64,000 nucleotides of DNA from Stenotrophomonas sp. SAU14A_NAIMI4_8 (GTDB lineage Bacteria; Pseudomonadota; Gammaproteobacteria; Xanthomonadales; Xanthomonadaceae). The stretch's first letter is position 1, and the number at the start of each line of letters is the position of its first letter. The notes beneath the pieces are model-generated. The model was not told where the DNA came from and ran no database searches. It saw only the letters and a list, made by a program, of their open reading frames with translations. The stretch spans positions 3,120,189 to 3,184,188 of the forward strand of contig NZ_CP025999.1 of assembly GCF_003086695.1 (NCBI RefSeq), given 5' to 3'. Positions 1 through 64,000 of the stretch are shown piece after piece. The position numbers and the translations under genes are program-made.

Positions 1-111
1 CTGACCCCGACCGACTGGACCGTGGACCAGGCGATGAGCTTCATCATCTCCGGCGGTGCCGTGGCCCCGGCCAGCGTGCCGTTCACCCGTGCCGGCGAAC
101 GCGCCGAGTGA
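1..111 (+). CDS. DUF502 family membrane protein, C-terminal end only
   Basis: The reading frame is open from the first base of the window to a TGA at 109-111 and encodes the last 36 residues of a protein. The tail contains MSFIISGGAV followed by AP, which resembles the conserved C-terminus of DUF502 proteins, small inner-membrane proteins of unknown function; that family call is inferred from this short stretch. The stop overlaps the GTG start of the next gene in the arrangement GTGA, so the two are probably co-transcribed. The 5' part lies outside the window. Confidence 0.55.
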   Translation: MTPTDWTVDQAMSFIISGGAVAPASVPFTRAGERAE

Positions 112-905
112 GCGAGCCGGCGCAGCCCACCCCGCATGCACGGCCGCTGCAGGACCGCGCGGTCCTGCTGTTCATCGTGCTGGCCACGTTCTTCTGCGGC
201 AACGCGGTGCTGGCCGAACTGATCGGGGTGAAGATCTTCGCGCTGGAAGACACGCTGGGCATCAACCCGCTGAACTGGAACCTGTTCGGCCAGACCGGCT
301 CGCTCAGTTTCACCGCCGGTACGCTGCTGTGGCCGGTGGTGTTCATCATGACCGACACCATCAACGAGTTCTTCGGCAAGCGCGGCGTGCGCTTCATCTC
401 GTGGCTGGCGGTGGTGCTGATCGCCTACGGCTTCCTGTTTGCCTTTGCCGCCATCTCGCTGGCCCCGGCCAGCTGGTGGGTCACCTCGATGAACGCCCAC
501 GGCGTGCCGGACTACCAGGCCGCCTTCGCGGCGGTGTTCGGCCAGGGCATGTGGACCATTGCTGGTTCGCTGGTGGCCTTCCTGGTTGGCCAGCTGATCG
601 ACGTGGCCGTGTTCCACCGCATCCGCCGGGCCACCGGCGAACGCCATGTGTGGCTGCGCGCCACCGGCTCCACGGCGGTGTCGCAGCTGGTGGACAGCTT
701 CGTGGTCATCTGGATCGCCTTCGTGCTGGGCCCGCAGCATTGGCCCACGTCGTTGTTCCTGGCGGTCAGCAGCGTCAACTACGTCTACAAGATGGGCTTT
801 GCGATTGCCCTCATTCCCCTGCTGTACCTGATGCGCCGCGCCATTACCCGCTACCTGGGGCCGCAACGCGCGGCCGATCTGCGTGCCGCCGCCGCGGCTG
901 ACTGA
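108..905 (+). CDS. yhhQ: Queuosine precursor transporter (YhhQ/VUT family)
   Basis: A 265-residue integral membrane protein with about six hydrophobic segments. The family signature is visible: FFCGNAVLAELIGVKIF near residues 24-40, and the TDTINEFFGKRGVR stretch near residues 83-96. Members import 7-deazaguanine precursors (preQ0/preQ1) across the inner membrane for tRNA queuosine synthesis. The GTG start at 108 is chosen because it overlaps the upstream stop by four bases and gives the usual family length; no ATG is better placed. The long frames overlapping it on both strands have atypical composition and are shadows. The family is certain; the exact substrate is inferred from family members. 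Confidence 0.9.
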   Translation: MSEPAQPTPHARPLQDRAVLLFIVLATFFCGNAVLAELIGVKIFALEDTLGINPLNWNLFGQTGSLSFTAGTLLWPVVFIMTDTINEFFGKRGVRFISWLAVVLIAYGFLFAFAAISLAPASWWVTSMNAHGVPDYQAAFAAVFGQGMWTIAGSLVAFLVGQLIDVAVFHRIRRATGERHVWLRATGSTAVSQLVDSFVVIWIAFVLGPQHWPTSLFLAVSSVNYVYKMGFAIALIPLLYLMRRAITRYLGPQRAADLRAAAAAD

Positions 906-999
906 ATACCCAGCGCCGGCAAACTGACTGCGGCTGCACGCTGGCCGTACGCGCGCGGATCGTGCAAGCTCCACGGTCTGTGTTCCACGGAAGCTCCTG

Positions 1000-2907
1000 A
1001 TGCCGTATTCCCCCCGCGTCCTGGCCGCCGCCATCGCTGCGTTGTTCCTGTTCAGTGCCGTACCGTCGGCCGAAGCAGCGAAGAAGAAGGCCAGCCGCCC
1101 CGCCGCCGCGCAGAGTCGCCAGGCCGCCAAACCCAAGGCCAAGCCGCGCGCCGCCCCACGCCGCGCTGCGCCGCGCCCCACCGCCCCGGCCCGCGCCGTG
1201 CCGCGCGCCGTGCAGCTGGAGCGCCTGTACGACGAATACTGGGATGCCTCGATGCGGTTGAACCCGCTGCAGGCCACTTTCCAGGGCGAAACCCGCTACA
1301 ACGACCAGCTGCCCAACATCCTGTCGGCCGCCTGGCGCCAGCAATCGCACGATTTCACCGTGGAATGGCTGGGCAAAGTTGAAAAGGTCGGCAGTGACGG
1401 CCTGCAGGGCCAGGACCTGCTCAGCTACCAGATCTTCGTGCGCGACGCGCGCGCCACGCTGGACGCAGAACGCTACCCCAGCTGGATGATGCCGATCAGC
1501 CAGTACTACAACATCGGCAGCATCATGGCGATCCTCGGTGCCGGTGCCGGCGCCCAGCCCTTCAACACCGTGCAGGACTACGACACCTGGTCGCGCCGTT
1601 CGCTGGGCATTCCCCCGCTGTTCGACCAGGCCATCGACAACATGCGCCAGGGCATGAAGGCCGGCGTGGTGCAGCCGCGCGACCTGATGGAAAAGGTGCT
1701 GCCGCAGCTGGATGCAGTGATCAAGCCGACCGCCGAGGAAAGCATCTTCTGGTCGCCCATCCGCACCATGCCCGACAGCATTGCCGCCGAAGACAAGGCG
1801 CGCATCAGCGCCGAGTACAAGCGCATGATCGAACTGCGCATCATGCCGGCCTACCGCGCACTGCGTGGTTTCATCGCCACCGAATACCTGCCGGCCACCC
1901 GCGAAAGCACCGGCCTGGGCGCGCTGCCCGATGGCCAGGCCTGGTACGCCAACCTGATCGTGCAGACCACCGCCAGCGACCAGACCGCCGCGCAGCTGCA
2001 TGCGCTGGGCGAACAGCGCGTGCAGGAGCTGCAGGCGCAGATCGCCGCGGTGATGAAGGAAAACAAACTGCGTGGTTCGCAGGCCAAGCTGCTGAAGAGC
2101 ATGCGCAATGATCGCCAGTTCCAGTACGTGAACGCCGACGACCTGCTGAACCGCTACCGCCAGGTGCAGCAGCAGGTGTCCACGCGCCTGCCGCAGGTGC
2201 TGGATACGCTGCCCAAGGCCGGGCTGGAGATCCGCCCGGTCGATCCGGAACGCGCCCTGGCTGCCGCCGCAGCCGCCTACCAGCCGTCGCCGGCCGGACA
2301 GCCGGGCGTGCTTTACGTGAACACCCGCGACCTGCCCAGCCGCAAGCGCTGGAGCGTGCCGGTGCAGTACCTGCACGAAGCCATTCCCGGCCACCACGTG
2401 CAGCTGGGCCTGCAGCAGGAACTGGCCAAGCTGCCGCGCTTCCGCCGCCAGGGTGGCGATGTGGCCTTCATTGAAGGCTGGGGCCTGTATGCGGAAACCC
2501 TGGGCGATGAGCTGGGCGCCTACAACGATCCCTACGACCGCATCGGCTACCTCTACTCGCGCCTGCTGCGCGCCACCCGCGTGGTGGCCGACACCGGCGT
2601 GCACGCGCAGGGCTGGAGCAAGCAGCAGGCGGTCAGCTATCTGCAGAAGAATGCAGACATGAGCGCCGACGATGCCAGCGCCGAAGTGGAGCGGATCATG
2701 GCCCAGCCCGGCCAGGCCCTGTCCAACGTGGCCGGCCTGACCACCATCGTCGCCCTGCGCGACAAGGCCCGCGCGCAGCAGGGCGCTGCGTTCGACCTGC
2801 GCCGCTTCCATGCCGAACTGCTGAAGGACGGCTCGATGCCGCTGGATGTCCTGGGTCGCAAGATGGACCGTTGGATGGCCCAGCCCGCCGCAGCGGCCAC
2901 GCCATGA
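1000..2907 (+). CDS. DUF885 family putative metallopeptidase, exported
   Basis: A 635-residue protein with an N-terminal signal peptide (hydrophobic stretch AAAIAALFLFSAVPSAEA) followed by a Lys/Ala/Pro-rich spacer to about residue 65. The DUF885 body carries the hallmark HEAIPGHH at residues 459-466 and EGWGLYAE at 492-499. In a zinc peptidase such residues would be metal ligands and catalytic glutamate. Length is normal for the family. It is likely periplasmic. The stop overlaps the start of the next gene as ATGA (2904-2907), so the two form an operon. Substrate is unknown; peptidase function is a family inference. Confidence 0.88.
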   Translation: MPYSPRVLAAAIAALFLFSAVPSAEAAKKKASRPAAAQSRQAAKPKAKPRAAPRRAAPRPTAPARAVPRAVQLERLYDEYWDASMRLNPLQATFQGETRYNDQLPNILSAAWRQQSHDFTVEWLGKVEKVGSDGLQGQDLLSYQIFVRDARATLDAERYPSWMMPISQYYNIGSIMAILGAGAGAQPFNTVQDYDTWSRRSLGIPPLFDQAIDNMRQGMKAGVVQPRDLMEKVLPQLDAVIKPTAEESIFWSPIRTMPDSIAAEDKARISAEYKRMIELRIMPAYRALRGFIATEYLPATRESTGLGALPDGQAWYANLIVQTTASDQTAAQLHALGEQRVQELQAQIAAVMKENKLRGSQAKLLKSMRNDRQFQYVNADDLLNRYRQVQQQVSTRLPQVLDTLPKAGLEIRPVDPERALAAAAAAYQPSPAGQPGVLYVNTRDLPSRKRWSVPVQYLHEAIPGHHVQLGLQQELAKLPRFRRQGGDVAFIEGWGLYAETLGDELGAYNDPYDRIGYLYSRLLRATRVVADTGVHAQGWSKQQAVSYLQKNADMSADDASAEVERIMAQPGQALSNVAGLTTIVALRDKARAQQGAAFDLRRFHAELLKDGSMPLDVLGRKMDRWMAQPAAAATP

Positions 2908-3305
2908 GCGAGGCCGGCGCACTGCTGGGCATCCACCATGCGGCGCTGATCTGCAGCGACTACGCGCGTTCGAAGGAGTTCTACGTGCGCGTGCTGGGCC
3001 TGCGCGTGCTGGCCGAAAACCACCGTCCCGCACGCGACTCGTGGAAGTTGGACCTGGCCCTGCCCGACGGTGGACAGCTGGAACTGTTCTCGTTCCCCGC
3101 ACCGCCACCGCGGCCCAGCCGGCCCGAAGCACAGGGCCTGCGCCATCTGGCCTTCCGGGTGGCCGCACTGGAACCGTTCATCCAGCGCCTGGCCGACCAC
3201 GGCGTGGCCTGCGAACCGATCCGCGTGGACGAATACACCGGCGCCCGCTTCACCTTCTTCGTCGACCCCGACGGCCTGCCGCTGGAACTGTACGAAGTCG
3301 TCTGA
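2904..3305 (+). CDS. VOC (glyoxalase/bleomycin resistance) family protein
   Basis: A 133-residue single-domain vicinal oxygen chelate protein. It begins IHHAALICSDYARSKEFY, typical of the first beta-alpha-beta module, and ends with FVDPDGLPLELYE, the usual metal-ligand-bearing C-terminal strand. These proteins bind a divalent metal and act as lyases, isomerases or resistance proteins; here closest in layout to YaeR/GloA2 types. ATG at 2904 overlaps the upstream TGA by four bases, which decides the start over an in-frame upstream ATG inside the DUF885 gene. Metal ligands are plausibly His9 and the C-terminal Glu. Substrate cannot be told. Confidence 0.85.
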   Translation: MSEAGALLGIHHAALICSDYARSKEFYVRVLGLRVLAENHRPARDSWKLDLALPDGGQLELFSFPAPPPRPSRPEAQGLRHLAFRVAALEPFIQRLADHGVACEPIRVDEYTGARFTFFVDPDGLPLELYEVV

Positions 3306-3308
3306 GCC

Positions 3309-3347
3309 GGGGTCGGATCCCTTTCCACAGGAAAGGGCTCTGACCCC
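3309..3347. repeat. GGGGTC-type palindrome, copy 1
   Basis: A perfect-looking hairpin beginning GGGGTCGGATCC and ending GCTCTGACCCC with a CCTTTCC/GGAAAGG inner stem and a short loop. It lies four bases after the stop of the VOC gene, a position typical of REP-like elements that stabilise or terminate transcripts. Confidence 0.85.
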
Positions 3348-3365
3348 ATCCACGCGCTCCCCAAT

Positions 3366-3404
3366 GGGGTCAGAGCCCGTTGCACAGCAACGGGATCCGA
3401 CCCC
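3366..3404. repeat. GGGGTC-type palindrome, copy 2 (inverted relative to copy 1)
   Basis: Same family as the copy at 3309 but reversed, and with a different inner stem (CCCGTTGC/GCAACGGG). Outer GGGGTCAGA...TCCGACCCC is conserved while the inner stem changes with its complement. Confidence 0.85.
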
Positions 3405-3674
3405 CTGTCGTTCCGACAGACCGCGGGAAACTGTCAGAGGCGGGGCGGTGTGGGCTTGCAGGACCGCAGGCGCCATGGGCCCGAGGCATGCCTCGGGCGG
3501 GTTGGGCAGGACGCCCAACCCCGGTCTTGCCGTGCGCGCAGGACAGCGCGCACGAGCAAGGCGCCTACGAGCCCCCATGGACGGGTTTACGGCGTGTCCT
3601 GCAAGCCCACACCGCCCCGCCATTCCACGGAATGCCGCCCTTGCTTCGGCTTCGGCAGGTGCAGGGCGCAGCCC
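3405..3674 (+). repeat. Long-stem composite element A
   Basis: This non-coding 270 bp starts with a GACAG...CTGTC box (3415-3436), then a 25-base arm at 3439-3463 that is perfectly complementary to the arm at 3597-3621. The 133-base loop contains further hairpins: CCCGAGGC/GCCTCGGG, GTTGGGC/GCCCAAC and CGTGCGCG/CGCGCACG. It also carries the box ATGGACGGGTTTACGGCGTG just before the right arm. After the arm comes CATTCCACGGAATG, a short 6-bp repeat (CTTCGG type) and the start of a GCAGGTGCAGGGC hairpin. No open frame here looks coding. Confidence 0.75.
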
Positions 3675-3704
3675 AGCTCTGACCCCATCCACGCGATGCC
3701 CGGT

Positions 3705-3815
3705 GGGGTCAGAGCCCGTTGCGCAGCAACGGGCTCCGACCCGGTGTCGACCAAGGTCGACACCTACCCTTCGGCTTCCGCCTCTGCGGGTGCAGGGCGC
3801 AGCCCTGCAAAGCCC
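3705..3815. repeat. GGGGTC palindrome plus GTGTCGACC palindrome and partial composite end
   Basis: A GGGGTC-type hairpin (3705-3742, CCCGTTGC/GCAACGGG stem) is followed directly by the perfect 20-base palindrome GTGTCGACCAAGGTCGACAC (3744-3763). A hexamer-like CTTCGG tract and the GCAGGGC/GCCCTGC hairpin (around 3793-3811), normally the outer end of the composite elements, come next. The long-stem core is absent, so this looks like a truncated or recombined copy. Together with element A it fills the 592-base gap between the VOC and DUF2147 genes. Confidence 0.7.
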
Positions 3816-3897
3816 TCCCTCTTCCCCATACCCACCCGAATGGGTATACAGTCGCCCTGTACCGGCATCGTGCCGGAATGAACCCTGGGAGGGGACC

Positions 3898-4347
3898 ATG
3901 CGCAAGACCTTCAAGACCCTGCTGCTGGCACTGCCGCTGTGCCTGGCCGCGCTCTCGGCGCAGGCCGCCGACAGTGCCGCCGGCCGCTGGAAGACCATCG
4001 ACGACAAGACCGGCAAGGTGAAGTCGATCGTCGAGATCACCCAGGCCGCCAACGGCACGCTGTCTGGCAAGGTGGTCGACATCCTGCATTCGGACAAGGG
4101 CCCGAACCCGGTCTGCGATGGCTGCGAAGGCGCCAACAAGAACAAGCCGGTGAAGGGCATGACCATCCTGTGGAACCTGTCGCAGGACAAGGGCAGCCAC
4201 AGCAAGTGGTCCGGCGGCACCATCCTGGACCCGGCCAACGGCAAGACCTACAAGTCCAAGATCGAACTGCAGCCCGGCGGCGGCAAGCTGGACGTGTCCG
4301 GCTGCATCGCATTCATCTGCCGCGCGCAGACCTGGGTGCGCGAGTAA
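3898..4347 (+). CDS. DUF2147 family exported protein
   Basis: A 149-residue protein with a clear signal peptide (LLLALPLCLAALSAQA, cleavage expected near residue 24) and a DUF2147 domain: AAGRWKTIDDKTGKVKSIVE near the start of the mature protein and a C-terminal GCIAFICRAQTWVR. DUF2147 proteins are small lipocalin-like beta-barrels of unknown function in the periplasm. ATG 3898 is preceded by GGGAGGGG at a proper distance; upstream in-frame codons run through the repeat region and are not coding. It appears monocistronic, between the repeat block and metG. Confidence 0.88.
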   Translation: MRKTFKTLLLALPLCLAALSAQAADSAAGRWKTIDDKTGKVKSIVEITQAANGTLSGKVVDILHSDKGPNPVCDGCEGANKNKPVKGMTILWNLSQDKGSHSKWSGGTILDPANGKTYKSKIELQPGGGKLDVSGCIAFICRAQTWVRE

Positions 4348-4449
4348 CCCGCCCCACCCCGCGCAACACTCCGTGACCCGGCCCCGGCCGGGTCACGACG
4401 TTGCGGGCGTGCGATAATCTGCGGTTCCCCTCGGCTGCACCCCGCGACC

Positions 4450-6531
4450 ATGACCCGTACCGCGCTCGTCACCACCGCCCTGCCCTACGCCAACGGCCCG
4501 CTGCACCTGGGCCATCTGGTCGGCTACATCCAGGCTGACATCTGGGTGCGCGCGCGGCGAATGAGCGGCGGCAAGGCCTGGTTCGTCTGCGCCGACGACA
4601 CCCATGGCACGCCGATCATGCTGGCCGCCGAGAAGGCCGGGGTCACCCCGGAAACCTTCATCGCCAACATCCAGGCCAGCCACGAACGTGACTTTGCCGC
4701 CTTCGGCGTGGCCTTCGACCACTACGATTCGACCAACTCGGCGGCCAACAAGGCGCTGACCGAACAGTTCTACCTGAAGCTGGAAGCGGCCGGCCACATC
4801 AGCCGTCGCTCGGTGGCGCAGTTCTACGACCCGGCCAAGGGCATGTTCCTGCCCGACCGCTACGTGAAGGGCATCTGCCCCAACTGCGGCAGCGCCGACC
4901 AGTACGGCGACAACTGCGAAGTGTGCGGCGCCACCTACGCGCCCACCGACCTGAAGGAACCGCGTTCGGTCATTTCCGGGGCCACCCCGGAGATGCGCGA
5001 TTCGGAACACTTCTTCTTCGAGGTCGGCCACTTCGATGCGTTCCTGCGCGAATGGCTGGCCGGCGACGTCGCCCTGCCGGGCGTGAAGGCCAAGCTGGGT
5101 GAGTGGCTGAACGCCGAAGGCGGCCTGCGCGCGTGGGACATCTCGCGCGATGCGCCGTACTTCGGTTTCCAGATTCCCGGCCAGCCGGGCAAATACTTCT
5201 ACGTCTGGCTGGATGCGCCGATCGGCTACCTGTCCAGCTTCCAGACCCTGTGCGGCAAGCTGGGCGAAGACTTCGACGCGCACCTGCGCGCCGGCACCAG
5301 CACCGAACTGCACCACTTCATCGGCAAGGACATCGTCAACTTCCACGGCCTGTTCTGGCCGGCCGTGCTGCATGGCACCGGCCACCGCGCGCCCACCCGC
5401 CTGCACGTGAACGGTTACCTGACCGTGGACGGCGCCAAGATGAGCAAGTCGCGCGGCACCTTCGTGATGGCGCGCACCTTCCTGGACGCCGGCCTGGAAC
5501 CGGAAGCGCTGCGCTACTACTACGCGGCCAAGACCAGCGGCGGCGTGGACGACCTGGACCTGAACCTGGGCGACTTCATCGCCCGCGTCAACGCCGATCT
5601 GGTTGGCAAGTTCGTCAACCTGGCCAGCCGCTGCGCCGGCTTCATCAGCAAGCGCTTCGACGGCCTGCTGGCCACCCAGCTGCCCGACGCGGCGCAGTAC
5701 CAGCGTTTCGTCGATGGCCTGGCACCGATCCGCGAAGCCTACGAGCGCAACGATCCGGCCGCGGCCATCCGCTTGACCATGGCCCTGGCCGACGAAGCCA
5801 ACCGCTACATCGACGATGTGAAGCCCTGGGTGATCGCCAAGCAGGAAGGCGCCGATGCGCAGCTGCAGGCGGTCTGCAGCCAGGGCCTGAACCTGTTCCG
5901 CGTGCTGGTGACTGCGCTGAAGCCGGTGCTGCCGACCACCGCCGCCCAGGCCGAAGCGTTCCTGGCCGCACCGGTCAACGACTGGACCGCGCTGGCACAG
6001 CCGCTGCTGGGCCACCGCATTGCCGAGTACACCCCGCTGTTCACCCGTATCGACCCGAAGAAGATTGACGCCATGATCGACGCCTCCAAGGACACCCTGC
6101 AGCCGGCCGCCGCTGCCGCCCCCGCCGCCAAGCCCGAGGCCGCCAAGCCGGCCGCCCCGGCCCCGGCCAAGGACGAAGCCAACAGCGCCGACGCGCCGGC
6201 CTACATCGGCATCGACGATTTCGCCAAGCTCGACCTGCGCATCGGCAAGGTGCTGGTGTGCGAATTCGTGGAAGGCTCGGACAAGCTGCTGCGCTTCGAG
6301 CTGGACGCCGGCGACCTGGGCAAGCGCCAGATCTTCTCCGGCATCCGCGCCAGCTACGGCGAACCGGAAGCGCTGGTCGGCCGCAGCGTGGTGTTCATTG
6401 CCAACCTGGCCCCGCGCAAGATGCGCTTCGGCCTGAGCGAAGGCATGATCCTGTCGGCCGGTTTCGACGGCGGCGCGCTGGCACTGCTGGACGCCGACAG
6501 CGGCGCGCAGCCCGGCATGCCGGTCCGCTGA
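4450..6531 (+). CDS. metG: Methionyl-tRNA synthetase
   Basis: A 693-residue class I aminoacyl-tRNA synthetase that charges tRNA-Met in the cytoplasm. The HIGH-type motif appears as HLGH near residues 18-21. A four-cysteine zinc knuckle (CPNCG...CEVCG) begins at residue 143, and KMSKS is at residues 330-334. After the anticodon-binding helical region there is an Ala/Pro/Lys-rich linker at about 553-580. A C-terminal EMAPII/OB-fold tRNA-binding domain (about 585-693) follows, containing DLRIGKVL. This is the long dimerising form found in most gamma-proteobacteria. The ATG at 4450 gives the canonical N-terminus. Confidence 0.98.
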   Translation: MTRTALVTTALPYANGPLHLGHLVGYIQADIWVRARRMSGGKAWFVCADDTHGTPIMLAAEKAGVTPETFIANIQASHERDFAAFGVAFDHYDSTNSAANKALTEQFYLKLEAAGHISRRSVAQFYDPAKGMFLPDRYVKGICPNCGSADQYGDNCEVCGATYAPTDLKEPRSVISGATPEMRDSEHFFFEVGHFDAFLREWLAGDVALPGVKAKLGEWLNAEGGLRAWDISRDAPYFGFQIPGQPGKYFYVWLDAPIGYLSSFQTLCGKLGEDFDAHLRAGTSTELHHFIGKDIVNFHGLFWPAVLHGTGHRAPTRLHVNGYLTVDGAKMSKSRGTFVMARTFLDAGLEPEALRYYYAAKTSGGVDDLDLNLGDFIARVNADLVGKFVNLASRCAGFISKRFDGLLATQLPDAAQYQRFVDGLAPIREAYERNDPAAAIRLTMALADEANRYIDDVKPWVIAKQEGADAQLQAVCSQGLNLFRVLVTALKPVLPTTAAQAEAFLAAPVNDWTALAQPLLGHRIAEYTPLFTRIDPKKIDAMIDASKDTLQPAAAAAPAAKPEAAKPAAPAPAKDEANSADAPAYIGIDDFAKLDLRIGKVLVCEFVEGSDKLLRFELDAGDLGKRQIFSGIRASYGEPEALVGRSVVFIANLAPRKMRFGLSEGMILSAGFDGGALALLDADSGAQPGMPVR

Positions 6532-6591
6532 GGCACCCCGGGCGCGGCCCGCGCCGCGCCCGATCCGCACACCGCCACGGAAGGCACCGCC

Positions 6592-7197
6592 ATGGGAGAG
6601 AGCAGGATGGAGCTGGCGCTGTTCGATTTCGACCACACCATCACCACCTGCGATACCTATGGCCGCTTCGTGCGCCGCGTGGCCACGCCCGAACAGCTGG
6701 CGCGTGCGTGGTGGAAGGTGGGCCCATGGTTGCTGGCCTACCGCCTGCGCATCATTTCCGCCGAACGCATCCGCGCGCGGGTGACCCGCCTGACCTTCAG
6801 CGAACGCCACGCCGATGACATCGCCACGCTGGCCGCCGGCTTCGCCCGCGAGGTGCTGCCCGAGGTGATGCGGCCGGAAATGCTGGAACAGATCCGCTGG
6901 CACAAGGAACAGCAGCACACCGTGGTGGTGGTGTCCGGTTCGCTGGATCTGTACCTGCGGCCGTGGTGCGAACAGTGGGGCCTGCAGTTGATCTGCAACC
7001 GGCTGGAAAGCCAGGACGGCCGTTTGACCGGGCGCTACGCCGACGGCGACTGTGGCCCGCGCAAGGTCGACCACATCCGCCGCCGCTTCGACCTGTCACG
7101 CTATGTGCGCATCCACGCCTACGGCGACAGCTACGAAGACCGCCCCATGCTGGCCCTCGCCCACGAGCGCTGGTACCGCGGCAAGCCCCTGAAATAA
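6592..7197 (+). CDS. HAD-IB family phosphatase (SerB-like)
   Basis: A 201-residue HAD hydrolase. Motif I is [11 protein letters not shown] with the nucleophile Asp12 and Asp14. Motif II is [12 protein letters not shown], and motif III/IV is the C-terminal [11 protein letters not shown]. The subfamily (HAD-IB, TIGR01490-like) includes SerB and phosphatidylglycerophosphate or glycerol phosphatases, so the substrate is open. Starts at 6592 (ATGGGAGAG) and 6607 (ATGGAGCTG) are both possible; the second has GAGAGCAGG upstream. The gene lies 60 bases downstream of metG and just before rnfB and may be co-transcribed. Confidence 0.85.
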
Positions 7198-7220
7198 CCA
7201 ACGCGCAGCCTTCGCCACGC

Positions 7221-7634
7221 ATGAGCCTGATCCCGCCCTTGACCGAACGCCTGGACCGCCTGTTGCCGCAGACCCAATGTGGCCAATGCGGCTTTGATGG
7301 CTGCCGCCCGTACGCGCAGGCCATGGCCCGTGGCGACGCCGGCGTGGACCGCTGCCCGCCTGGCGGCGATGCCGGGGCGCGCGCACTGGCACAGGTGCTG
7401 GGCGTAGCTGCCGTGCCGTTCGACCGCACGCGCGGCGCGCACAAGCCACCGCAGGTGGCGGTGATCGTGGAAGCGGACTGCATCGGCTGCACCAAATGCA
7501 TCCAGGCCTGCCCGGTGGATGCGATCGTCGGCGGCGCCAAGTACATGCACACCGTCATTGCCGACCTGTGCACCGGCTGCGAGCTGTGCATTCCGCCGTG
7601 CCCGGTGGACTGCATCGATCTGCAGCTTTTGTAA
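7221..7634 (+). CDS. rnfB: RnfB-like electron transport ferredoxin (no membrane anchor)
   Basis: A 137-residue iron-sulfur protein. An N-terminal Fe-S motif has Cys20, Cys23, Cys28 and Cys45, followed by two ferredoxin CxxCxxCxxxCP motifs at residues 87-97 and 117-127. This matches RnfB of the Rnf/Rsx complex, except that the N-terminal membrane helix is missing. No rnfA, C, D, G or E gene is nearby, so it probably serves as a soluble electron carrier; a stand-alone RnfB is, from memory, usual in Xanthomonadaceae. ATG 7221 is the only start giving the complete N-terminal motif. It follows the HAD gene by 23 bases. Confidence 0.85.
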
Positions 7635-7673
7635 GGGGTCAGATCCCTTTTCGTAGAAAAGGGCTCTGACCCC
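7635..7673. repeat. GGGGTC-type palindrome after rnfB
   Basis: A hairpin of the GGGGTCAGATCC...GCTCTGACCCC family with a CCCTTTTC/GAAAAGGG inner stem, starting at the rnfB stop. Probably acts as transcript 3' end or terminator-like structure. Confidence 0.85.
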
Positions 7674-7904
7674 ATTCCGCGAAGCTAGTCGCAATCGACC
7701 CACACCGCCGCGCCCCACGTCCGCGCAAGCACGACACTTGTCGCAGATTGCCCGCTCGGTCGAGGCGCTTGCGGCGCAGCGGCATGGCAACCATCAACCC
7801 GATGCAACACTGCCGCAAGCGTCCTGCTGCGAAGTGGAATGCAACGATTCTGATGGGCATTCGGCCGCAGCACGGCTATAGATGGCGTGCCACTGATAAC
7901 GAGT

Positions 7905-8090
7905 GGCCGGGTCTCGAAAACCCGCGACGTAAGACGTTGTTCACGCTTGCCAGCCGGCGTCACATTGCGTGGCGCCGGCTGGCAATCCGTCTGCCGGCTA
8001 TGGCGGGCGGAGCGTGGGGGTCTTCGCGCCCACCGGTTTCGTCTTGCGTCCCGGTTTTCGAGCCACGTCTCCGTCCGCCACCCTCACGTG
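7905..8090 (+). promoter_or_regulatory. Structured leader, candidate cis-acting RNA
   Basis: Bases 7910-7935 (GGTCTCGAAAAC...GTAAGAC) pair over a distance with 8041-8064 (GTCTTGCGTC...TTTTCGAGCC) in a stem of about 22 pairs. Between them, 7947-7959 and 7973-7985 form a perfect 13-bp stem (TTGCCAGCCGGCG) whose loop can extend with CAC/GTG. A second G-rich hairpin occupies about 7990-8035. A CCACGTGAGGGTGG-like inverted repeat lies just downstream (8078-8096). The block ends about 30 bases before the small CDS at 8124. The rest of the 7674-7904 gap shows no gene. Frames crossing it, one of 288 codons, look non-coding. Confidence 0.55.
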
Positions 8091-8123
8091 GCGGCTACCG
8101 AATGCCTTGCACGGAGCACTGCC

Positions 8124-8483
8124 ATGAAGACACCCGACATTTCCCACCTGCACGCGCGCACCGCGCCCGCCCCTGGCGATGCGGCAGACACCTGCAACCC
8201 CAACACCCTGGCGGCGACCCTGCGCGCCATCGGCCACGGCAGCGCCGCCGATGGCCAACCCTGGCCCGAGCACGCCCAACAACCGGGCCGGCAACGCGCC
8301 CTGGCCGACGCCGACTGCGCCCTGGCCGGGCTGCGCGTGGTGCAGGAAATCATGCTGGCCGCCGAACGCACCCGCCAGAACGGCGAGGTGCAGGAACACG
8401 TCGGCGACCGTGTGATGGAAGGCCTGATGCTGGCCTCTATCGGCCTGTGCGCGCAGGCCAGTGCGCAGCTGCAGCCACGCTAG
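8124..8483 (+). CDS. Small hypothetical protein behind structured leader
   Basis: A 119-residue protein not recognised. It has no signal peptide or membrane segment. The N-terminal third is Ala/Pro/His-rich, and the C-terminal half looks helical (LRVVQEIMLAAERTR and MEGLMLASIGLCAQAS). ATG 8124 follows ACGGAGCACTGCC, a reasonable ribosome site. It resembles in size and context the small acidic helical proteins (DUF3077/DUF6124-like) that sit behind repeat-like leaders in pseudomonads, but I cannot show homology. It is followed five bases later by a palindromic repeat. Confidence 0.6.
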   Translation: MKTPDISHLHARTAPAPGDAADTCNPNTLAATLRAIGHGSAADGQPWPEHAQQPGRQRALADADCALAGLRVVQEIMLAAERTRQNGEVQEHVGDRVMEGLMLASIGLCAQASAQLQPR

Positions 8484-8488
8484 TTGAA

Positions 8489-8585
8489 GGGGTCAGAGCC
8501 CTTTCCTGCGGAAAGGGATCTGACCCCAGCAGGATTACGGCACGGACGGGGTCAGATCCCTTTTCGCAGAAAAGGGCGCTGACCC
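8489..8585. repeat. Two GGGGTC-type palindromes
   Basis: Two hairpins, 8489-8527 (CCCTTTCC/GGAAAGGG stem) and 8548-8585 (CCCTTTTC/GAAAAGGG stem), fill the space between the convergent 3' ends of the small CDS and ridA. They can serve as a bidirectional terminator. Confidence 0.85.
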
Positions 8586-8594
8586 TGAACAGCG

Positions 8595-8942
8595 TTACGG
8601 CACGGCCGCCGTGATCACGATCTCGACCTTCCACTCGGCGTGCGCCAGCTTGGCCTCGAACGTGGCGCGGGCCGGGGTTGCGCCTTCAACCACCCACTCA
8701 TCCCACGCCTTGTTCATGCCGTCGAAATCGGCGATGTCGGCCAGGAACACTTCCGCACGCAGCACGTGCTGGCGGTCGCTGGCCACCAGTGCCAGCAGCT
8801 TGTCGATCTCGGCCAGCACCTGCCGGGTCTGCCCCGTGATGTCCTGGCTGGTGTCTTCCGGAATCTGGCCGGAAAGGTAGGCGACCTTGTTGTGCACGGT
8901 CATTTCGGACATACGCGGTCCGACGTCGTAACGCTCCATCAT
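8595..8942 (-). CDS. RidA family protein (enamine/imine deaminase-like)
   Basis: A 115-residue YjgF/YER057c/UK114 family protein. Members form trimers and hydrolyse reactive 2-aminoacrylate-type enamines in the cytoplasm. Visible features are VAYLSGQIP near the N-terminus and PARATFEAKL, which contains the substrate-carboxylate-binding arginine. KVEIVITAAV contains the usual glutamate. Two consecutive ATG codons (8942 and 8939) begin the protein; the upstream in-frame extension is compositionally unlike the family. It is transcribed divergently from mprF. Confidence 0.88.
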   Translation of the reverse strand: MMERYDVGPRMSEMTVHNKVAYLSGQIPEDTSQDITGQTRQVLAEIDKLLALVASDRQHVLRAEVFLADIADFDGMNKAWDEWVVEGATPARATFEAKLAHAEWKVEIVITAAVP

Positions 8943-9132
8943 GGGCGTGGCTCCTGCGGGTGGACAGACCTGCATTCTCACCCACCCGGCGTGCGAAGTG
9001 TGTGCCCGGCGCGGCCACTGCATCCGGCCAGCCTGCGCACAGTCCGGCGCTGGTCAAACGGCGGCGACAGGCGCACGATGCGCCACGCTGCGTTGACACC
9101 GCCCTCGCCCCCACTGACGCACCCTTGCGCCG

Positions 9133-11694
9133 ATGACCGCCCCCACCGATTCCACGCCCTCCGCCGCTTCCACCTGGAAACGCGTCGCCACCATCGTCAT
9201 CCCGCTGCTGATCCTGGCCCTGGCCCTGCATGGGCTGGCCAACGAGTTCGACGAGAACGGCTACCGCGCCATCCGCCACGCGTTCCAGAACCTCAGCCTG
9301 GGCCAGATCGCGCTGACCGTGCTGCTGGGCCTGGCCAGCTATGCCTGCCTGATCGGCTTCGATGCCATCGGCCTGCGCCGCAGCGGCATCCGCGTGCATC
9401 CGGCCCGCATCGGCATCACCGCCTTCCTGGCCCACACCCTGGGCCAGACCGTGGGCTTTGCCGCACTGACCGGCGGCGCGGTGCGGCTGCGCGGCTACCG
9501 CAGCGCCGGCCTGGACCTGGCGCAGATCGGCCAAGTGGTGTTGATGAGCACGCTGGGCTTCGTGTTCGGTGCGTGGCTGCTGATGGGCCTGGCCCTGTGC
9601 ATGGAACCGGCCGCGGCAGCGCTGGCCCTGCCGCTGGACCCGACCGCCGTGCGCGTGGTCGGCATCGTCGCCTTGGCGGCCTACGCGCTGACCGTGCTGC
9701 TGGTCGGCCGCCATGGCCGTACCTTCCAGATATTCGGCCATGGCCTGTGGCTGCCCGACCGCCGCACCATGCTGGGGGTGACCGCACTGAGCGTGGTGGA
9801 ACTGGTGCTGGCCAGTGCCGCCTTCTACGTGCTGCTGCCCGACTCCACCCCCACCGGCCTGCCCGGCTTCGTCGGCCTGTATCTGGTGGCAGTGCTGGCC
9901 GGGCTGGTGTCCACGGTGCCGGCCGGTTTGGGCGTGTTCGAATGGAGCCTGCTGAAGCTGCTGCCGCAGGTGGCCCCGGCCGCCGTGCTGGCCGCCGCGC
10001 TGATCTACCGCGTGACCTATTACGTGCTGCCGCTGCTGCTGGCCACCCTGCTGGCCCTCGCGCCGGCGTTGCGCCAGCCGTTCAAGGCCGGCGCCGGTGC
10101 CACCCGTGCCGGCTGGCATGCCCTGCGCCCGTGGCTGCCGCAGATCATCGCGCTGGCCGCCTTCAGCGTGGGCGCGGCGCTGGTGATCGACGGCACCCTG
10201 CCCACGCCGCGCCGGCACCTGCTGAACGCCTCGCTGCCGATCCTGGAAACCTCGCACCTGATCGGCAGCCTGACCGGCGTGGCCCTGCTGCTGATCGGCC
10301 AGGGCCTGGCCCGGCGCAGCCATGCGGCCTGGATGCTGGCCATGGCGATCTGCGTGATCACCCCACTGCCGATCTGGCTGCGCGGTGGCCAGCCGCTGAT
10401 CGCACTCTCTGCGCTGCTGGTGGCGATGGCCCTGTGGGCGGCGCGCCGCGAGTTCTACCGCCAGGGCGCACTGCTGGACGAGGCCTGGTCGTGGCCGTGG
10501 CTGCGCAACCTGGGCCTGGTGCTGGTGGCGGTCACCTGGCTGCTGTTCTTCACCTACAGCCACGTGGAATACCAGAACGAGCTGTGGTGGCAGTTCGCGT
10601 TGTCCGGCAATGCACCGCGCGCCCTGCGTGCGCTGCTGGTAGTGGCCATCGCGCTGGTGATCTTCGGCCTGGCACGACTGCTGCACAGCACCCGCACGCC
10701 GCTGCCGGCGGCCGACGATGCCACCCTGCAGGCACTGGCCCCGGTGCTGGCTGGCGCCACCGACACCCAGGCCTGCCTGGTGCTGACCGCCGACAAGGCG
10801 GTGCTGCGCGACGAAGCCCAGCAGGGCTTCGTGATGATGCAGCGCTACGGCGGTTCGTTGATCGCGATGGGCGACCCGGTCGGCCCGCCCGAGGTGGCCC
10901 GCGCCTTGATCTGGCGCTTCCGCGAAGAAGCCGACCGGCTGGGCCTGCGCCCGGTGTTCTACCAGGTGGGTGAGGCCTATTGGCAGACCTATCTGGACCT
11001 GGGCCTGGGCTTGGTGAAGCTGGGCGAAGAAGCAATGGTGCCGCTGCATGATTTCGGCCTGGAAGGGCGCGAGCGTGCCGACCTGCGCCAGGCCTGGAAC
11101 CGTGGCAAGCGCGGCGGCCTCAGCTTCCGGGTGGCGCCGGTGGAGGAAATCCCTGCCCTGCTGCCGCGCCTGCAGGCCATTTCCAACACCTGGCTGGAAG
11201 ACAAGGCCGGCGATGAGAAGGGCTTCTCGCTGGGCAGTTTCGACCCGGCCTATCTGGCGCGCTTCCCGATCGCCCTGGTCGAAGCCGAAGGCCAGATCGT
11301 GGCCTTCGCCAACCTGTGGCAGGCACCGGCGGGTGCTGAGCTGTCGGTGGACCTGATGCGCCATGTGAACGAGGCGCCGAAGGGCACGATGGATTTCCTG
11401 TTCATCGAGCTGTTCCTGTGGGGCCGTGCACAAGGCTATGCGCGCTTCTCGCTGGGCATGGCGCCGCTGTCCGGGCTGGCCCAGCACCGTCTGGCCGGGC
11501 GCTGGAACCGGCTGGCCGGGCTGCTGGCGCGGCACGGCGAGCGCTTCTATGGGTTCAGCGGCCTGCGCCGCTTCAAGTCGAAGTTCGCCCCGCAGTGGCG
11601 GCCGCGTTATCTGGCCGCGCCGGGTGGCATGCACCTGCCGGCGGCGCTGCTCGATGCCACCCGGTTGATTTCGCTGGACCCGCGGCGCGGGTGA
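9133..11694 (+). CDS. mprF: Bifunctional lysylphosphatidylglycerol flippase/synthetase MprF
   Basis: An 853-residue protein with an N-terminal half of about a dozen membrane segments (flippase, DUF2156-linked UPF0104-type region, residues about 15-520). A soluble C-terminal GNAT-fold DUF2156 aminoacyl transferase domain follows (about 540-850). The latter shows GGSLIAMGDPVGPPE and a C-terminal RRFKSKFAPQWRPRYL, both typical of MprF. The enzyme transfers an amino acid from charged tRNA to phosphatidylglycerol and flips the product, reducing negative charge and giving resistance to cationic peptides. Amino acid specificity (lysine versus alanine) cannot be read. It faces an acvB-like gene whose relatives hydrolyse aminoacyl-PG. 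Confidence 0.95.
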   Translation: MTAPTDSTPSAASTWKRVATIVIPLLILALALHGLANEFDENGYRAIRHAFQNLSLGQIALTVLLGLASYACLIGFDAIGLRRSGIRVHPARIGITAFLAHTLGQTVGFAALTGGAVRLRGYRSAGLDLAQIGQVVLMSTLGFVFGAWLLMGLALCMEPAAAALALPLDPTAVRVVGIVALAAYALTVLLVGRHGRTFQIFGHGLWLPDRRTMLGVTALSVVELVLASAAFYVLLPDSTPTGLPGFVGLYLVAVLAGLVSTVPAGLGVFEWSLLKLLPQVAPAAVLAAALIYRVTYYVLPLLLATLLALAPALRQPFKAGAGATRAGWHALRPWLPQIIALAAFSVGAALVIDGTLPTPRRHLLNASLPILETSHLIGSLTGVALLLIGQGLARRSHAAWMLAMAICVITPLPIWLRGGQPLIALSALLVAMALWAARREFYRQGALLDEAWSWPWLRNLGLVLVAVTWLLFFTYSHVEYQNELWWQFALSGNAPRALRALLVVAIALVIFGLARLLHSTRTPLPAADDATLQALAPVLAGATDTQACLVLTADKAVLRDEAQQGFVMMQRYGGSLIAMGDPVGPPEVARALIWRFREEADRLGLRPVFYQVGEAYWQTYLDLGLGLVKLGEEAMVPLHDFGLEGRERADLRQAWNRGKRGGLSFRVAPVEEIPALLPRLQAISNTWLEDKAGDEKGFSLGSFDPAYLARFPIALVEAEGQIVAFANLWQAPAGAELSVDLMRHVNEAPKGTMDFLFIELFLWGRAQGYARFSLGMAPLSGLAQHRLAGRWNRLAGLLARHGERFYGFSGLRRFKSKFAPQWRPRYLAAPGGMHLPAALLDATRLISLDPRRG

Positions 11695-11708
11695 CCGTGC
11701 AGGTTTTG

Positions 11709-11727
11709 CGCCGGGCCATGCCCGGCG
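11709..11727. terminator. Hairpin between convergent mprF and acvB-like genes
   Basis: Perfect 8-bp stem CGCCGGGC/GCCCGGCG with a CAT loop in the 46-base space between two convergent stops. TTTT precedes it on the plus strand, which is AAAA after the stem when read for the minus-strand gene's opposite; a T-run after the stem is lacking for mprF, so efficiency is uncertain. Confidence 0.55.
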
Positions 11728-11740
11728 AACGCCAGAGGCT

Positions 11741-13078
11741 TTACGCGCCGCCCTTCAAAATCACCTCGGCCACGCGATCGTAATCGCCGCCGAAATGGTG
11801 GTCGCCCGGCAGCTTCACTTTCTGCACGCCATCGTTGGCGGGCAGGTCCGGGCACAGCGCATCGGCATCTTTTTCGCCGAACACGCACAGCGTTTTCGCT
11901 GCCGGCAGCCGTGCGATTTCAGGCGCGATCGGCAGGCCATCGCCACCGCCGCCCAGCCAGTTGCTGACGTGGAATTCGAAATCGGCCTTGCGCCCCACCG
12001 ACAGCAGGGCGATGCGCTGCACGCGCGCGCGGGTTGCGGCGTCCAGCTGGTTGATGCTGGCCGGCAGCACGTCGGCGCCCTGCGAGAAACCGATCAGCAT
12101 CACCTTGTCGCGGTGCCACTGCTGGCGGTAGTGCTCGATGATCTTCTGCAGATCCGCGGCGAACCCCTGTGGGGTGCGCGCGGTCCAGAAGTAGCGCAGC
12201 GAATCCAGGCCGACCACCGACACGCCGTGCTCGGCCAGCGACTCGGCCACGTTCTTGTCCAGGCCCGCCCAGCCGCCGTCGCCGGAAACGAACACCGCCA
12301 GGGTGTCCCCGTCACCGCGCGCGGGCACTTCCACCACCGGCAGGCCCTTCAGCGCATCGGGCGGCGGCGCCAGGCTCACCCCGGCCTGCGCACCCATCAC
12401 CCGTGCCGCCGCCACCAGCCCTGGCGTGGCATCGCCGGCGGTAGTGCGCTTGAAGCCACGGGCCATGGCCACCTGCTGCACGAAGGCATCGGCATGGCCG
12501 GCCTTGCAGCCCGCGCCGCCATCGGCGTTCAACCACGGCAGATTCAACTCTGCCGGTTGCAGGCGGCCGTGCTTCACCCCGTCGCCGCAGACCATGCGCT
12601 CGTGGCTGTGGTCGGGGCAGAAACCGCTGGTCAGCAGGCCGGCGAACACCTGGGTATCGGCCTGTGCGGCCAGGCTGTAGGCCAGCTCGGCGCCTTCACC
12701 ATCACCACCGACCAACGGCAGGTGGTAGCCGGGCAGATGCAGGTAGGCCTGCACCCAGCGCGAGAAGTTCTCCACGTCGCCCGCGCCGAAGGCGCAGCTG
12801 CTGTTGCCCTCGCGCTTGAGCACACCGCGCAGGTGGTCCACGTCGACCGACGCCACCAGCGCACCATCGGCGCGCAGGGCCTCGATCGGCGCGGCGGCGG
12901 CCGGCGCGGCAGACGGTTGGTGGAACCAGATCACCACGCGCTTGGGCGCACCGCCCGGTGAATGCACCGGCACCTGCTCAAAGCGGCCGTGGCTGACCTG
13001 CTGCACATCGGCGGCTGCCGATCCCGCCGCCAGCGCCAACACCAGTCCCATCGCCCTGCACAGCCCTGCACGCGTCAT
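11741..13078 (-). CDS. acvB: AcvB/VirJ family protein (putative aminoacyl-phosphatidylglycerol hydrolase)
   Basis: A 445-residue exported protein: signal peptide LCRAMGLVLALAAGSAAA, then two alpha/beta-hydrolase-like parts. The C-terminal VirJ domain begins near residue 225 and includes FVSGDGGWAGLDKNVAE and the nucleophile elbow GFSQGAD. In Agrobacterium AcvB is a periplasmic hydrolase that removes lysyl-PG made by the MprF homologue LpiA. Here the gene is convergent with mprF, 46 bases apart, supporting the same pairing. ATG 13078 is chosen because it starts the signal peptide; the upstream extension is a shadow. Confidence 0.85.
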   Translation of the reverse strand: MTRAGLCRAMGLVLALAAGSAAADVQQVSHGRFEQVPVHSPGGAPKRVVIWFHQPSAAPAAAAPIEALRADGALVASVDVDHLRGVLKREGNSSCAFGAGDVENFSRWVQAYLHLPGYHLPLVGGDGEGAELAYSLAAQADTQVFAGLLTSGFCPDHSHERMVCGDGVKHGRLQPAELNLPWLNADGGAGCKAGHADAFVQQVAMARGFKRTTAGDATPGLVAAARVMGAQAGVSLAPPPDALKGLPVVEVPARGDGDTLAVFVSGDGGWAGLDKNVAESLAEHGVSVVGLDSLRYFWTARTPQGFAADLQKIIEHYRQQWHRDKVMLIGFSQGADVLPASINQLDAATRARVQRIALLSVGRKADFEFHVSNWLGGGGDGLPIAPEIARLPAAKTLCVFGEKDADALCPDLPANDGVQKVKLPGDHHFGGDYDRVAEVILKGGA

Positions 13079-13149
13079 GTCACATCCCCGTTGGAATGCG
13101 CACACGATACGCTGCCGGCGCGTGCACGGCATGTACCGGCGTGGGCGGT

Positions 13150-13767
13150 TCAGCCGGCGCTGGCGATGCGTGCGCGGCGGTACAGCGACACCGCCAGGTG
13201 CAGCAGCCAACCGACGATGACCGCGATCACGATCTTCTGCCCCAGCCCGCGCGGTGGGCCATCGCGCCACAGCACGTGCATCCACAGCAGCACGAACGCC
13301 AGCCACGCCCACGCCCATAGCAGCGCCGCACTGCGTTGCCAGCCCGGTTCGCGGCGCAGGTACCAGGCCTGCAGCAGCATGGCCACGCTGGCACACAGGA
13401 ACGCGGTGTTGGCGGCCAGCCCATGCACCAGCGGCGCGATCAGCGGCGCCAGCTGCGGCAGCCAGCTGTCACCGATCGCCACGGTGGCCAGGCCCAGCGC
13501 CGCCACGGTGAACAGCAAGGGGGCGGCGGCACTGCGGCGCGGCCCGCGGCTGCCGCGGTACAGGGCAATGCCCAGCAGCGCGATGGCCAGCGCCAGCAGG
13601 CAGTAGGCGGTGCGCAGGGCCAGCCCCCACGGGCCATGCAGGTACAGGCTCAGCGTTGCCCGCACCCAGTCCAGGTCGGCGCGCGCGAACTGCGTCCACA
13701 GTGCGGTTGCCACGAACAGCAGCAGCGCCACCAGGGCCAACAGCGCTGCGGGACGGGCCCGGCTCAC
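13150..13767 (-). CDS. DUF998-like multi-pass membrane protein
   Basis: A 205-residue protein with five to six predicted membrane segments, beginning ARPAALLALVALLLFVATAL and ending in AVIVGWLLHLAVSLY. The layout suits DUF998-type proteins of unknown function, but this is a topology-based guess. The GTG start at 13767 overlaps the stop of the upstream gene as GTGA (13764-13767), indicating translational coupling; the longer frame upstream would overlap that gene almost completely. Product is not otherwise recognised. Confidence 0.7.
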   Translation of the reverse strand: MSRARPAALLALVALLLFVATALWTQFARADLDWVRATLSLYLHGPWGLALRTAYCLLALAIALLGIALYRGSRGPRRSAAAPLLFTVAALGLATVAIGDSWLPQLAPLIAPLVHGLAANTAFLCASVAMLLQAWYLRREPGWQRSAALLWAWAWLAFVLLWMHVLWRDGPPRGLGQKIVIAVIVGWLLHLAVSLYRRARIASAG

Positions 13768-13970
13768 GGCGCCTCCTGCGGGTGCCGTGCCTGCCATTCG
13801 GCCAGGGCCTTGCGGTAACGCTGCAGTTCTTCCGAATACAGGTCCAGCACGCACAACGGGCAGCCGCTGCCGCAGCACTCGTTGGGGCCGGGTTCTTCCG
13901 GCGGCAGCGGGCGCGGGTCGGGATCGGGCACGGGATCGGTCACAGGCAGATCAGACAGGACAGGAAACAC
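13764..13970 (-). CDS. Oxidoreductase-like domain protein (PF09791 type)
   Basis: A short protein of about 68 residues with a Pro/Asp-rich N-terminus (DPVPDPDPRPLPPEEPGP) and the module NECCGSGCPLCVLDLY, followed by EELQRYRKALAEWQARHP. This Cys-rich block matches the small oxidoreductase-like domain first noted at the N-terminus of larger proteins; it may bind a metal or an iron-sulfur cluster. No ATG exists in a sensible place; GTG at 13970 is the best start but GTG at 13943 is possible. It overlaps the next gene by four bases and lies just downstream of the HD-domain gene. Confidence 0.7.
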   Translation of the reverse strand: MFPVLSDLPVTDPVPDPDPRPLPPEEPGPNECCGSGCPLCVLDLYSEELQRYRKALAEWQARHPQEAP

Positions 13971-13992
13971 CGCGCCAGTGTAACGGCCCCGC

Positions 13993-14595
13993 TCAGCGTT
14001 CCAGGTGCCGGCGCAGGTTGGCCCGCGCCGCAGCGTCCAGACGCGCATGGAAGAAATCGCTCAGGAAGATGCGCGGCGCACGCAACAGCCCCTGCAGGAA
14101 GCGACGGCGACCGGCACGGTACAGGAAGCCGGGCACGACACCCCGGTACTCTTCGGCCACGCCACGGTCGTAGGCATCGAACACCTCGGCCGGGGCGCCC
14201 AGGATGGCCATGTCGCAGTCCAGGAACAGCGCGGCCTCGGCGTCCACCTCATCGGGCCCCAGCGCACCGTGGCGTGCGGTCAGCAGGATCAGCTGTTCCA
14301 CCCGCGCGGCATCCACCTGCGCAAAAGCAGGCACATCGGCAATGGCCTGCACGGCCAACTGCGCCGAACGGGCCTCGTTGTCCTTGCGCCCGGCCTGGTA
14401 CACCGCATCGTGGTACAGCACGGCCAGGTAGACCTCGGCCGGCTGCTGCCAGCCCGGGCCGTCGGCCACCTGCTGGCAGTGCTGCAGCACCGCGCGCACG
14501 TGGCCGAAGTGGTGGTAGGCGCGCGGTGGCGTGGCATAGGCCGCTTCAAGCGCCTGCCACTGCGCCGGCGCCAGCGGAACGGGGGCGAAGTCCAT
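13993..14595 (-). CDS. Predicted metal-dependent HD-superfamily phosphohydrolase (COG4339 type)
   Basis: A 200-residue protein with HFGHV at residues 29-33 and the HD pair at residues 62-63 in VLYHDAVY. A downstream FLDCDMAILG supplies a further metal-binding aspartate. Database entries of this family are often mislabelled as NMDA receptor subunits. It probably hydrolyses a phosphorylated small molecule in the cytoplasm; substrate unknown. It is first in a minus-strand run with the oxidoreductase-like and DUF998-like genes. Confidence 0.82.
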   Translation of the reverse strand: MDFAPVPLAPAQWQALEAAYATPPRAYHHFGHVRAVLQHCQQVADGPGWQQPAEVYLAVLYHDAVYQAGRKDNEARSAQLAVQAIADVPAFAQVDAARVEQLILLTARHGALGPDEVDAEAALFLDCDMAILGAPAEVFDAYDRGVAEEYRGVVPGFLYRAGRRRFLQGLLRAPRIFLSDFFHARLDAAARANLRRHLER

Positions 14596-14826
14596 GTAAC
14601 GATGATCCCGCCGACGCGCGGCCAGAGCAAGCTGGTCAGTTTTTCACCACGCACTCACAACGCTTGCCCGGCAAGCGCTGGCGGCGGTTGTCCACAGCTT
14701 TGTGAAGCGCTGGTCCACATCCTCTGTGGATCAACGCTTGTGCCGACGGACGGTGTGCGCCCGGTCGGGGCCCCCGATCTACACTGCCGGCAGGCGGAAG
14801 CGTCCGCCGTCGTGCAGGAACTGCTC

Positions 14827-15987
14827 ATGCACCTGCTTGCCGCTTGCAGCCTGGCCGTGCTGCTGGGAATCGCTCCGTCCCTGGCGGCGCAGGGCCAGGC
14901 CGCGCCCACCGCCCCCGCCCCGGCGCCTGCGCTGGCCGCCCTGGAGACAACATCCACGCCGGTGCCCACGCCCGAGCAGGTGCTGGCCATCCCCGCGCCG
15001 CTGCGGCAGATGCTGCAGCAGCAGGTGATCAACCGTTCGCGCTCGCGCGACCAGCGCGCGCAGGCCCTGGTCGACATGATCTTTTCGCAGCGCGGCCTGG
15101 ACCTGCAGTACGACGCCAACGCCACCTACACCCTTGCCGAAATCTGGCAGCAACGCCGGGCCAACTGCCTGGCCTTCACCCTGCTGTTCGTGACCCTGGC
15201 GCGCGAGGCCGGCATCCAGGCACGCGTGCAGCAGGTGGACCGGGTGGTGTCCTGGTACCAGGACCAGGACCAGGGCGTGGTCTACAGCGTGGGCCACGTG
15301 AACGCGTCCATCGTGGTGGACGGGCGCAGCGGCACGGTCGATCTGGACCGCAACGTGCTCTACGACCGCCGCGGCCCGCAACCGATCAGCACCGCGCGGG
15401 CGCTGGCCCACTTCTACAACAACCGCGGCGCCGAACGCATGGCCAGCAACGATGGCGCCGGCGCGCAGGCGTTCTTCGCGGCGGCGCTGCAGCAGGACCC
15501 GGGATTCGCCTCCACCTGGAACAACGTCGGTGTGCTGGCCAGCCGCCGTGGCGACCTGGTCGCCGCGCGCATGGCCCTGGAAACCGCGCTGCGGCTCAAG
15601 CCCCGGCATGACGCCGCGCTGGCCAACGCCAGTGCGCTGTACGAGCGCATGGGCATGACCGCGCAGGCGCACGCCCTGCAGCAGGTGCTGCACGAGGTGC
15701 AGCGCGAAGATCCGTTCGTGCAGTACATGCTGGGGGCGCAGGCCGAGCGCAGTGGCAACCTGGCCGAGGCGATCCGTTACTACCGGCGTGCCGTGCGCCT
15801 GTACGACAGTGCGCACCAGTTCCATTTCGGGCTGGCCCGCGCCTACTTCCGCAGCGGGCAGGTACAGCGGGCCGACCGCGAACTGCTGCGTGCCCAGCAA
15901 CTGGGCGGGGCGCCCGAGCAGGCGCGTTACCAGGCCAAGCTGGACAGCCTGGCCCGCTGGCGCGCGCAGCAGCAGGCGCGGCGCTGA
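14827..15987 (+). CDS. Exported transglutaminase-like/TPR protein
   Basis: A 386-residue protein with signal peptide LLAACSLAVLLGIAPSLAAQ. Residues about 95-170 form a transglutaminase-like core with the cysteine in RANCLAFTLLFVTLAREAG and a histidine in YSVGHVNASI. Residues about 195-380 are TPR repeats (GAQAFFAAALQQDPGFASTW, ARMALETALRLKPRHDAALA, EAIRYYRRAVRLYDSA). Such proteins are periplasmic and may act as cysteine-peptidase-like scaffolds; no specific job is known. ATG 14827 is picked for the signal peptide; the longer frame upstream covers the antisense HD gene. Confidence 0.82.
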   Translation: MHLLAACSLAVLLGIAPSLAAQGQAAPTAPAPAPALAALETTSTPVPTPEQVLAIPAPLRQMLQQQVINRSRSRDQRAQALVDMIFSQRGLDLQYDANATYTLAEIWQQRRANCLAFTLLFVTLAREAGIQARVQQVDRVVSWYQDQDQGVVYSVGHVNASIVVDGRSGTVDLDRNVLYDRRGPQPISTARALAHFYNNRGAERMASNDGAGAQAFFAAALQQDPGFASTWNNVGVLASRRGDLVAARMALETALRLKPRHDAALANASALYERMGMTAQAHALQQVLHEVQREDPFVQYMLGAQAERSGNLAEAIRYYRRAVRLYDSAHQFHFGLARAYFRSGQVQRADRELLRAQQLGGAPEQARYQAKLDSLARWRAQQQARR

Positions 15988-15993
15988 AGCGCG

Positions 15994-16329
15994 TCAGGCC
16001 TTTTTCAGGAAGCAGGTCTTCAGCACCAGCCCCTTGATCTTGTCCGAATTGCCTTCGATGTGTTCGGCATCGTCCTCGACCAGGCGGATGTTGCGGATCA
16101 CCGTGCCCTGCTTCAGTGGAATGGAAGACCCCTTCACCTTCAGGTCCTTGATCACGGTGACCGTATCGCCGCTCTGCAGCGTGTTGCCGTTGCTGTCACG
16201 CACCACCAGCCCCGCACCACTGGCCTCTTCGGCGGTCCACTCGAAGCCGCAGTCGGCGCAGATCCACAGCGCGCCATCGGCATAGGTGTTTTCCAGGGTG
16301 CACTGCGGGCAAGCGGGAGCGGACGACAT
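15994..16329 (-). CDS. yjdM: Zinc ribbon protein YjdM (PhnA family)
   Basis: A 111-residue protein. An N-terminal zinc ribbon CPQCTLENTY...CADCGFEW (residues 7-30) is joined to a beta domain VIKDLKVKGSSIPLKQGT typical of PhnA/YjdM. Despite the old name, the family is not an established phosphonate enzyme. ATG 16329 (MSSAPACPQC) gives the usual N-terminus; an in-frame start 15 bases upstream is less likely. The stop lies six bases from that of the convergent TPR gene. Confidence 0.9.
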   Translation of the reverse strand: MSSAPACPQCTLENTYADGALWICADCGFEWTAEEASGAGLVVRDSNGNTLQSGDTVTVIKDLKVKGSSIPLKQGTVIRNIRLVEDDAEHIEGNSDKIKGLVLKTCFLKKA

Positions 16330-16469
16330 CAGCAAGTACCTCAAAATGAATCAACAGCCGCCATTGTAACCGGCACGCCTGTGCTCCGATTTTTGTCGCG
16401 CGCGCGGCGCTTTGATTGATCTCGCTGGGGCGGGGGGGTGGGCTCTGCTTTTTGCTGCCGCGGCGCAGG

Positions 16470-16690
16470 GAACTGTCACGGCGGCGTGGGGAGGGGCGGA
16501 CGGGACCGTAGGCGCCAAGGGCCCGAGGCATGCCTCGGGCGGGTTGGGCAGGACGCCCAACCCCGGTCTTGCCGTGTGCGCAGGACAGCGCACGCGTGCA
16601 AGGCGCCTACGAGCTACATGGACGTATTTACCGCGTGTCCCGGCCGCCCCTCCCCGCGCCGCCCGAGCGGAGCAGGCAGGCGCTGAAACC
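16470..16690 (+). repeat. Long-stem composite element B
   Basis: A 20-base arm at 16480-16499 pairs with 16644-16663 with a single G:T wobble. The loop repeats that of element A almost base for base (CCCGAGGCATGCCTCGGG, GTTGGGC...GCCCAAC, GCGCAGGACAGCGC) and carries ACATGGACGTATTTACCGCG before the right arm. The arm sequence is quite different from A. The flanking CTGTC half-box is present on the left, but the ATTCC box on the right is not recognisable. It fills most of the 440-base gap between yjdM and the Hsp70 gene; 16330-16469 shows only a G-rich stretch. Confidence 0.7.
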
Positions 16691-16770
16691 CAACCGAAGC
16701 CGACTGAAACTTGCAGGACGCGCCGAACTGCAGCAGAGTGCGCGGCCCCCGCCTGTCCCCCGGATTTCCC

Positions 16771-18132
<1,362 letters not shown>

Positions 18133-18249
18133 CAAAACGTTACGCGAACTTTGCTACCCTCGGTAGGCTTGATAGGGCTCTACCTTCCGCCGGCTGCGCC
18201 GGTGTGTGTCCCCGGGTAGGGCCCGGCCCGCGCAGCGGGCCTTGCGGCC

Positions 18250-18654
18250 ATGCCTTCTGGCTCGTTCATGGTCCGCGTACTACCCGAGCCGCCATCGAGA
18301 CCCGCTTTGGGCACCCGCCTGGCCCCTGTGGCCGCACAACCTGAAGAAGCACCTGCACCCATCGACTGCCGCCGTTGTGATGCGGTCTGTTGCCGGTTGC
18401 CCGTGCTGTTGCAGGGGGGCGACAACGTGCCCCGCCAGTATACCTCGCGCGACAGGCACGGCCGTGCCGTGATGGCGCGCAATGATGAAGGCTGGTGCGC
18501 GGCGATCGATCCCTATCACCTGCGCTGCACGATCTATTCGCAGCGCCCGGCGATCTGCCGCCAGTTTGCGATGGGCGGCGATGACTGCCGCCGCGAGCGG
18601 CAGGACTACCTGCGCCAGGCCGATGCCTGGGCGCTTTCCTCCCCTTCCACCTGA
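18250..18654 (+). CDS. YkgJ family cysteine cluster protein
   Basis: Up to 134 residues with the zinc or iron-binding cysteine cluster CRRCDAVCCRLPV, later GWCAAIDPYHLRCTIYSQRP and ICRQF, typical of YkgJ (CxCxxCC-like) proteins. Function is unknown; such proteins are found in the cytoplasm. ATG at 18250 and at 18268 are both possible starts, and the first 30 residues are not conserved in type. The 117 bases upstream contain a GCCCGGCCCGC/GCGGGCC hairpin at about 18220-18241. Confidence 0.78.
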   Translation: MPSGSFMVRVLPEPPSRPALGTRLAPVAAQPEEAPAPIDCRRCDAVCCRLPVLLQGGDNVPRQYTSRDRHGRAVMARNDEGWCAAIDPYHLRCTIYSQRPAICRQFAMGGDDCRRERQDYLRQADAWALSSPST

Positions 18655-18665
18655 CAGGAGCAACC

Positions 18666-18848
18666 ATGCCCCGCAAGGCAAAGACCCCCGCGAAGGCTAC
18701 CAACAGCATCCGCAGCGAACGCAAGGGCGCGGCCGCCAGCACCACGGTCAGCAGCGATTCGATTGCGTCCGATCTGGCCGCGTTCCGCAAGAGCGGTGGC
18801 AAGATCGAAGTACTGGGCACCACCTGGGCGCTGAAGAAAGCCAGCTGA
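18666..18848 (+). CDS. Small basic protein of unknown function
   Basis: A 60-residue protein, Lys/Ala/Ser-rich at the N-terminus (MPRKAKTPAKATNSIRS) with a C-terminal IEVLGTTWALKKAS. ATG 18666 is preceded by ACAGGAGCAACC, a good Shine-Dalgarno. It lies 11 bases after the YkgJ stop, so co-transcription is likely. No domain recognised; a basic N-terminus could bind nucleic acid, which is speculation. Confidence 0.65.
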   Translation: MPRKAKTPAKATNSIRSERKGAAASTTVSSDSIASDLAAFRKSGGKIEVLGTTWALKKAS

Positions 18849-18895
18849 CCCACCCTGACCGCGGCGGCGCTGCCGCCGCGGCCTGCCGGGCCGGC

Positions 18896-19774
18896 TCAAC
18901 GGTCCAGACGGACCTGCACGCTGCCCGAGTGCGACTGCACGCGGATATCTCCATCACCACTGCCCAAGCGGGTATCCAGATGGCTGCCCGGGCCGTAGCG
19001 TGGGCGTTCCACGCTGCCCGCATCGCTGTTGATCGCGCCGCTGAAGCTGTTCACTGACAGCTGCGCCGACACCGTACGCGGCAGCCGCAGGCTGACCGAC
19101 GCACTTACCGATTCCACGCTGATACGGCCGCCCGGCGCCAGGGCAGACGCCGACAGATCGATGCCGCCGGACACCGTTTCCACGGCCAAACGCTGGATGC
19201 GGCCGGCATCCACCCCGACCCTGCCCGACACGGTCTGCGCACCGATGTCGCCGGCCACGCCGCCACCGGCCTGGATCTGCCCGCTGACCGTGTTCACGTC
19301 CAGGCGCGGCGTCTGCAGCCGTGCAGTCACATTACCGCTGACCGAATTGAGCTTGCTGTCGGCGCTGCGCCCGGCCGCACTCAGGTTGCCGCTCACCGTG
19401 TCGGCCTGCAGCCTGCGCACATCGATGCCACTGATGTCCTGGTCGGCACTGACCGTGCTGAGCAGCAGCTCGGACGAGCGCGGAACGTTCAACACCAGGG
19501 TGGCACCACCATTGTTGCTGCGCCGTGGGTATTCCACTTCCCAGCGCACGCGGTTGGCGCTTTTTTCCTGGCGCAGCTGCAGGCCGTCGCTGAGGCTGCC
19601 GGTCAGCTGCACATCGTTGCGGTCCCAGCCGCGCACCGTGACCTTGCCGGCCACGTTGCTCAGTTCAATACGGCCACCACTGGCCAGGGCGTGGCGTTCG
19701 TCCACGCGGGTGTCGGCCAGCGCCAACGTTGGCAACAGCAGCAGGGCAGCAGACAGGGGAAGCAAGGCTCGCAT
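18896..19774 (-). CDS. DUF4097 family beta-strand repeat protein, exported
   Basis: A 292-residue protein with signal peptide LLPLSAALLLLPTLALA and a long right-handed beta-helix-like repeat of the form NSVSGN.., NTVSGQI, QTVSGRV, ETVSGGI, ESVSASV. This is the DUF4097 adhesin-like pattern, in which each rung carries a VSG core. It is likely periplasmic or surface-associated. It is the third gene of a sigma factor, anti-sigma, DUF4097 run, with 11 bases after the anti-sigma gene. ATG 19774 starts the signal peptide. Confidence 0.85.
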   Translation of the reverse strand: MRALLPLSAALLLLPTLALADTRVDERHALASGGRIELSNVAGKVTVRGWDRNDVQLTGSLSDGLQLRQEKSANRVRWEVEYPRRSNNGGATLVLNVPRSSELLLSTVSADQDISGIDVRRLQADTVSGNLSAAGRSADSKLNSVSGNVTARLQTPRLDVNTVSGQIQAGGGVAGDIGAQTVSGRVGVDAGRIQRLAVETVSGGIDLSASALAPGGRISVESVSASVSLRLPRTVSAQLSVNSFSGAINSDAGSVERPRYGPGSHLDTRLGSGDGDIRVQSHSGSVQVRLDR

Positions 19775-19785
19775 CGGGAATCTCC

Positions 19786-20310
19786 TCAGGTTGTCAGTCC
19801 GGCCGCGGCCTGTGCCGCCTGCCGGGTCAGTTCCAGCCGCAGCGCGTAGGTGCGCCGCAGTTGTGCCAATAGATGAGCAGCGCGCGGGTCCTGCGCCATG
19901 GCGGCGCGGATCTGCACCACGCTGCGGTCCAGTTCCTGCAGCGCCGGCTGCCATTCCGGCGCACGCGCTGCCGGCAACGACGCCACCGCCTGCTGGTACT
20001 GCGCGGCCATGGCATTGGCCTGCAGCTGCAGCCCGCCGGGTGCCGGCGCCTGCACGGCGTCATGCCGCCACGGGGCCACCGCGAACAGCGCCAGGCCTGC
20101 GGCCAGCGCCGCGCCCAGCGGCAGCCAGGCGCGACGCAGCGGACGGCGTCGCAGCGCCACTATGACGGTCGGCGCGGTGGTCGCCTGCACAGCCTCGCGT
20201 GGCGGCAACCGTGCCGACAGCCGCGCCCAGCCATCGGCAGGCGGAATGCGCTGCTGCGGCAGGTCGCGCAGCCGCGCCAGCAGGTCGTGATCGGGGTCGG
20301 GTGTGGTCAT
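19786..20310 (-). CDS. Putative anti-sigma factor
   Basis: A 174-residue protein with a soluble N-terminal part (about residues 1-55), one membrane segment (WLPLGAALAAGLALFAVAPW, about 60-80) and a periplasmic helical C-terminal part. It overlaps the ECF sigma gene by four bases (ATGA at 20307-20310), the usual arrangement for sigma/anti-sigma pairs. No zinc-binding HxxxCxxC motif is visible, so assignment rests on topology and context. Confidence 0.7.
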   Translation of the reverse strand: MTTPDPDHDLLARLRDLPQQRIPPADGWARLSARLPPREAVQATTAPTVIVALRRRPLRRAWLPLGAALAAGLALFAVAPWRHDAVQAPAPGGLQLQANAMAAQYQQAVASLPAARAPEWQPALQELDRSVVQIRAAMAQDPRAAHLLAQLRRTYALRLELTRQAAQAAAGLTT

Positions 20311-20885
20311 GTCATGTCTCCCAGCCGCGCACGCAGCAGGCCGCGCGCGCGATGCAACTGTGCCTTGGAACTGCCGACGGCCATCTGCAGTTGTTCGGCG
20401 ATTTCGTGGTGTTTCCAGCCTTCGATATCGTGCAGCACCAGCACCGCACGGGCCCGCGGTGGCAGTGTTGCCAATGCCCGTTCCAGATCACGCTCGGTGC
20501 CGGCGCAGCGGTCATGCACGGCCAGCTCCTGCAGGCCGCCTTCCATGTCGTCCAGGCTGTGGTGGTCCTGCCCGCCAGCGCGCACGCGCAGTTCCATCAG
20601 CGCGGCATTCACCCCCAGCCGGTGCAGCCAGGTGGCCAGGCTGCTTTCAAAGCGGAAACCCGGCAATGCCTTCCAGGCCTGCAGGAAGGCTTCCTGCAAC
20701 GCGTCTTCGGCCCGCGCCTGCTGCCCGCCGCACAGCCGCCACAGCACGGCGAACAGGCGCGGCGCGTGGCTGCGGTACAAGCACTCATAGGCCACGGTGT
20801 CGCCGGCCGCAGCCGCCCGGATCAACGCGGGCTCATCGGGCGCATCAGCGGCGGCAGGTGGCGGTGGCATGGTGGTGTCGAGCAT
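20307..20885 (-). CDS. ECF-type RNA polymerase sigma factor
   Basis: A 192-residue sigma factor. Region 2 is LYRSHAPRLFAVLWRLCGG with AEDALQEAFLQAWKAL and FESSLATWLHRLGVNAAL. Region 4 is LPPRARAVLVLHDIEGWKHH and AEQLQMAVGSSKAQLHRAR. It directs transcription of a small regulon in response to a signal sensed by the adjacent anti-sigma factor. Start is ATG 20885; ATG 20870 is an alternative. The DUF4097 gene of the same run may be a target product. Confidence 0.9.
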   Translation of the reverse strand: MLDTTMPPPPAAADAPDEPALIRAAAAGDTVAYECLYRSHAPRLFAVLWRLCGGQQARAEDALQEAFLQAWKALPGFRFESSLATWLHRLGVNAALMELRVRAGGQDHHSLDDMEGGLQELAVHDRCAGTERDLERALATLPPRARAVLVLHDIEGWKHHEIAEQLQMAVGSSKAQLHRARGLLRARLGDMT

Positions 20886-21012
20886 AGCGCTTGGATGCAG
20901 CGCCCCAGCAAAAGGTTTAGACGGCCCGCGGCCGCTTCGGCATGCAACCTTTTCGGCCGCCGCTGCATCCATGCCTGCATCCCCCCCGCGTGGCCGCAGG
21001 CCCGGAGCCCCC

Positions 21013-21192
21013 ATGTCCGCCACCCACTGTGCTGCGCTGCTGGCCATCGCAATCTGCATGGCGCAGCAGGGCCTGGGCCTGTCGCTGCAGTGGCACGGCG
21101 AGGCCCACGGCGCATGCCTGCAGCGGCACCGCCAGGCACTGGTCTGCGTGCAGTGGCCGCCTGCAGTCGAAACGCCACCGCGCGCCGGGTAA
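21013..21192 (+). CDS. Possible small exported protein
   Basis: A 59-codon frame with a hydrophobic N-terminal stretch HCAALLAIAICMAQQGLGLS and two cysteines near the middle. ATG 21013 follows GCCCGGAGCCCCC. It lies between the divergent ECF sigma and the MscS gene. No homologue recognised; it could be a chance frame in GC-rich DNA. Confidence 0.3.
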   Translation: MSATHCAALLAIAICMAQQGLGLSLQWHGEAHGACLQRHRQALVCVQWPPAVETPPRAG

Positions 21193-21228
21193 CATCGGGC
21201 GTTGTTCTCCGCTACCCGCTGTCGCCCC

Positions 21229-21822
21229 ATGATGTTGTCACTGAAGGATCACCTGCCGGCCTGGACCCACCCGTGGCTGCACGACATCGGCGTCGGCCTG
21301 CAGATCCTGGCCACGCTGCTGGCCGCCTGGTTGCTGCGATTGCTGGCGCGGCGTCTGATCCGGCGCTTTTCCGAGCACTACACCCTGCCGCAGGAAATGG
21401 CGATGGGTGCGCGGCGGATTAGCAGCTTCGTGGTGTATTTCAGCGCCCTGCTGTACATCCTCAGCCTGCTGGGTGCATCGCCTTCGGTGCTGTGGACCGC
21501 GTTCACCGGCTTTGCGGCGGTGGGTGCCGTGGCCTTCTTCGCGGCCTGGAGCGTGCTGTCCAACATCTTCTGCACGTTGCTGATCTTCACCACCCGCCCG
21601 TTCCGCCTGCACGATTACATCGAAGTGCTGGAGAACGGCGAGAAGCCCGGCCTGAAGGGTCGGGTGATCGACGTGAACCTGATCTACACCACGCTGCAGG
21701 AAACCGGCGATGGCCACCAGGGCACGGTGCTGCAGCTGCCCAACAACCTGTTCTTCCAGCGCACGGTGCGCCGCTGGCGCGACCCGTCGCAGGCCCCCGG
21801 CGGCATCCAGGGCGACGGCTGA
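21229..21822 (+). CDS. Small mechanosensitive ion channel (MscS family)
   Basis: A 197-residue protein with about three membrane segments (ILATLLAAWLLRLLA, SFVVYFSALLYILSLLG and AAVGAVAFFAAWSVLSNIF) followed by the MscS beta domain FRLHDYIEV. The pore-lining helix with GAVAFFAAWSVLSNI is the family hallmark. It lacks the long C-terminal cage of E. coli MscS. It probably gates on membrane tension and protects from osmotic downshock. Two adjacent ATG codons (21229, 21232) begin it. Confidence 0.85.
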   Translation: MMLSLKDHLPAWTHPWLHDIGVGLQILATLLAAWLLRLLARRLIRRFSEHYTLPQEMAMGARRISSFVVYFSALLYILSLLGASPSVLWTAFTGFAAVGAVAFFAAWSVLSNIFCTLLIFTTRPFRLHDYIEVLENGEKPGLKGRVIDVNLIYTTLQETGDGHQGTVLQLPNNLFFQRTVRRWRDPSQAPGGIQGDG

Positions 21823-21829
21823 GGGGGTT

Positions 21830-22062
21830 TTCTCTGCAGGGCTTGCAGCCCTGCACCTGCTACGAGCAACGGCAACGGCAACGGCAACGGCAAAAGCTTG
21901 CATTCCGTGGGATGGCGGGGTGGGTCCGGTTGCGGGGGGCGCTGCAAGTACGTCCATGTAAGCTTGGCCGCGGCATCCATGCCGCGGACACCCCCGCAAC
22001 CGGACCCACCCCGCCTTCGACAGTTTCCCGCGATCTTTTGGATCGGCGTTCTGCTCTGGTGG
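21830..22062 (-). repeat. Long-stem composite element C
   Basis: Reverse orientation. From left: GCAGGGCTTGCAGCCCTGC hairpin, four tandem CAACGG hexamers (21867-21890), CATTCCGTGG box, 25-base arm at 21914-21938, loop with GCAAGTACGTCCATGTA and a GCGGCATCCATGCCGC hairpin, and a perfectly complementary arm at 21991-22015. CGACAG...CGCGATC follows. Arm sequence differs from A and B (GGTCCGGTTGCG core). Confidence 0.75.
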
Positions 22063-22968
22063 GTGTCGACCTTGGTCGACACGCGTGAATTCATTCGGTA
22101 TCTGACAGATGTGTCGACCAAGGTCGACACCCACCAACAGCCACGCATGCCGCGATGGCCAGTAGAGCCACGCCATGCGTGGATGCGTTTCGAATTCAAT
22201 CCGAAATTCTCGATTCCCACAGGGATCAATCCACGCATGGCGTGGATCTACTGTGTCGACCAAGGTCGACACCTACCAACAGCCGCGCATGCCGCGATGG
22301 CCAGTAGATACACGCCATGCGTGGATGCGTTTCGAATTCCATTCGAAATTTTCGATTCCCACAGAGATCAATCCACGCATGGCGTGGATCTACTGTGTCG
22401 ACCAAGGTCGACACCTACCAACCGCCGCGCATGTGCCGCGATGGCTAGTAGAGCCACGCCATGCGTGGATGCATTTCGAACTCAATCCGAAATTTTCGAT
22501 TCCCACAGGGATCAATCCACGCATGGCGTGGATCTACTGTGTCGATCAAGGTCGACACCTACCAACAGCCGCGCATGCCGCGATGGCAAGTAGAGCCACG
22601 CCATGCGTGGATGCGTTTCGAATTCCATTCGAAATTTTCGATTCCCACAGAGATCAATCCACGCATGGCGTGGATCTACTGTGTCGACCAAGGTCGACAC
22701 CTACCAACCGCCGCGCATGTGCCGCGATGGCTAGTAGAGCCACGCCATGCGTGGATGCATTTCGAATTCAATCCGAAATTTTCGATTCCCACAGGGATCA
22801 ATCCACGCATGGCGTGGATCTACTGTGTCGACCAAGGTCGACACCTACCAACCGCCGCGCATGTGCCGCGATGGCAAGTAGAGCCACGCCATGCGTGGAT
22901 GCGTTTCGAATTCAATCCGAAATTTTCGATTCCCACAGAGATCCATCCACGCATGGCGTGGATCCCCC
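22063..22968 (+). repeat. Tandem SMAG array, period 142/144 bp
   Basis: Each unit consists of the palindrome GTGTCGACCAAGGTCGACAC, a GCCGCGCATG spacer, a forward GTAGAGCCACGCCATGCG hairpin, a TTCGAATTC-rich centre and an inverted ATCCACGCATGGCGTGGAT hairpin ending CTAC. The palindrome starts at 22111, 22253, 22395, 22539, 22681 and 22825, giving spacings 142, 142, 144, 142 and 144; the two extra bases come from a TG insertion after GCGCATG. An inverted copy stands at 22063-22082. Paired GTAG-headed stem-loops match the Stenotrophomonas SMAG repeat family. Long frames through it are periodic repeat translations, not genes. Confidence 0.9.
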
Positions 22969-23178
22969 GCCGATCGCGGGAATCTGTCAGAGGTGGGGCG
23001 GTGTCGGATTGCGGGGTGTCAGCCGCATGGATGCGGCTGCCAAGCCTACACGGACGTACTTGCGGCGTCCCCGCAATCCGACACCGCCCCGCCATCCCAC
23101 GGAATGCCGCTTTTGACGTTGACGTTGACGTTGACGTTGCATTGAGCAGGTGCAGGGCGCAGCCCTGCAAAAACCCCT
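22969..23178 (+). repeat. Long-stem composite element D
   Basis: Follows the SMAG array directly. It has a GATCGCGGGAATCTGTC flank and a 22-base arm at 22995-23016 perfectly complementary to 23069-23090. The loop has an AGCCGCATGGATGCGGCT hairpin and ACGGACGTACTTGCGGCGTC. CATCCCACGGAATG, four tandem TTGACG hexamers (23113-23136) and the GCAGGGC/GCCCTGC hairpin follow. With element C it brackets the array, in opposite orientation. Confidence 0.75.
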
Positions 23179-23179
23179 T

Positions 23180-23446
23180 TCACCGAAGCTGGCTGTCCTT
23201 GCTGCCGCGGCGGTTGTAACCGGCGTGTGCCTGTTCTTCATCGTCCAGCGCCTGCTGGCACGCCACGCACAGGCGAACACCGGGCACGGCCTGGCGCCGC
23301 GCCAGCGGAATCGGCGCGTCGCATTCTTCACAGTGTTCCAGACCCGGCCCCTGGCGCAGCTGGCGCCGCGCACGGGCAATGGCATCGTCAACGGTGGCGT
23401 CGATCTGGTCCTGGACCGCGCCGTCGCCCGCCCAACCGGTGGCCAT
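23180..23446 (-). CDS. DksA/TraR family C4-type zinc finger protein
   Basis: An 88-residue YbiI-like protein. The C4 zinc finger is CEECDAPI...LCVACQ, preceded by a helical DATVDDAIARARRQL coiled region and followed by a short tail. Members resemble the zinc-finger end of DksA; a role in transcription is possible but unproven for short forms. ATG 23446 has GGAGGTGA six bases upstream and is preferred over the adjacent GTG. The stop lies at the edge of element D. Confidence 0.88.
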   Translation of the reverse strand: MATGWAGDGAVQDQIDATVDDAIARARRQLRQGPGLEHCEECDAPIPLARRQAVPGVRLCVACQQALDDEEQAHAGYNRRGSKDSQLR

Positions 23447-23557
23447 CACTCACCTCCGCAACTGTCAGGTATTCCCCTGATATGGGGACCTTACCCGTAA
23501 CTGCAATCGGCAGCACCGGGCCCTGCCCGGCGTGCTGGCGACCGGTTCAGCCGCGCC

Positions 23558-24115
23558 TTACCAGACCAGGTCGTCCGGCACCTGGAACTGGGCGTAGTAG
23601 GCGTCGTCCTCGGCGTTGCCGGTGGAAATCTCGGCGGTCGAGCCGGGCTGGCCGTGGTCGACGATGATCGCCTCGGGCGCACGCTCGCGCACCTTCTCGG
23701 CGGCCGCACGCGGCAGCAGGGCGTAGCCTTCGCCGTGGGCGACGATGACCAGCACGCCCACCGACAGCGCCTTGCGCAGCTTGGGGTCGATCAGCAGCGT
23801 GCGGATCGCCGCGCCATCGCTGAAGCGGTACTCGTCATCACCCTTGTGCGGCACCGCGTGGGCCGTGATGATCTGCTTGGCCTGCGCCTTCTGTTCAGCC
23901 TGGCGGGCCTGGGCATTGCGCTCGGCCGCCAGCGCGCGGTCGCGTTCGACCTTCTCGGCGCGCGCGCGTTCAGCTTCGCGCTGCACCTCGGCCGAGGCCG
24001 ATTCCGCCTTGCCCTGCCGCGCCTTGGCCTGTTCACGCGCGGCAGCACTGGCCTGCGACTTCTTGGCCAGGCCGGCCTTGAGCAATTGTTCCTGCAGCGC
24101 GTTGGGCTTTGCCAT
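23558..24115 (-). CDS. DUF2058 family protein (YaiL-like)
   Basis: A 185-residue protein: MAKPNALQEQLLKAGLAKK start typical of DUF2058, a long charged coiled coil (about residues 15-82), and a compact C-terminal domain with YRFSDGAAIRTLLID and GYALLPRAAAEKVRER. Annotated elsewhere as nucleoprotein or polynucleotide-associated enzyme; function is unproven. Divergent from the metallopeptidase at 24178. Confidence 0.88.
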   Translation of the reverse strand: MAKPNALQEQLLKAGLAKKSQASAAAREQAKARQGKAESASAEVQREAERARAEKVERDRALAAERNAQARQAEQKAQAKQIITAHAVPHKGDDEYRFSDGAAIRTLLIDPKLRKALSVGVLVIVAHGEGYALLPRAAAEKVRERAPEAIIVDHGQPGSTAEISTGNAEDDAYYAQFQVPDDLVW

Positions 24116-24177
24116 GGTCGGTCGGTACCGCGTGTAATCTTGGAAGCCCCATTCTACCGACGCCCCGCCGCCCCTGC

Positions 24178-24678
24178 ATGGCTGTCCTGAAGTACCTCAC
24201 CGGTTATCCCGAGCCTCTGGTGGCCCAGGTCAGCGAACTGCTGGCCCAGGGCAAGCTCGGCCCCTGGCTGCAGCAGCGCTACCCCGATCCGCACGAGGTG
24301 CGCAGCGACCGCCAGTTGTACGACTACACCCAGGAACTGAAGGACCGCTACCTGCGCAAGTCGGTGCCGCTCAACAAGGTCTGCTACGACAACACCCTGG
24401 AAGTGATCAAGCACGCGCTGGGCACGCATACCGCCATCTCCCGCGTGCACGGCGGTCGCCTCAAGGCCAGTCGCGAGATCCGCATCGCCACCGTGTTCCG
24501 CCAGGCTCCGGCCGCGTTCCTGCGCATGATCGTGGTGCATGAGCTGGCGCACCTGAAGGAAGCCGACCACAACAAGGCCTTCTACCAGCTGTGCCAGCAC
24601 ATGGAGCCGGATTACCTGCAGCTGGAGTTCGATACCCGCCTGTACCTGACCGAGCTGGCCAACCGCAGCCAGCGCTGA
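24178..24678 (+). CDS. YgjP-like (M48/DUF45) metallopeptidase
   Basis: A 166-residue protein with the zinc motif HELAHLKEADH (VVHELAH near residues 120-126), in which the two His and the later His form the metal site and Glu is catalytic. It belongs to the YgjP/DUF45 group of small soluble metalloproteins. ATG 24178. The next gene starts 47 bases downstream on the same strand. Confidence 0.87.
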   Translation: MAVLKYLTGYPEPLVAQVSELLAQGKLGPWLQQRYPDPHEVRSDRQLYDYTQELKDRYLRKSVPLNKVCYDNTLEVIKHALGTHTAISRVHGGRLKASREIRIATVFRQAPAAFLRMIVVHELAHLKEADHNKAFYQLCQHMEPDYLQLEFDTRLYLTELANRSQR

Positions 24679-24725
24679 CCGGCCGCAGCAGCTACACTGC
24701 GCGCCCCCTGACCGACCTGCCCGCC

Positions 24726-25424
24726 ATGGAACCGATCCGCCTCGACAAACGCCTGTCCGCCCTGCTCGGCATCCCGCGCGGAGAAGCGCGGCGCTATGTG
24801 GAAGGTGGCTGGGTGACCGTGAACGGCAAAGTGGTGGAACAGCCGCAGCGCCCGGTGGATGAGGACGCGGTGATCGTGGTGGCCGAACAGGCCAGCGATG
24901 AAAAAGCCGAGCGGGTCAGCATGCTGCTGCACAAGCCGGCGGGCATGGCGGCCGAGGCATTGTGCGCACTGGTCAGCAGCGCGACGCGCAGCGAACTGGA
25001 TGCCAGCGGCACCCGCGCCCTGCAGCGCCACTTCCACGGCCTGCAACTGGCCGCCGCACTGCCGGCCGCCGACAGCGGTCTGGTGGTGGTCAGCCAGGAC
25101 CCGGCCACGCTGGCCCACCTGCAGCGCAACCTGGGCCGCACCGAGCAGGAATACCTGGTGGACGTGGCCGAAGGCGGCCCCGAACGTGGCCCGTGGCTGA
25201 TGGCGCGCCTGCAGCAGGAAGCCGGCGGGCCCAAGGTCAGCTGGCAGAGCGAGCAACGCCTGCGGTTTGCCGGCAAGGGCCTGACCGCCAAAGGCCTGCG
25301 CGTGGCGGTGACTGCTGCCGGGCTGCAGGTGACGGCGGTGCGCCGGCTGCGCATCGGCCGCGTGGCGCTGGGGCCGCTGGTGCCGGGGCAGTGGCGCTAC
25401 CTGGGCAGCGACGAGCGGTTCTGA
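24726..25424 (+). CDS. RsuA/RluF-family pseudouridine synthase homologue, probably inactive
   Basis: A 232-residue protein with an N-terminal S4 RNA-binding domain (IRLDKRLSALLGIPRGEARR, residues 4-23) and an RsuA-type fold. LLHKPAGM at 67-74 replaces the usual LNKP box, and EQEYLVDV is near residues 139-146. The catalytic GRLD motif is altered: aligned residues 111-113 read ALP, so the arginine and the catalytic aspartate are both missing, while the following SGLVVVSQD is kept. It may bind rRNA without modifying it. ATG 24726 follows the metallopeptidase by 47 bases. Confidence 0.8.
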   Translation: MEPIRLDKRLSALLGIPRGEARRYVEGGWVTVNGKVVEQPQRPVDEDAVIVVAEQASDEKAERVSMLLHKPAGMAAEALCALVSSATRSELDASGTRALQRHFHGLQLAAALPAADSGLVVVSQDPATLAHLQRNLGRTEQEYLVDVAEGGPERGPWLMARLQQEAGGPKVSWQSEQRLRFAGKGLTAKGLRVAVTAAGLQVTAVRRLRIGRVALGPLVPGQWRYLGSDERF

Positions 25425-25428
25425 CCCC

Positions 25429-25680
25429 ACAAAGCGCCATCCACGCATGGCGTGACCATGCCCAGAACGCCATCCACGCAGGGCGTGGATCTACTAGCCA
25501 CGGGGTCGGATCCCTTGCCGCAGGCAAGGGCTCTGACCCCACAAAGCGCCATCCACGCATGGCGTGACCGTGCCCAGAACGCCATCCACGCAGGGCGTGA
25601 CCGCGCCCAGAACGCCATCCACGCAGGGCGTGACCGCGCCCAGAACGCCATCCACGCAGGGCGTGGATCCACTAGCATGG
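25429..25680 (+). repeat. 33-bp tandem array with embedded GGGGTC palindrome
   Basis: A 33-bp unit (CCATCCACGCAGGGCGTGAC plus CGCGCCCAGAACG) starts at 25437, 25470, 25549, 25582, 25615 and 25648. The phase is interrupted once by a GGGGTC-type palindrome (25502-25540, CCCTTGCC/GGCAAGGG stem). The first unit of each block reads GCATGG where the others read GCAGGG. Each unit contains half of a SMAG-type stem. The block takes up almost the entire 260-base space up to the start of the phospholipase D gene. Confidence 0.88.
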
Positions 25681-25684
25681 TGGC

Positions 25685-27229
25685 ATGAGACTGCTGCGTA
25701 TCGTCGCCATCATCGTTGCTGCGCTGGTGCTGCTGGTGTTGTCGGGCCTGCTGCTGGCCGACCATCTCACCCCCAGCGCGCGCGGGCGCGCATCGCAGGT
25801 GCTGCCACTGCAGCCTGCGCAGACCGCGATCGATCGCCAGCTGGCGCCGCTGCTGGCCGCCCACCCCGGCCAGTCCGGCGTGGCCTTCCTCAGCGATGGA
25901 CTGGATGCCTTCGCCGCGCGCGCGGTCATCACCGAACAGGCCGGCCGCAGCCTGGACCTGCAGTACTACATCTGGCACGACGACCGGGTGGGCCACCTGA
26001 TGGCCAAGGCGCTGCACGACGCCGCCGTGCGCGGCGTGCGCGTGCGCCTGCTGCTGGATGACATGAATGCCAAGGACAAGGACGCGCTGATGCTGGCGCT
26101 CGATGCGCACCCGAACATCGAGATCCGCCTGTACAACCCGTTCCGCAACCGCAGCGGCATCGCCCGTACGCTGGAACTGGTGCAACGCGCCTTCAGCGTG
26201 AACCACCGCATGCACAACAAGAGCTGGATCGCCGATGGCCGCGTGGCAATCGTCGGCGGCCGCAACATCGGCGAGGAATACTTCAGCGCGCGCGACGATG
26301 TGAACTTCCAGGACCTGGACCTGGTCGTGGCCGGCCCCGCGGTGCAGCAGGCCAGCGCCATCTTCGATGCGTACTGGAACAGCGACGCCGCCGTTCCGAT
26401 CAGCGCGCTGGCGCACTACAGCCAGGCGCAGCTGCGCGTTCTACTGCAGCAGTCCGACCGCGATGCGCTGCATGACAGCAGCCGTCCCTACCTGCAGCGC
26501 GTGGCCAGCTCGCGAGCGCTGCGCCAGCCCGGCCCCGAGCCCCTGCACTGGAGCGCCCAGGTGCGCATCCTGTCCGACCCGCCGATGAAACACCGCGACG
26601 ATGCACGCGAGGGTTGGCTGGTGACCGCGCTGGCCGCGCAGTTGCAGTCCGCCCAGCACGGCGCGCTGCTGGTTTCGCCCTACTTCGTGCCCGGTGCCGA
26701 AGGCCTGCAGGGTCTTTCGGCCATGGCCGCACGCGGTGTGCAGGTGGGCGTGGTGACCAACTCGCTGGCCGCCAACGATGTGGCTGCGGTGCACGGCGGC
26801 TACATGGGCTACCGGGTACCGCTGCTGCAGGCCGGCGTGCAGGTGTACGAACTGAAGGCACACGGCGAACCGGGCGACAGCAGCCTGTTCGGCAGCAGCG
26901 GCGCCAGCCTGCATACCAAGGCCTTCGTCATCGACGACCGGCGCGGCTTTGTCGGCTCGTTCAATCTCGACCCGCGCTCGGCCTACCTCAACACGGAAAT
27001 GGGCGTGCTGTTCGACGACCCGGTGCTGGGCGCGCGCCTGCGCCAGGAGTACCTGCGGCTGGCCGACCCGCAGCACAGCTGGTGGCTGGCGCTGGGCGCT
27101 GGCAACGAGCTGCGCTGGCTGGAACGGCAGCCGCCGCCGCACTGGGTGGGGCGCGAGCCCGGCAGTTCGCTGGGCAAGCGCTGGACCGCGCGGGTGATCA
27201 GCTGGCTGCCGGTGGAATCGCAGCTGTAG
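25685..27229 (+). CDS. Phospholipase D family protein, cardiolipin synthase (ClsC-like)
   Basis: A 514-residue protein with an N-terminal membrane anchor (IVAIIVAALVLLVLSGLLLA) and two HKD motifs. The first is MHNKSWIADGRVAIVGGRNIG (near residue 178) and the second is LHTKAFVIDDRRGFVGSFN (near residue 408). It also has the YYIWHDD signature of bacterial cardiolipin synthases of the ClsC type, which join phosphatidylglycerol or phosphatidylethanolamine into cardiolipin in the inner membrane. The ATG at 25685 starts only five bases after the repeat block, with no strong ribosome site. Confidence 0.88.
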   Translation: MRLLRIVAIIVAALVLLVLSGLLLADHLTPSARGRASQVLPLQPAQTAIDRQLAPLLAAHPGQSGVAFLSDGLDAFAARAVITEQAGRSLDLQYYIWHDDRVGHLMAKALHDAAVRGVRVRLLLDDMNAKDKDALMLALDAHPNIEIRLYNPFRNRSGIARTLELVQRAFSVNHRMHNKSWIADGRVAIVGGRNIGEEYFSARDDVNFQDLDLVVAGPAVQQASAIFDAYWNSDAAVPISALAHYSQAQLRVLLQQSDRDALHDSSRPYLQRVASSRALRQPGPEPLHWSAQVRILSDPPMKHRDDAREGWLVTALAAQLQSAQHGALLVSPYFVPGAEGLQGLSAMAARGVQVGVVTNSLAANDVAAVHGGYMGYRVPLLQAGVQVYELKAHGEPGDSSLFGSSGASLHTKAFVIDDRRGFVGSFNLDPRSAYLNTEMGVLFDDPVLGARLRQEYLRLADPQHSWWLALGAGNELRWLERQPPPHWVGREPGSSLGKRWTARVISWLPVESQL

Positions 27230-27232
27230 CGC

Positions 27233-28405
27233 TTACGGTACGGGCGTCTCACCGTCCTCGGCGCCGGCTTCCTCCAGCGTTTCCACCGCGCGCCCGTGCA
27301 GCCGTCGCCAGATCCAGCGCAGCGCGTGGGGCGGTGCCGAAGGCAGCTGTTCCAGCAGGGCCTGCATGCGTACCTGGCTGCCATGGCCATGCCGGCACAG
27401 CAGGCTGGCCGCGGCCGCCGCGCTGCCCAGGCGAAGGCTGTCTGCCAGCGGCCCCTGCGCATCGGCGGCCAGCGCCTGGTGCACCGGTTCGGGCAGGTCC
27501 CAGGCGGCGGCCACGCGTTGCGCCAGCGGCAAGGACCAGCGCTGCAGCAGGTCCAGTGCCAGCGCCGCATCCACCGTGCTGCCGCGGCCCTGCGCTTCCT
27601 GCAGCACCTGCCGCATCACCAGCGCCGCCCCCAGCCCCTGCACCAGCCCCAGCCACTGCGCGGCGAACGCATCGCCGAAGGTGACCGTGCGGGCGTGGTC
27701 GGCTGCGGCGCGCGAGGCCAGCAGCGCGTGTTCCCAGATGATCGTGCTGAACTGCGGGAAGACGTCGCACTGCACCTGCATGACCGGCTGTACCAGCACG
27801 GCACTGATGATCTGCCGCACCCCTTCGGTACCGACCAGTGTGACCGCGCGCTGCAGGCTTTCCACCGGCCGCTCGTGCACCTTGTAGGCCGGGCTGTTGG
27901 CAATGCGCAGCAGGTTGCCGGTCAGTACCGGGTCCTGGCCAATGATGGCGGCCATCACCCGCGCCGACGCGGCATCGTCGTTGACGGTCTGGATCAGCTG
28001 CGGCAGCAGTTGCGGGCGGCGCGGCAGCTGCCGGGTGGCCCAGTCGCGGTCCTGCAGGGCGCGGTCCACCGCCTCGGCCAGCGGCGAGCTGCCCTCGCCC
28101 GCCGGTTCGCCCACCAGATGCGGGGACAGCGCCAGCGCATGCAGGCTGCGCTGCAGGTGCGCGGCGACATCGTCGGCGGCCAGCGGCTCGCCCTGCAGGG
28201 GACCGGCGGCCGGGCGGACATGCGATTCGGCCCGGCGCACCGGTGTGGTCGCGCGCCTGCCCGCCAGCCACGCCGTCATGGCCTGCCACCAGACCGGCCT
28301 CACCGGCGCCCGCCGTGTTGTTGCACTGCTGCTGCCACTGCCTGCACCCGCGCCTTCTTCACATTCGGCGACCTGCCGTCGTCGCAGCATCGGCCGCGCT
28401 TTCAT
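27233..28405 (-). CDS. HDOD domain protein
   Basis: A 390-residue cytoplasmic protein with a disordered N-terminal 65 residues and an HDOD domain at about 125-320. That domain contains LPQLIQTVNDD, GQDPVLTGNLLRIANS and VGTEGVRQIISAVL. HDOD domains are catalytically inactive HD relatives that act as scaffolds in signalling or gene regulation. ATG 28405 is preceded by AAAGAAG; the upstream extension is a shadow. Its stop lies three bases from that of the convergent phospholipase D gene. Confidence 0.85.
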   Translation of the reverse strand: MKARPMLRRRQVAECEEGAGAGSGSSSATTRRAPVRPVWWQAMTAWLAGRRATTPVRRAESHVRPAAGPLQGEPLAADDVAAHLQRSLHALALSPHLVGEPAGEGSSPLAEAVDRALQDRDWATRQLPRRPQLLPQLIQTVNDDAASARVMAAIIGQDPVLTGNLLRIANSPAYKVHERPVESLQRAVTLVGTEGVRQIISAVLVQPVMQVQCDVFPQFSTIIWEHALLASRAAADHARTVTFGDAFAAQWLGLVQGLGAALVMRQVLQEAQGRGSTVDAALALDLLQRWSLPLAQRVAAAWDLPEPVHQALAADAQGPLADSLRLGSAAAAASLLCRHGHGSQVRMQALLEQLPSAPPHALRWIWRRLHGRAVETLEEAGAEDGETPVP

Positions 28406-28578
28406 CTTCTTTAATGCCGCCGCCCCGGCCGTGCACGGCATCGGCCGGGCGAATGGACTAGAATGGCGCCGCGCGACCCGTCCCCCAGCCATGACGACGT
28501 CGCTTTTTTTGTTTTGGGACCCTACCGTTCATTGGCAGTTCGCTGCAGTTCGCCGCTGATCGCGCCATCGGAGACGCC

Positions 28579-29676
28579 ATGCTATTCGAAACCCTCGCCA
28601 CCACCGGTCATGAGCAGGTGGTGTTCTGCCACAGCCAGGATGCCGGCCTGAAGGCGATCATCGCCATTCACAACACCACCTTGGGCCCGGCCCTGGGCGG
28701 CGTGCGCATGCGCCCCTACGCCAGCACCGACGAGGCCTTGAACGACGTGCTGCGGCTCAGCCGCACCATGACCTACAAGAACGCCCTGGCTGGCCTGAAC
28801 GTGGGCGGCGGCAAGGCGGTGATCATCGGCGACCCGAAGGTGGACAAGACCGAGGTGCTGTTCCGCGCGTTCGGCCGCTACGTCGACTCCCTGGGCGGCC
28901 GCTACATCACCGCCGAAGATGTCGGCACCGATGTGAACGACATGGAGAACATCTACCTGGAAAGCCAGTTCGTGACCGGCGTGCACCAGGTCCATGGCGG
29001 TTCCGGCGACCCGGCCCCGTTCACCGCCTATGGCGCGCTGCAGGCGCTGATGGCGGCGCTGCGCTTCAAGTTCGGCCACGAAGAAGTGGGCAAGACCAGC
29101 ATTGCCGTGCAGGGCCTGGGCCACATCGGCATGGAACTGGTGAAGCTGCTGCGCGACCGCGGCGCCAAGCTCTACGTGACCGACCTGGACAGCGCGCTGG
29201 TGGATCGTGCGGTCAGCGATTTCGGCGCCGAAGCGGTCAAGCCCGACGAGATCCACGAAGTGAACGCCGACGTGTTCGCCCCGTGTGCGCTGGAAGGGGC
29301 GATCAACGCCGACACCCTGCCGCGGATCAAGGCGAAGATCATCTGCGGCACCGCCAACAACCAGCTGTCCAGCCTGGACATCGGCGATGAGCTGCATGCC
29401 CGCGGCATCCTGTACGCACCGGATTACGCGGTGAACGCCGGCGGCGTGATGAATGTGTCGCTGGAGATCGACGGCTACAACCGCGAGCGGGCGATGCGCC
29501 TGATCCGCAGCATCTACCACAACCTGACGCGCATCTTCGAACTGTCGCAGCGCGAGAACATCGCGCCGCAGCGCGCGGCCGACCGCATTGCCGAGACGCG
29601 CATCCAGTCCATCGGCAAGCTGAAGATGCCGCTGGGCCGCAGCACCCCGCGCCTGGGCAACCTGCGCGGCGGTTGA
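28579..29676 (+). CDS. Leu/Phe/Val (branched-chain) amino acid dehydrogenase
   Basis: A 365-residue NAD-dependent dehydrogenase that deaminates branched-chain or aromatic amino acids to 2-oxo acids. The substrate-binding domain has ALGGVRMRPY, the catalytic lysine in GLNVGGGKAV (near residue 80) and TAEDVGTDVNDM. The nucleotide-binding domain has IAVQGLGHIG. NAGGVMNVSLE is near residues 287-297. Leucine versus phenylalanine preference cannot be read with certainty. ATG 28579. Confidence 0.9.
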   Translation: MLFETLATTGHEQVVFCHSQDAGLKAIIAIHNTTLGPALGGVRMRPYASTDEALNDVLRLSRTMTYKNALAGLNVGGGKAVIIGDPKVDKTEVLFRAFGRYVDSLGGRYITAEDVGTDVNDMENIYLESQFVTGVHQVHGGSGDPAPFTAYGALQALMAALRFKFGHEEVGKTSIAVQGLGHIGMELVKLLRDRGAKLYVTDLDSALVDRAVSDFGAEAVKPDEIHEVNADVFAPCALEGAINADTLPRIKAKIICGTANNQLSSLDIGDELHARGILYAPDYAVNAGGVMNVSLEIDGYNRERAMRLIRSIYHNLTRIFELSQRENIAPQRAADRIAETRIQSIGKLKMPLGRSTPRLGNLRGG

Positions 29677-29686
29677 TCGGCGCTGG

Positions 29687-29713
29687 CCACGCCCGGCAGC
29701 CTGCCGGGCGTGG
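29687..29713. terminator. Bidirectional hairpin between convergent genes
   Basis: Stem CCACGCCCGGCAG/CTGCCGGGCGTGG closes with one unpaired base (so about 11 usable pairs) in the 60 bases between the dehydrogenase and autotransporter stops. No strong U-run follows. Confidence 0.6.
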
Positions 29714-29736
29714 TCACGCAATGCCGCGTCGCCGCG

Positions 29737-32577
29737 TCAGAACGCGGCGCTGTAGCGCAGTGCGACCTGGCTCAGTTCGCCGCGCGGGCCGAAGCGCTGG
29801 TCGTAGCCGAAGCTGAGGCGGCTGTTGCGGCTCAGCCACGATTCCACCGACAGACCCAGCAGGCCACCGGAACGCATCGGCTGCAGCCCGGCCATCGGCG
29901 CCCAGGCATCGATGCCGACGAAGCTGGCCTGCGCATCCATGCCTTGGCTGGACAACTGCTGCTGCCATTCGGCGTAGCCACGCAGCGCCCAGTTGCGCCA
30001 CTGGCGCTCTGCGCGCACGCCGGCCAGTGCCTGGCTGCGGCTGCTGGCATCGCCTGCGCTGCGCAGGCCGAAGCCCAGGCCCCCCTGTTCGCTGAAGCGA
30101 TCGCTGTCCACGCGGGTGTAGTCGGCGCCCAGGTACGGGGTCAGCGAAGCACCAGCCCAGCCGAAGCGATAACCGGCCTCCACGCTGGCCGTGCTGAAGT
30201 TGCCGCCGTAGCGGGCGTTGACCCCGTACTGGCCGGCACCCAACAGCAGCTGGCGATCGATCTCGCGGTTGAACTGGCCGGCACCCACCTGGCCCAGCGC
30301 ATACGCACCACCGGCATTCCAGCCGGCGTACAGCTGCGCCTGCGACTGCCGGTCGCGGCCGCGATCGCTGCCCCAGGCCCGGTTGCCGAAGCTGCGCGTT
30401 TCACCAAAGGCAAAGCCGAGCACGCCGTTGCTGCCCAGTGCGGTGTCCTGGCCCATCATCCAGCCATGGGTGTCGGCGCCGCTGGCCGAGAAGCTGCCCT
30501 GGCCGGCCTCGCCCAGCGCGTTCTGCCAGGCACCGGCCAGGCGCGGTGCGCCCTGCACCTGGCCGAAGCGCGCGGACAGCGCGCGGCGGCCCAGATCGAT
30601 GCTGTCGAAGGTGGCCGCCGTAGCCAGCGCATGCGCCTTGCCGGACAGGCTGTCCAGGCTCTGCTGCAGCGCCAGGTTGCCCTGCACGCCCTGCAGCGCG
30701 CCCGCGCCCTGGGCGAACACGCCGGTGACGTCGGTCCCATCGTCGAGTGCTTCGAACGCGCGTTCCACGCGCGAGGCCGAGGCCTGGGTACTGGCGCCCA
30801 GGCCGGCCGCCGATGCCGCGCTGACCACGTTGACCCGGTCGATGTTCAGGGTGACGTCGTTGCTGCCATAGCTGAGCCATGCATCCAGCAGGCTGCCCGC
30901 GTTGAGGCTGTTGCTGACCCCGTTGAACGTGCCGGTGACGCCCTGCCCGGCCTGCAGCACGGTCTGGGTGCGGCCGGCAGCCGGCACGTAGCCGCTGACG
31001 ACACTGGACACGTGCACGTCGCCGCCCTGCAGGGTGGCCCTGCCGGTGATGGCAAGTGGACTGGAACCCAGCGAGATCATCAATCGTGCGCCGTTGCGGT
31101 GCAGGTAGTTGCCTTCGATGGTGGCGCTGCTGTTGGCATCGCGCACGATCACCATCGCCGCGTTGTCCACGTTGCCCTTGACCCGGGTGGTGCCGGTCAT
31201 GAACTGCAGCGCGGCCGCGTTGGGGCTTGCCGCCTGCGCGGTGATCACCACGTTGGAAGTGATGGACGCGCCGTCGCGCAGCGCCAGCGTGCCGCGTTCG
31301 ATGCGGGTGTCGCCGGTGTAGGTGTTGGTACCGGAAAGGCCCAGCGAACCTTCGCCCTGTTTGACCAGGCCGCCGCTGCCGGTGATGTTGTTGCTCCAGA
31401 CCGAATTCAGGCCCAGCTGCGAGACGTTGACGGTGGTATTGCCCCAGTCGAAGCGGGCCGGGCCGTTCACGGCCTTGCCGACATTCAGCAGGCCGTAGCC
31501 GTAGATGGCGTCCACGCCTGGCGCGCCGATGTCGGTGGCCGTGCCCAGCAGGGTCTGCCGCACCAGGTCGTTGTCGAAGTACGGGAAGCGTTCCCAGACC
31601 AGCGCGGCCGCGCCTGATACCAGCGGCGCGGCGAACGACGTGCCGTAATTCCACTGGTAGCCGTTGCCATTGCGCTCGGGAAACACCGCGCTGCCCGGTG
31701 CGGTCAGACAGTAGCGCGCCGCATCGCCACAGGCGTTGGCCCAGCTGGTGCGTTCGCCGGGCTTGTTGGGATCGATGGCGGTGGCCACCAGCCAGCCCTT
31801 TTCCAGATCGGCCGCCGGCAACGAACCGCCCACGCCGCGCTGGCTGGGCAGTGCCGCCACGCTGCTGGGCTGGTCGCGGCCCTCGTTGCCCGAGGCGAAC
31901 ACCACCAGGCCGCCGTTGCTCATGATGAAGGGGCGGTACTCGGCCGCCACCTGCGCGGTGGTGGCCAGATCGGTCCAGTACAACCCGCCCCAGGAGTTGT
32001 TCATCACCTTCACGCCGTAGCTGATCAGGTCCTGGTGGATGCCGGCCACGCCCAGCGGGCCGCTGAAGGAGTTGCCCTGACCACTGCCGTCATCGGTGGG
32101 CGACGTGTCGGAAATGATCCGCGCCGAGACAATCTGCGCCCCTGGCGCGATGCCGCCGGGCCAGACGCCCACGGTTGCACCGGCGGCCAGGCTGGCCACC
32201 GCGGTGCCGTGGCCGACCACGTCGTCCACGTTCAGGTTGTTGCGCGCCGGATCGACGTAGTTGAGGTTGGCCACCACGCGGCCATTGAGCGCTGCGGTGT
32301 CGCGCTTCACGCCGGAATCGACGATGCCGATGCGCACGCCCTTGCCGGTCAGGCCAGCCGACTGCGCGGCCAGGGCATTGGTCTGCACCAGGTGTGCGTT
32401 CACCGCCGGCTCGGTCGGCTTGGCCGGCGTGGGCGTGGTGGGCGGCGGGGTTACCGGCGGCGTGGTGGGGGGCGGGTCGATGCGTACATTGCTGCCGCCA
32501 CCGCCACCGCCACATGCACTCAGCGCGGCGACCAGCGCCGAAGCCAGAACCGACCTGCCCATCGTCTTACGTTCCAT
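29737..32577 (-). CDS. Autotransporter subtilisin-like serine protease with lipobox
   Basis: A 946-residue type V secreted protein. The N-terminus ends with the lipobox LSAC followed by a Gly run and a Pro/Thr-rich linker. The peptidase S8 domain (about residues 65-370) has Asp in GIVDSG, His in VGHGTAVA and Ser in GTSFAAP. Then comes a beta-helical passenger with LSGTNTYTGDTRIERGTL (autotransporter repeat) and a C-terminal beta-barrel (about 670-946) ending in ALRYSAAF. Acyl anchoring would keep part at the cell surface, as in Neisseria NalP. ATG 32577 is preceded by GGAAGGAAACG. Confidence 0.92.
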   Translation of the reverse strand: MERKTMGRSVLASALVAALSACGGGGGGSNVRIDPPPTTPPVTPPPTTPTPAKPTEPAVNAHLVQTNALAAQSAGLTGKGVRIGIVDSGVKRDTAALNGRVVANLNYVDPARNNLNVDDVVGHGTAVASLAAGATVGVWPGGIAPGAQIVSARIISDTSPTDDGSGQGNSFSGPLGVAGIHQDLISYGVKVMNNSWGGLYWTDLATTAQVAAEYRPFIMSNGGLVVFASGNEGRDQPSSVAALPSQRGVGGSLPAADLEKGWLVATAIDPNKPGERTSWANACGDAARYCLTAPGSAVFPERNGNGYQWNYGTSFAAPLVSGAAALVWERFPYFDNDLVRQTLLGTATDIGAPGVDAIYGYGLLNVGKAVNGPARFDWGNTTVNVSQLGLNSVWSNNITGSGGLVKQGEGSLGLSGTNTYTGDTRIERGTLALRDGASITSNVVITAQAASPNAAALQFMTGTTRVKGNVDNAAMVIVRDANSSATIEGNYLHRNGARLMISLGSSPLAITGRATLQGGDVHVSSVVSGYVPAAGRTQTVLQAGQGVTGTFNGVSNSLNAGSLLDAWLSYGSNDVTLNIDRVNVVSAASAAGLGASTQASASRVERAFEALDDGTDVTGVFAQGAGALQGVQGNLALQQSLDSLSGKAHALATAATFDSIDLGRRALSARFGQVQGAPRLAGAWQNALGEAGQGSFSASGADTHGWMMGQDTALGSNGVLGFAFGETRSFGNRAWGSDRGRDRQSQAQLYAGWNAGGAYALGQVGAGQFNREIDRQLLLGAGQYGVNARYGGNFSTASVEAGYRFGWAGASLTPYLGADYTRVDSDRFSEQGGLGFGLRSAGDASSRSQALAGVRAERQWRNWALRGYAEWQQQLSSQGMDAQASFVGIDAWAPMAGLQPMRSGGLLGLSVESWLSRNSRLSFGYDQRFGPRGELSQVALRYSAAF

Positions 32578-32758
32578 CGTTTCCTTCCCATGAACGTTGG
32601 CCTGCCGCAACCCCTTGCAGGCATCCAGTGCTGCCAGCGGCAGCTACCGCCGACCCTCTATACTGGGTCGACCCCCACGCAGTCTGCCGGGAAATGGCGC
32701 CGCTTCCAACGCCCGCCGTCTCCTTTCCGAACATTGCTCACGCATCAACGAGATTGCC

Positions 32759-33934
32759 ATGTCCAACATCGTCATCGCCGCCGCCAAGCGCACCGCCATT
32801 GGCTCCTTCCTGGGCCAGTTCAACGGCGTGCCCACCCCGACCCTCGGCGCGGCCGCCATCGCCGCCGCCCTTGAGCAGTCCGGGGTACCGGCCAGCGACG
32901 TTTCCGAAGTCCTGATGGGATGCGTGCTGTCGGCCAACCTGGGCCAGGCCCCGGCCCGCCAGGCCGCCATCGCCGCCGGCATTCCGCTGTCGGCCGGCGC
33001 GACCACCCTGAACAAGGTCTGCGGCTCGGGCATGAAGACCATCATGCTGGGCCACGACCTGATCAAGGCCGGTTCGGCCAAGGTGGTGGTGGCCGGCGGC
33101 ATGGAATCGATGTCCAACGCCCCGCACATGCTGCCCAACTCGCGCACCGGCAACCGCTTCGGCAACTTCCAGGCGGTGGACCACATGGCCCACGACGGCC
33201 TGGTCAATGCCTACGACGGCAAGGCCATGGGTGAATTCGCCGAATGCGCGGTGGACAAGTACCAGTTCACCCGCGAGGAACAGGACGCCTATTCCATCGA
33301 ATCGGTGCGCCGTGCGCAGGCCGCGCAGGCCAATGGCGCATTCGCCGATGAAATCGTCTCGGTGAAGGTGGCCACCCGCAAGGGTGAGGTCGAGTTCGCC
33401 AGCGACGAGCAGCCCGGCCGTTCGGACATCGCCAAGATCCCGACCCTGCGCCCGGCGTTCAAGAAGGATGGCAGCGTGACCGCCGCCAGTTCCTCCAGCA
33501 TTTCCGACGGCGCCGCTGCCGTGGTCCTGCTGGCCGAAGAGGATGCGGCCGCGCGCGGCATCACCCCGCTGGCGCGCATCGTCGGCCACGCCACCCATTC
33601 GCAGGAGCCGGAGTGGTTCACCACCGCGCCGATCGGCGCGATCCACGCCCTGCTGGCGAAGACCGGATGGACCCTGGACCAGGTCGACCTGTTCGAAGTG
33701 AACGAAGCCTTTGCCGTGGTGGCCATGGCGCCGATGCGTGAACTGGGCATCAGCCACGACAAGCTCAACGTGAATGGCGGCGCCTGCGCACTGGGCCATC
33801 CGATCGGCGCCTCGGGCGCACGTCTGGTGGTCACCCTGGTCAACGCATTGCGCACGCGCGGCGGCAAGCGCGGCATCGCTACCCTGTGCATCGGTGGCGG
33901 CGAAGCGACGGCAATCGCCATCGAGTTGATCTGA
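32759..33934 (+). CDS. Acetyl-CoA C-acyltransferase (thiolase)
   Basis: A 391-residue type II thiolase. The nucleophilic Cys88 is in NKVCGSGMKT, and the C-terminal GGACALGHPIGASGAR carries the other catalytic Cys-containing region. NEAFAVVAMA is near residues 317-326. It condenses or cleaves acetyl-CoA/acetoacetyl-CoA, serving beta-oxidation or ketone/polyhydroxybutyrate metabolism. ATG 32759; the longer frame upstream is not conserved. Transcribed divergently from the autotransporter. Confidence 0.93.
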   Translation: MSNIVIAAAKRTAIGSFLGQFNGVPTPTLGAAAIAAALEQSGVPASDVSEVLMGCVLSANLGQAPARQAAIAAGIPLSAGATTLNKVCGSGMKTIMLGHDLIKAGSAKVVVAGGMESMSNAPHMLPNSRTGNRFGNFQAVDHMAHDGLVNAYDGKAMGEFAECAVDKYQFTREEQDAYSIESVRRAQAAQANGAFADEIVSVKVATRKGEVEFASDEQPGRSDIAKIPTLRPAFKKDGSVTAASSSSISDGAAAVVLLAEEDAAARGITPLARIVGHATHSQEPEWFTTAPIGAIHALLAKTGWTLDQVDLFEVNEAFAVVAMAPMRELGISHDKLNVNGGACALGHPIGASGARLVVTLVNALRTRGGKRGIATLCIGGGEATAIAIELI

Positions 33935-33976
33935 AAGGAATTAACGGCGATTTCGCAAAAATGAATGCGGGAGCGC

Positions 33977-34007
33977 TTGACACCCAATCTTGGCTTGTCA
34001 TCATGTT
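33977..34007 (+). promoter_or_regulatory. Possible promoter of the first Ala-rich lipoprotein
   Basis: A consensus TTGACA at 33977-33982 is followed 19 bases later by a weak CATGTT. It lies 50 bases before the ATG of the lipoprotein gene; the -10 is poor, so this is tentative. Confidence 0.35.
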
Positions 34008-34056
34008 GTCGGCGCGCAGTTGCGCGTTGCCTAATCTAACGACGAGGATTCACACA

Positions 34057-34398
34057 ATGAGCATCAACAAGCTGCTGGTCGCTATGTCCCTGGCCCTGGC
34101 CCTGGCCGCCTGCTCGAAGCAGGAAGCTGCCCAGGACGCCGCTGCTTCGGCCAACGAAGCCGCCACCGAAGCCCAGGCTGCTGCCGACCAGGCCGCCGCT
34201 GCCGGCGCCCAGACCGCCGACGCTGCCCAGCAGGCCGCTGACACCGCCGCCACCGCTGCCGACGCTTCGACCGACGCTGCTGCCCAGGCTGGCGCTGCTG
34301 CCACCGACGCTGCTGCCGGCGCTGCTGCCGACGCTGCCAAGGCCGGTGAAGCCACCGCCGAGCAGGCCAAGGACGCTGCTGAAGAAGCCAAGAAGTAA
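34057..34398 (+). CDS. Ala-rich lipoprotein 1
   Basis: A 113-residue protein with a lipoprotein signal ending in LAAC (Cys19) and, after KQE, an almost pure Ala/Asp/Gln/Glu/Thr repeat of roughly 7-11 residues that would form a long helix or coiled coil. Such short helical lipoproteins may line the periplasm, comparable in build to Lpp or Apo-like repeats. It is followed by a strong terminator at 34429, so it is a monocistronic unit. A paralogue follows at 34548. Confidence 0.85.
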   Translation: MSINKLLVAMSLALALAACSKQEAAQDAAASANEAATEAQAAADQAAAAGAQTADAAQQAADTAATAADASTDAAAQAGAAATDAAAGAAADAAKAGEATAEQAKDAAEEAKK

Positions 34399-34424
34399 TA
34401 ACTTCTTTCTTCACGCTGTTCTGG

Positions 34425-34455
34425 AAAAGCCGCTGGTTCGCCAGCGGCTTTTTCT
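34425..34455 (+). terminator. Strong rho-independent terminator
   Basis: Stem GCCGCTGG/CCAGCGGC (34429-34436 and 34441-34448) with the stable TTCG loop, followed by TTTTTCTTTG. It lies 30 bases after the stop of the first lipoprotein gene. Confidence 0.93.
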
Positions 34456-34547
34456 TTGCCTGAATGCCGCTGTTGGCCTCGCGACCGGGCCTTCACAGGG
34501 GCCTGAATAGGCTGGCGTCCCCATCCATCGCTGTACCGGAGACCGCC

Positions 34548-34958
34548 ATGAAGATCCGCACGCTGACCACTTCCCTGCTGGCCGCCTCGCTGGTGCTGGC
34601 CCTGGCCGCCTGCAAGGGCCCGGAAGCCGAACAGGCCCGCCAGGATGCCGCGCAGGCCGCCGACAGCGCGGGCGCCGCCGCGCGTGATGCAGTGGACCAG
34701 GCCGCCGCGGCCACCCGCGAGGCCGCTGACAAGACTGCTGCGGCCTCCGAGCAGGCCGCCGCCGATACCCAGCAGGCGCTGGACAAGGCCGCCGATGCGA
34801 CCGCCACCGCCGCCGACCAGGCCAAGGCTGCGGCCACCGATGCGGCCGCGCATGCCAGCGATGCCACCGCCGATGCCGCGCAGAAGGTGGCCGACAAGGC
34901 CCGCGATGTCGCAGATGACGCGAAGGCCAACGCGGCCCACGAAGAAGCCAAGCACTGA
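34548..34958 (+). CDS. Ala-rich lipoprotein 2, paralogue of the preceding gene
   Basis: A 136-residue protein with lipobox LAAC followed by KGPEAEQARQ and a long Ala/Asp/Thr/Lys repeat (AADKTAAASEQAAADTQQAL) of heptad type. Similar layout and composition to the gene 150 bases upstream, so probably an old tandem duplication, but it has its own leader after the terminator and no terminator is obvious behind it. Ends with HEEAKH. Function unknown; probably outer-membrane-attached. Confidence 0.82.
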   Translation: MKIRTLTTSLLAASLVLALAACKGPEAEQARQDAAQAADSAGAAARDAVDQAAAATREAADKTAAASEQAAADTQQALDKAADATATAADQAKAAATDAAAHASDATADAAQKVADKARDVADDAKANAAHEEAKH

Positions 34959-34995
34959 TGCTTCCCGTGTCGCCGGGCCTTTTGGCCCGGCGACG

Positions 34996-36633
34996 TTACG
35001 GCAGGGCGCGCGCCAGCATCTCGCCCAGTTCCAGCCCCGGCGGCAACGTCCCCAGCGCCAGGCCATGCTCGCCCTGCAACCGGCTGCGGATGAAGGCGTC
35101 GGCCATGGGGCTTTCCGCCCGCAACAGCACGGCGGCCTGCAGCAGCAGTGCCGTGCGCTCGCAGAAGGCGCGTGCCTGCCCCTCGTCGAACCCGGGTGAT
35201 TCTTCCCAGCGCTGCAGCGCCTGCGAGTAGCGCAGGTCGGCATCGGCCGCCGCCTGCAGTTCCTGTTGCAGGGCGGCCATTGTTTCCGGCTCACGCGACA
35301 GCGCGCGCAGCACGTCCAGGCACTGGATGTTGCCACTGCCTTCCCAGATCGAATTCAACGGCGCCTGCCGGTACAGGCGCGGCAGCATCGACTCTTCCAC
35401 GTAGCCAGCGCCGCCCAGGCATTCCTGCGCCTCGTTGACGAAGGCCGGGGCGCGCTTGCACAGCCAGTACTTGCCCAGCGCCGTGCCCACCCGCGCCAGC
35501 GCGGCTTCTGCCGGATCGATGGCGGCGCGATCCACCGCGCGGGCGATGCGCATGGCCAGCACCGTGGCCGCCTCGGATTCCAGCGCCAGATCAGCCAGCA
35601 CGTTGGTCATCAGCGCATGGTCCACCAGCGGCTTGCCGAACGCGCGCCGGTGCCGTGCATGGTGCAGCGCCTGGGCCAGGGCCATGCGCATTTCCGCCGC
35701 CGCGCCCAGCATGCAGTCCAGCCGGGTCATCATCACCATGCCGATGATGGTGGCCACCCCGCGCCCCTCCTCGCCCACGCGCCAGGCCTGTGCACCGCAG
35801 AACTCCACTTCGCTGGACGCGTTGGCCCAGTCGCCCAGCTTGTCCTTCAAGCGCATCAGCCGGAACGCATTGCGGTCACCATCGGCCAGGCGGCGTGGCA
35901 TCAGCAGGCAGGTCAGCCCACCGGGGGCCTGCGCCAGCACCAGGAAGCCATCGCTCATCGGCGCGGAGAAGAACCACTTGTGCCCCGACAAGCGATAACG
36001 CTCGCCGTCGATCGGCTCGGCGTGGGTGCTGTTGGCACGCACGTCCGAGCCACCCTGCTTTTCGGTCATGCCCATGCCCAGGGTGATGCCGGCCTTGTCG
36101 GCCACCGGCACATCGCGCGAATCGTAGACCGGAGCGGCCGCCTTGCGTGCCCACTCGGCCAGGTGCGGCTGCGAGTGCAGCACCGCCACGGCAGCGTGGG
36201 TCATGGTGAGCGGGCAACTGGTGCCCGCTTCGGCCTGGTGATGCAGGTAGCTCAGCGCCGCGCGCGCCACGTGTGCGCCCGGTTGCGGTTCGTGCCAGGA
36301 CAGCCCCGCCACGCCGTGCTGCTTGGCCGTGCCCATCAGCTGGTGGTACGCCGGATGGAACTCCACCAGATCGATGCGGTGCCCCTGCGCATCGTGCGTG
36401 CGCAGGCGCGGCCGGTCGCGGTTGGCATCGAACCCCAGGCGGTACAGCTCATCGCCGGCCAGTGCGCCATACACCGCCAGGCGCGGCGCGAAGGCACCGC
36501 CGCCCTCACGCTGCACTGCCTCGGCCAGCGCGACATCGTCGGTCCATAACTGCCGCCCGGCGAACGGTGGTGGCTGGTTCAGCACCACGTGCGTTTCGTA
36601 GGGAACGTTGCTGCTGAAGCCCGGTCCGTTCAT
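34996..36633 (-). CDS. aidB: AidB-type acyl-CoA dehydrogenase
   Basis: A 545-residue flavoprotein of the acyl-CoA dehydrogenase superfamily. Features are LGMGMTEKQGGSDVRAN (FAD-binding region), YRLSGHKWFFSAPMSD and QECLGGAGYVEES. The length and the TRLDCMLGAA segment match AidB of the E. coli alkylation response, which binds DNA and has weak isovaleryl-CoA dehydrogenase activity. No ada or alkA gene is adjacent. ATG 36633 is selected; longer frame upstream lies in the divergent exonuclease region. Transcribed divergently from the repair cassette, leaving 112 bases for promoters of both. Confidence 0.9.
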   Translation of the reverse strand: MNGPGFSSNVPYETHVVLNQPPPFAGRQLWTDDVALAEAVQREGGGAFAPRLAVYGALAGDELYRLGFDANRDRPRLRTHDAQGHRIDLVEFHPAYHQLMGTAKQHGVAGLSWHEPQPGAHVARAALSYLHHQAEAGTSCPLTMTHAAVAVLHSQPHLAEWARKAAAPVYDSRDVPVADKAGITLGMGMTEKQGGSDVRANSTHAEPIDGERYRLSGHKWFFSAPMSDGFLVLAQAPGGLTCLLMPRRLADGDRNAFRLMRLKDKLGDWANASSEVEFCGAQAWRVGEEGRGVATIIGMVMMTRLDCMLGAAAEMRMALAQALHHARHRRAFGKPLVDHALMTNVLADLALESEAATVLAMRIARAVDRAAIDPAEAALARVGTALGKYWLCKRAPAFVNEAQECLGGAGYVEESMLPRLYRQAPLNSIWEGSGNIQCLDVLRALSREPETMAALQQELQAAADADLRYSQALQRWEESPGFDEGQARAFCERTALLLQAAVLLRAESPMADAFIRSRLQGEHGLALGTLPPGLELGEMLARALP

Positions 36634-36745
36634 CCATTGCTTCCCGTTGCGGAAAAGGAGCCCCTCGATTGTGCCGCATCGTCCGGCCAGCGCCCGTTCA
36701 GCGCGGTTCTCACCGCCTGCACGAGCGCCGCGCCAGAGTGGCCAC

Positions 36746-37744
36746 ATGAGCGACAACGAAGATCTGGTGGTATTGCGGCCAGAAGGCCTGTACTGCGCCG
36801 CCGGCGATTTCCACATCGATCCGTGGCGGCCGGTGCCGCGCGCGGTCATCACCCATGGCCATGGCGACCACGCGCGCCCGGGCATGGGCGAATACCACTG
36901 CAGCACCGGCAGCGTGCCGATCCTGCGCTGGCGCTTGGGCGATGTGCCGCTGCACGCGCATGCCGAAGGCACGCCCTTTTCGCTGGGCCGGGTGCAGGTA
37001 TCGCTGCACCCGGCGGGGCATGTGCTGGGCTCGACCCAGGTGCGCATCGACGATGGGCGCCAGGTCTGGGTGGCCTCGGGCGATTACAAGCGCCAGCACG
37101 ATCCCACCTGCACGCCGTTCGAGGTCGTGCCCTGCGATACCTTCATCAGCGAAGCCACCTTCGCCCTGCCGATCTACCGCTGGCCGCACACCGCCGATGT
37201 GGCGGCCGACATCGTCGCCTGGCGCCGCGAATGCGCCGCGCGCGGGGAAGCGGCGGTGCTGCTGTGCTACGCACTGGGCAAGGCCCAGCGCGTGCTGGCC
37301 GAACTGCTGCCGCTGGACGACCAGCCGGCCTGGCTGCACGGCGCCATCGCCAATGGCGTGGCGGTCTACCGCCAGGCCGGGGTGGACATGCTGGACACGG
37401 TGACCGTGGCCGAACAGGGGCGTATCCCGGATGCCGCCGGGCAGCTGATCCTGGCCCCGCCGTCGGCGGCAGGCACGCCGTGGCTGCGCCGCTTCGGCCG
37501 TCACCAGTTGGCGTTCGCGTCGGGCTGGATGCAGCTGCGCGGCAACCGGCGCCGGCGCAATGTTGACCGCGGCTTCGTCATTTCCGACCACGCCGACTGG
37601 CCGGCGCTGCTGCAGACCATCGAACAGACCGGCGCGCGGCGCATCATCGCCACCCACGGCAACACCGATGCGTTGATCCCCTTCCTGCGCGAGCGCGGCG
37701 TGGCCGCCGAGGCCTTCCGCACCGATTTCGGGGCCGAGGAATGA
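36746..37744 (+). CDS. Ligase-associated metallo-beta-lactamase-fold DNA exonuclease
   Basis: A 332-residue MBL/beta-CASP nuclease. The zinc motif is THGHGDHARPG (residues near 36-46) and AGHVLGS follows. The C-terminal half contains VISDHADWPALL and ATHGN. Family members in LigC-associated clusters act as DNA exonucleases in repair and are often labelled mRNA 3'-end processing factors. The stop overlaps the ligase start as ATGA (37741-37744), and the four genes form one operon. ATG 36746. Confidence 0.9.
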   Translation: MSDNEDLVVLRPEGLYCAAGDFHIDPWRPVPRAVITHGHGDHARPGMGEYHCSTGSVPILRWRLGDVPLHAHAEGTPFSLGRVQVSLHPAGHVLGSTQVRIDDGRQVWVASGDYKRQHDPTCTPFEVVPCDTFISEATFALPIYRWPHTADVAADIVAWRRECAARGEAAVLLCYALGKAQRVLAELLPLDDQPAWLHGAIANGVAVYRQAGVDMLDTVTVAEQGRIPDAAGQLILAPPSAAGTPWLRRFGRHQLAFASGWMQLRGNRRRRNVDRGFVISDHADWPALLQTIEQTGARRIIATHGNTDALIPFLRERGVAAEAFRTDFGAEE

Positions 37745-39348
37745 AGGCCTTCGCCGCGCTCTACCAGCGCCTGGACCGCAGCACCGCAACGCTGGACAAG
37801 CGGGCCGCGCTGGTCGACTACTTCCGCACGGCACGTCCACGCGATGCAGCATGGGCGCTGTACCTGCTGAGCGGTGGCAAGGTGGGCGGCGCGCGCCGCA
37901 AGGTGGCCGCCAGTGGTGAGCTGCGCCGCTGGATCACCGAGGCGTCCGGGCTTCCGGCCTGGCTGGTGGAAGACAGCTATGCGCAGGTGGGCGACCTGGC
38001 CGAAACGTTGACCCTGCTGCTGGATGACCCGGCAACGCCCGCCCCCGAACGGGCCCTGGCCGACTGGATCGAACAGCATCTGCTGGCGGTGGCCAACCAG
38101 GACGAGACGGTACGCCACGCCGCCGTGCTGCAGGGCTGGCAGCAACTGCCCGCCGCCGAACGCCTGGTGTTCAACAAGCTGCTGACCGGCGCCCTGCGCG
38201 TGGGCGTATCGCAGCGACTCGTGCAGCAGGCGCTGGCCGAATGGTCGGGGCTGGACATCGCCCGCATTGCCCAGCGCATGCTGGGTGAGTGGGTGCCCTC
38301 GCCCGCCGCGCTGGCGCAGCTGCTGTCGCCAGACGAGCTGCCGACCGACCGCCAGCAGCCCTACCCGTTCTTCCTGGCCTCGCCGCTGGAAGGCGCGCCG
38401 GCCGAGCGGCTGGGCGCGCTGGATGACTGGTTGCTGGAATGGAAGTGGGACGGCATCCGCCTGCAGCTGCTGCGCCGGAATGGCGAGGTGGCCCTGTGGT
38501 CGCGCGGCGAAGAGCGGCTGGATGGTCGCTTCCCCGAAATCGAACAGGCCGCCGCCGGACTGCCCGATGGCTGCGTGATCGACGGCGAGCTGCTGGCCTG
38601 GGACAGCGCCGATGACCTGCCGCGCGCCTTCACTGCCCTGCAGACCCGCATCCAGCGCCGCAAACCCGGTGCCGCCACCCTGCGCAACACGCCGGTGCGC
38701 GTGCTGGCCTACGACCTGCTGGAACGCGATGGCCAGGATCTTCGCGAGCTGCCGCTGCACGAACGCCGCGCGCAGCTGGCGCAGCTGCTCGATGCACTGG
38801 CCGATCCTCGCCTGCAGCTCTCGCCACCGGTGCTCGCCGAGGACTGGGCCGAGGCCGCGCGCCTGCGTGACGGTGCCCGCGAACGCGGCGTTGAAGGGCT
38901 GATGATCAAGCGCCGCGATTCGGTCTACCAGGCCGGGCGCCGCCGCGGCGACTGGTGGAAGTGGAAGATCGAGCCGCTCACCATCGATGCGGTGCTGCTG
39001 TACGCGCAGGCCGGCCATGGGCGGCGCAGCACCCTGTACACCGACTACACCTTCGGGGTGTGGGACGGTGACGCGCTGGTACCGGTGGCCAAGGCCTATT
39101 CGGGCCTGGACGACAAGGAGATCCTGGCGCTGGACCGCTGGATCCGCGCGCACACCCGCGAGCGCTTTGGCCCGGTGCGCAGCGTCGACGCCGTTCAGGT
39201 ATTCGAGCTGGGATTCGAAGCGGTGAACCGCAGCAGCCGGCACAAGTCGGGCATCGCGGTGCGCTTCCCGCGCATCCTGCGCTGGCGCCACGACAAGCCC
39301 GCCGGCGAGGCCGACCAGCTGCACACCCTGCAGGCGCTGGCGCGATGA
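37741..39348 (+). CDS. ATP-dependent DNA ligase (ligase-associated cassette)
   Basis: A 535-residue ligase. An N-terminal helical DNA-binding domain (1-200) precedes the nucleotidyltransferase core with Lys235 in EWKWDGIR as AMP acceptor, IDGELLAW as motif III and VEGLMIKR as motif IV. An OB domain carries WWKWKIEP. It seals nicks using ATP, in addition to the NAD-dependent housekeeping ligase. It overlaps the exonuclease and helicase genes by four bases on each side. It has no polymerase or nuclease domain, so it is not LigD. Confidence 0.92.
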   Translation: MKAFAALYQRLDRSTATLDKRAALVDYFRTARPRDAAWALYLLSGGKVGGARRKVAASGELRRWITEASGLPAWLVEDSYAQVGDLAETLTLLLDDPATPAPERALADWIEQHLLAVANQDETVRHAAVLQGWQQLPAAERLVFNKLLTGALRVGVSQRLVQQALAEWSGLDIARIAQRMLGEWVPSPAALAQLLSPDELPTDRQQPYPFFLASPLEGAPAERLGALDDWLLEWKWDGIRLQLLRRNGEVALWSRGEERLDGRFPEIEQAAAGLPDGCVIDGELLAWDSADDLPRAFTALQTRIQRRKPGAATLRNTPVRVLAYDLLERDGQDLRELPLHERRAQLAQLLDALADPRLQLSPPVLAEDWAEAARLRDGARERGVEGLMIKRRDSVYQAGRRRGDWWKWKIEPLTIDAVLLYAQAGHGRRSTLYTDYTFGVWDGDALVPVAKAYSGLDDKEILALDRWIRAHTRERFGPVRSVDAVQVFELGFEAVNRSSRHKSGIAVRFPRILRWRHDKPAGEADQLHTLQALAR

Positions 39349-41804
39349 CCCGTACGCAGGCCCTGCAGCGCCTGCAGGCGTGGTTCGCCGCGCGCGGCTG
39401 GCGCCCGCTGCCGTTCCAGCGCGCGATGTGGCGGCACTACCTGGCGGGCGAATCGGGCCTGCTGCACACGCCCACCGGCAGCGGCAAGACCCTGGCGATG
39501 TTCGGCGGGCCCCTGCTGCAGGCCTTGATCGATCCACCGCCGGCGCCGGCGCGCGCCAGCGCCGTGCGTCCGCTGCAGGTGCTGTGGGTCACCCCGCTGC
39601 GGGCACTGGCCAGCGATACCGCACGCGCGCTGCAGACGGTCATCGATGGCGTTGGCCTGGGCTGGAAGGTCGGCCTGCGCAGTGGCGATGCCAGCAACCG
39701 CGAGCGGCGCCAGGCGCGCGAGGGACGCGTGGATGTGCTGGTGACCACGCCCGAATCGCTGGCGCTGTTGTTGAGCTATCCCGATACGCTGCCGCGCATG
39801 CAGCACCTGCGCTGCGTGGTGGTGGATGAGTGGCATGAACTGCTGGGCAGCAAGCGTGGCGTGCTGTTGCAGCTGAACCTGGCACGGTTGCACGATGCCA
39901 GCCCCCGCCTGCAGCTGTGGGGGCTGTCGGCCACGCTGGGCAACCTGCAGCAGGCGCGGCAGGTGCTGCTGCCCGACCAGCCCGACGCGCCGCTGGTGGA
40001 AGGCGCGCGGCAGCGACCGGTGCAGGTGCAGACCCTGCTGCCGCCTTCCGGCGAACGCTTTCCGTGGGCCGGCCACCTGGGCCTGGTGCAGTTGCCGCGG
40101 GTCCTGCAGGCGATCCAGGGCGCACGCAGCACCCTGCTGTTCACCAACACCCGCGCACAAGCCGAGCTGTGGCACCAGGCGCTGGCCGCGGTGTGGCCGG
40201 AAGACGCCGACAGTCTGGCCCTGCACCACGGCTCGCTGGACCCGACCCTGCGCCAGCAGGTGGAAGACGGCCTGCGTGCAGGCAGCCTGCGCTGCGTGGT
40301 GGCCACCTCCAGCCTGGACCTGGGCGTGGATTTCCCGGAGGTGGACCAGGTCCTGCAGCTGGGCAGCCCCAAGGGCGTGGCGCGCCTGCGCCAGCGCGCC
40401 GGCCGCGCACGCCATCGCCCCGGTGCCAGCGGCCGCATCACCTGCATTCCCAGCCATGCGCTGGAGGTGGCCGAATTCGCGGCGGCACGCAACGCGCTGC
40501 GCGAGGGCGTGGTGGAAGCACGCCGTCCTATGGTCCTGTCGCTGGACGTGCTGGCCCAACACGCAGTGAGCTGCGCGCTGGCCGGCGGCTTCCAGGCCGA
40601 TGCACTGCTGGCCCAGGTGCGGCGCACCCACGCCTTTGCCGATCTGACCGATGCGCAGTGGCAGGCCGTGCTGGACTTCATCGTGCAGGGCGGGCGGGCG
40701 CTGTCGCAGTATCCGGATTTCCACAAGGTGCAGATCGATGACAGCGGCACCTACCGGGTGCCCGATCGCCGCCAGGCCCTGCGCCACCGCCTGTCGATCG
40801 GCACCATCAGCAGCGATGGCAGCGTGCGCGTGCAGTTCCTGCGCGGCGGCAGCCTGGGTTCGGTGGAAGAACAGTTCGCAGGGCGCCTGCGCCCGGGCGA
40901 CCGCTTCCAGTTCGCCGGGCGCCTGCTGGAGCTGGTGCAGCTGCGTGACATGACCGCCTATGTGCGGGTGGCGCGTGGGCGCGGCGACGGCAGCGTGCCG
41001 CGCTGGCAGGGCGGCCAGCTGCCCTTGTCGATGCCACTGGGGCAGGCCTTGCTCGCAGTGCTCTCCGGAAGTGATGGCAGTGCCGAATCAACGTGGCTGG
41101 CGCCGCTGCTGGCGCTGCAGGCACGCGTGTCCGCGCGGCCCTCGCCGGCGCAGCTGCTGGTGGAGGACGTGCGCCGCCGCGAGGGCCAGTTCGTGTTCGT
41201 CTACCCGTTCGCCGGGCGCCACGTGCATGAGGCACTGGCCGCGCTGCTGTCACTGCGCTGCACGCGGCTGCAGCGCAACAGCATCGGGTATGCCGTGAAC
41301 GATCATGGCCTGGTGCTGGCACCGGCACAGCCGATCACCCTGGATGCGCAGGCCTGGCATGCGTTGTTCACCCGCGACGGGCTGCTGGACGATCTGCGCG
41401 CGGCCGTGAACCTGGGCGAGCTGGCACGCCGCCAGTTCCGTGGCATCGCGCGCGTGGCCGGACTGCTGGTGCCCAGCCTGCCCGGCGGCATGCCGCGCTC
41501 GCTGCGCCAGTTGCAGGCCTCTGCGGGCCTGCTGCATGACGTGCTGCGCCAGCACGACCCCGAGCACATGCTGCTGGCCCTGGCTGAGCAGGAAGTGCTG
41601 CAGGATGCATTGGATCTGCCCGGGCTGCAGCAGGCGCTGGCACGCATTGGCAGGCAGACGGTGGCGCTGCAGCAGCCGGCCTCACTCACGCCGCTGGGTT
41701 TTCCGCTGTGGGCCGAGCGCCTGCGCGGCCAGTTCAGCAACGAAGACTGGCGTACCCGCGTGCAACGCGCCGCGCAACAGCTGGAACGCCGCCATGACCA
41801 CTGA
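39345..41804 (+). CDS. Ligase-associated DEXH helicase (Lhr core)
   Basis: An 819-residue superfamily 2 helicase. Walker A TPTGSGKT is at residues 42-49, DEWH box at residues 161-164, and the C-terminal RecA domain has ATSSLDLGVDFPEVDQVLQL and QRAGRARH. The C-terminal region is the Lhr-core winged-helix part. In mycobacterial and pseudomonad relatives the protein is a 3'-5' DNA translocase acting in repair together with the ligase. It overlaps the ligase stop by four bases and the phosphoesterase start by eleven. Confidence 0.92.
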   Translation: MTRTQALQRLQAWFAARGWRPLPFQRAMWRHYLAGESGLLHTPTGSGKTLAMFGGPLLQALIDPPPAPARASAVRPLQVLWVTPLRALASDTARALQTVIDGVGLGWKVGLRSGDASNRERRQAREGRVDVLVTTPESLALLLSYPDTLPRMQHLRCVVVDEWHELLGSKRGVLLQLNLARLHDASPRLQLWGLSATLGNLQQARQVLLPDQPDAPLVEGARQRPVQVQTLLPPSGERFPWAGHLGLVQLPRVLQAIQGARSTLLFTNTRAQAELWHQALAAVWPEDADSLALHHGSLDPTLRQQVEDGLRAGSLRCVVATSSLDLGVDFPEVDQVLQLGSPKGVARLRQRAGRARHRPGASGRITCIPSHALEVAEFAAARNALREGVVEARRPMVLSLDVLAQHAVSCALAGGFQADALLAQVRRTHAFADLTDAQWQAVLDFIVQGGRALSQYPDFHKVQIDDSGTYRVPDRRQALRHRLSIGTISSDGSVRVQFLRGGSLGSVEEQFAGRLRPGDRFQFAGRLLELVQLRDMTAYVRVARGRGDGSVPRWQGGQLPLSMPLGQALLAVLSGSDGSAESTWLAPLLALQARVSARPSPAQLLVEDVRRREGQFVFVYPFAGRHVHEALAALLSLRCTRLQRNSIGYAVNDHGLVLAPAQPITLDAQAWHALFTRDGLLDDLRAAVNLGELARRQFRGIARVAGLLVPSLPGGMPRSLRQLQASAGLLHDVLRQHDPEHMLLALAEQEVLQDALDLPGLQQALARIGRQTVALQQPASLTPLGFPLWAERLRGQFSNEDWRTRVQRAAQQLERRHDH

Positions 41805-42441
41805 GCTGGCCATGCAGCTGGGCGGGCAGACGCTGCGCCTGCTCGGCGCGCGTGCACTGCTGTGGCCGGCCCGGCAGGCCCTGCTGATTGCCGACCTGCA
41901 CCTGGGCAAGGCCGATGTGTTCCGCCGCGCCGGCATCGCCTTGCCCGCCGGCGGCACCCAGGGCGACCTGCAACGGCTGCAGGCACTTGTGCAGCAGCAC
42001 GCGTGCCGCGAGCTGTGGATCCTGGGCGATGTGCTGCATGGCCCGCTGCACCGCACGGCGTGGCTGGCGCAATGGCTGGCCTGGCGCGAACAGCAAGCGG
42101 GCCTGGACGTGCATGTGATCCGAGGCAACCACGACCGCCAGCTTGCCGCAGCGGCGCTGCGCGTGCAGCTGCACGATCAGGTGCGACTGGGGGATATCGT
42201 GCTGCGCCACGAACCACAGCCCGAAGCCGGCGCCTGGGTGATTGCCGGCCACCTGCATCCGCAGATCGCCCTGCCGGCGCTGCGCCGGCGCTTTCCCGCG
42301 TTCTGGCTGCGCCCGGGAATCACCGTGCTGCCCGCGTTTTCGGCGTTCACCGCGGGCGTAGTGATACCGCCCGCGCGCGACGAACAGCGCATTGCCTGCG
42401 TGGAAGGCAGCCTGGTGCCGGTACCGCCCCGCCAGGCTTAG
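41794..42441 (+). CDS. pdeM: Ligase-associated DNA damage response phosphoesterase PdeM
   Basis: A 215-residue metallophosphoesterase with the usual five motifs: ADLHLGK (D), LGDVLHG (D), IRGNHDRQ (N, H), RHEPQPEAG and AGHLHPQI (H). Biochemically studied relatives are metal-dependent nucleases or phosphodiesterases acting on single-stranded DNA ends. It overlaps the helicase by 11 bases, ends the cassette and is followed convergently by a small gene with a four-base overlap. Confidence 0.9.
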   Translation: MTTELAMQLGGQTLRLLGARALLWPARQALLIADLHLGKADVFRRAGIALPAGGTQGDLQRLQALVQQHACRELWILGDVLHGPLHRTAWLAQWLAWREQQAGLDVHVIRGNHDRQLAAAALRVQLHDQVRLGDIVLRHEPQPEAGAWVIAGHLHPQIALPALRRRFPAFWLRPGITVLPAFSAFTAGVVIPPARDEQRIACVEGSLVPVPPRQA

Positions 42442-42707
42442 GCCGGGCGGGCCAGCATGTCGGGCATCAATCGAAACGTGGGCTCGCTGTTGCCGACGTG
42501 GCGCGGCAGCGCACGCACCGCCGCCAGCATTTCCTGCGCACAGGTGCGGATGTAGCCATGGTGTTCGGCGCCCGCGTGGCTGATCAGGCTACCCACGTGG
42601 AATTCAAAGACATCCTCCAGCACGTCGGGCTGGTCTTCGTGCAGCATCTGCAGCAGACCGCGCAGTTTGCAGATTTCCGATTCCAGCTCGTGGACCGCGA
42701 ACAACAT
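42438..42707 (-). CDS. Small helical protein, unknown
   Basis: An 89-residue protein, helical, with VHELESEICKLRGLLQMLHEDQ near the N-terminus and several His and Cys residues (FHVGSLISHAGAEHHGYIR). ATG 42707 has a strong GGAGG (AAGGAGGATGCC) upstream, which makes a real gene likely and excludes the longer frame. No family recognised. The stop overlaps that of the convergent pdeM gene by four bases. Confidence 0.68.
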   Translation of the reverse strand: MLFAVHELESEICKLRGLLQMLHEDQPDVLEDVFEFHVGSLISHAGAEHHGYIRTCAQEMLAAVRALPRHVGNSEPTFRLMPDMLARPA

Positions 42708-42784
42708 GGCATCCTCCTTCGAACGTGCGGCGCATCCGGGCCGCAGCAGGCCGCGACGGCGCGTCCGCCCGGGCCATGCGCGAA

Positions 42785-42812
42785 GTTCGATCACGGAGTG
42801 TTCGATCACGGA
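42785..42812. promoter_or_regulatory. Perfect direct repeat, possible operator
   Basis: GTTCGATCACGGA occurs at 42785-42797 and again at 42800-42812, 15 bases apart. It sits in the 176-base space between two minus-strand genes, upstream of the small helical protein gene. Reads as a binding site for a dimeric regulator, but no regulator is visible nearby. Confidence 0.4.
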
Positions 42813-42883
42813 AAGGAAAACGGGCGACGCGGCGTGCGCGTGCACAGCTGTTCTCGCACAACCGGGGTGAGATGTTCGTTAGT

Positions 42884-44167
42884 TCAGGTGACGGGCACGT
42901 TCACGGCAGCGCTGATCGCACTGCTGCTGGCGGCCGCACGCGGCGCTTCGGCCAGCGCGGCAATGAAGCCCGGATCCAGCGGCAGTGCGCCGAACCAGCC
43001 GTGCTGGGTACCGCTGAGCACGCGCAGCATGTGCCCGCGCCCGCCCGGCATGCGCCCCATCGGGCCAAGCAGGACGTCGCGCGCATGCGCCCATAGATCG
43101 CCATTGGACTGGAACAGCGGCGTCAACCAGCGGCTCCAGCGCTGGTACACCGCCACATGCGCACGCCGCTGTGCCTGGTAGGCCTGCAGCGCCGCTTCGC
43201 CACGGTGGCTGCGCAGCGCATCGCGCAGCGCCAGTGCATCGATCAGGGCCATGTTCACGCCTTGCCCCAGCTGCGGGCTCATCGAGTGTGCGGCATCACC
43301 GGCCAGCACCAGGCGGCCATGGTGCCAGCGCTTCATCACCGCATCGCGGTACACCGCGCGTGCCAGCTGGCCGGCATCGACCAGGTGCGCGAAGCGCGCG
43401 CTGGCCTGCGGCCACAGGGCATGCAGTTCCTGCAGCCAGGGCGCCATGCCGTCCCGCTGCCAGCGCTCGAAATCATCACGCGGCAGGCTCCAGAAGAAGC
43501 TCAGGCGCGGCGTGGCATCACCGGGGCGGGTGCCCACCGGCAGCAGGCCGATCATCTTGCGCGCCGCCACGTAGCGTTGCCGCAGCTCCTGCATGTGCGG
43601 CCAGTCTTCGGCCGGCAGCAGGCACCACAGCGCACCCCACGGGTAGACGCGGTCCAGCGCGGTGCCGCCCTCAACACTGCCGCGCAGGGTGGATGCCGCG
43701 CCATCGGCGGCCACCACCAGGTCGAACGGGCCGTGCCAGCGCCCCTGCGCATCGCGTACGCGCCCCTGTGCGCTGTCCACCGCCTCGATGGCGGTGCCCA
43801 CGTGCAGGTGGCCGGCGCCTTCGCGCGCATCTTCCAGCAACGAGAACAGCGCGCCGCGCTGCATGCCCAGCCCGTGCAGGCGTGCATCCAGACCGGCATA
43901 GCCCATGTCCATCACCGCGCGTTCGCAGGGCGTATCGCCGTACAGGCGGTGCACCGGCGCGGCGTGCGCACGCACGGCGTCGAGCAGGCCCATCTGCCAC
44001 AGCACCTGCAGGCCGCTGGGCTGCAGCAGGAAGCCGGCCCCTACCGGGCCGGGCGTGGGCACACGTTCGAAGATCTCCACCTCGTGGCCATCACGGGTGA
44101 GCAGGATGGCCAATGCCTGGCCAGCGGTGCCGTAGCCGATCACGGCAATGCGCAGTCGTTCCGTCAT
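42884..44167 (-). CDS. FAD-dependent monooxygenase/oxidoreductase
   Basis: A 427-residue flavoprotein of the aromatic hydroxylase type. Dinucleotide motif IGYGTAGQALAI is in the first 30 residues, the DG motif is LVVAADGAASTLR and the GD motif is RLVLAGDAAHSMSPQLGQG. It probably hydroxylates a small aromatic or related compound using NAD(P)H and oxygen. Substrate unknown, and neighbours do not reveal it. ATG 44167 gives the Rossmann fold a short leader. It is followed by a gap with the direct repeat. Confidence 0.88.
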   Translation of the reverse strand: MTERLRIAVIGYGTAGQALAILLTRDGHEVEIFERVPTPGPVGAGFLLQPSGLQVLWQMGLLDAVRAHAAPVHRLYGDTPCERAVMDMGYAGLDARLHGLGMQRGALFSLLEDAREGAGHLHVGTAIEAVDSAQGRVRDAQGRWHGPFDLVVAADGAASTLRGSVEGGTALDRVYPWGALWCLLPAEDWPHMQELRQRYVAARKMIGLLPVGTRPGDATPRLSFFWSLPRDDFERWQRDGMAPWLQELHALWPQASARFAHLVDAGQLARAVYRDAVMKRWHHGRLVLAGDAAHSMSPQLGQGVNMALIDALALRDALRSHRGEAALQAYQAQRRAHVAVYQRWSRWLTPLFQSNGDLWAHARDVLLGPMGRMPGGRGHMLRVLSGTQHGWFGALPLDPGFIAALAEAPRAAASSSAISAAVNVPVT

Positions 44168-44217
44168 GCCTGCATTGTGCCCGAGGCGGATTGCCAATGG
44201 CGAAGGGAACCCGCAAC

Positions 44218-44243
44218 GGCATCCACGCATGGCGTGGATCTAC
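44218..44243. repeat. Single SMAG stem
   Basis: One copy of the CATCCACGCATGGCGTGGAT hairpin followed by CTAC, alone, between the monooxygenase and the cold-shock gene. Confidence 0.8.
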
Positions 44244-44277
44244 TGGCCGACGCCGGAGCGCCCGCCGTTGCCCTGCG

Positions 44278-44307
44278 CAAAAAAAAACCCCGCCGTAGCG
44301 GGGTTTT
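44278..44307 (-). terminator. Terminator of the cold-shock gene
   Basis: Stem AAAACCCCGC/GCGGGGTTTT (44284-44293 and 44298-44307) with an eight-base A-run before it on the plus strand, equal to a U-run after the stem for the minus-strand transcript. It lies 19 bases after the cold-shock stop. Confidence 0.93.
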
Positions 44308-44326
44308 CAACGCACTGTCGAGTGGA

Positions 44327-44533
44327 TCACTCGGCCGGCGTAATGTTCGAAGCCTGGGCACCCTTCGGGCCCTGGGTCACGTCATAGGTGACACGCTGGC
44401 CTTCCTGCAGGCTGCGGAAGCCCTTGGAGTTGATGGCGGAGAAGTGCGCGAACACGTCGGCGCTGCCATCCTCCGGCGAGATGAAGCCAAATCCCTTGGC
44501 GTCGTTGAACCACTTGACGGTACCGTTCGGCAT
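44327..44533 (-). CDS. Cold-shock protein (CspA family)
   Basis: A 68-residue cold-shock domain: [16 protein letters not shown] with RNP1 KGFGFI, and RNP2 VFAHFSAI. These nucleic-acid chaperones bind single-stranded RNA and DNA. ATG 44533 is the standard start (MPNGTVKW). A leader of about 90 bases separates it from the stop of the upstream phosphorylase gene; it may hold the promoter and the regulatory 5' UTR expected of csp genes. Confidence 0.95.
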
Positions 44534-44620
44534 GTTAATGCGAGACCTTTGCAATGAATGGGTGGTGTACGCTGAACCCGCGTACCGGCTGAGTATGCAA
44601 AGCTTGCCCGAGGATGACAA

Positions 44621-45367
44621 TCACCCCCGCGCCAATTCGCCTACCAGTTCCGGAAGTCCGTTGCTGGCGGCCTGCACGTTTGCCAGCACTTCGGCCATGG
44701 TGATCTCCTCGCCGTCGCCACAGCCGGCGGCCCAGTTGGCCACGATCGCCAGGCAGGCGTAATCCAGCCCCAGCTCCCGTGCCAGCGCGGCTTCAGGCAT
44801 GCCGGTCATGCCCACCAGATCGCAGCCATCGCGGCGCATGCGGGCGATTTCAGCAATGGTTTCCAGGCGCGGGCCCTGGGTGGCGCCGTAGCAGCCGCCG
44901 TCGTGCACCTTCACCCCGGTCACTTTCGCCGCCGCCAGGATCTTGCTGCGCAGCATCGGCGTGTACGGATGACCGAAATCAACGTGGACCACGTCGGTGC
45001 CGTCTTCTTCGCAGATCGTGCTGATACGACCCCACGTGTAATCGATTACCTGGTCCGGACAGGCCAGCACGCGCGGACCGAAGTCGTCGCCGATGCCGCC
45101 CACCGTGTTCAGCGCCAGCACGCGCTGCGCGCCGATCTGCTGCAGCGCGGCCAGGTTGGCGCGGTAGTTGATCTTGTGCGGCGGCAGCGAATGGCCCTCA
45201 CCGTGGCGGGCCAGGAAGGCCACGCGGTGGCCCAGCAGGGTGCCGACGCGCACCGGGCCCGACGGACGGCCGAAGCGGGTCTCGACCTCGTGGGTCTGCA
45301 CATCGTCCAGCTTGGCCAGGTTGTAGACACCGGTACCGCCGATCACGGCCAGGGCAATCTGTTGCAT
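44621..45367 (-). CDS. 5'-Methylthioadenosine/S-methyl-5'-thioinosine phosphorylase
   Basis: A 248-residue PNP/MTAP-type phosphorylase. N-terminal AVIGGTGVY, phosphate-binding FLARHGEGHSLPPHKINYRA and LVGMTGMPEAALARELG near residue 190. MTAP or the thioinosine-preferring form cleave the purine ribosyl bond with phosphate. ATG 45367 has GGAG at a proper distance and is better than the GTG nine bases upstream. It is co-directional with hpt, supporting purine and methionine salvage. Confidence 0.88.
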   Translation of the reverse strand: MQQIALAVIGGTGVYNLAKLDDVQTHEVETRFGRPSGPVRVGTLLGHRVAFLARHGEGHSLPPHKINYRANLAALQQIGAQRVLALNTVGGIGDDFGPRVLACPDQVIDYTWGRISTICEEDGTDVVHVDFGHPYTPMLRSKILAAAKVTGVKVHDGGCYGATQGPRLETIAEIARMRRDGCDLVGMTGMPEAALARELGLDYACLAIVANWAAGCGDGEEITMAEVLANVQAASNGLPELVGELARG

Positions 45368-45449
45368 GGGAATCACTCCAGAAAAAGACGAACGCCGGCA
45401 CCCGAAGGCGCCGGCGACAGGGTGGGACCGGCCGCGGACGGCCGCGCCG

Positions 45450-46004
45450 TCACTCCTTCATGGCATAGATGGCCGGCACGCAGCGCAGGGTCTCGTTCAC
45501 ATCCATGCCGAAGCCGAACACGTAACGGTCCGGCAGCTCGATGCCGGCGTAATCGGCGGTGACGTCCGGCAGGCCGCGATCGTGCTTCTTCACAGTCATC
45601 GCGGCGATGCGCACGTCGGTGGCGCCCTGTTCCAGGCACCAGGTGCGCACGCCCTGCAGGGTGTAGCCCTCGTCCAGGATGTCGTCCACCAGCAGCACGC
45701 GGCGGCCGAACAGCGAGGTGGCCGGCTTGTGCTTCCAGACCAGGTCGCCGCCGGTGGTTTCACCCCGGTAGCGGGTGGCGTGCAGGTAATCGAACTGCAC
45801 ATCCTGGCCCCGCGCGCCCAGCTCCAGCGCCAGCTGGCCGGCGAACGGCAGCGCGCCGTGCATGATCGACAGGAACAGCGGCACCTCGCCCTTGTAGTCG
45901 CGCGCGATGGCGTCGGCGATGCTGGCAATGGCCTTGTCGATGGTGGGGCGGTCGACCAGCAGGTCAGCCTGGGCCAGGGCCTGGGAAATGGTGAGGTTCG
46001 GCAT
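45450..46004 (-). CDS. hpt: Hypoxanthine-guanine phosphoribosyltransferase
   Basis: A 184-residue type I phosphoribosyltransferase. The PRPP motif is VLLVDDILDEGYTL and the C-terminal RYVFGFGMDVNETLR is typical of HGPRT-like enzymes of proteobacteria. It salvages hypoxanthine and guanine to nucleotides. The ATG at 46004 overlaps the nagZ stop (TGATG), so nagZ-hpt-phosphorylase is one operon. Confidence 0.9.
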   Translation of the reverse strand: MPNLTISQALAQADLLVDRPTIDKAIASIADAIARDYKGEVPLFLSIMHGALPFAGQLALELGARGQDVQFDYLHATRYRGETTGGDLVWKHKPATSLFGRRVLLVDDILDEGYTLQGVRTWCLEQGATDVRIAAMTVKKHDRGLPDVTADYAGIELPDRYVFGFGMDVNETLRCVPAIYAMKE

Positions 46005-47011
46005 CAGACGGTTCTTCCAAGGGTTTGCAGCAGATGGGATTGGGTGGTGCCATGGCGGGCATCGGCCAGCAGGCCGTCCCAGCCAAGTGCGCCGCGGCCA
46101 AGCAGGCCCAGCAGCGCGGCGGTATTCAGTGAACGGCCCTGCACGGCGTGCAGGGCTTCATCGACCAGCTCGGGGTGGCAGACCAGCACCACGTCGCAGC
46201 CGGCATCCAGGTGGGCATGCACGCGTGCCGGCACGCCACCGGCACTGTGCGAGGCGGCCATGCCGATGTCATCGGAGAACACCACGCCGCGGAAGCCCAG
46301 TTCACCGCGCAGGATGTCCTGGATCCAGCGCGGCGAATAGCCGGCCGGCTCGGGGGCGACCTGCGGGTAGATCACGTGGGCCATCATCACCGCATCGGCA
46401 CCGGCGGCAATGCCGGCGCCGAACGGCACCAGGTCCTGCGCGCGCAGTTCGTCCAGCGCGCGCGGGTCGATGGCGGTATCGACGTGGGTGTCTTCCAGCA
46501 CGGTGCCGTGGCCGGGGAAATGCTTGAGCGTGGCGGCCATGCCCACCGCATGCATGCCGCGCACATAGGCGGCAGTGAAGGCGGCGACCACCTGCGGGTC
46601 TTCACTGAAGGCGCGGTTGCCGATGGCGCGGTTGCCACGGGCCAGATCCACCACCGGGGCGAAGCTGAGGTCCAGGCCGCTGGCGCGCACTTCACTGGCC
46701 ATCAGCCAGGCGTGCTGTTCGGCCAGCGCCAGCGCCTGCTGCGGATCGCGCGCGTAGAGGGCGCCGATGTCCTGCAGCGGCGGCAGTTCGCTGTAGCCTT
46801 CGCGGAAGCGCTGCACGCGGCCGCCTTCCTGGTCCACGCAGAGCAACTGCGGGCGCGGTGCGGCGGCGCGGATGGCGGCGGTCAGATCGGTCACCTGCTG
46901 GCGCGAGGCGAAGTTGCGCTTGAACAGCACCACCCCGGCCACGGCATCGTGCTGCAGCCAGTCGCGTTCCTGGGCGGTCAGTTCAGTGCCGGCAACGCCG
47001 ATCAGCAGCAT
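46004..47011 (-). CDS. nagZ: Beta-N-acetylhexosaminidase NagZ
   Basis: A 335-residue glycoside hydrolase family 3 enzyme. DQEGGRVQRF near residues 60-69 binds substrate and KHFPGHG (near residue 163) with the downstream FSDDIGM carry the catalytic residues. It removes GlcNAc from anhydro-muropeptides in the cytoplasm during peptidoglycan recycling, and in Stenotrophomonas feeds the signal that induces beta-lactamases. It overlaps hpt by one base. ATG 47011. Confidence 0.95.
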   Translation of the reverse strand: MLLIGVAGTELTAQERDWLQHDAVAGVVLFKRNFASRQQVTDLTAAIRAAAPRPQLLCVDQEGGRVQRFREGYSELPPLQDIGALYARDPQQALALAEQHAWLMASEVRASGLDLSFAPVVDLARGNRAIGNRAFSEDPQVVAAFTAAYVRGMHAVGMAATLKHFPGHGTVLEDTHVDTAIDPRALDELRAQDLVPFGAGIAAGADAVMMAHVIYPQVAPEPAGYSPRWIQDILRGELGFRGVVFSDDIGMAASHSAGGVPARVHAHLDAGCDVVLVCHPELVDEALHAVQGRSLNTAALLGLLGRGALGWDGLLADARHGTTQSHLLQTLGRTV

Positions 47012-47103
47012 GGGTCGATCTCCACAACAGGCGCCCGCATGGCGCAGTGCCGCATTGTCGCAGAACCGGCCGATGGACGCAGTGTTCGGCTGAACACGGG
47101 AAC

Positions 47104-47196
47104 GGGGTCAGAGCCCCTGCGGGGATCCGACCCCGGGGTCGGATCCCCGCAGGGGCTCTGGCACAGGGGTCGGATCCCCGCAGGGGCTCTGACCCC
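47104..47196. repeat. Cluster of three GGGGTC-type palindromes, one truncated
   Basis: Three units with the inner stem CCCCTGC/GCAGGGG: 47104-47134, 47135-47160 (loses its terminal ACCCC) and 47166-47196. They fill the space between the DsbA-type gene and nagZ. The truncated middle copy, abutting the first with no gap, suggests a rearrangement. Confidence 0.85.
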
Positions 47197-47203
47197 GCGC
47201 GTA

Positions 47204-47875
47204 CTACACGGCGCAGCCGTCCGGGCCACAGGCCTCGTCGGCAGCGGCGGCCGACGGTGCACCCTGCTCGGCGGCAATCTGGCGCAGCGCCTGGGCGAAG
47301 GCTTCCGGCGGCTGCGCGCCGGAAATCGCCCAGCGCCCGTCGATCACGAAGGTGGGCACCGAGGAAATGCCCAGCGCCTGCACCTGGGCCAGGCCGCGGT
47401 CGGACGCCAGCATCTGTTCGATCTCGGCTGCGGCCAGCCCGCCGGCCGCACCGGCCTTCACCAGCACGGCCGGGTCGGCCAGGTTCTGGCCATGCTCGAA
47501 GTGGGCGCGGAACAGTGCTTCGCCCACCGCGTCCTGCACGCCGTGTTCGCCGGCCAGCCACAGCAGGCGGTGCGCAGGCAGCGTGGTCACCCGCACCTGG
47601 CCCTGGCCGAAGTCCATCGGCAGGCCCTCGGCCTGCGCGGTGGACTGGGTCTGGCCCAGGATCTGTTCGGTGCGCTCGGCCCCGCCGAACTTGCGCGCAT
47701 AGGCCTGGCGTAGCGGGACCGGCGTGGCATCAGCGTCCGGGTCCAGCTGGAACGGCTGCCAATGGATATCCAGGGCGGGCGCATCGGCGCCCAGCAACTG
47801 CACGCCCTGCTGGAAACGATGCTTGCCGATCCAGCACCAGGGGCAGACCACGTCGGAATAGATATCGATTCTCAT
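47204..47875 (-). CDS. DsbA-family oxidoreductase, FrnE type
   Basis: A 223-residue thioredoxin-fold protein without signal peptide. The redox motif CPWC is at residues 11-14, the cis-Pro loop is SVPTF, and the C-terminus has an extra CGPDGC. FrnE proteins are cytoplasmic disulphide isomerase or oxidoreductase enzymes linked to oxidative stress. ATG 47875. Confidence 0.92.
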   Translation of the reverse strand: MRIDIYSDVVCPWCWIGKHRFQQGVQLLGADAPALDIHWQPFQLDPDADATPVPLRQAYARKFGGAERTEQILGQTQSTAQAEGLPMDFGQGQVRVTTLPAHRLLWLAGEHGVQDAVGEALFRAHFEHGQNLADPAVLVKAGAAGGLAAAEIEQMLASDRGLAQVQALGISSVPTFVIDGRWAISGAQPPEAFAQALRQIAAEQGAPSAAAADEACGPDGCAV

Positions 47876-47945
47876 GCCCCCAAGATGGGGGCCGTCCGCC
47901 GCGGCAAAAGGGGGCGCTGTCGGGCGCTATCGGCCGATCAGCACT

Positions 47946-48431
47946 TCACCACTGTGAATAGGGATGGCTGGCCAGCGCGACGTTGTAATAGCGCGCGTCG
48001 TCGGTCACTTCCGCGCCCACCCAGTCCGGCAGGTCGATGGCCTGGTCGGCGCTGTCCAGTTCCACCTCGGCCACCACCAGGCCGGCGTTGTCGCCCAGGA
48101 ACTCGTCCACTTCCCAGGTCAGCCCTGCGTGTTCGACCAGATGGCGGCGCTTGTCGATCAACCCGCCCACGCACAGCGCCAGCAGGTCGCGGGCATCGTC
48201 CACGGGAATGGGGTAATCGAACTCCTGGCGGGTGTGCCCCAGGGTGCGCGACTTCAGGTTCAGCGCAGCCTGTTCGCCTTCGATGCGCACGCGCACCGAG
48301 GCGTTCTGGGTGCCGCGATCCAGTGCGCCCATGTCGTTGATATAGCCCTGCGCCATTGGAATGACCCGATGCGCGGCGGTACGCCAACCGTCGCCGGTCA
48401 CCAGAAACTTGCGTTCGATTTCAATGCCCAT
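47946..48431 (-). CDS. CYTH domain protein (triphosphate tunnel enzyme)
   Basis: A 161-residue protein starting MGIEIERKFLV, which has the CYTH signature ExExK. The CYTH/TTM fold binds triphosphate in a tunnel of charged residues and metal. Single-domain bacterial forms are inorganic triphosphatases; some are adenylate cyclases (class IV). Which one applies here is open. Confidence 0.9.
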   Translation of the reverse strand: MGIEIERKFLVTGDGWRTAAHRVIPMAQGYINDMGALDRGTQNASVRVRIEGEQAALNLKSRTLGHTRQEFDYPIPVDDARDLLALCVGGLIDKRRHLVEHAGLTWEVDEFLGDNAGLVVAEVELDSADQAIDLPDWVGAEVTDDARYYNVALASHPYSQW

Positions 48432-48521
48432 GGGCGAAGTATGCGGCCGCCAGCAGCGACCTGCCTACCCGGCGCGCGGCCGCCGCACTACACTGCCCCG
48501 CCCTGCAAGGATCGCTGAACC

Positions 48522-49151
48522 ATGACACTATCCCTTTCCCTTTCCACGCTGCGCCCGCTGGCGCTGGCCCTGCTGCTGCCCGCGGGCGCATGCCTGGCCC
48601 AGGCCCCTGCCCTGCCCACCCTGCAGCAGGCGCAGGACGCGATGGATCTGGCGATTGCCGAACAGATCGCCGCGCGCCCGCGCAGTGACAGCAGCAGCCT
48701 GGTCGCGATGGCGTTCCGGCCCACGCTGGAATCGCTGAGCAGCTGCGCGGTGGGCAGCACCGCGGACACTGCCACGTGCATCGTGGTGGGCAGCGCCGGC
48801 ATGAAATCGGGTGCGCGCCTGCTGCACCTGGCCTGGGTGGATGGCCAGTGGACCCTGCCCGATCCGCGCCGCCTGCCGACGCCCGCGCCCAGTCGCGAGG
48901 AAGTACAACCGCTGCTGCGCGCGCATCTGGCGACCGTGGCGGCGCGTGAGAGCGATGCCGAGGAGCGCGCGCGCTTCATGCTGGCCGTGCGCGACGCGCA
49001 GGTGCTGGAGGTTGCCGACTGCGAAGTGCCCGACGAGCGCGCCGTCTTCGAATGCGCGGTCACCGCCCAGGTGGGCGATGAGCAAGGCACCGAAACGCTG
49101 GCGTTCATCCGCGAGGATGGCCAGTGGCGCAGCGCGCCGGCGCCCCGATAG
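48522..49151 (+). CDS. Exported protein of unknown function
   Basis: A 209-residue protein with signal peptide LRPLALALLLPAGACLAQ and two cysteine pairs (SSCAVG...ATCIVV and ADCEVP...FECAVT) that could form disulphides in the periplasm. Two similar halves (FMLAVRDAQVL and TETLAFIREDGQWR) suggest a small beta-rich fold. No family recognised. ATG 48522; a gene-free 90 bases separates it from the divergent CYTH gene. Confidence 0.72.
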   Translation: MTLSLSLSTLRPLALALLLPAGACLAQAPALPTLQQAQDAMDLAIAEQIAARPRSDSSSLVAMAFRPTLESLSSCAVGSTADTATCIVVGSAGMKSGARLLHLAWVDGQWTLPDPRRLPTPAPSREEVQPLLRAHLATVAARESDAEERARFMLAVRDAQVLEVADCEVPDERAVFECAVTAQVGDEQGTETLAFIREDGQWRSAPAPR

Positions 49152-49175
49152 CCGACGCGACGCCACGTGTGGCGG

Positions 49176-49202
49176 CGGGCACCAGGGTCACCCCGGTGCC
49201 CG
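49176..49202. terminator. Hairpin between convergent genes
   Basis: Stem CGGGCACC/GGTGCCCG (49176-49183 and 49195-49202), with an inner GGGT/ACCC pairing, between the stops at 49151 and 49210. No U-run follows. Confidence 0.55.
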
Positions 49203-49209
49203 CGCGGCG

Positions 49210-50544
49210 TCAGCGCTTTTCGAAGACCGCGATGCTTTCCACGTGCGCGGTGTGCGGGAACATGTCCATGGCACCGGCACTGACCAGGGTGAAGCCCTGT
49301 TCGTTGACCAGGTAGCCGGCATCGCGCGCCAGCGAACCGGGGTGGCAGCTGACGTAGACGATGCGCTTGAACTGCTTCAGCGGCAGCTGCTGCAGCACTT
49401 CGATCGCGCCCGAGCGCGGCGGGTCCAGCAGCAGCTTGTCGAAGCCCTGGCGCATCCACGGGGTGGCGCGCTGGTCCTGGGTCAGGTCGGCGCTGAAGAA
49501 CTGTGCGTTGGCCAGGCCGTTGCGCTCGGCGTTTTCGCGGGCGCGCGCGACCAGGCCGGCATCGCCTTCCACGCCCACCACTTCGCGCACCTTGCGTGCC
49601 AGCGGCAGGGTGAAATTGCCCAGGCCGCAGAACAGGTCGAGCACGCGCTCATCGGAGCCCGGCTCCAGCAATTCCAGCGCACGGGCGATCATCGCCTCGT
49701 TCAGCTTGGCGTTGACCTGGATGAAATCCAGCGGGCGGAAGGCCAGTTCCACGTCCCACGGCGCCAGCCGGAACGACAGCGGCACGCCCTGCCCGTCCAG
49801 CGGGTGCACGGTGTCCAGGCCGCCCGGCTGCAGGTAGATGGCAAACCCGTGCTGCTGGCCGAACGCGGCCCAGGCGGCGCGGTCGGCATCGCTGAGCGGC
49901 TGCAGGTGGCGCACGGTCAGGGCAATGGCATTGTCGCCGCCGATGAACTCGATCTGCGGAATGTCGCGCTTGCCATCCAGGCCTTCAATGAAGGTGGACA
50001 GGTCCTGGACCTTGGTGCCGATTTCCGGGATCACGGTCAGGCACTGGCTCAGGTCGGCCACGAAACGCGGATCCTGTTCGCGGAAACCGACCAGGGTCTT
50101 GTCCTTCTTTTCCACCCGGCGGACCGAGAAGCGGCCCTTGCGGCGGTAGCCCCAGCTGTCCCCGACCAGCGGCGGCAGCACGGTGCCCGGGGTGACGTGG
50201 CCGATGCGCTCCAGGTTGTCCATCAGCACGCGCTGCTTGGCCACGATCTGCTGGCTTTCGTCCAGGTGCTGCAGCACGCAGCCGGCACAGGTGCCGAAGT
50301 GCGGGCACTTGGGGGTGACGCGCTGCGGCGAGGCCTGCAGCACTTCCACCGTGCGCGCCTCGTCGAAGTGGCGGCTGCGGGCGGTCTGTTCGGCCATCAC
50401 CACTTCGCCCGGCAGGGCGCCGCTGATGAAGGTGACCTTGCCGCCTTCGCCTTCACGGCGGGCGACGCCACGACCGTCATGGCTGAGGTCGAGGATTTCG
50501 GTCTGGAACGGGGTACGGTCGATGCGGGAACGGGATCGGGCCAC
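49210..50544 (-). CDS. rlmD: 23S rRNA (uracil1939-C5)-methyltransferase
   Basis: A 444-residue RumA/RlmD enzyme. The N-terminal TRAM domain is TEILDLSHDGRGVARREG. The [4Fe-4S] cysteines are CPHFGTCAGC with a fourth near residue 92. The SAM site is LDLFCGLGNFTLPLA and the catalytic cysteine is in YVSCHPGSLARD. It methylates U1939 (E. coli numbering) in 23S rRNA. The GTG at 50544 is the best start because the TRAM domain begins soon after. Confidence 0.95.
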   Translation of the reverse strand: MARSRSRIDRTPFQTEILDLSHDGRGVARREGEGGKVTFISGALPGEVVMAEQTARSRHFDEARTVEVLQASPQRVTPKCPHFGTCAGCVLQHLDESQQIVAKQRVLMDNLERIGHVTPGTVLPPLVGDSWGYRRKGRFSVRRVEKKDKTLVGFREQDPRFVADLSQCLTVIPEIGTKVQDLSTFIEGLDGKRDIPQIEFIGGDNAIALTVRHLQPLSDADRAAWAAFGQQHGFAIYLQPGGLDTVHPLDGQGVPLSFRLAPWDVELAFRPLDFIQVNAKLNEAMIARALELLEPGSDERVLDLFCGLGNFTLPLARKVREVVGVEGDAGLVARARENAERNGLANAQFFSADLTQDQRATPWMRQGFDKLLLDPPRSGAIEVLQQLPLKQFKRIVYVSCHPGSLARDAGYLVNEQGFTLVSAGAMDMFPHTAHVESIAVFEKR

Positions 50545-50671
50545 GTGGCGACAGGCTGCGGGCAAAAAAGGGCGCACATTGTCGCAGATCCTGGCCGGGC
50601 GGGCCGATGGCCGCTTGCACACGCCGCCGCCGTGCATGATGATTGTCCACAGCTGACATGGAGGCAGCCCT

Positions 50672-51394
50672 ATGCAGATGACCCCGCGGACCAGCCGGCC
50701 CCGCTTCCTGCTTGTCGAGGACGACATTATCAGCCGCGGTTTTTTCAAAGCGGCGTTGGAAACGTTACCAGCCGATGTGGACACTGCTGACTCACTTGCC
50801 AGCGCGCTTGCCCGTGGCGAGCCGGGCACGCATGACCTGTGGCTGATCGACGTGAACCTGCCCGACGGCAATGGCGCCCAGCTGTTGCAGGCGCTGCGCC
50901 AGTCGCATCCGGACACCCCGGCATTGGCCCATACCGCCGACGGCGATGCCTCCATTCATGCCAGCCTGCGTGAAGCAGGCTTCAGCGACACCCTGGTGAA
51001 GCCGCTGGGCCGTGATCAACTGCTGAAGGCAGTGCGCCGGGCGCTGGTGAACAGCCCGGGCGCTGCGCCGCTGCCGCCGGCCGCGGTTGAGCTGGCCGTG
51101 GAAGACTGGGATGAGACGGCGGCCCTGGCGGCACTGAACGGCCAACGCAACCACCTGATTGCCCTGCGTGAGCTGTTCCTGGCCGAGCTGCCGGGGGTCC
51201 GCGATGCGGTCGAACAGGCGGTGGACCAGCACGACGAGCGCCAGCTGCGCAGCCAGCTGCATCGGCTACAGGCCAGTTGTGGCTTCGTGGGGGCGGCCCG
51301 GCTGGGCCGTGCCGTGCGCCAGCTGCACCACGCGCCCGACTCCGGGCAGGCCCAGGCGGGCTTCCGCGCCGCCGTGGCTTCCCTGCTGCACTGA
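50672..51394 (+). CDS. Receiver-Hpt signalling protein
   Basis: A 240-residue protein with an N-terminal CheY-like receiver (LLVEDDIISRGFF, phospho-acceptor Asp in LWLIDVNLPDGNG near residue 70, Lys in LVKPLG) and a C-terminal histidine phosphotransfer domain. In the latter, LHRLQASCGFVGA contains the phospho-histidine. It lacks a DNA-binding output, so it probably shuttles phosphate between a hybrid sensor and a regulator. No histidine kinase is adjacent. Start ATG 50672 follows GGAGGCAGCCCT. Its stop is followed by the repeat array. Confidence 0.88.
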   Translation: MQMTPRTSRPRFLLVEDDIISRGFFKAALETLPADVDTADSLASALARGEPGTHDLWLIDVNLPDGNGAQLLQALRQSHPDTPALAHTADGDASIHASLREAGFSDTLVKPLGRDQLLKAVRRALVNSPGAAPLPPAAVELAVEDWDETAALAALNGQRNHLIALRELFLAELPGVRDAVEQAVDQHDERQLRSQLHRLQASCGFVGAARLGRAVRQLHHAPDSGQAQAGFRAAVASLLH

Positions 51395-51404
51395 GGGCGT
51401 GGGG

Positions 51405-51617
51405 GGCGGCAGGGCTTGCAGCCCTGCACCTGCCGAATCAACGTCAACGGCCGAAGCAACAGCGGGCTATCCGTGGGATGGCGGGGCGGTGTGGGTGGCC
51501 AGGACACGCCGCAAGTACGTCCCTGTAGGCTCGTAGGCGCCATCCATGGCGCCTGCGATCCTGCCCACCCACACCACCCCGCCTTCGACAGTTTTCCGCG
51601 ATCTGTCGGAACGGCAC
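51405..51617 (-). repeat. Long-stem composite element E
   Basis: Reverse orientation. GCAGGGCTTGCAGCCCTGC hairpin, hexamer-like AACGTCAACGG, CCGTGGGATGG box, then a 25-base arm at 51480-51504 matching 51559-51583 with two mismatches. The loop carries CGCAAGTACGTCCCTGTA and a GGCGCCATCCATGGCGCC hairpin. The right flank is TTCGACAG...GCGATCTGTCGG. Confidence 0.72.
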
Positions 51618-51656
51618 GGGGTCGGATCCCGTTGCTGCGCAACGGGCTCGGACCCC
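51618..51656. repeat. GGGGTC-type palindrome
   Basis: Inner stem CCCGTTGC/GCAACGGG, between element E and the second array. Confidence 0.83.
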
Positions 51657-52234
51657 AGAGACAATTCGGTATCTGACAGAGCGTGTCGACCAAGGTCGAC
51701 ACCTACCAGAGCAAGATGCGGTTCCGACAGATCGCGCGGGACTGTCACCGGTTCCCAGCGGCCAGTAGATCCACGCCATGCGTGGATGAATCTCAATCGG
51801 AATCAGAAGTTTCGAAGTGCGTTCGAAAAGCATCCACGCATGGCGTGGATCTACCGTGTCGACCAAGGTCGACACCTACAGAGCAAGCGGTGCCGACAGA
51901 TCGCAGAGAACGGTCACGGGGTCCCGGCGGCCAGTAGATCCACGCCATGCGTGGATGAATCTCAATCGGAATCAAAAATTTCGAAGTGCGTTCGAAGAGC
52001 ATCCACGCATGGCGTGGATCTACCGTGTCGACCAAGGTCGACACCTACCAGGCCAATATGCGGTTCCGACAGATCGCGGAAACTGTCAAGGGGTCCCGGC
52101 GGCCAGTAGATCCACGCCATGCGTGGATGAATCTCAATCGGAATCAGAAATTTCGAAGCGCGTTCGAAAAGCATCCACGCATGGCGTGGATCTACTGTGT
52201 CGACCAAGGTCGACACCTACCAGGCCAATATGCC
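51657..52234 (+). repeat. Second SMAG tandem array, period about 170 bp
   Basis: The palindrome GTGTCGACCAAGGTCGACAC begins at 51683, 51856, 52025 and 52197 (spacings 173, 169, 172). Each unit adds CCGACAGATCGCG and a partial CTGTC, then a forward GTAGATCCACGCCATGCG hairpin, an ATCTCAATCGGAATCA centre with TTTCGAA motif, and an inverted CATCCACGCATGGCGTGGAT hairpin. The GACAG box is the same as that flanking the composite elements. Together with elements E and F it fills the 1,042-base gap between the receiver-Hpt gene and recO. Confidence 0.88.
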
Positions 52235-52428
52235 GTTCCGACAGATCGCGGAAAACTGTCGAAGGCGGGGTAGGTCCGGTTGAGGGGGCGTGAGCCGCAT
52301 GGATGCGGCGACCGAGCTTACAGGGACGTACTTGCAGCGTCCCCCTCAACCGGACCCACCCCGCCATTCCACGGATAGCCAGCTTTTGACGTTGACGGTA
52401 GCAGGTGCAGGGCTGCAAGCCCTGCCGA
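52235..52428 (+). repeat. Long-stem composite element F
   Basis: Flank CCGACAGATCGCGG...CTGTCG; 25-base arm at 52264-52288 pairs with 52341-52365 with one mismatch. The loop has a GCCGCATGGATGCGGC hairpin and GGGACGTACTTGCAGCGT. The right side has CATTCCACGGA, two TTGACG hexamers and GCAGGTGCAGGGCTGCAAGC. Its arm is close to that of element C (GGTCCGGTTG core). Confidence 0.75.
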
Positions 52429-52436
52429 CAAACCGC

Positions 52437-53156
52437 TCAGCGGCGGGGGGACAGCTGCTCCAGCAGCTCCCAGGATTTCAGGCCGCGTGCGCCCAGGTGA
52501 TGGGCCAGCACCCGCCGCATCGGCAGCCGCAGGCTGGCCAGGTCGGCCGCATCGGGTTCTTCGTCGGCGCCCAGCGCCAGCAGCGCCGAACCGGTGGCCG
52601 CGGCACTGCGCTCGCCGTCACGCACGCTCAACAGCCGCTGCGGACCCTCCTGCGGGTCCAGCGCATAACGCGCCGCCGGATCAATCGGCTGGCCGTCGCT
52701 GGCCGTTTCCAGATCGAAGCCCAGGCCCAGTGCCGCCAGCAGCTCGCGCTCGAAACGGCGCAGGGTCCAGGCCAGGCCGGCGCCCACCGCCAGTCGCGCG
52801 CGCGCTTCGCCGTAGGCCAGATAGAGATCAGGCAGCGGGTCCTGGCGCGGGGCCAGGCGCAGGGTCAGTTCACTCAGGTAGAAACCGGCCAGCATGGCCT
52901 GCCCCACCAGCCGCGGCGCTGCATCCAGGGCCTCGGCACCGCGCAACTGCGCCAGCTCACCGCGCTGCTGCGCGCTGAAGCGGATCCATTGCAGGGGCTG
53001 CAGGGCGGCGCGCAGCACCTGCCCTTTCGCGGTGGAGACCCCGCGCGCCAGCACGCCGATACGGCCATGCTGCGCGCTCAGCACCTCCACCAGCAGGCTG
53101 GTCTCGCGGTAGGCCCGTGCGTGCAGCACGAACCCGGTGTCGTCCTCGATCAGCAT
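52437..53156 (-). CDS. recO: DNA repair protein RecO
   Basis: A 239-residue RecO: an N-terminal OB-fold ([22 protein letters not shown]) and a helical C-terminal domain with [21 protein letters not shown] and the Leu-rich end. It loads RecA with RecR onto single-stranded DNA. The gene is last in the lepA-lepB-DUF4845-rnc-era-recO block, with 18 bases after era. ATG 53156. Confidence 0.93.
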
Positions 53157-53174
53157 CGAAGCGACCGCAACGGC

Positions 53175-54071
53175 TTATTCGTAGCCGAAGGCCTTCAGTG
53201 CGGCCTCGTCGTCGGACCAGCCTTCACGCACGCGCACCCAGGTTTCCAGGAACACCTTGGCCCCGAACAGACGCTCCATCTGCAGGCGCGACTTGGCCCC
53301 GATCTCCTTCAGGCGGGCGCCGCCCTTGCCGATCACGATGGCCTTCTGGCCCTCGCGCTCGACCCAGATGACCGCGCCGATGCGCAGCAGGTTGCCGTCT
53401 TCGGTGAAGCGCTCGATTTCCACCGTGGTGGCGTACGGCAGTTCTTCGCCAAGCTGGCGCATCAGCTGCTCGCGTACCAGTTCGCCGGCCAGGAAACGCT
53501 GGCTGCGGTCGGTGATCTCATCCTCCCCGAACATCGGCGGGGCTTCCGGCAGCAGCTTCAGCACGTCGCGCACCAGCGCTTCCAGGCCGTTGCGCTTCTG
53601 CGCGGAAATGGGATGCACGGCGGCGAAATCGCGGCCGTTGGTGACTTCCTGCAGGAACGGCAGCAGCGCGCCCTTGTCCTTCAGGCGGTCGATCTTGTTG
53701 ACCACCAGCACCACCGGCACGCCGGCGTCGCGCAGCACGTTGAAGGCCAGGCTGTCCTCTTCGTCCCAGCGACCGGCTTCGATCACCAGCAGGCCGGCGT
53801 CCACGCCTTCCAGCGAGCCGCGGGCAGCGCGGTTCATCACCCGGTTCATCGCCCGCTTCTGCACCTTGTGCAGCCCCGGGGTGTCGACCAGCACCAGCTG
53901 GCCTTCGGGATAGGTGGCGATGCCCAGCAGGCGATGGCGCGTGGTCTGCGGGCGGTTGGAGACGATGCTGACCTTGGCGCCGACCAGCGCGTTGGTCAGG
54001 GTCGACTTGCCCACGTTCGGGCGGCCGATGACGGCCACACTGCCGCAATGATGGGGAATCTGTTCGCTCAC
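53175..54071 (-). CDS. era: GTPase Era
   Basis: A 298-residue ribosome-assembly GTPase. G1 is [10 protein letters not shown]3 is DTPGLHK, G4 is NKID, and the C-terminal KH domain contains [17 protein letters not shown]. It binds the 3' end of 16S rRNA. It overlaps the rnc stop as ATGA (54068-54071), indicating translational coupling. Confidence 0.97.
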
Positions 54072-54748
54072 TTGGAATCCAGTTGTTCAAGGACGGCCGC
54101 AGCCGCCTGTTGTTCGGCAATCCGCCGCGAGGAGCCTTCGCCCTCGATGCTGGCGGCGGGGTCGGCTACGTTGCAGCGTACCCGGAAGTGCTTGGCGTGG
54201 TCGTCACCGGATTCTGACACCAGTTCGTACTGCGGCAACGCCTTCTGTCGGGCCTGCAGCCATTCCTGCAGGCGGGTCTTGGGGTCCTTTTCCGGGCGCC
54301 CGGTGGCCGGCAGCGCCTCCATGGAGGCACTGAACCAGGGCAGCACCACCGTGCGGCAGGCCTCGAAGCCCCCATCCAGGTAGATCGCAGCCACCACCGC
54401 TTCCACGGCGTCGGCCAGGATCGAGTCGCGGCGGTGCCCGCCGGACTTCATTTCGCCGGCGCCCAGGATCAGGCGCTCGCCCAGCTGCAGGGTGCGCGCG
54501 ATCACCGCCAGCGCCTCTTCCCGCACCAGCGCGGCGCGGGCGCGGGTCAGCGCGCCCTCGTCGGCCTTGGGCCAGCGGTGGTACAGGGCCTCGGCCACCA
54601 TCTGGTTGACGATGCTGTCGCCCAGGAATTCCAGGCGCTCGTTATGCGGCGCACCGGCACTGCGATGGGTCAGCGCCTGCTTCAGCAGGGCCGGATCGCG
54701 GAAGCTGTGACCGATCAGGTCACCACGTTGGAAAGGTTTATTCGGCAC
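54068..54748 (-). CDS. rnc: Ribonuclease III
   Basis: A 226-residue double-strand RNA nuclease. The catalytic motif [11 protein letters not shown] is near residues 38-48, with a second acidic site [17 protein letters not shown]-terminal double-strand RNA-binding domain (about 155-226) follows. It processes rRNA precursors and regulates mRNA. ATG 54748 lies 11 bases inside the stop region of the preceding DUF4845 gene. Confidence 0.97.
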
Positions 54749-55121
54749 CGCTACGGGTCAGGTCCTGGGTCGATTCAAACTTGCCAACCACGTCCAGGTT
54801 GCCGACCAGCGGGCGGCGCACTTCGTAGTTGACGGTAAGGGTCCAGCCGCCATCGCGTCGGGCGAACTTGACGTTGGCCGGCTTCACGTTGTCCGAGTAG
54901 TTGATGTACAGCCGCTTGAAGAACAGGTCCTGGATCTGCGCCGGCGCCATGGTGCCCACGTTGGGCTCGGCCGCCAGGCTCTTCATGGCCGAACGCACCG
55001 AGTAGTACTCCTGGTACATCGGGAACAGCTTCATGCCGATGTACAGGAAGAACCCGACCACGGCCAGTACGACCAGGAACGAGGTCAAAGTCATGCCGCG
55101 CTGCGTGTTCATCGTCTTCAT
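54738..55121 (-). CDS. DUF4845 domain membrane protein
   Basis: A 127-residue protein with one N-terminal membrane segment ([21 protein letters not shown], pseudopilin-like start GMTLTSF) and a periplasmic DUF4845 domain. It sits between lepB and rnc, its usual place in gamma-proteobacteria, and overlaps rnc by 11 bases. Function unknown. Confidence 0.9.
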
Positions 55122-55162
55122 GGCGTTTCTCCCCAGATACGCGAATGGATGTGAAGTCAGTT

Positions 55163-55957
55163 TCAGTTGATGCCCGAACCGATACGCGACGGTTCGAAGC
55201 CGTCCTTGCAGAACCAGCCCGAGCAGTTCAGCCAGATCAGGAAGGCCTTGCCGCGCAGGTTTTCTTCCGGCAGCAGGCCCCAGAACCGGCCGTCGTCGCT
55301 GTTGTCGCGATTGTCGCCCATCACCAGATATTTACCAGCCGGCACGGTCCACTGGCCCTGGCCGCGCGGGAAATCGGTCTCCAGCACGGTATGGGTCCGG
55401 CCCGGCAGGTGCTCGACCAGCAGGTTGGCGCCTTCGCCCTGGCCACGGTGGCCGGCGTAGATGCCCTTGTTGTCATACTTCAGCGCTTCGCCGTTGAGGG
55501 TGACGCTGTCGCCGTCGAAGGACACCGTATCGCCCGGCACGCCGATCACGCGCTTGATGAAGTTCTCGCCCTTGGCCGGGTCGTTGTCGCTGTGGCCGGG
55601 GAAGTGGAACACCACCACGTCGCCGCGCGAGGGCTCGCCCACCGGCACGAACTTGGTGTTGCTGATCGGCAGGCGCAGGCCGTAGGAGAACTTGTTGACC
55701 AGGATGAAATCGCCGATCAGCAGGTTGGGCATCATCGAGCTGGACGGAATCTTGTACGGCTCGGCAATGAAACTGCGCACCACCAGCACGATGGCCAGCA
55801 CCGGGAAGAAGGCGCGAGAGTAATCCACCAGCACCGGCTCGGTGTCGAGCAGGCCGGCGCGCTGGGCACGGCGCTTGGCGAAGTACAGCTTTTCGGCAAG
55901 CAGGATCAGGCCCGAGGCCAGGGTCAGTACGACCAGGAGGATCTCAAACAGTTTCAT
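55163..55957 (-). CDS. lepB: Signal peptidase I
   Basis: A 264-residue membrane serine protease with an N-terminal membrane segment, the catalytic Ser in PSSSMMPNLLIGDFI and the Lys in ENFIKRVIGVPGD. The C-terminal GDNRDNSDDGRFWG is box E. It cleaves Sec and Tat signal peptides at the periplasmic face. The gene is 54 bases after lepA. ATG 55957. Confidence 0.97.
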   Translation of the reverse strand: MKLFEILLVVLTLASGLILLAEKLYFAKRRAQRAGLLDTEPVLVDYSRAFFPVLAIVLVVRSFIAEPYKIPSSSMMPNLLIGDFILVNKFSYGLRLPISNTKFVPVGEPSRGDVVVFHFPGHSDNDPAKGENFIKRVIGVPGDTVSFDGDSVTLNGEALKYDNKGIYAGHRGQGEGANLLVEHLPGRTHTVLETDFPRGQGQWTVPAGKYLVMGDNRDNSDDGRFWGLLPEENLRGKAFLIWLNCSGWFCKDGFEPSRIGSGIN

Positions 55958-56011
55958 TCAGGGTCCTTTGCAACGTCACCGGACGAACGGCCCCGAAGGG
56001 CCGCTGCGGGC

Positions 56012-57820
56012 TTACTTGTTGTCCATCTGCAGCACGGCCAGGAAGGCTTCCTGCGGAATTTCCACGCGGCCGACCTGCTTCATGCGCTTCTTGCCTTCCT
56101 TCTGCTTTTCCAGAAGCTTCTTCTTGCGCGAAACGTCGCCACCATAGCACTTGGCCAGCACGTTCTTGCGCATGGCCTTGACCGTGGTGCGGGCGATGAT
56201 CTGCGAGCCGACGGCGGCCTGGATGGCCACGTCGAACTGCTGGCGCGGGATCAGGTCCTTCATCTTCTCGCACAGCTCGCGGCCGCGGCGGTCGGCATGG
56301 CTGCGGTGCACGATCAGCGACAGGGCGTCGACCTTGTCACCGTTGATCAGCACGTCCACGCGCACGAACGGGCCGGCATCGAAGCGCACGAAGTGGTAGT
56401 CCAGCGAGGCATAGCCACGGCTGACCGACTTCAGCTTGTCGAAGAAGTCCAGCACCACTTCGGCCATCGGCAGCTCGTAGCTGATCTGCACCTGGCTGCC
56501 CAGGTAGTTGATGCCGATCTGGCTGCCGCGCTTTTCTTCGCACAGTTTGATGATGTTGCCGATGTACTCCTCGGGCGTGAGCACGTTGGCGCGGATGATC
56601 GGCTCGCGGATCTCTTCCACATGGTTCACCGGCGGCAGCTTGGCCGGGTTGTCCATGTTGATGATGGTGCCGTCGGTCTTCAGGACCTCGTAGACCACCG
56701 TCGGCGCGGTGCTGATCAGGTCCAGGTTGTATTCGCGCTCCAGGCGCTCCTGCACGATTTCCATGTGCAGCATGCCCAGGAAGCCGCAGCGGAAACCGAA
56801 GCCCATGGCTTCGGAACTTTCCGGCTCGAAGCGCAGCGCGGCGTCGTTCAGGCGCAGCTTGTCCAGCGCTTCGCGCAGGTCCGGGTAGTCCTCGGCATCG
56901 ACCGGGAACAGGCCGGCGAACACGCGCGGCTGCATTTCCTGGAAGCCCGGCAGCGGCTTGGGCGCCGGATCGGCGGCCAGGGTGAGGGTGTCGCCCACCG
57001 GTGCGCCGTGCACGTCCTTGATGCTGGCGGTGACCCAGCCCACTTCACCGGCACGCAGCGCCGGCAGCACTTTCCGCTTCGGCGTGAAGACGCCGACGTT
57101 GTCGACCTGGTGGGTACGGCCGGTGGACATGACCTGCAGCTTGTCGCCGGCCTTGATCTGGCCCTGCATGACGCGCACCAGCGAGACCACGCCCAGGTAG
57201 TTGTCGAACCAGGAATCGATGATCAGCGCCTGCAGCTTGTCGGTGTCGCGCGGCTGCGGTGCCGGAATGCGGTGCACGATGGCTTCCAGCACGTCCTGCA
57301 CGTTCAGGCCGGTCTTGGCACTGACCGGCACGGCGTCGGCGGCGTCGATGCCGATCACGGCCTCGATCTCGGCCTTGGCGCGTTCGATATCGGCGGTGGG
57401 CAGGTCGATCTTGTTGATGACCGGCACCACTTCCAGGCCCTGCTCGACGGCGGTGTAGCAGTTGGCCACCGACTGCGCTTCCACGCCCTGGGCGGCATCG
57501 ACCACCAGCAGCGCGCCTTCGCAGGCGGCCAGCGAACGGCTGACTTCATAGGAGAAGTCGACGTGGCCGGGGGTGTCGATGAAGTTCAGGTGGTAGGTCT
57601 GCCCATCCTTGGCCAGGTACGGCAGCGACACCGACTGGGCCTTGATGGTGATGCCACGCTCGCGCTCGATCGGGTTGGAGTCGAGCACCTGCGCTTCCAT
57701 CTCGCGGGCCTGCAGGCCGCCACAGAGCTGGATGATGCGATCGGCCAGCGTGGACTTGCCGTGGTCGACGTGGGCAATGATGGAGAAGTTGCGGATGTTC
57801 CGCATCGAATCAGAAGACAT
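56012..57820 (-). CDS. lepA: Elongation factor 4 (LepA)
   Basis: A 602-residue translational GTPase. G1 is AHVDHGKST and G3 is DTPGHVD, followed by the NKID-type G4. The LepA-specific C-terminal domain ends before [16 protein letters not shown] and [16 protein letters not shown]. It back-translocates stalled ribosomes or assists initiation. ATG 57820 ([11 protein letters not shown]); ATG 57805 is an alternative. It is at the head of the lep-rnc-era part of the operon. Confidence 0.97.
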
Positions 57821-57982
57821 AGGTGGCGGCGGCGCGCGGCGTCGTCAGGGTAACGGTGGATTATCGCATGCCCGGGGCCAGCCCGCTTGGGCGCGCTCGC
57901 GGGGCGGCTGGAAATGGCCGAAGCCCCGCCAGAGCGGGGCTTCGGGGGAATGCCAGGGCCGCCAGGGGAGGCCGTGAAGGCC

Positions 57983-59515
57983 TTACTGGCCGGCCTTGAC
58001 CGCCACGAAGGCGCTGTTGCCGCTGTTGGCACGCACCAGCAGCAGGACCACGTCGCCCTTCTTGTAGCCGGACAGCGCGCGGTTGAGCGCGTCGACACGA
58101 CCCACCGGGGTATTGCCGACACGCAGGATGACCATGCCCGGCGCCAGGCCGGCATCGCGGGCACTTTCACCCTTGACCCCGGTAATGCGCACGCCCTCGC
58201 CCGCATCCAGGCCGAGCTGCTTGCGCTGCGGGGCGGTCAGCTCGGTCACGTCCAGGCCCAGCAGGGCGTTGGCACCGGTCTGCGGGGGCGCATCCGCGTC
58301 GGCGGTGGACGTACCACGGCCGTCGGCCTGGCCGTCTTCGGTCAGCGCGGTCAGGGTGGCGCTGAGCTCACGCGGCTTGCCGTCGCGGTAGACCACCAGG
58401 GTCACCTTGCTGCCCGGCGCCATGGCACCGATCAGCGGCGGCAGATCGGACCAGGTGTTGACCGCGCGGCCATTGACCGAGCGGATCACGTCACCCAGTT
58501 GCACACCGGCCTTGGCCGCGGCGCTGCCCGGCACGATCTGGTTGACCAGGGCGCCACGGCTGTCGGGCAGGCCCAGGCCCTGCGCCTTGAGCGAATCGAC
58601 CTGCTCGACCACCGCACCCAGCTGGCCACGGGTGACCTTGCCACTCTTCTTGATCTGCTCGACCGCGCTCATCGCCAGGTCGATCGGGATCGCGAAGCTG
58701 ATGCCCATGTAGCCGCCCGAGGCGGAGAAGATCTGCGAATTGATGCCGACTACTTCACCGCGAGTGTTCAGCAGCGGGCCACCGGAATTGCCCTGGTTGA
58801 TCGCCACGTCGGTCTGGATGAAGGGCACGTAGCGCTGGTCCGGGCCACCGGTGCTGCGGCCGAGCGCGCTGACGATGCCCGCGGTGACCGAGTGGTCCAG
58901 GCCGAACGGCGAACCGATCGCGACCACCCACTGGCCCGGCTTCAGGGTATTGGAATCGCCCAGACGCACGGTCGGCAGGTTCTTGCCTTCGATCTTCAGC
59001 AGGGCCACGTCGTACTGCTGGTCGCTGCCGACCACCTTGGCGGTGAACTCGCGGCTGTCACCCAGCTTGACCTTCACATCGCTGGCATCGGCCACCACGT
59101 GGTAGTTGGTCAGCACATAGCCGTCGGGCGAGATGATGAAGCCCGAGCCCATTCCACGGCCCTTGATGCTGGGCCCGCTGTCGCCCCCACCCTGGCCCGG
59201 CATCGGGAAGTCGGGGCCGAAGAAGCGGCGGAAGAATTCGGGCATCTCGTCGTCGCCGGGGCCCATGCCGCCGCGCGCCTGGCGGTTCTGGCGCACGATG
59301 GTGGTATCGACGTTGACCACGCCCGGGCCGACCTGTTCGACCAGGTTGGTGAAATCAGGCAGGCCACTGACCAGCGGCTGCGCCGGTGCGCGGGGGGCGG
59401 CGGCCGCTGCGGCCGGCTGCGCCGGGGCGGCCGGTGACGGCGCCTGCGCGCAGGCCATCAACGGCAGGGTCATCACCAGCAGGCCCATGGCATGGGTACG
59501 GAATCGGGCAGTCAT
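57983..59515 (-). CDS. mucD: DegP/MucD-type periplasmic serine endoprotease
   Basis: A 510-residue HtrA-family protease. Signal sequence LLVMTLPLMACAQA (with a lipobox-like MAC); protease domain with His in NYHVVADA, Asp in QYDVALLKI and Ser in GNSGGPLLN; two PDZ domains (about 285-375 and 415-505). It degrades misfolded envelope proteins and, with RseA, helps sense envelope stress. It is third in the rpoE-rseA-mucD block. ATG 59515 has GGAGG upstream at 59525-59529. A 57920-57943 hairpin (GAAGCCCCGC/GCGGGGCTTC) lies beyond the stop. Confidence 0.93.
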   Translation of the reverse strand: MTARFRTHAMGLLVMTLPLMACAQAPSPAAPAQPAAAAAAPRAPAQPLVSGLPDFTNLVEQVGPGVVNVDTTIVRQNRQARGGMGPGDDEMPEFFRRFFGPDFPMPGQGGGDSGPSIKGRGMGSGFIISPDGYVLTNYHVVADASDVKVKLGDSREFTAKVVGSDQQYDVALLKIEGKNLPTVRLGDSNTLKPGQWVVAIGSPFGLDHSVTAGIVSALGRSTGGPDQRYVPFIQTDVAINQGNSGGPLLNTRGEVVGINSQIFSASGGYMGISFAIPIDLAMSAVEQIKKSGKVTRGQLGAVVEQVDSLKAQGLGLPDSRGALVNQIVPGSAAAKAGVQLGDVIRSVNGRAVNTWSDLPPLIGAMAPGSKVTLVVYRDGKPRELSATLTALTEDGQADGRGTSTADADAPPQTGANALLGLDVTELTAPQRKQLGLDAGEGVRITGVKGESARDAGLAPGMVILRVGNTPVGRVDALNRALSGYKKGDVVLLLVRANSGNSAFVAVKAGQ

Positions 59516-59594
59516 CGGACGGCAACCTCCGGATCGGATGGAAAACGGGAGAGGCGCCCCGCCGGCGGCGGGGCGTGGACCGGCGCGCTCCAGG

Positions 59595-60464
59595 TCAGTC
59601 GCGCGGGCGGGGCGGCGTCGGCAGATCGTCCTGCAGGCGCGGCTCGAAGGGATAGAACGCGGCGCCAGCGGACGCGGCCGGGAGGCTGGCGTTGAGGGCG
59701 CTGCCGCCGGCCGGGGCCAGGCTGGACTTCGGCCAGGGCCGTGCCTGCAGGCTGCCGACATCGCCGAAGGGCAGATGGCGCGTGTTGGCGGCGGGCACCG
59801 ACGGCGCCAGCGGCACCGCAGCCGTGGCAACGGCGCGCTGCGGCGCCTCGTCACGCTGGGCCACGCGCGCGGCCTGCTGGCTGCGGGTGGCACTGGCGCG
59901 GCGGGCATCCTGGCGGCGGCTGGCGGCCATGGCCACCGCCGGCACAGCGGCAACGGCCATCGCGGCGCTGTCCACCGACGCTTCGGTTACCGGCGCGGCA
60001 GCCGGCGCCAGTTCGGCCTGGCTGGCCACCACCTGCGGGGCCGGGGCTTCGCCAGGTGCGGGGGTCTGCAGCTTTTCGCCGCCCATGAACAGGGCCACGG
60101 CGGCCACCGAGGCCGCCAGTGCGGCACCGCCGCCCCAGGCACGCCAGCCCGTGCGACGCACCTGCCGGCGCGGTTCCGCCACCGGCGCGGGTTCGGCGGC
60201 AATCGCCGCGGCCACGCGTTCACTGAAACCGGCCGGGGCCAGCAGCGAGGCCTGGCCACGCATCACATCGCCCAGCAGCTGCCAGCGTTCCTGGCAGCCG
60301 GCCAGTTCCGGATCATGTTCCATGCGGCGCAGCAGGAAGCGCGCCTCGTCGGCGCCCAGCTCGCCATCGACCAGGGCCGACAGCTGTTCGCGATGGCGCT
60401 GGTCCAGGCGCTGCCCGGCCGGGGATTGATGGTTCTGCGATTCGTTCAACGGGTTACTGGTCAT
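59595..60464 (-). CDS. rseA: Anti-sigma-E factor RseA-like
   Basis: A 289-residue protein with an N-terminal RseA domain (QLSALVDGELGADEARFLL, residues 27-45), a single membrane segment AALAASVAAVALFMGG (about 115-130) and a long Ala/Pro-rich periplasmic part. It holds sigma-E inactive until proteolysed under envelope stress. The stop-to-start overlap with rpoE is ATGA (60461-60464). The extended Ala/Pro tail is longer than in E. coli RseA. Confidence 0.88.
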   Translation of the reverse strand: MTSNPLNESQNHQSPAGQRLDQRHREQLSALVDGELGADEARFLLRRMEHDPELAGCQERWQLLGDVMRGQASLLAPAGFSERVAAAIAAEPAPVAEPRRQVRRTGWRAWGGGAALAASVAAVALFMGGEKLQTPAPGEAPAPQVVASQAELAPAAAPVTEASVDSAAMAVAAVPAVAMAASRRQDARRASATRSQQAARVAQRDEAPQRAVATAAVPLAPSVPAANTRHLPFGDVGSLQARPWPKSSLAPAGGSALNASLPAASAGAAFYPFEPRLQDDLPTPPRPRD

Positions 60465-61081
60465 ACGCGGCTCTTCTCGCGGGTGGCGCTGCCGATGTCC
60501 AGCAGCGGCCGGAGTTCAGTGTCGATCGCCTCGCGCGCCCGGAAGATCCGCGAACGCACGGTGCCGATCGGGCACCCCATCTTCTGCGCGATTTCCTCGT
60601 AGCTCAGGCCTTCCACCTCGCGCAGGGTGATCGCCGACCGGAGTTCTTCCGGCAGCGCGTTGACGGCCTTCATCACCGTCTGTTCCAGTTCCTGGCGCAT
60701 CAACTCGCGTTCGGGCGTGTCGGTGTCGCGCAGACGGGTGCCGCTGTCGAACTGCTCGGCATCACCGATGTCGATGTCATCGGTGGGCGGGCGTCGATTG
60801 TGTGAAGCCAGGTAGTTTTTGGCAGTGTTCACGGCGATCCGATGCAACCAGGTTGAGAACTGGGCGTCGCCGCGGAAGCTTCCAATGGCGCGATAGGCGC
60901 GCATGAAAGTGTCCTGGGCCACGTCCTGACATTCGCTCCAGTCGGCGATGTAGCGACCGACAAGGGCCACCACGCGATGCTGGTACTTGCGCACCAGGAC
61001 ATCGAACGCGGCGCTCTCGCCGTGCTGCACGCGCCGGACCAGTTCCAGATCCAGCTCCTGTGGTGTTTCAACCTCGGCCAT
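60461..61081 (-). CDS. rpoE: Extracytoplasmic function sigma factor RpoE
   Basis: A 206-residue sigma factor. Region 2 is QHRVVALVGRYIADWSECQD with the linked DTFMRAYRAI; region 4 has LRSAITLREVEGLSYEEIAQ and CPIGTVRSRIFRAREA. Heads the rpoE-rseA-mucD envelope-stress operon. ATG 61081 is preferred to a GTG twelve bases upstream that overlaps the GGAG ribosome site. Confidence 0.95.
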   Translation of the reverse strand: MAEVETPQELDLELVRRVQHGESAAFDVLVRKYQHRVVALVGRYIADWSECQDVAQDTFMRAYRAIGSFRGDAQFSTWLHRIAVNTAKNYLASHNRRPPTDDIDIGDAEQFDSGTRLRDTDTPERELMRQELEQTVMKAVNALPEELRSAITLREVEGLSYEEIAQKMGCPIGTVRSRIFRAREAIDTELRPLLDIGSATREKSRV

Positions 61082-61121
61082 GAGGGGCCGCACTCCTGTC
61101 AGCCCAACCGACGTCGGGCAA

Positions 61122-61148
61122 TGAGACTGCCAATCCCGGGAAAAGTTC
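61122..61148 (-). promoter_or_regulatory. Sigma-E-type promoter upstream of rpoE
   Basis: On the minus strand GAACTT (61143-61148) is followed by 16 bases and TCTCA (61122-61126), close to the sigma-E consensus GAACTT-N16-TCTGA. It lies 41 bases before the rpoE start and would give autoregulation. Read by eye. Confidence 0.6.
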
Positions 61149-61315
61149 AGTCGCCGATCACCCGGCGCCGCACCAGCTTTTAACCACCGTTCCGCTAGCG
61201 TCCGGTTCCACGGCCATGGATCCGGGGTCGCCTACCCCTCCTATTGGGATTTGACGCGGGGGAAACAACCTCTGGATCATAGCCGCTTCTCCATACACAA
61301 CCGGATGGAACGTCC

Positions 61316-63379
61316 ATGCTCTCAGGCTTCGATGGGCTTCGCTTCAGCCACTGGCACCCCGAAATCCGTGAAGACGGCGTGGTGGTCCTTACCCTGGATC
61401 GTCAGGACACCAGCGTCAACGCGATGTCGCAGGACGTGCTGCTGGAACTGGGCGACCTGCTCGAACGCATCGCCCTGGACCCGCCCAAGGGCGTGGTGAT
61501 CCAGTCGGCGAAGAAGGCCGGCTTCATTGCCGGTGCCGACCTGAAGGAGTTCCAGGAGTTCGACCGCCGCGGCACCGTGAACGATGCCATCCGCCGCGGC
61601 CAGTCCACCTACCAGAAGTTGGCCGAGCTGCCCTGCCCCACCGTGGCGGCCATCCATGGCCACTGCCTGGGCGGCGGTACCGAACTGGCGCTGGCCTGCC
61701 GCTACCGTGTGGCCTCCAATGACAGCAGCACCCGCATCGGTCTGCCGGAAACCCAGCTGGGCATCTTCCCGGGCTGGGGCGGCAGCGCGCGACTGCCGCA
61801 CCTGGTGGGTGCGCCGGCGGCGATGGACCTGATGCTGACCGGGCGCACCCTGTCGGCCTCGGCAGCGCGTGGCATCGGCCTGGTCGACAAGGTGGTGGCA
61901 CCGGCCGTGGTGCTCGATACCGCCGTGGCGCTGGCCCTGTCCGGCACTACCCGCCCGTTCAAGCAGCGCGCGACCGCATGGGCGACCAATACCTGGTTGG
62001 CGCGCACGCTGCTGGCACCGCAGATGGTCAAGCAGGTGGCGCGCAAGGCGAAGAAGGACCAGTACCCGGCGCCGTACGCACTGATCAGCACCTGGCAGCG
62101 CAGCGGCGGCAAGCCGATCCAGGCACGCCTGGATGCCGAGCGCCGCGCGGTGGTGAAGCTGGCCAGCACGCCGACCGCGCGCAACCTGATCCGCATCTTC
62201 TTCCTGACCGAGCGCCTGAAGGGCCTGGGCAGCGGTGATTCCGGCATCCGCCACGTGCACGTGGTCGGCGCCGGCGTGATGGGCGGCGACATTGCTGCCT
62301 GGGCCGCCTACAAGGGCTTCGAGGTGACCCTGCAGGACCGCGAGCAGCGCTTCATCGACCCGGCCATGGAGCGCGCGCAGGCGCTGTTTGCCAAGAAGGT
62401 GCGCGACGAGAGCAAGCGCCCGGCGGTGGCCGCGCGACTGCGTGCCGACCTGGAGGGCAACGGCGTGGCCGAAGCCGATCTGGTGATCGAGGCCATCATC
62501 GAGAACCCCGAGGCCAAGCGTGCGCTGTACCAGACGCTGGAACCGAAGATGAAGCTGGACGCCCTACTGACGACCAACACCTCGTCGATTCCGTTGGTGG
62601 AACTGCGCGACCACATCCAGCGCCCGGCGCAGTTTGCCGGCCTGCACTACTTCAACCCGGTGGCGCAGATGCCGCTGGTGGAAATCATCCACCACGACGG
62701 CATGGCACCAGAAACCGAGCGCCGCCTGGCCGCGTTCTGCAAGGCGCTGGGCAAGTTCCCGGTGCCGGTGGCCGGCAGCCCGGGCTTCCTGGTCAACCGC
62801 GTGCTGTTCCCGTACATGCTGGAAGCGGCCACCGCCTATGCCGAAGGCATTCCGGGCCCGGTGATCGACAAGGCCGCGGTGAAGTTCGGCATGCCGATGG
62901 GGCCGATCGAGCTGATCGATACCGTGGGCCTGGACGTGGCTGCCGGCGTGGGCCGTGAACTGGCCCCGTTCCTGGGCCTGCAGATTCCGGCGGCGCTGCA
63001 GACGGTAGAACCGGACAAGCGCGGCAAGAAGGACGGCCAGGGCATCTACACCTGGGAAAACGGCAAGCCGAAGAAGCCGGACGTGGCCAGCAACTACCAG
63101 GCCCCGACCGATCTGGAAGACCGCCTGATCCTGCCGCTGTTGAACGAGGCGGTAGCCTGCCTGCACGAAGGCGTGGTGGCCGATGCGGACCTGCTGGATG
63201 CGGGTGTGATCTTCGGCACCGGTTTCGCCCCGTTCCGTGGCGGCCCGATCCAGCACATCCGCGCGGTGGGTGCCGATGCGATCGTCGAGCGGCTGAAGGC
63301 GCTGCAGCAGCGCCACGGCGACCGCTTCGCCCCGCGCCCGGGCTGGGACAACCCCGCCCTGCGCGAACCGGTGGTGTGA
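61316..63379 (+). CDS. Multifunctional fatty acid beta-oxidation protein (enoyl-CoA hydratase/3-hydroxyacyl-CoA dehydrogenase)
   Basis: A 687-residue FadB/FadJ-type enzyme. The N-terminal crotonase part has AGFIAGADLKEF and HGHCLGGGTELALACRYR (residues about 65-140). The dehydrogenase part begins near residue 318 with HVVGAGVMGGDIAAWAA, continues with TNTSSIPLVEL, and has the C-terminal helical domains. It hydrates enoyl-CoA and oxidises 3-hydroxyacyl-CoA with NAD. A TTGACG box at 61251 is a possible -35 element. Divergent from rpoE. Confidence 0.93.
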   Translation: MLSGFDGLRFSHWHPEIREDGVVVLTLDRQDTSVNAMSQDVLLELGDLLERIALDPPKGVVIQSAKKAGFIAGADLKEFQEFDRRGTVNDAIRRGQSTYQKLAELPCPTVAAIHGHCLGGGTELALACRYRVASNDSSTRIGLPETQLGIFPGWGGSARLPHLVGAPAAMDLMLTGRTLSASAARGIGLVDKVVAPAVVLDTAVALALSGTTRPFKQRATAWATNTWLARTLLAPQMVKQVARKAKKDQYPAPYALISTWQRSGGKPIQARLDAERRAVVKLASTPTARNLIRIFFLTERLKGLGSGDSGIRHVHVVGAGVMGGDIAAWAAYKGFEVTLQDREQRFIDPAMERAQALFAKKVRDESKRPAVAARLRADLEGNGVAEADLVIEAIIENPEAKRALYQTLEPKMKLDALLTTNTSSIPLVELRDHIQRPAQFAGLHYFNPVAQMPLVEIIHHDGMAPETERRLAAFCKALGKFPVPVAGSPGFLVNRVLFPYMLEAATAYAEGIPGPVIDKAAVKFGMPMGPIELIDTVGLDVAAGVGRELAPFLGLQIPAALQTVEPDKRGKKDGQGIYTWENGKPKKPDVASNYQAPTDLEDRLILPLLNEAVACLHEGVVADADLLDAGVIFGTGFAPFRGGPIQHIRAVGADAIVERLKALQQRHGDRFAPRPGWDNPALREPVV

Positions 63380-63389
63380 GTTGGTAGGC

Positions 63390-63498
63390 CGGGCCTGCGG
63401 CCCGGCACCCGCAGAGGCAATAGCAACAGCCGGCTCTGGCTTTTCTGTTTGCTGGGCGGGGCGGTGTGCGCTGGCAGGACACGCCGTAAACCCGTCCA
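63390..63498 (-). repeat. Long-stem composite element G, truncated by an insertion sequence
   Basis: Left part only: remnant microsatellite (GGCAATAGCAACAGCC), then an arm at 63455-63479 of the same family as A and E, then CACGCCGTAAACCCGTCCA, which is the reverse complement of the loop end of element A. At 63499 the sequence switches abruptly to an IS3-type end. The matching right arm would lie beyond the inserted element. Confidence 0.65.
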
Positions 63499-64000
63499 TG
63501 AAGTGACCCCCTGAAGTTGGACAGGTGGGGGATCAGGCGGCCAGCGCGGCCTGCTCCCGGTACTGTACGGGGCTCAAGCCCTTTAGTTTCAAGCGGATAC
63601 GATTCTCGTTGTAGTACCGGATGTACTCCACCAGCCCAGCTTCCAGGCTATCGATGCTGTCAAAGGTGTTCAGGTAGAAAAATTCCGACTTCAGGGTCCC
63701 GAAGAAGCTTTCCATGGCCGCGTTGTCCAGGCAGTTGCCACGCCGGGACATGCTCTGTTTCAGCGAGTGCTTTTCGAGCTTGTGGCGGTAGTTTTCGTGC
63801 TGGTAGTGCCAGCCTTGGTCGGAGTGGATCATCGGACGATCTTCCGGTGAAAGCCTCCTGATCGCTTGGTCCAGCATTTCACCCACCAGGTCAAACACGG
63901 GCCGGCGCTTCATCTGGTATGCCACGATTTCGCCGTTGTAGAGGTCCATGATCGGCGAAAGATAGAGCTTCATGCCCTGCACCTTGAACTCGGTTACATC
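63499..64000 (-). mobile_element. IS3-family insertion sequence, partial (runs off window)
   Basis: The end TGAAGTGACCCCCTGAAG matches the usual terminal sequence of IS3-family elements. It contains the C-terminal half of a transposase on the minus strand. The other end and the target duplication lie outside the window. It has inserted into composite element G. Confidence 0.85.
63533..64000 (-). CDS. IS3-family transposase, integrase core, 3' part
   Basis: 156 codons open to the window edge; the 5' part is outside. The DDE integrase core is visible: DVTEF (first Asp), MIHSDQGWHYQHENY (second Asp) and NAAMESFFGTLKSEFF (Glu), followed by YIRYYNENRIRLKLKG near the C-terminus. This resembles the IS150-like OrfB group, normally expressed by programmed frameshift from OrfA. 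Its GC content is lower than the neighbouring genes, in keeping with recent transfer. Confidence 0.93.
   Translation of the reverse strand, partial: DVTEFKVQGMKLYLSPIMDLYNGEIVAYQMKRRPVFDLVGEMLDQAIRRLSPEDRPMIHSDQGWHYQHENYRHKLEKHSLKQSMSRRGNCLDNAAMESFFGTLKSEFFYLNTFDSIDSLEAGLVEYIRYYNENRIRLKLKGLSPVQYREQAALAA

What the first reader, a model, noticed from the sequence alone, without database searches (positions are those of the whole stretch)
3405..63498. Seven copies of a composite element whose long stem changes sequence but stays self-complementary
Elements A (3405-3674), B (16470-16690), C (21830-22062), D (22969-23178), E (51405-51617), F (52235-52428) and G (63390-63498, interrupted) share one architecture. 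In order: GACAG...CTGTC box, 20-25 bp arm, loop with a hairpin and a GGACGTA...GCGT-type box, complementary arm, ATTCCACGGA box, 6-bp microsatellite, GCAGGGC hairpin. The outer half of the arm (GGCGGGGYGG) is shared, while the inner half differs between copies; in A, C and D the two arms match exactly, in B with one wobble, in E and F with one or two mismatches. Such covariation argues for selection on, or copying through, a hairpin. Both orientations occur. I do not recall a name for it; it may be a non-autonomous mobile element or an expressed structured RNA.
Basis: partly seen in the sequence, partly recalled or inferred. Interest (0 to 1): 0.75.

Follow-up and report, generated by a model that had tools for sequence, protein, structure and literature searches.

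The report
Paired hairpin repeats behind bacterial genes
A Stenotrophomonas chromosome carries over a hundred copies of a folded element, mostly in back-to-back pairs and often just behind genes; both of its small loops have the shape that the global regulator CsrA is known to grip, so the copies may be binding sites for that protein.

Summary
The seven copies belong to a family of about 121 arms in this genome. The real unit is an inverted pair: 44 of 46 close neighbours are minus-then-plus, CTGTC box inside, GCAGGGC hairpin outside. Each arm is a three-way junction: a long stem P1 whose sequence varies but stays complementary, and two hairpins, P2 and P3, with ANGGAN hexaloops. Model hits occur in 45 of 274 gammaproteobacterial genomes; between genomes P1 is nearly unique per copy while loop letters 1, 3, 4 and 5 hardly vary. 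G-U exceeds A-C mismatches on one strand, so one single strand is what matters. It is not nameless in kind: it is a divergent branch of Rfam TwoAYGGAY (RF01731), and Ysr224 (RF02770) models its opposite strand. The loops match the published high-affinity CsrA/RsmE motif. Best explanation: an RNA module with two CsrA sites, dispersed often at gene 3' ends. CsrA binding and transcription are inferred, not shown; energy folding supports P2 well and P3 weakly. Apparently new: the paired, two-type, 3'-end organisation, the copy number, and the union of two Rfam families. A single-stranded-DNA mobile element is the main rival.

The parts
3431..3630 (+). Arm A (solitary), type 1b stem, with a nested insert of about 80 nt in P2
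3577..3582 (+). P3 hexaloop ATGGAC of A
3792..3808 (+). outer-type GCAGGGC hairpin beyond A
16473..16666 (+). Arm B (solitary, degenerate, nested insert; not present at this site in the five relatives where the site was mapped)
21836..21854 (.). outer hairpin of C, starting 14 nt beyond the stop codon of the + gene ending at 21822
21905..22023 (-). Arm C, type 2 stem; left half of composite C/D
21952..21957 (-). P3 hexaloop ATGGAC of C
22024..22983 (.). spacer of composite C/D: mostly SMAG/REP palindromes, period 142-144
22984..23102 (+). Arm D, type 1a stem; right half of composite C/D
23027..23032 (+). P2 hexaloop ATGGAT of D
23050..23055 (+). P3 hexaloop ACGGAC of D
23152..23168 (.). outer hairpin of D, 12 nt from the end of the called convergent gene (23180-23449, -)
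51409..51427 (.). outer hairpin of E, starting 15 nt beyond the stop codon of the + gene ending at 51394
51471..51591 (-). Arm E, type 1b stem; left half of composite E/F
51519..51524 (-). P3 hexaloop AGGGAC of E
52256..52374 (+). Arm F, type 2 stem; right half of composite E/F
52322..52327 (+). P3 hexaloop AGGGAC of F
52407..52425 (.). outer hairpin of F, 12 nt from the convergent gene's stop codon at 52437
63388..63406 (.). outer hairpin of G in its compensated form GCCGGGC/GCCCGGC, starting 9 nt beyond the stop codon ending at 63379
63407..63498 (-). left part of arm G, cut in its P3 loop by an IS; the rest of the arm and a + arm lie outside the window

Best explanation
Each arm is a dispersed, divergent copy of the TwoAYGGAY structured-RNA superfamily. 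When its plus strand is transcribed it folds into a three-way junction: a long closing stem (P1) whose sequence is free as long as it pairs, and two hairpins that present ANGGAN hexaloops, the high-affinity binding shape for the dimeric regulator CsrA/RsmA. Two arms of different stem type face outward in one composite, often right behind stop codons. Whichever strand is transcribed (read-through mRNA, or both mRNAs of a convergent gene pair), the transcript carries one sense arm. The different stems keep the two arms from pairing with each other. Arms are sometimes exchanged between sites, most simply by gene conversion. Inferred effect: CsrA binds this 3' UTR or read-through RNA and is titrated by it, or protects it. 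Shown here: family, structure, covariation, loop conservation, strand asymmetry, pairing rule, bias to gene 3' ends, change of arm type at some sites. Inferred: transcription, CsrA binding, titration, gene conversion, the reason for unlike arms.
For: Covariation: with an independent RNAalifold structure. Sites picked only by an exact P3 sequence: 101 of 111 have a P1 stem scoring 8 or more (34 of 111 with swapped partners), 92 score 15 or more against 2 swapped, and 105 of 111 segments beside P2 are distinct. Loops: P2 is ANGGAN in 115 of 115 six-nt loops here (121 elements) and 130 of 133 elsewhere (160 elements); P3 in 107 of 114 here. Position 2 of own P3 loops is T51 G32 C16 A15. PMC4005645 (passages): an ANGGAX hexaloop directly on a stem is the high-affinity CsrA/RsmE motif, N and X variable. 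PMC4347634 (passages): CsrA SELEX consensus RUACARGGAUGU; AC-ANGGAN-GT occurs in 67 of 112 P3 here and 42 of 60 elsewhere, the full ACARGGATGT in 0 of 112 and 15 of 60. Stem mismatches G-U to A-C: 64:29 and 139:37, 131:29. Minus-plus order in 44 of 46 close neighbours here, 26 of 32 elsewhere; no pair of 41 examined (of 44) shares P1, 5.6 expected, p 0.0015. Convergent sites 23 of 75 against 10 of 99 other gaps, p 0.0008. One CsrA gene is present.
Against: No transcription or binding data. In this genome the P2 loop is almost fixed (ATGGAT in 114 of 115), so the free choice of N is seen in P3 here and in P2 only elsewhere. CsrA genes: 41 of 45 R1-positive against 194 of 229 negative genomes (no test run), hardly a difference; G196 (98% complete) is positive and not among the CsrA-positive genomes. 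ViennaRNA closes the P3 hexaloop in only 23 of 109 own arms and 56 of 129 others, GGA unpaired at mean probability 0.68 and 0.66. In whole composites GGA is free in P2 for 42 of 74 strands and in P3 for 21 of 74. Junction and internal-loop letters are conserved too, which CsrA alone does not explain. Ysr224, listed as an expressed Yersinia RNA, is the strand without ANGGA loops. Mutational strand bias could add to the G-U excess, and 15 U-G cells at one P1 pair here are not independent.
Confidence: 0.55

Rival explanations
1. A non-autonomous single-stranded-DNA mobile element (IS200/IS605- or REPIN-like): the arms are subterminal hairpins read as ssDNA by a HuH transposase, and the loops are its recognition letters.
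For: High copy number (121 here; 0 to 134 model matches per genome in the genus), defined outer hairpins, inverted pairs, REPs inside spacers, B present here and not at the same site in the five relatives mapped there. Strand asymmetry fits ssDNA as well as RNA.
Against: Five Y1-transposase genes were found; by eye none carries this arm in the 350 nt printed on each side, three show GTAG-type REPs and one a GGGTCAGA repeat. C/D and E/F are occupied at the same sites in four relatives each. No BLAST match of arm D in the plasmid (72,556) or phage (50,697) records. It does not predict CsrA-type loops.
Confidence: 0.22
2. A 3'-end element with no role for CsrA: a bidirectional transcription barrier or mRNA 3' stabiliser, like REPs/BIMEs. 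The long stems matter and the loops bind something else.
For: Outer hairpins 9-15 nt from called gene ends for the five such ends in the window; convergent enrichment; very stable predicted folds on both strands of the four arms folded.
Against: Stability alone needs neither conserved loop letters, nor a conserved junction, nor one preferred strand.
Confidence: 0.18
3. Chance palindromes or repeat decay without function.
For: Some copies are broken: internal deletions, decayed E/F site in G280.
Against: 0 of 500 shuffles; class-wide stems with unlike sequence, 92 of 111 against 2 swapped.
Confidence: 0.02

Closest known systems
TwoAYGGAY RNA (Rfam RF01731, clan CL00106)
   Same: Two hairpins with AYGGAY-type loops in a stem-closed junction. 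All 11 sub-threshold hits in this genome lie on these elements, same strand (one search read; one on a partial element). Four of 20 fetched RF01731 loci also score 61-68 bits with the model built here and 11 more ring weakly. Its members also sit as minus-plus pairs: 6 of 6 loci with two hits.
   Different: Own copies peak at 40.3 bits, gathering score 43. Loops are broader, ANGGAN. Only four of the 22 genomes with RF01731 hits are among the 45 with R1 hits. Adjacent G/A mismatches at the base of P2 are seen in a subset only (13 of 48 rows).
Ysr224 (Rfam RF02770)
   Same: The opposite strand of the same arm: 12 of 12 own-genome hits overlap an element on the other strand, and 25 of 27 genomes with hits also have R1 hits (one search read). 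PMC9029176 (passages) lists it among the top 20 most prevalent sRNAs in bacteria.
   Different: Best 51.3 bits in 274 genomes, gathering score 70: none over the cut-off. No named Yersinia genome was searched.
CsrB/CsrC, RsmX/Y/Z sponge RNAs
   Same: GGA presented in hairpin loops (PMC4005645, passages, for RsmZ).
   Different: Those are dedicated sRNA genes with many sites (recalled); here two sites per arm, more than a hundred copies between other genes, no promoter shown.
SMAG/GTAG REPs and BIMEs (PMC3733652, PMC2613905)
   Same: Intergenic palindromes of S. maltophilia, often paired, near gene 3' ends.
   Different: REPs are 20-40 bp with a GTAG or CGTC tag; this arm is about 120 nt, a three-way junction without the tag, and carries REPs in its spacer.
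YPAL and ERIC of Yersinia
   Same: Palindromic intergenic repeats of 100-170 bp (PMC2267715 passages).
   Different: No sequence comparison was made; only a lead.

Membership tests
TwoAYGGAY RF01731 | Score over the curated gathering threshold (43 bits) for the copies here | tested here: not met
   best 40.3 bits, 11 hits with E up to 10, 0 over cut-off
TwoAYGGAY RF01731 | Bridging sequences accepted by both the Rfam model and the model of these copies | tested here: met
   L370, L371, L372, L374: 44.6-55.0 bits with RF01731, 61.2-67.8 with R1. Of the other 16 loci fetched, 11 ring weakly with R1 (E 0.00016-0.033) and 5 not at all
TwoAYGGAY RF01731 | Two hairpins with AYGGAY loops in one stem-closed junction | tested here: met
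   but the second loop letter is not limited to Y
TwoAYGGAY RF01731 | Tandem G-A mismatches in one stem (PMC4333381 passage) | tested here: inconclusive
   seen at the P2 base in a subset, 13 of 48 rows at pair 39-56
Ysr224 RF02770 | Gathering score 70 | tested here: not met
   0 of 274 genomes over cut-off; hits overlap elements on the opposite strand
CsrA-binding RNA | ANGGAX hexaloop directly on a stem | tested here: met
   sequence and covariation; energy folding supports P2, P3 only weakly
CsrA-binding RNA | Measured binding and expression | not testable with these tools
   no assay or reads
REP/SMAG (GTAG) | 20-40 bp palindrome with GTAG or CGTC tag | tested here: not met
   arm of about 120 nt, no such tag at its ends
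IS200/IS605-type non-autonomous element / TIRtron | Same repeat flanks a Y1 transposase gene in the genome | tested here: not met
   5 of 5 PF01797 matches over cut-off inspected by eye, 350 nt each side
IS200/IS605-type non-autonomous element / TIRtron | Precise empty and filled sites between close strains | tested here: inconclusive
   short sites exist in relatives too divergent to read junctions

The most novel reading that the evidence does not exclude
A class-wide, dispersed family of CsrA decoys: more than 200 intact ANGGAN sites in this one genome, packaged as direction-independent inverted pairs often right behind stop codons, so that transcriptional read-through sets how much CsrA is titrated. 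TwoAYGGAY and Ysr224 would be the two strands of this one element.
Probability: 0.35. Interest if true: 0.85.

Novelty: new variant of a known kind. Interest (0 to 1): 0.66.

Why it matters
In the papers I saw, TwoAYGGAY (2010) still has no shown function, and Ysr224 is among the most often annotated bacterial sRNAs. If both are one repeated element with two CsrA sites per arm, the function becomes directly testable, many 'sRNA' annotations need re-reading, and CsrA would have a large dispersed binding pool that, as far as I know, current Csr models leave out. The unlike yet complementary stems are also a natural record of compensatory change or hairpin-templated copying.

Tried and rejected
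Rfam at gathering threshold gave only C4 RNA in the window. A link to the genome's Y1-transposase genes was tested and not seen. CsrA-gene co-occurrence is not informative. Plasmid and phage searches with arm D gave no match. Minimum-energy folding of whole composites gives only partial support. Chance palindromes were rejected.

Literature searches: TwoAYGGAY 7 papers, 5 listed; Ysr224/RF01731/RF02770/AYGGAY 10, 8 listed; CsrA with repeat or sponge terms 239, 15 listed; CsrA with Stenotrophomonas terms 299, 15 listed; S. maltophilia REPs 36, 20 listed; repeat/RAYT terms 27, 20 listed; Yersinia palindromes 90, 20 listed; S. maltophilia small RNA 4; CsrA SELEX consensus 17, 8 listed; ANGGA/RsmE 30, 10 listed. 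In what I saw I met no statement that TwoAYGGAY and Ysr224 are one element or that they form inverted pairs; the library lacks most subscription papers. Of eleven papers opened I saw passages only, plus one whole section of PMC3733652; the rest are search listings.
Full report
The observation. The seven copies are real. The conserved box occurs 7 times in the window against 0.36 expected, and 0 of 100 shuffles reach that. A BLAST search with D gave 82 matches in the 4.48-Mb genome, both strands of some arms counted. A covariance model (R1) built from 48 arms with a structure I wrote by hand gave 131 matches at E up to 1. I fetched 75 regions; four weak sites (466584, 625226, 1571280, 2003504; 26.7-34.3 bits) were not fetched. 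Of 240 model matches in the 75 regions the best 150 were aligned; after removing overlaps of the two strands 121 elements remain. G was not among the model's matches.

Anatomy. An arm reads: CTGTC box, P1 5' strand (25-26 nt), P2 hairpin, P3 hairpin, P1 3' strand, CACGGA box, hexamer microsatellite, outer hairpin. P1 comes in a few frequent types here (1a, 1b, 2) plus many rarer ones: 70 distinct 26-nt P1 arms among elements of at least 110 nt. Pair counting on the 44 distinct rows gives 97.8% paired cells and 23 of 39 pairs with changes on both sides; none of 500 shuffles is as high for cells paired, both-side changes or covariation score. The count of further pair types did not exceed shuffles (453 of 500 at least as high), because a few types carry most of the variation. 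RNAalifold on its own gives the same fold and extends P2 by two pairs, one of them covarying. The outer hairpin also changes in compensated form: GCAGGGC/GCCCTGC 64 times, GCCGGGC/GCCCGGC 8 times, of 75 hairpins found at 121 elements.

The unit is a pair. Among neighbours closer than 1.2 kb 44 of 46 are minus-then-plus; one is minus-minus, and one plus-minus, the latter between two copies of what looks like a tandem duplication. 88 of 121 elements are in such a pair. In other genomes 26 of 32 neighbours are minus-then-plus, five minus-minus, one plus-plus, none plus-minus. Six of six loci with two RF01731 hits show the same order. The two arms of a pair are not of the same stem type: of 41 pairs examined (3 of 44 had a short arm) none reaches 85% P1 identity, where shuffling expects 5.6 (p 0.0015). 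P2 stems are identical in 4 of 40 pairs against 7.5 expected, not significant (p 0.09). Either long perfect inverted repeats are lost from DNA, or like arms would pair with each other in RNA and hide the loops.

Where it sits. With a codon-usage gene caller of my own, not checked against annotation, 75 clusters lie between convergent genes 23 times, ++ 22, -- 17, divergent 13. Of 99 other gaps of at least 50 nt in the flanks 10 are convergent (Fisher p 0.0008); the drop in divergent sites is not significant (13 of 75 against 27 of 99, p 0.15). In the window as a whole 6 of 38 such gaps are convergent, the C/D and E/F sites included. Arm ends facing a gene's stop codon lie a median 72.5 nt away (n 66), those facing a start 138.5 nt (n 52); roughly 60 nt of this is tail and outer hairpin. 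Part of the difference may only reflect that promoters need room. In the window the five outer hairpins that face called gene ends lie 9-15 nt from them.

Class-wide family. R1 finds matches in 45 of 274 Gammaproteobacteria genomes at E up to 0.01; only 13 candidates per genome were scored, so this is a lower bound. Among 25 genomes in the relatives search 14 have matches, from 1 to 134 each; three of the 15 other genomes of the genus have none. G249 and G239 have 146 and 135 matches, G293 and G089 41 and 40, while G269, rich in RF01731 hits, has one. Two MAG labels there (Klebsiella, Rhodobacteraceae) look like binning errors to me.

Selection on one strand. To avoid any bias of the structure model I took 111 sites defined only by the P3 sequence. 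101 have a P1 stem scoring 8 or more (median 30 pairs) against 34 of 111 with swapped partners; 92 score at least 15 against 2; the 20-nt segment beside P2 is distinct in 105 of 111. Among mismatches G-U exceeds A-C 131 to 29 on the ANGGA strand, 139 to 37 in other genomes and 64 to 29 here. G-U on one strand is A-C on the other, so a symmetric DNA cruciform is not what is maintained. RNA and single-stranded DNA both remain possible, and a mutational strand bias is not excluded. The counts come from sequences chosen by a model that prefers G-U to A-C; those do not.

The loops. In six-nt P2 loops ANGGAN holds in 115 of 115 here and 130 of 133 elsewhere; in P3, 107 of 114 here and 158 of 159 elsewhere, but 100 of the 160 other elements come from loci selected by a pattern that fixes this loop; 80 of the 120 loci were searched with the model. 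Here P2 is ATGGAT in 114 of 115, so free variation of letter 2 is seen in P3 (T51 G32 C16 A15) and, in other genomes, in P2 (G67 T58 A7 C1). Six of 121 own P2 loops and 27 of 160 others are not six nt long in the alignment and are not in these counts, nor are seven own P3 loops. PMC4005645 (passages) gives ANGGAX directly on a stem as the high-affinity CsrA/RsmE motif, with N and X looped out. PMC4347634 (passages) gives the SELEX consensus RUACARGGAUGU. The P3 hairpin reads AC-ANGGAN-GT in 67 of 112 own and 42 of 60 model-selected other elements; the full ACARGGATGT in 0 and 15. The nested insert in A and B adds two hairpins with GGA in the loop (folds). PMC4333381 (passages) had already proposed CsrA binding for TwoAYGGAY from two motif matches.

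Against. On arms alone ViennaRNA supports the P2 hexaloop (97 of 109 own arms, 117 of 129 others) but closes P3 in only 23 and 56, although GGA there is unpaired with mean probability 0.68 and 0.66. In whole composites both GGA triplets are free in 21 of 74 strands, P2 alone in 42; 7 pairs were skipped. CsrA genes occur in 41 of 45 positive and 194 of 229 negative genomes (counted by hand, no test run): weak. The four without are G008, G069 and G100 (67-88% complete) and G196 (98%), the last inferred because it is absent from the list of positives and the list of negatives was cut.

Names. RF01731: 11 sub-threshold hits here, all on these elements, same strand, best 40.3 against 43 (one lies on a partial element seen). 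In the class it hits 22 of 274 genomes, 13 over cut-off, only four of the 22 shared with R1. Of 20 fetched loci four are accepted by both models, 11 ring weakly with R1 and 5 do not. RF02770: 27 of 274 genomes, none over cut-off, 25 of them R1-positive, own 12 of 12 on the opposite strand of an element (compared by eye). I conclude that both describe one superfamily, and that the copies here are a divergent branch rather than members by Rfam's own threshold.

Evolution. The gene left of E/F was found in 15 of 15 relatives of the genus. Both arms are present behind it in G277, G282, G274 and G281, and one arm cut by a contig end in G278; the site is decayed in G280. None was found in the nine others: seven by the model on the fetched loci, G276 and G284 on longer stretches. 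C/D is occupied in the four relatives examined with the stretches at hand (G277, G282, G274, G280) and short in G284. Arm types partly change: E is 1b here, 1a in G277 and G282 and another type in G281; C is type 2 here and 1b in G277; but D stays 1a in all four and F stays type 2 in all four, with P2 changed in two. Both strands of P1 change together, so an arm seems to be replaced whole, most simply by gene conversion between copies. B is not present in the five relatives where its site was mapped. G carries an IS with an integrase core domain inside its P3 loop.

Verdict. A real, widespread, structurally selected repeat; family known in part, organisation and scale new as far as I could search. 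The CsrA mechanism is the best fit and directly testable; it remains unproven.

Noticed in passing
window 7996-8085 +: C4 antisense RNA (RF01695), 55.8 bits.
   Followed up: no
genome about 3183687-3185327 (from window 63499 on): IS with rve integrase domain inserted in the P3 loop of element G, with a short repeat of the target (about 3 bp) on both sides.
   Followed up: partly
window 22137-22980 and 51740-52252: SMAG palindrome arrays (period 142-144 and 169-172) fill the spacers of the composites, as if the composites grow by tandem duplication inside.
   Followed up: no
L014 754-1386 (genome about 3347900-3348550): Four tandem 190-nt units, each matching the 5' half of an arm without the 3' half.
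   Followed up: no
L046-L050: Five Y1-transposase genes; those of L047-L049 are flanked by their own GTAG REP type and L046 by the GGGTCAGA...TGACCCC repeat that is also in the window.
   Followed up: partly
window 3422-3572 and 16464-16614: Nested insert of about 80 nt in P2 of A and B, also seen in arms of G277 and G280, with two extra GGA-loop hairpins.
   Followed up: partly
tails of arms, e.g. window 23110-23145: Hexamer microsatellite (GTTGAC/GTTGCC and the like) of variable length between the CACGGA box and the outer hairpin.
   Followed up: no
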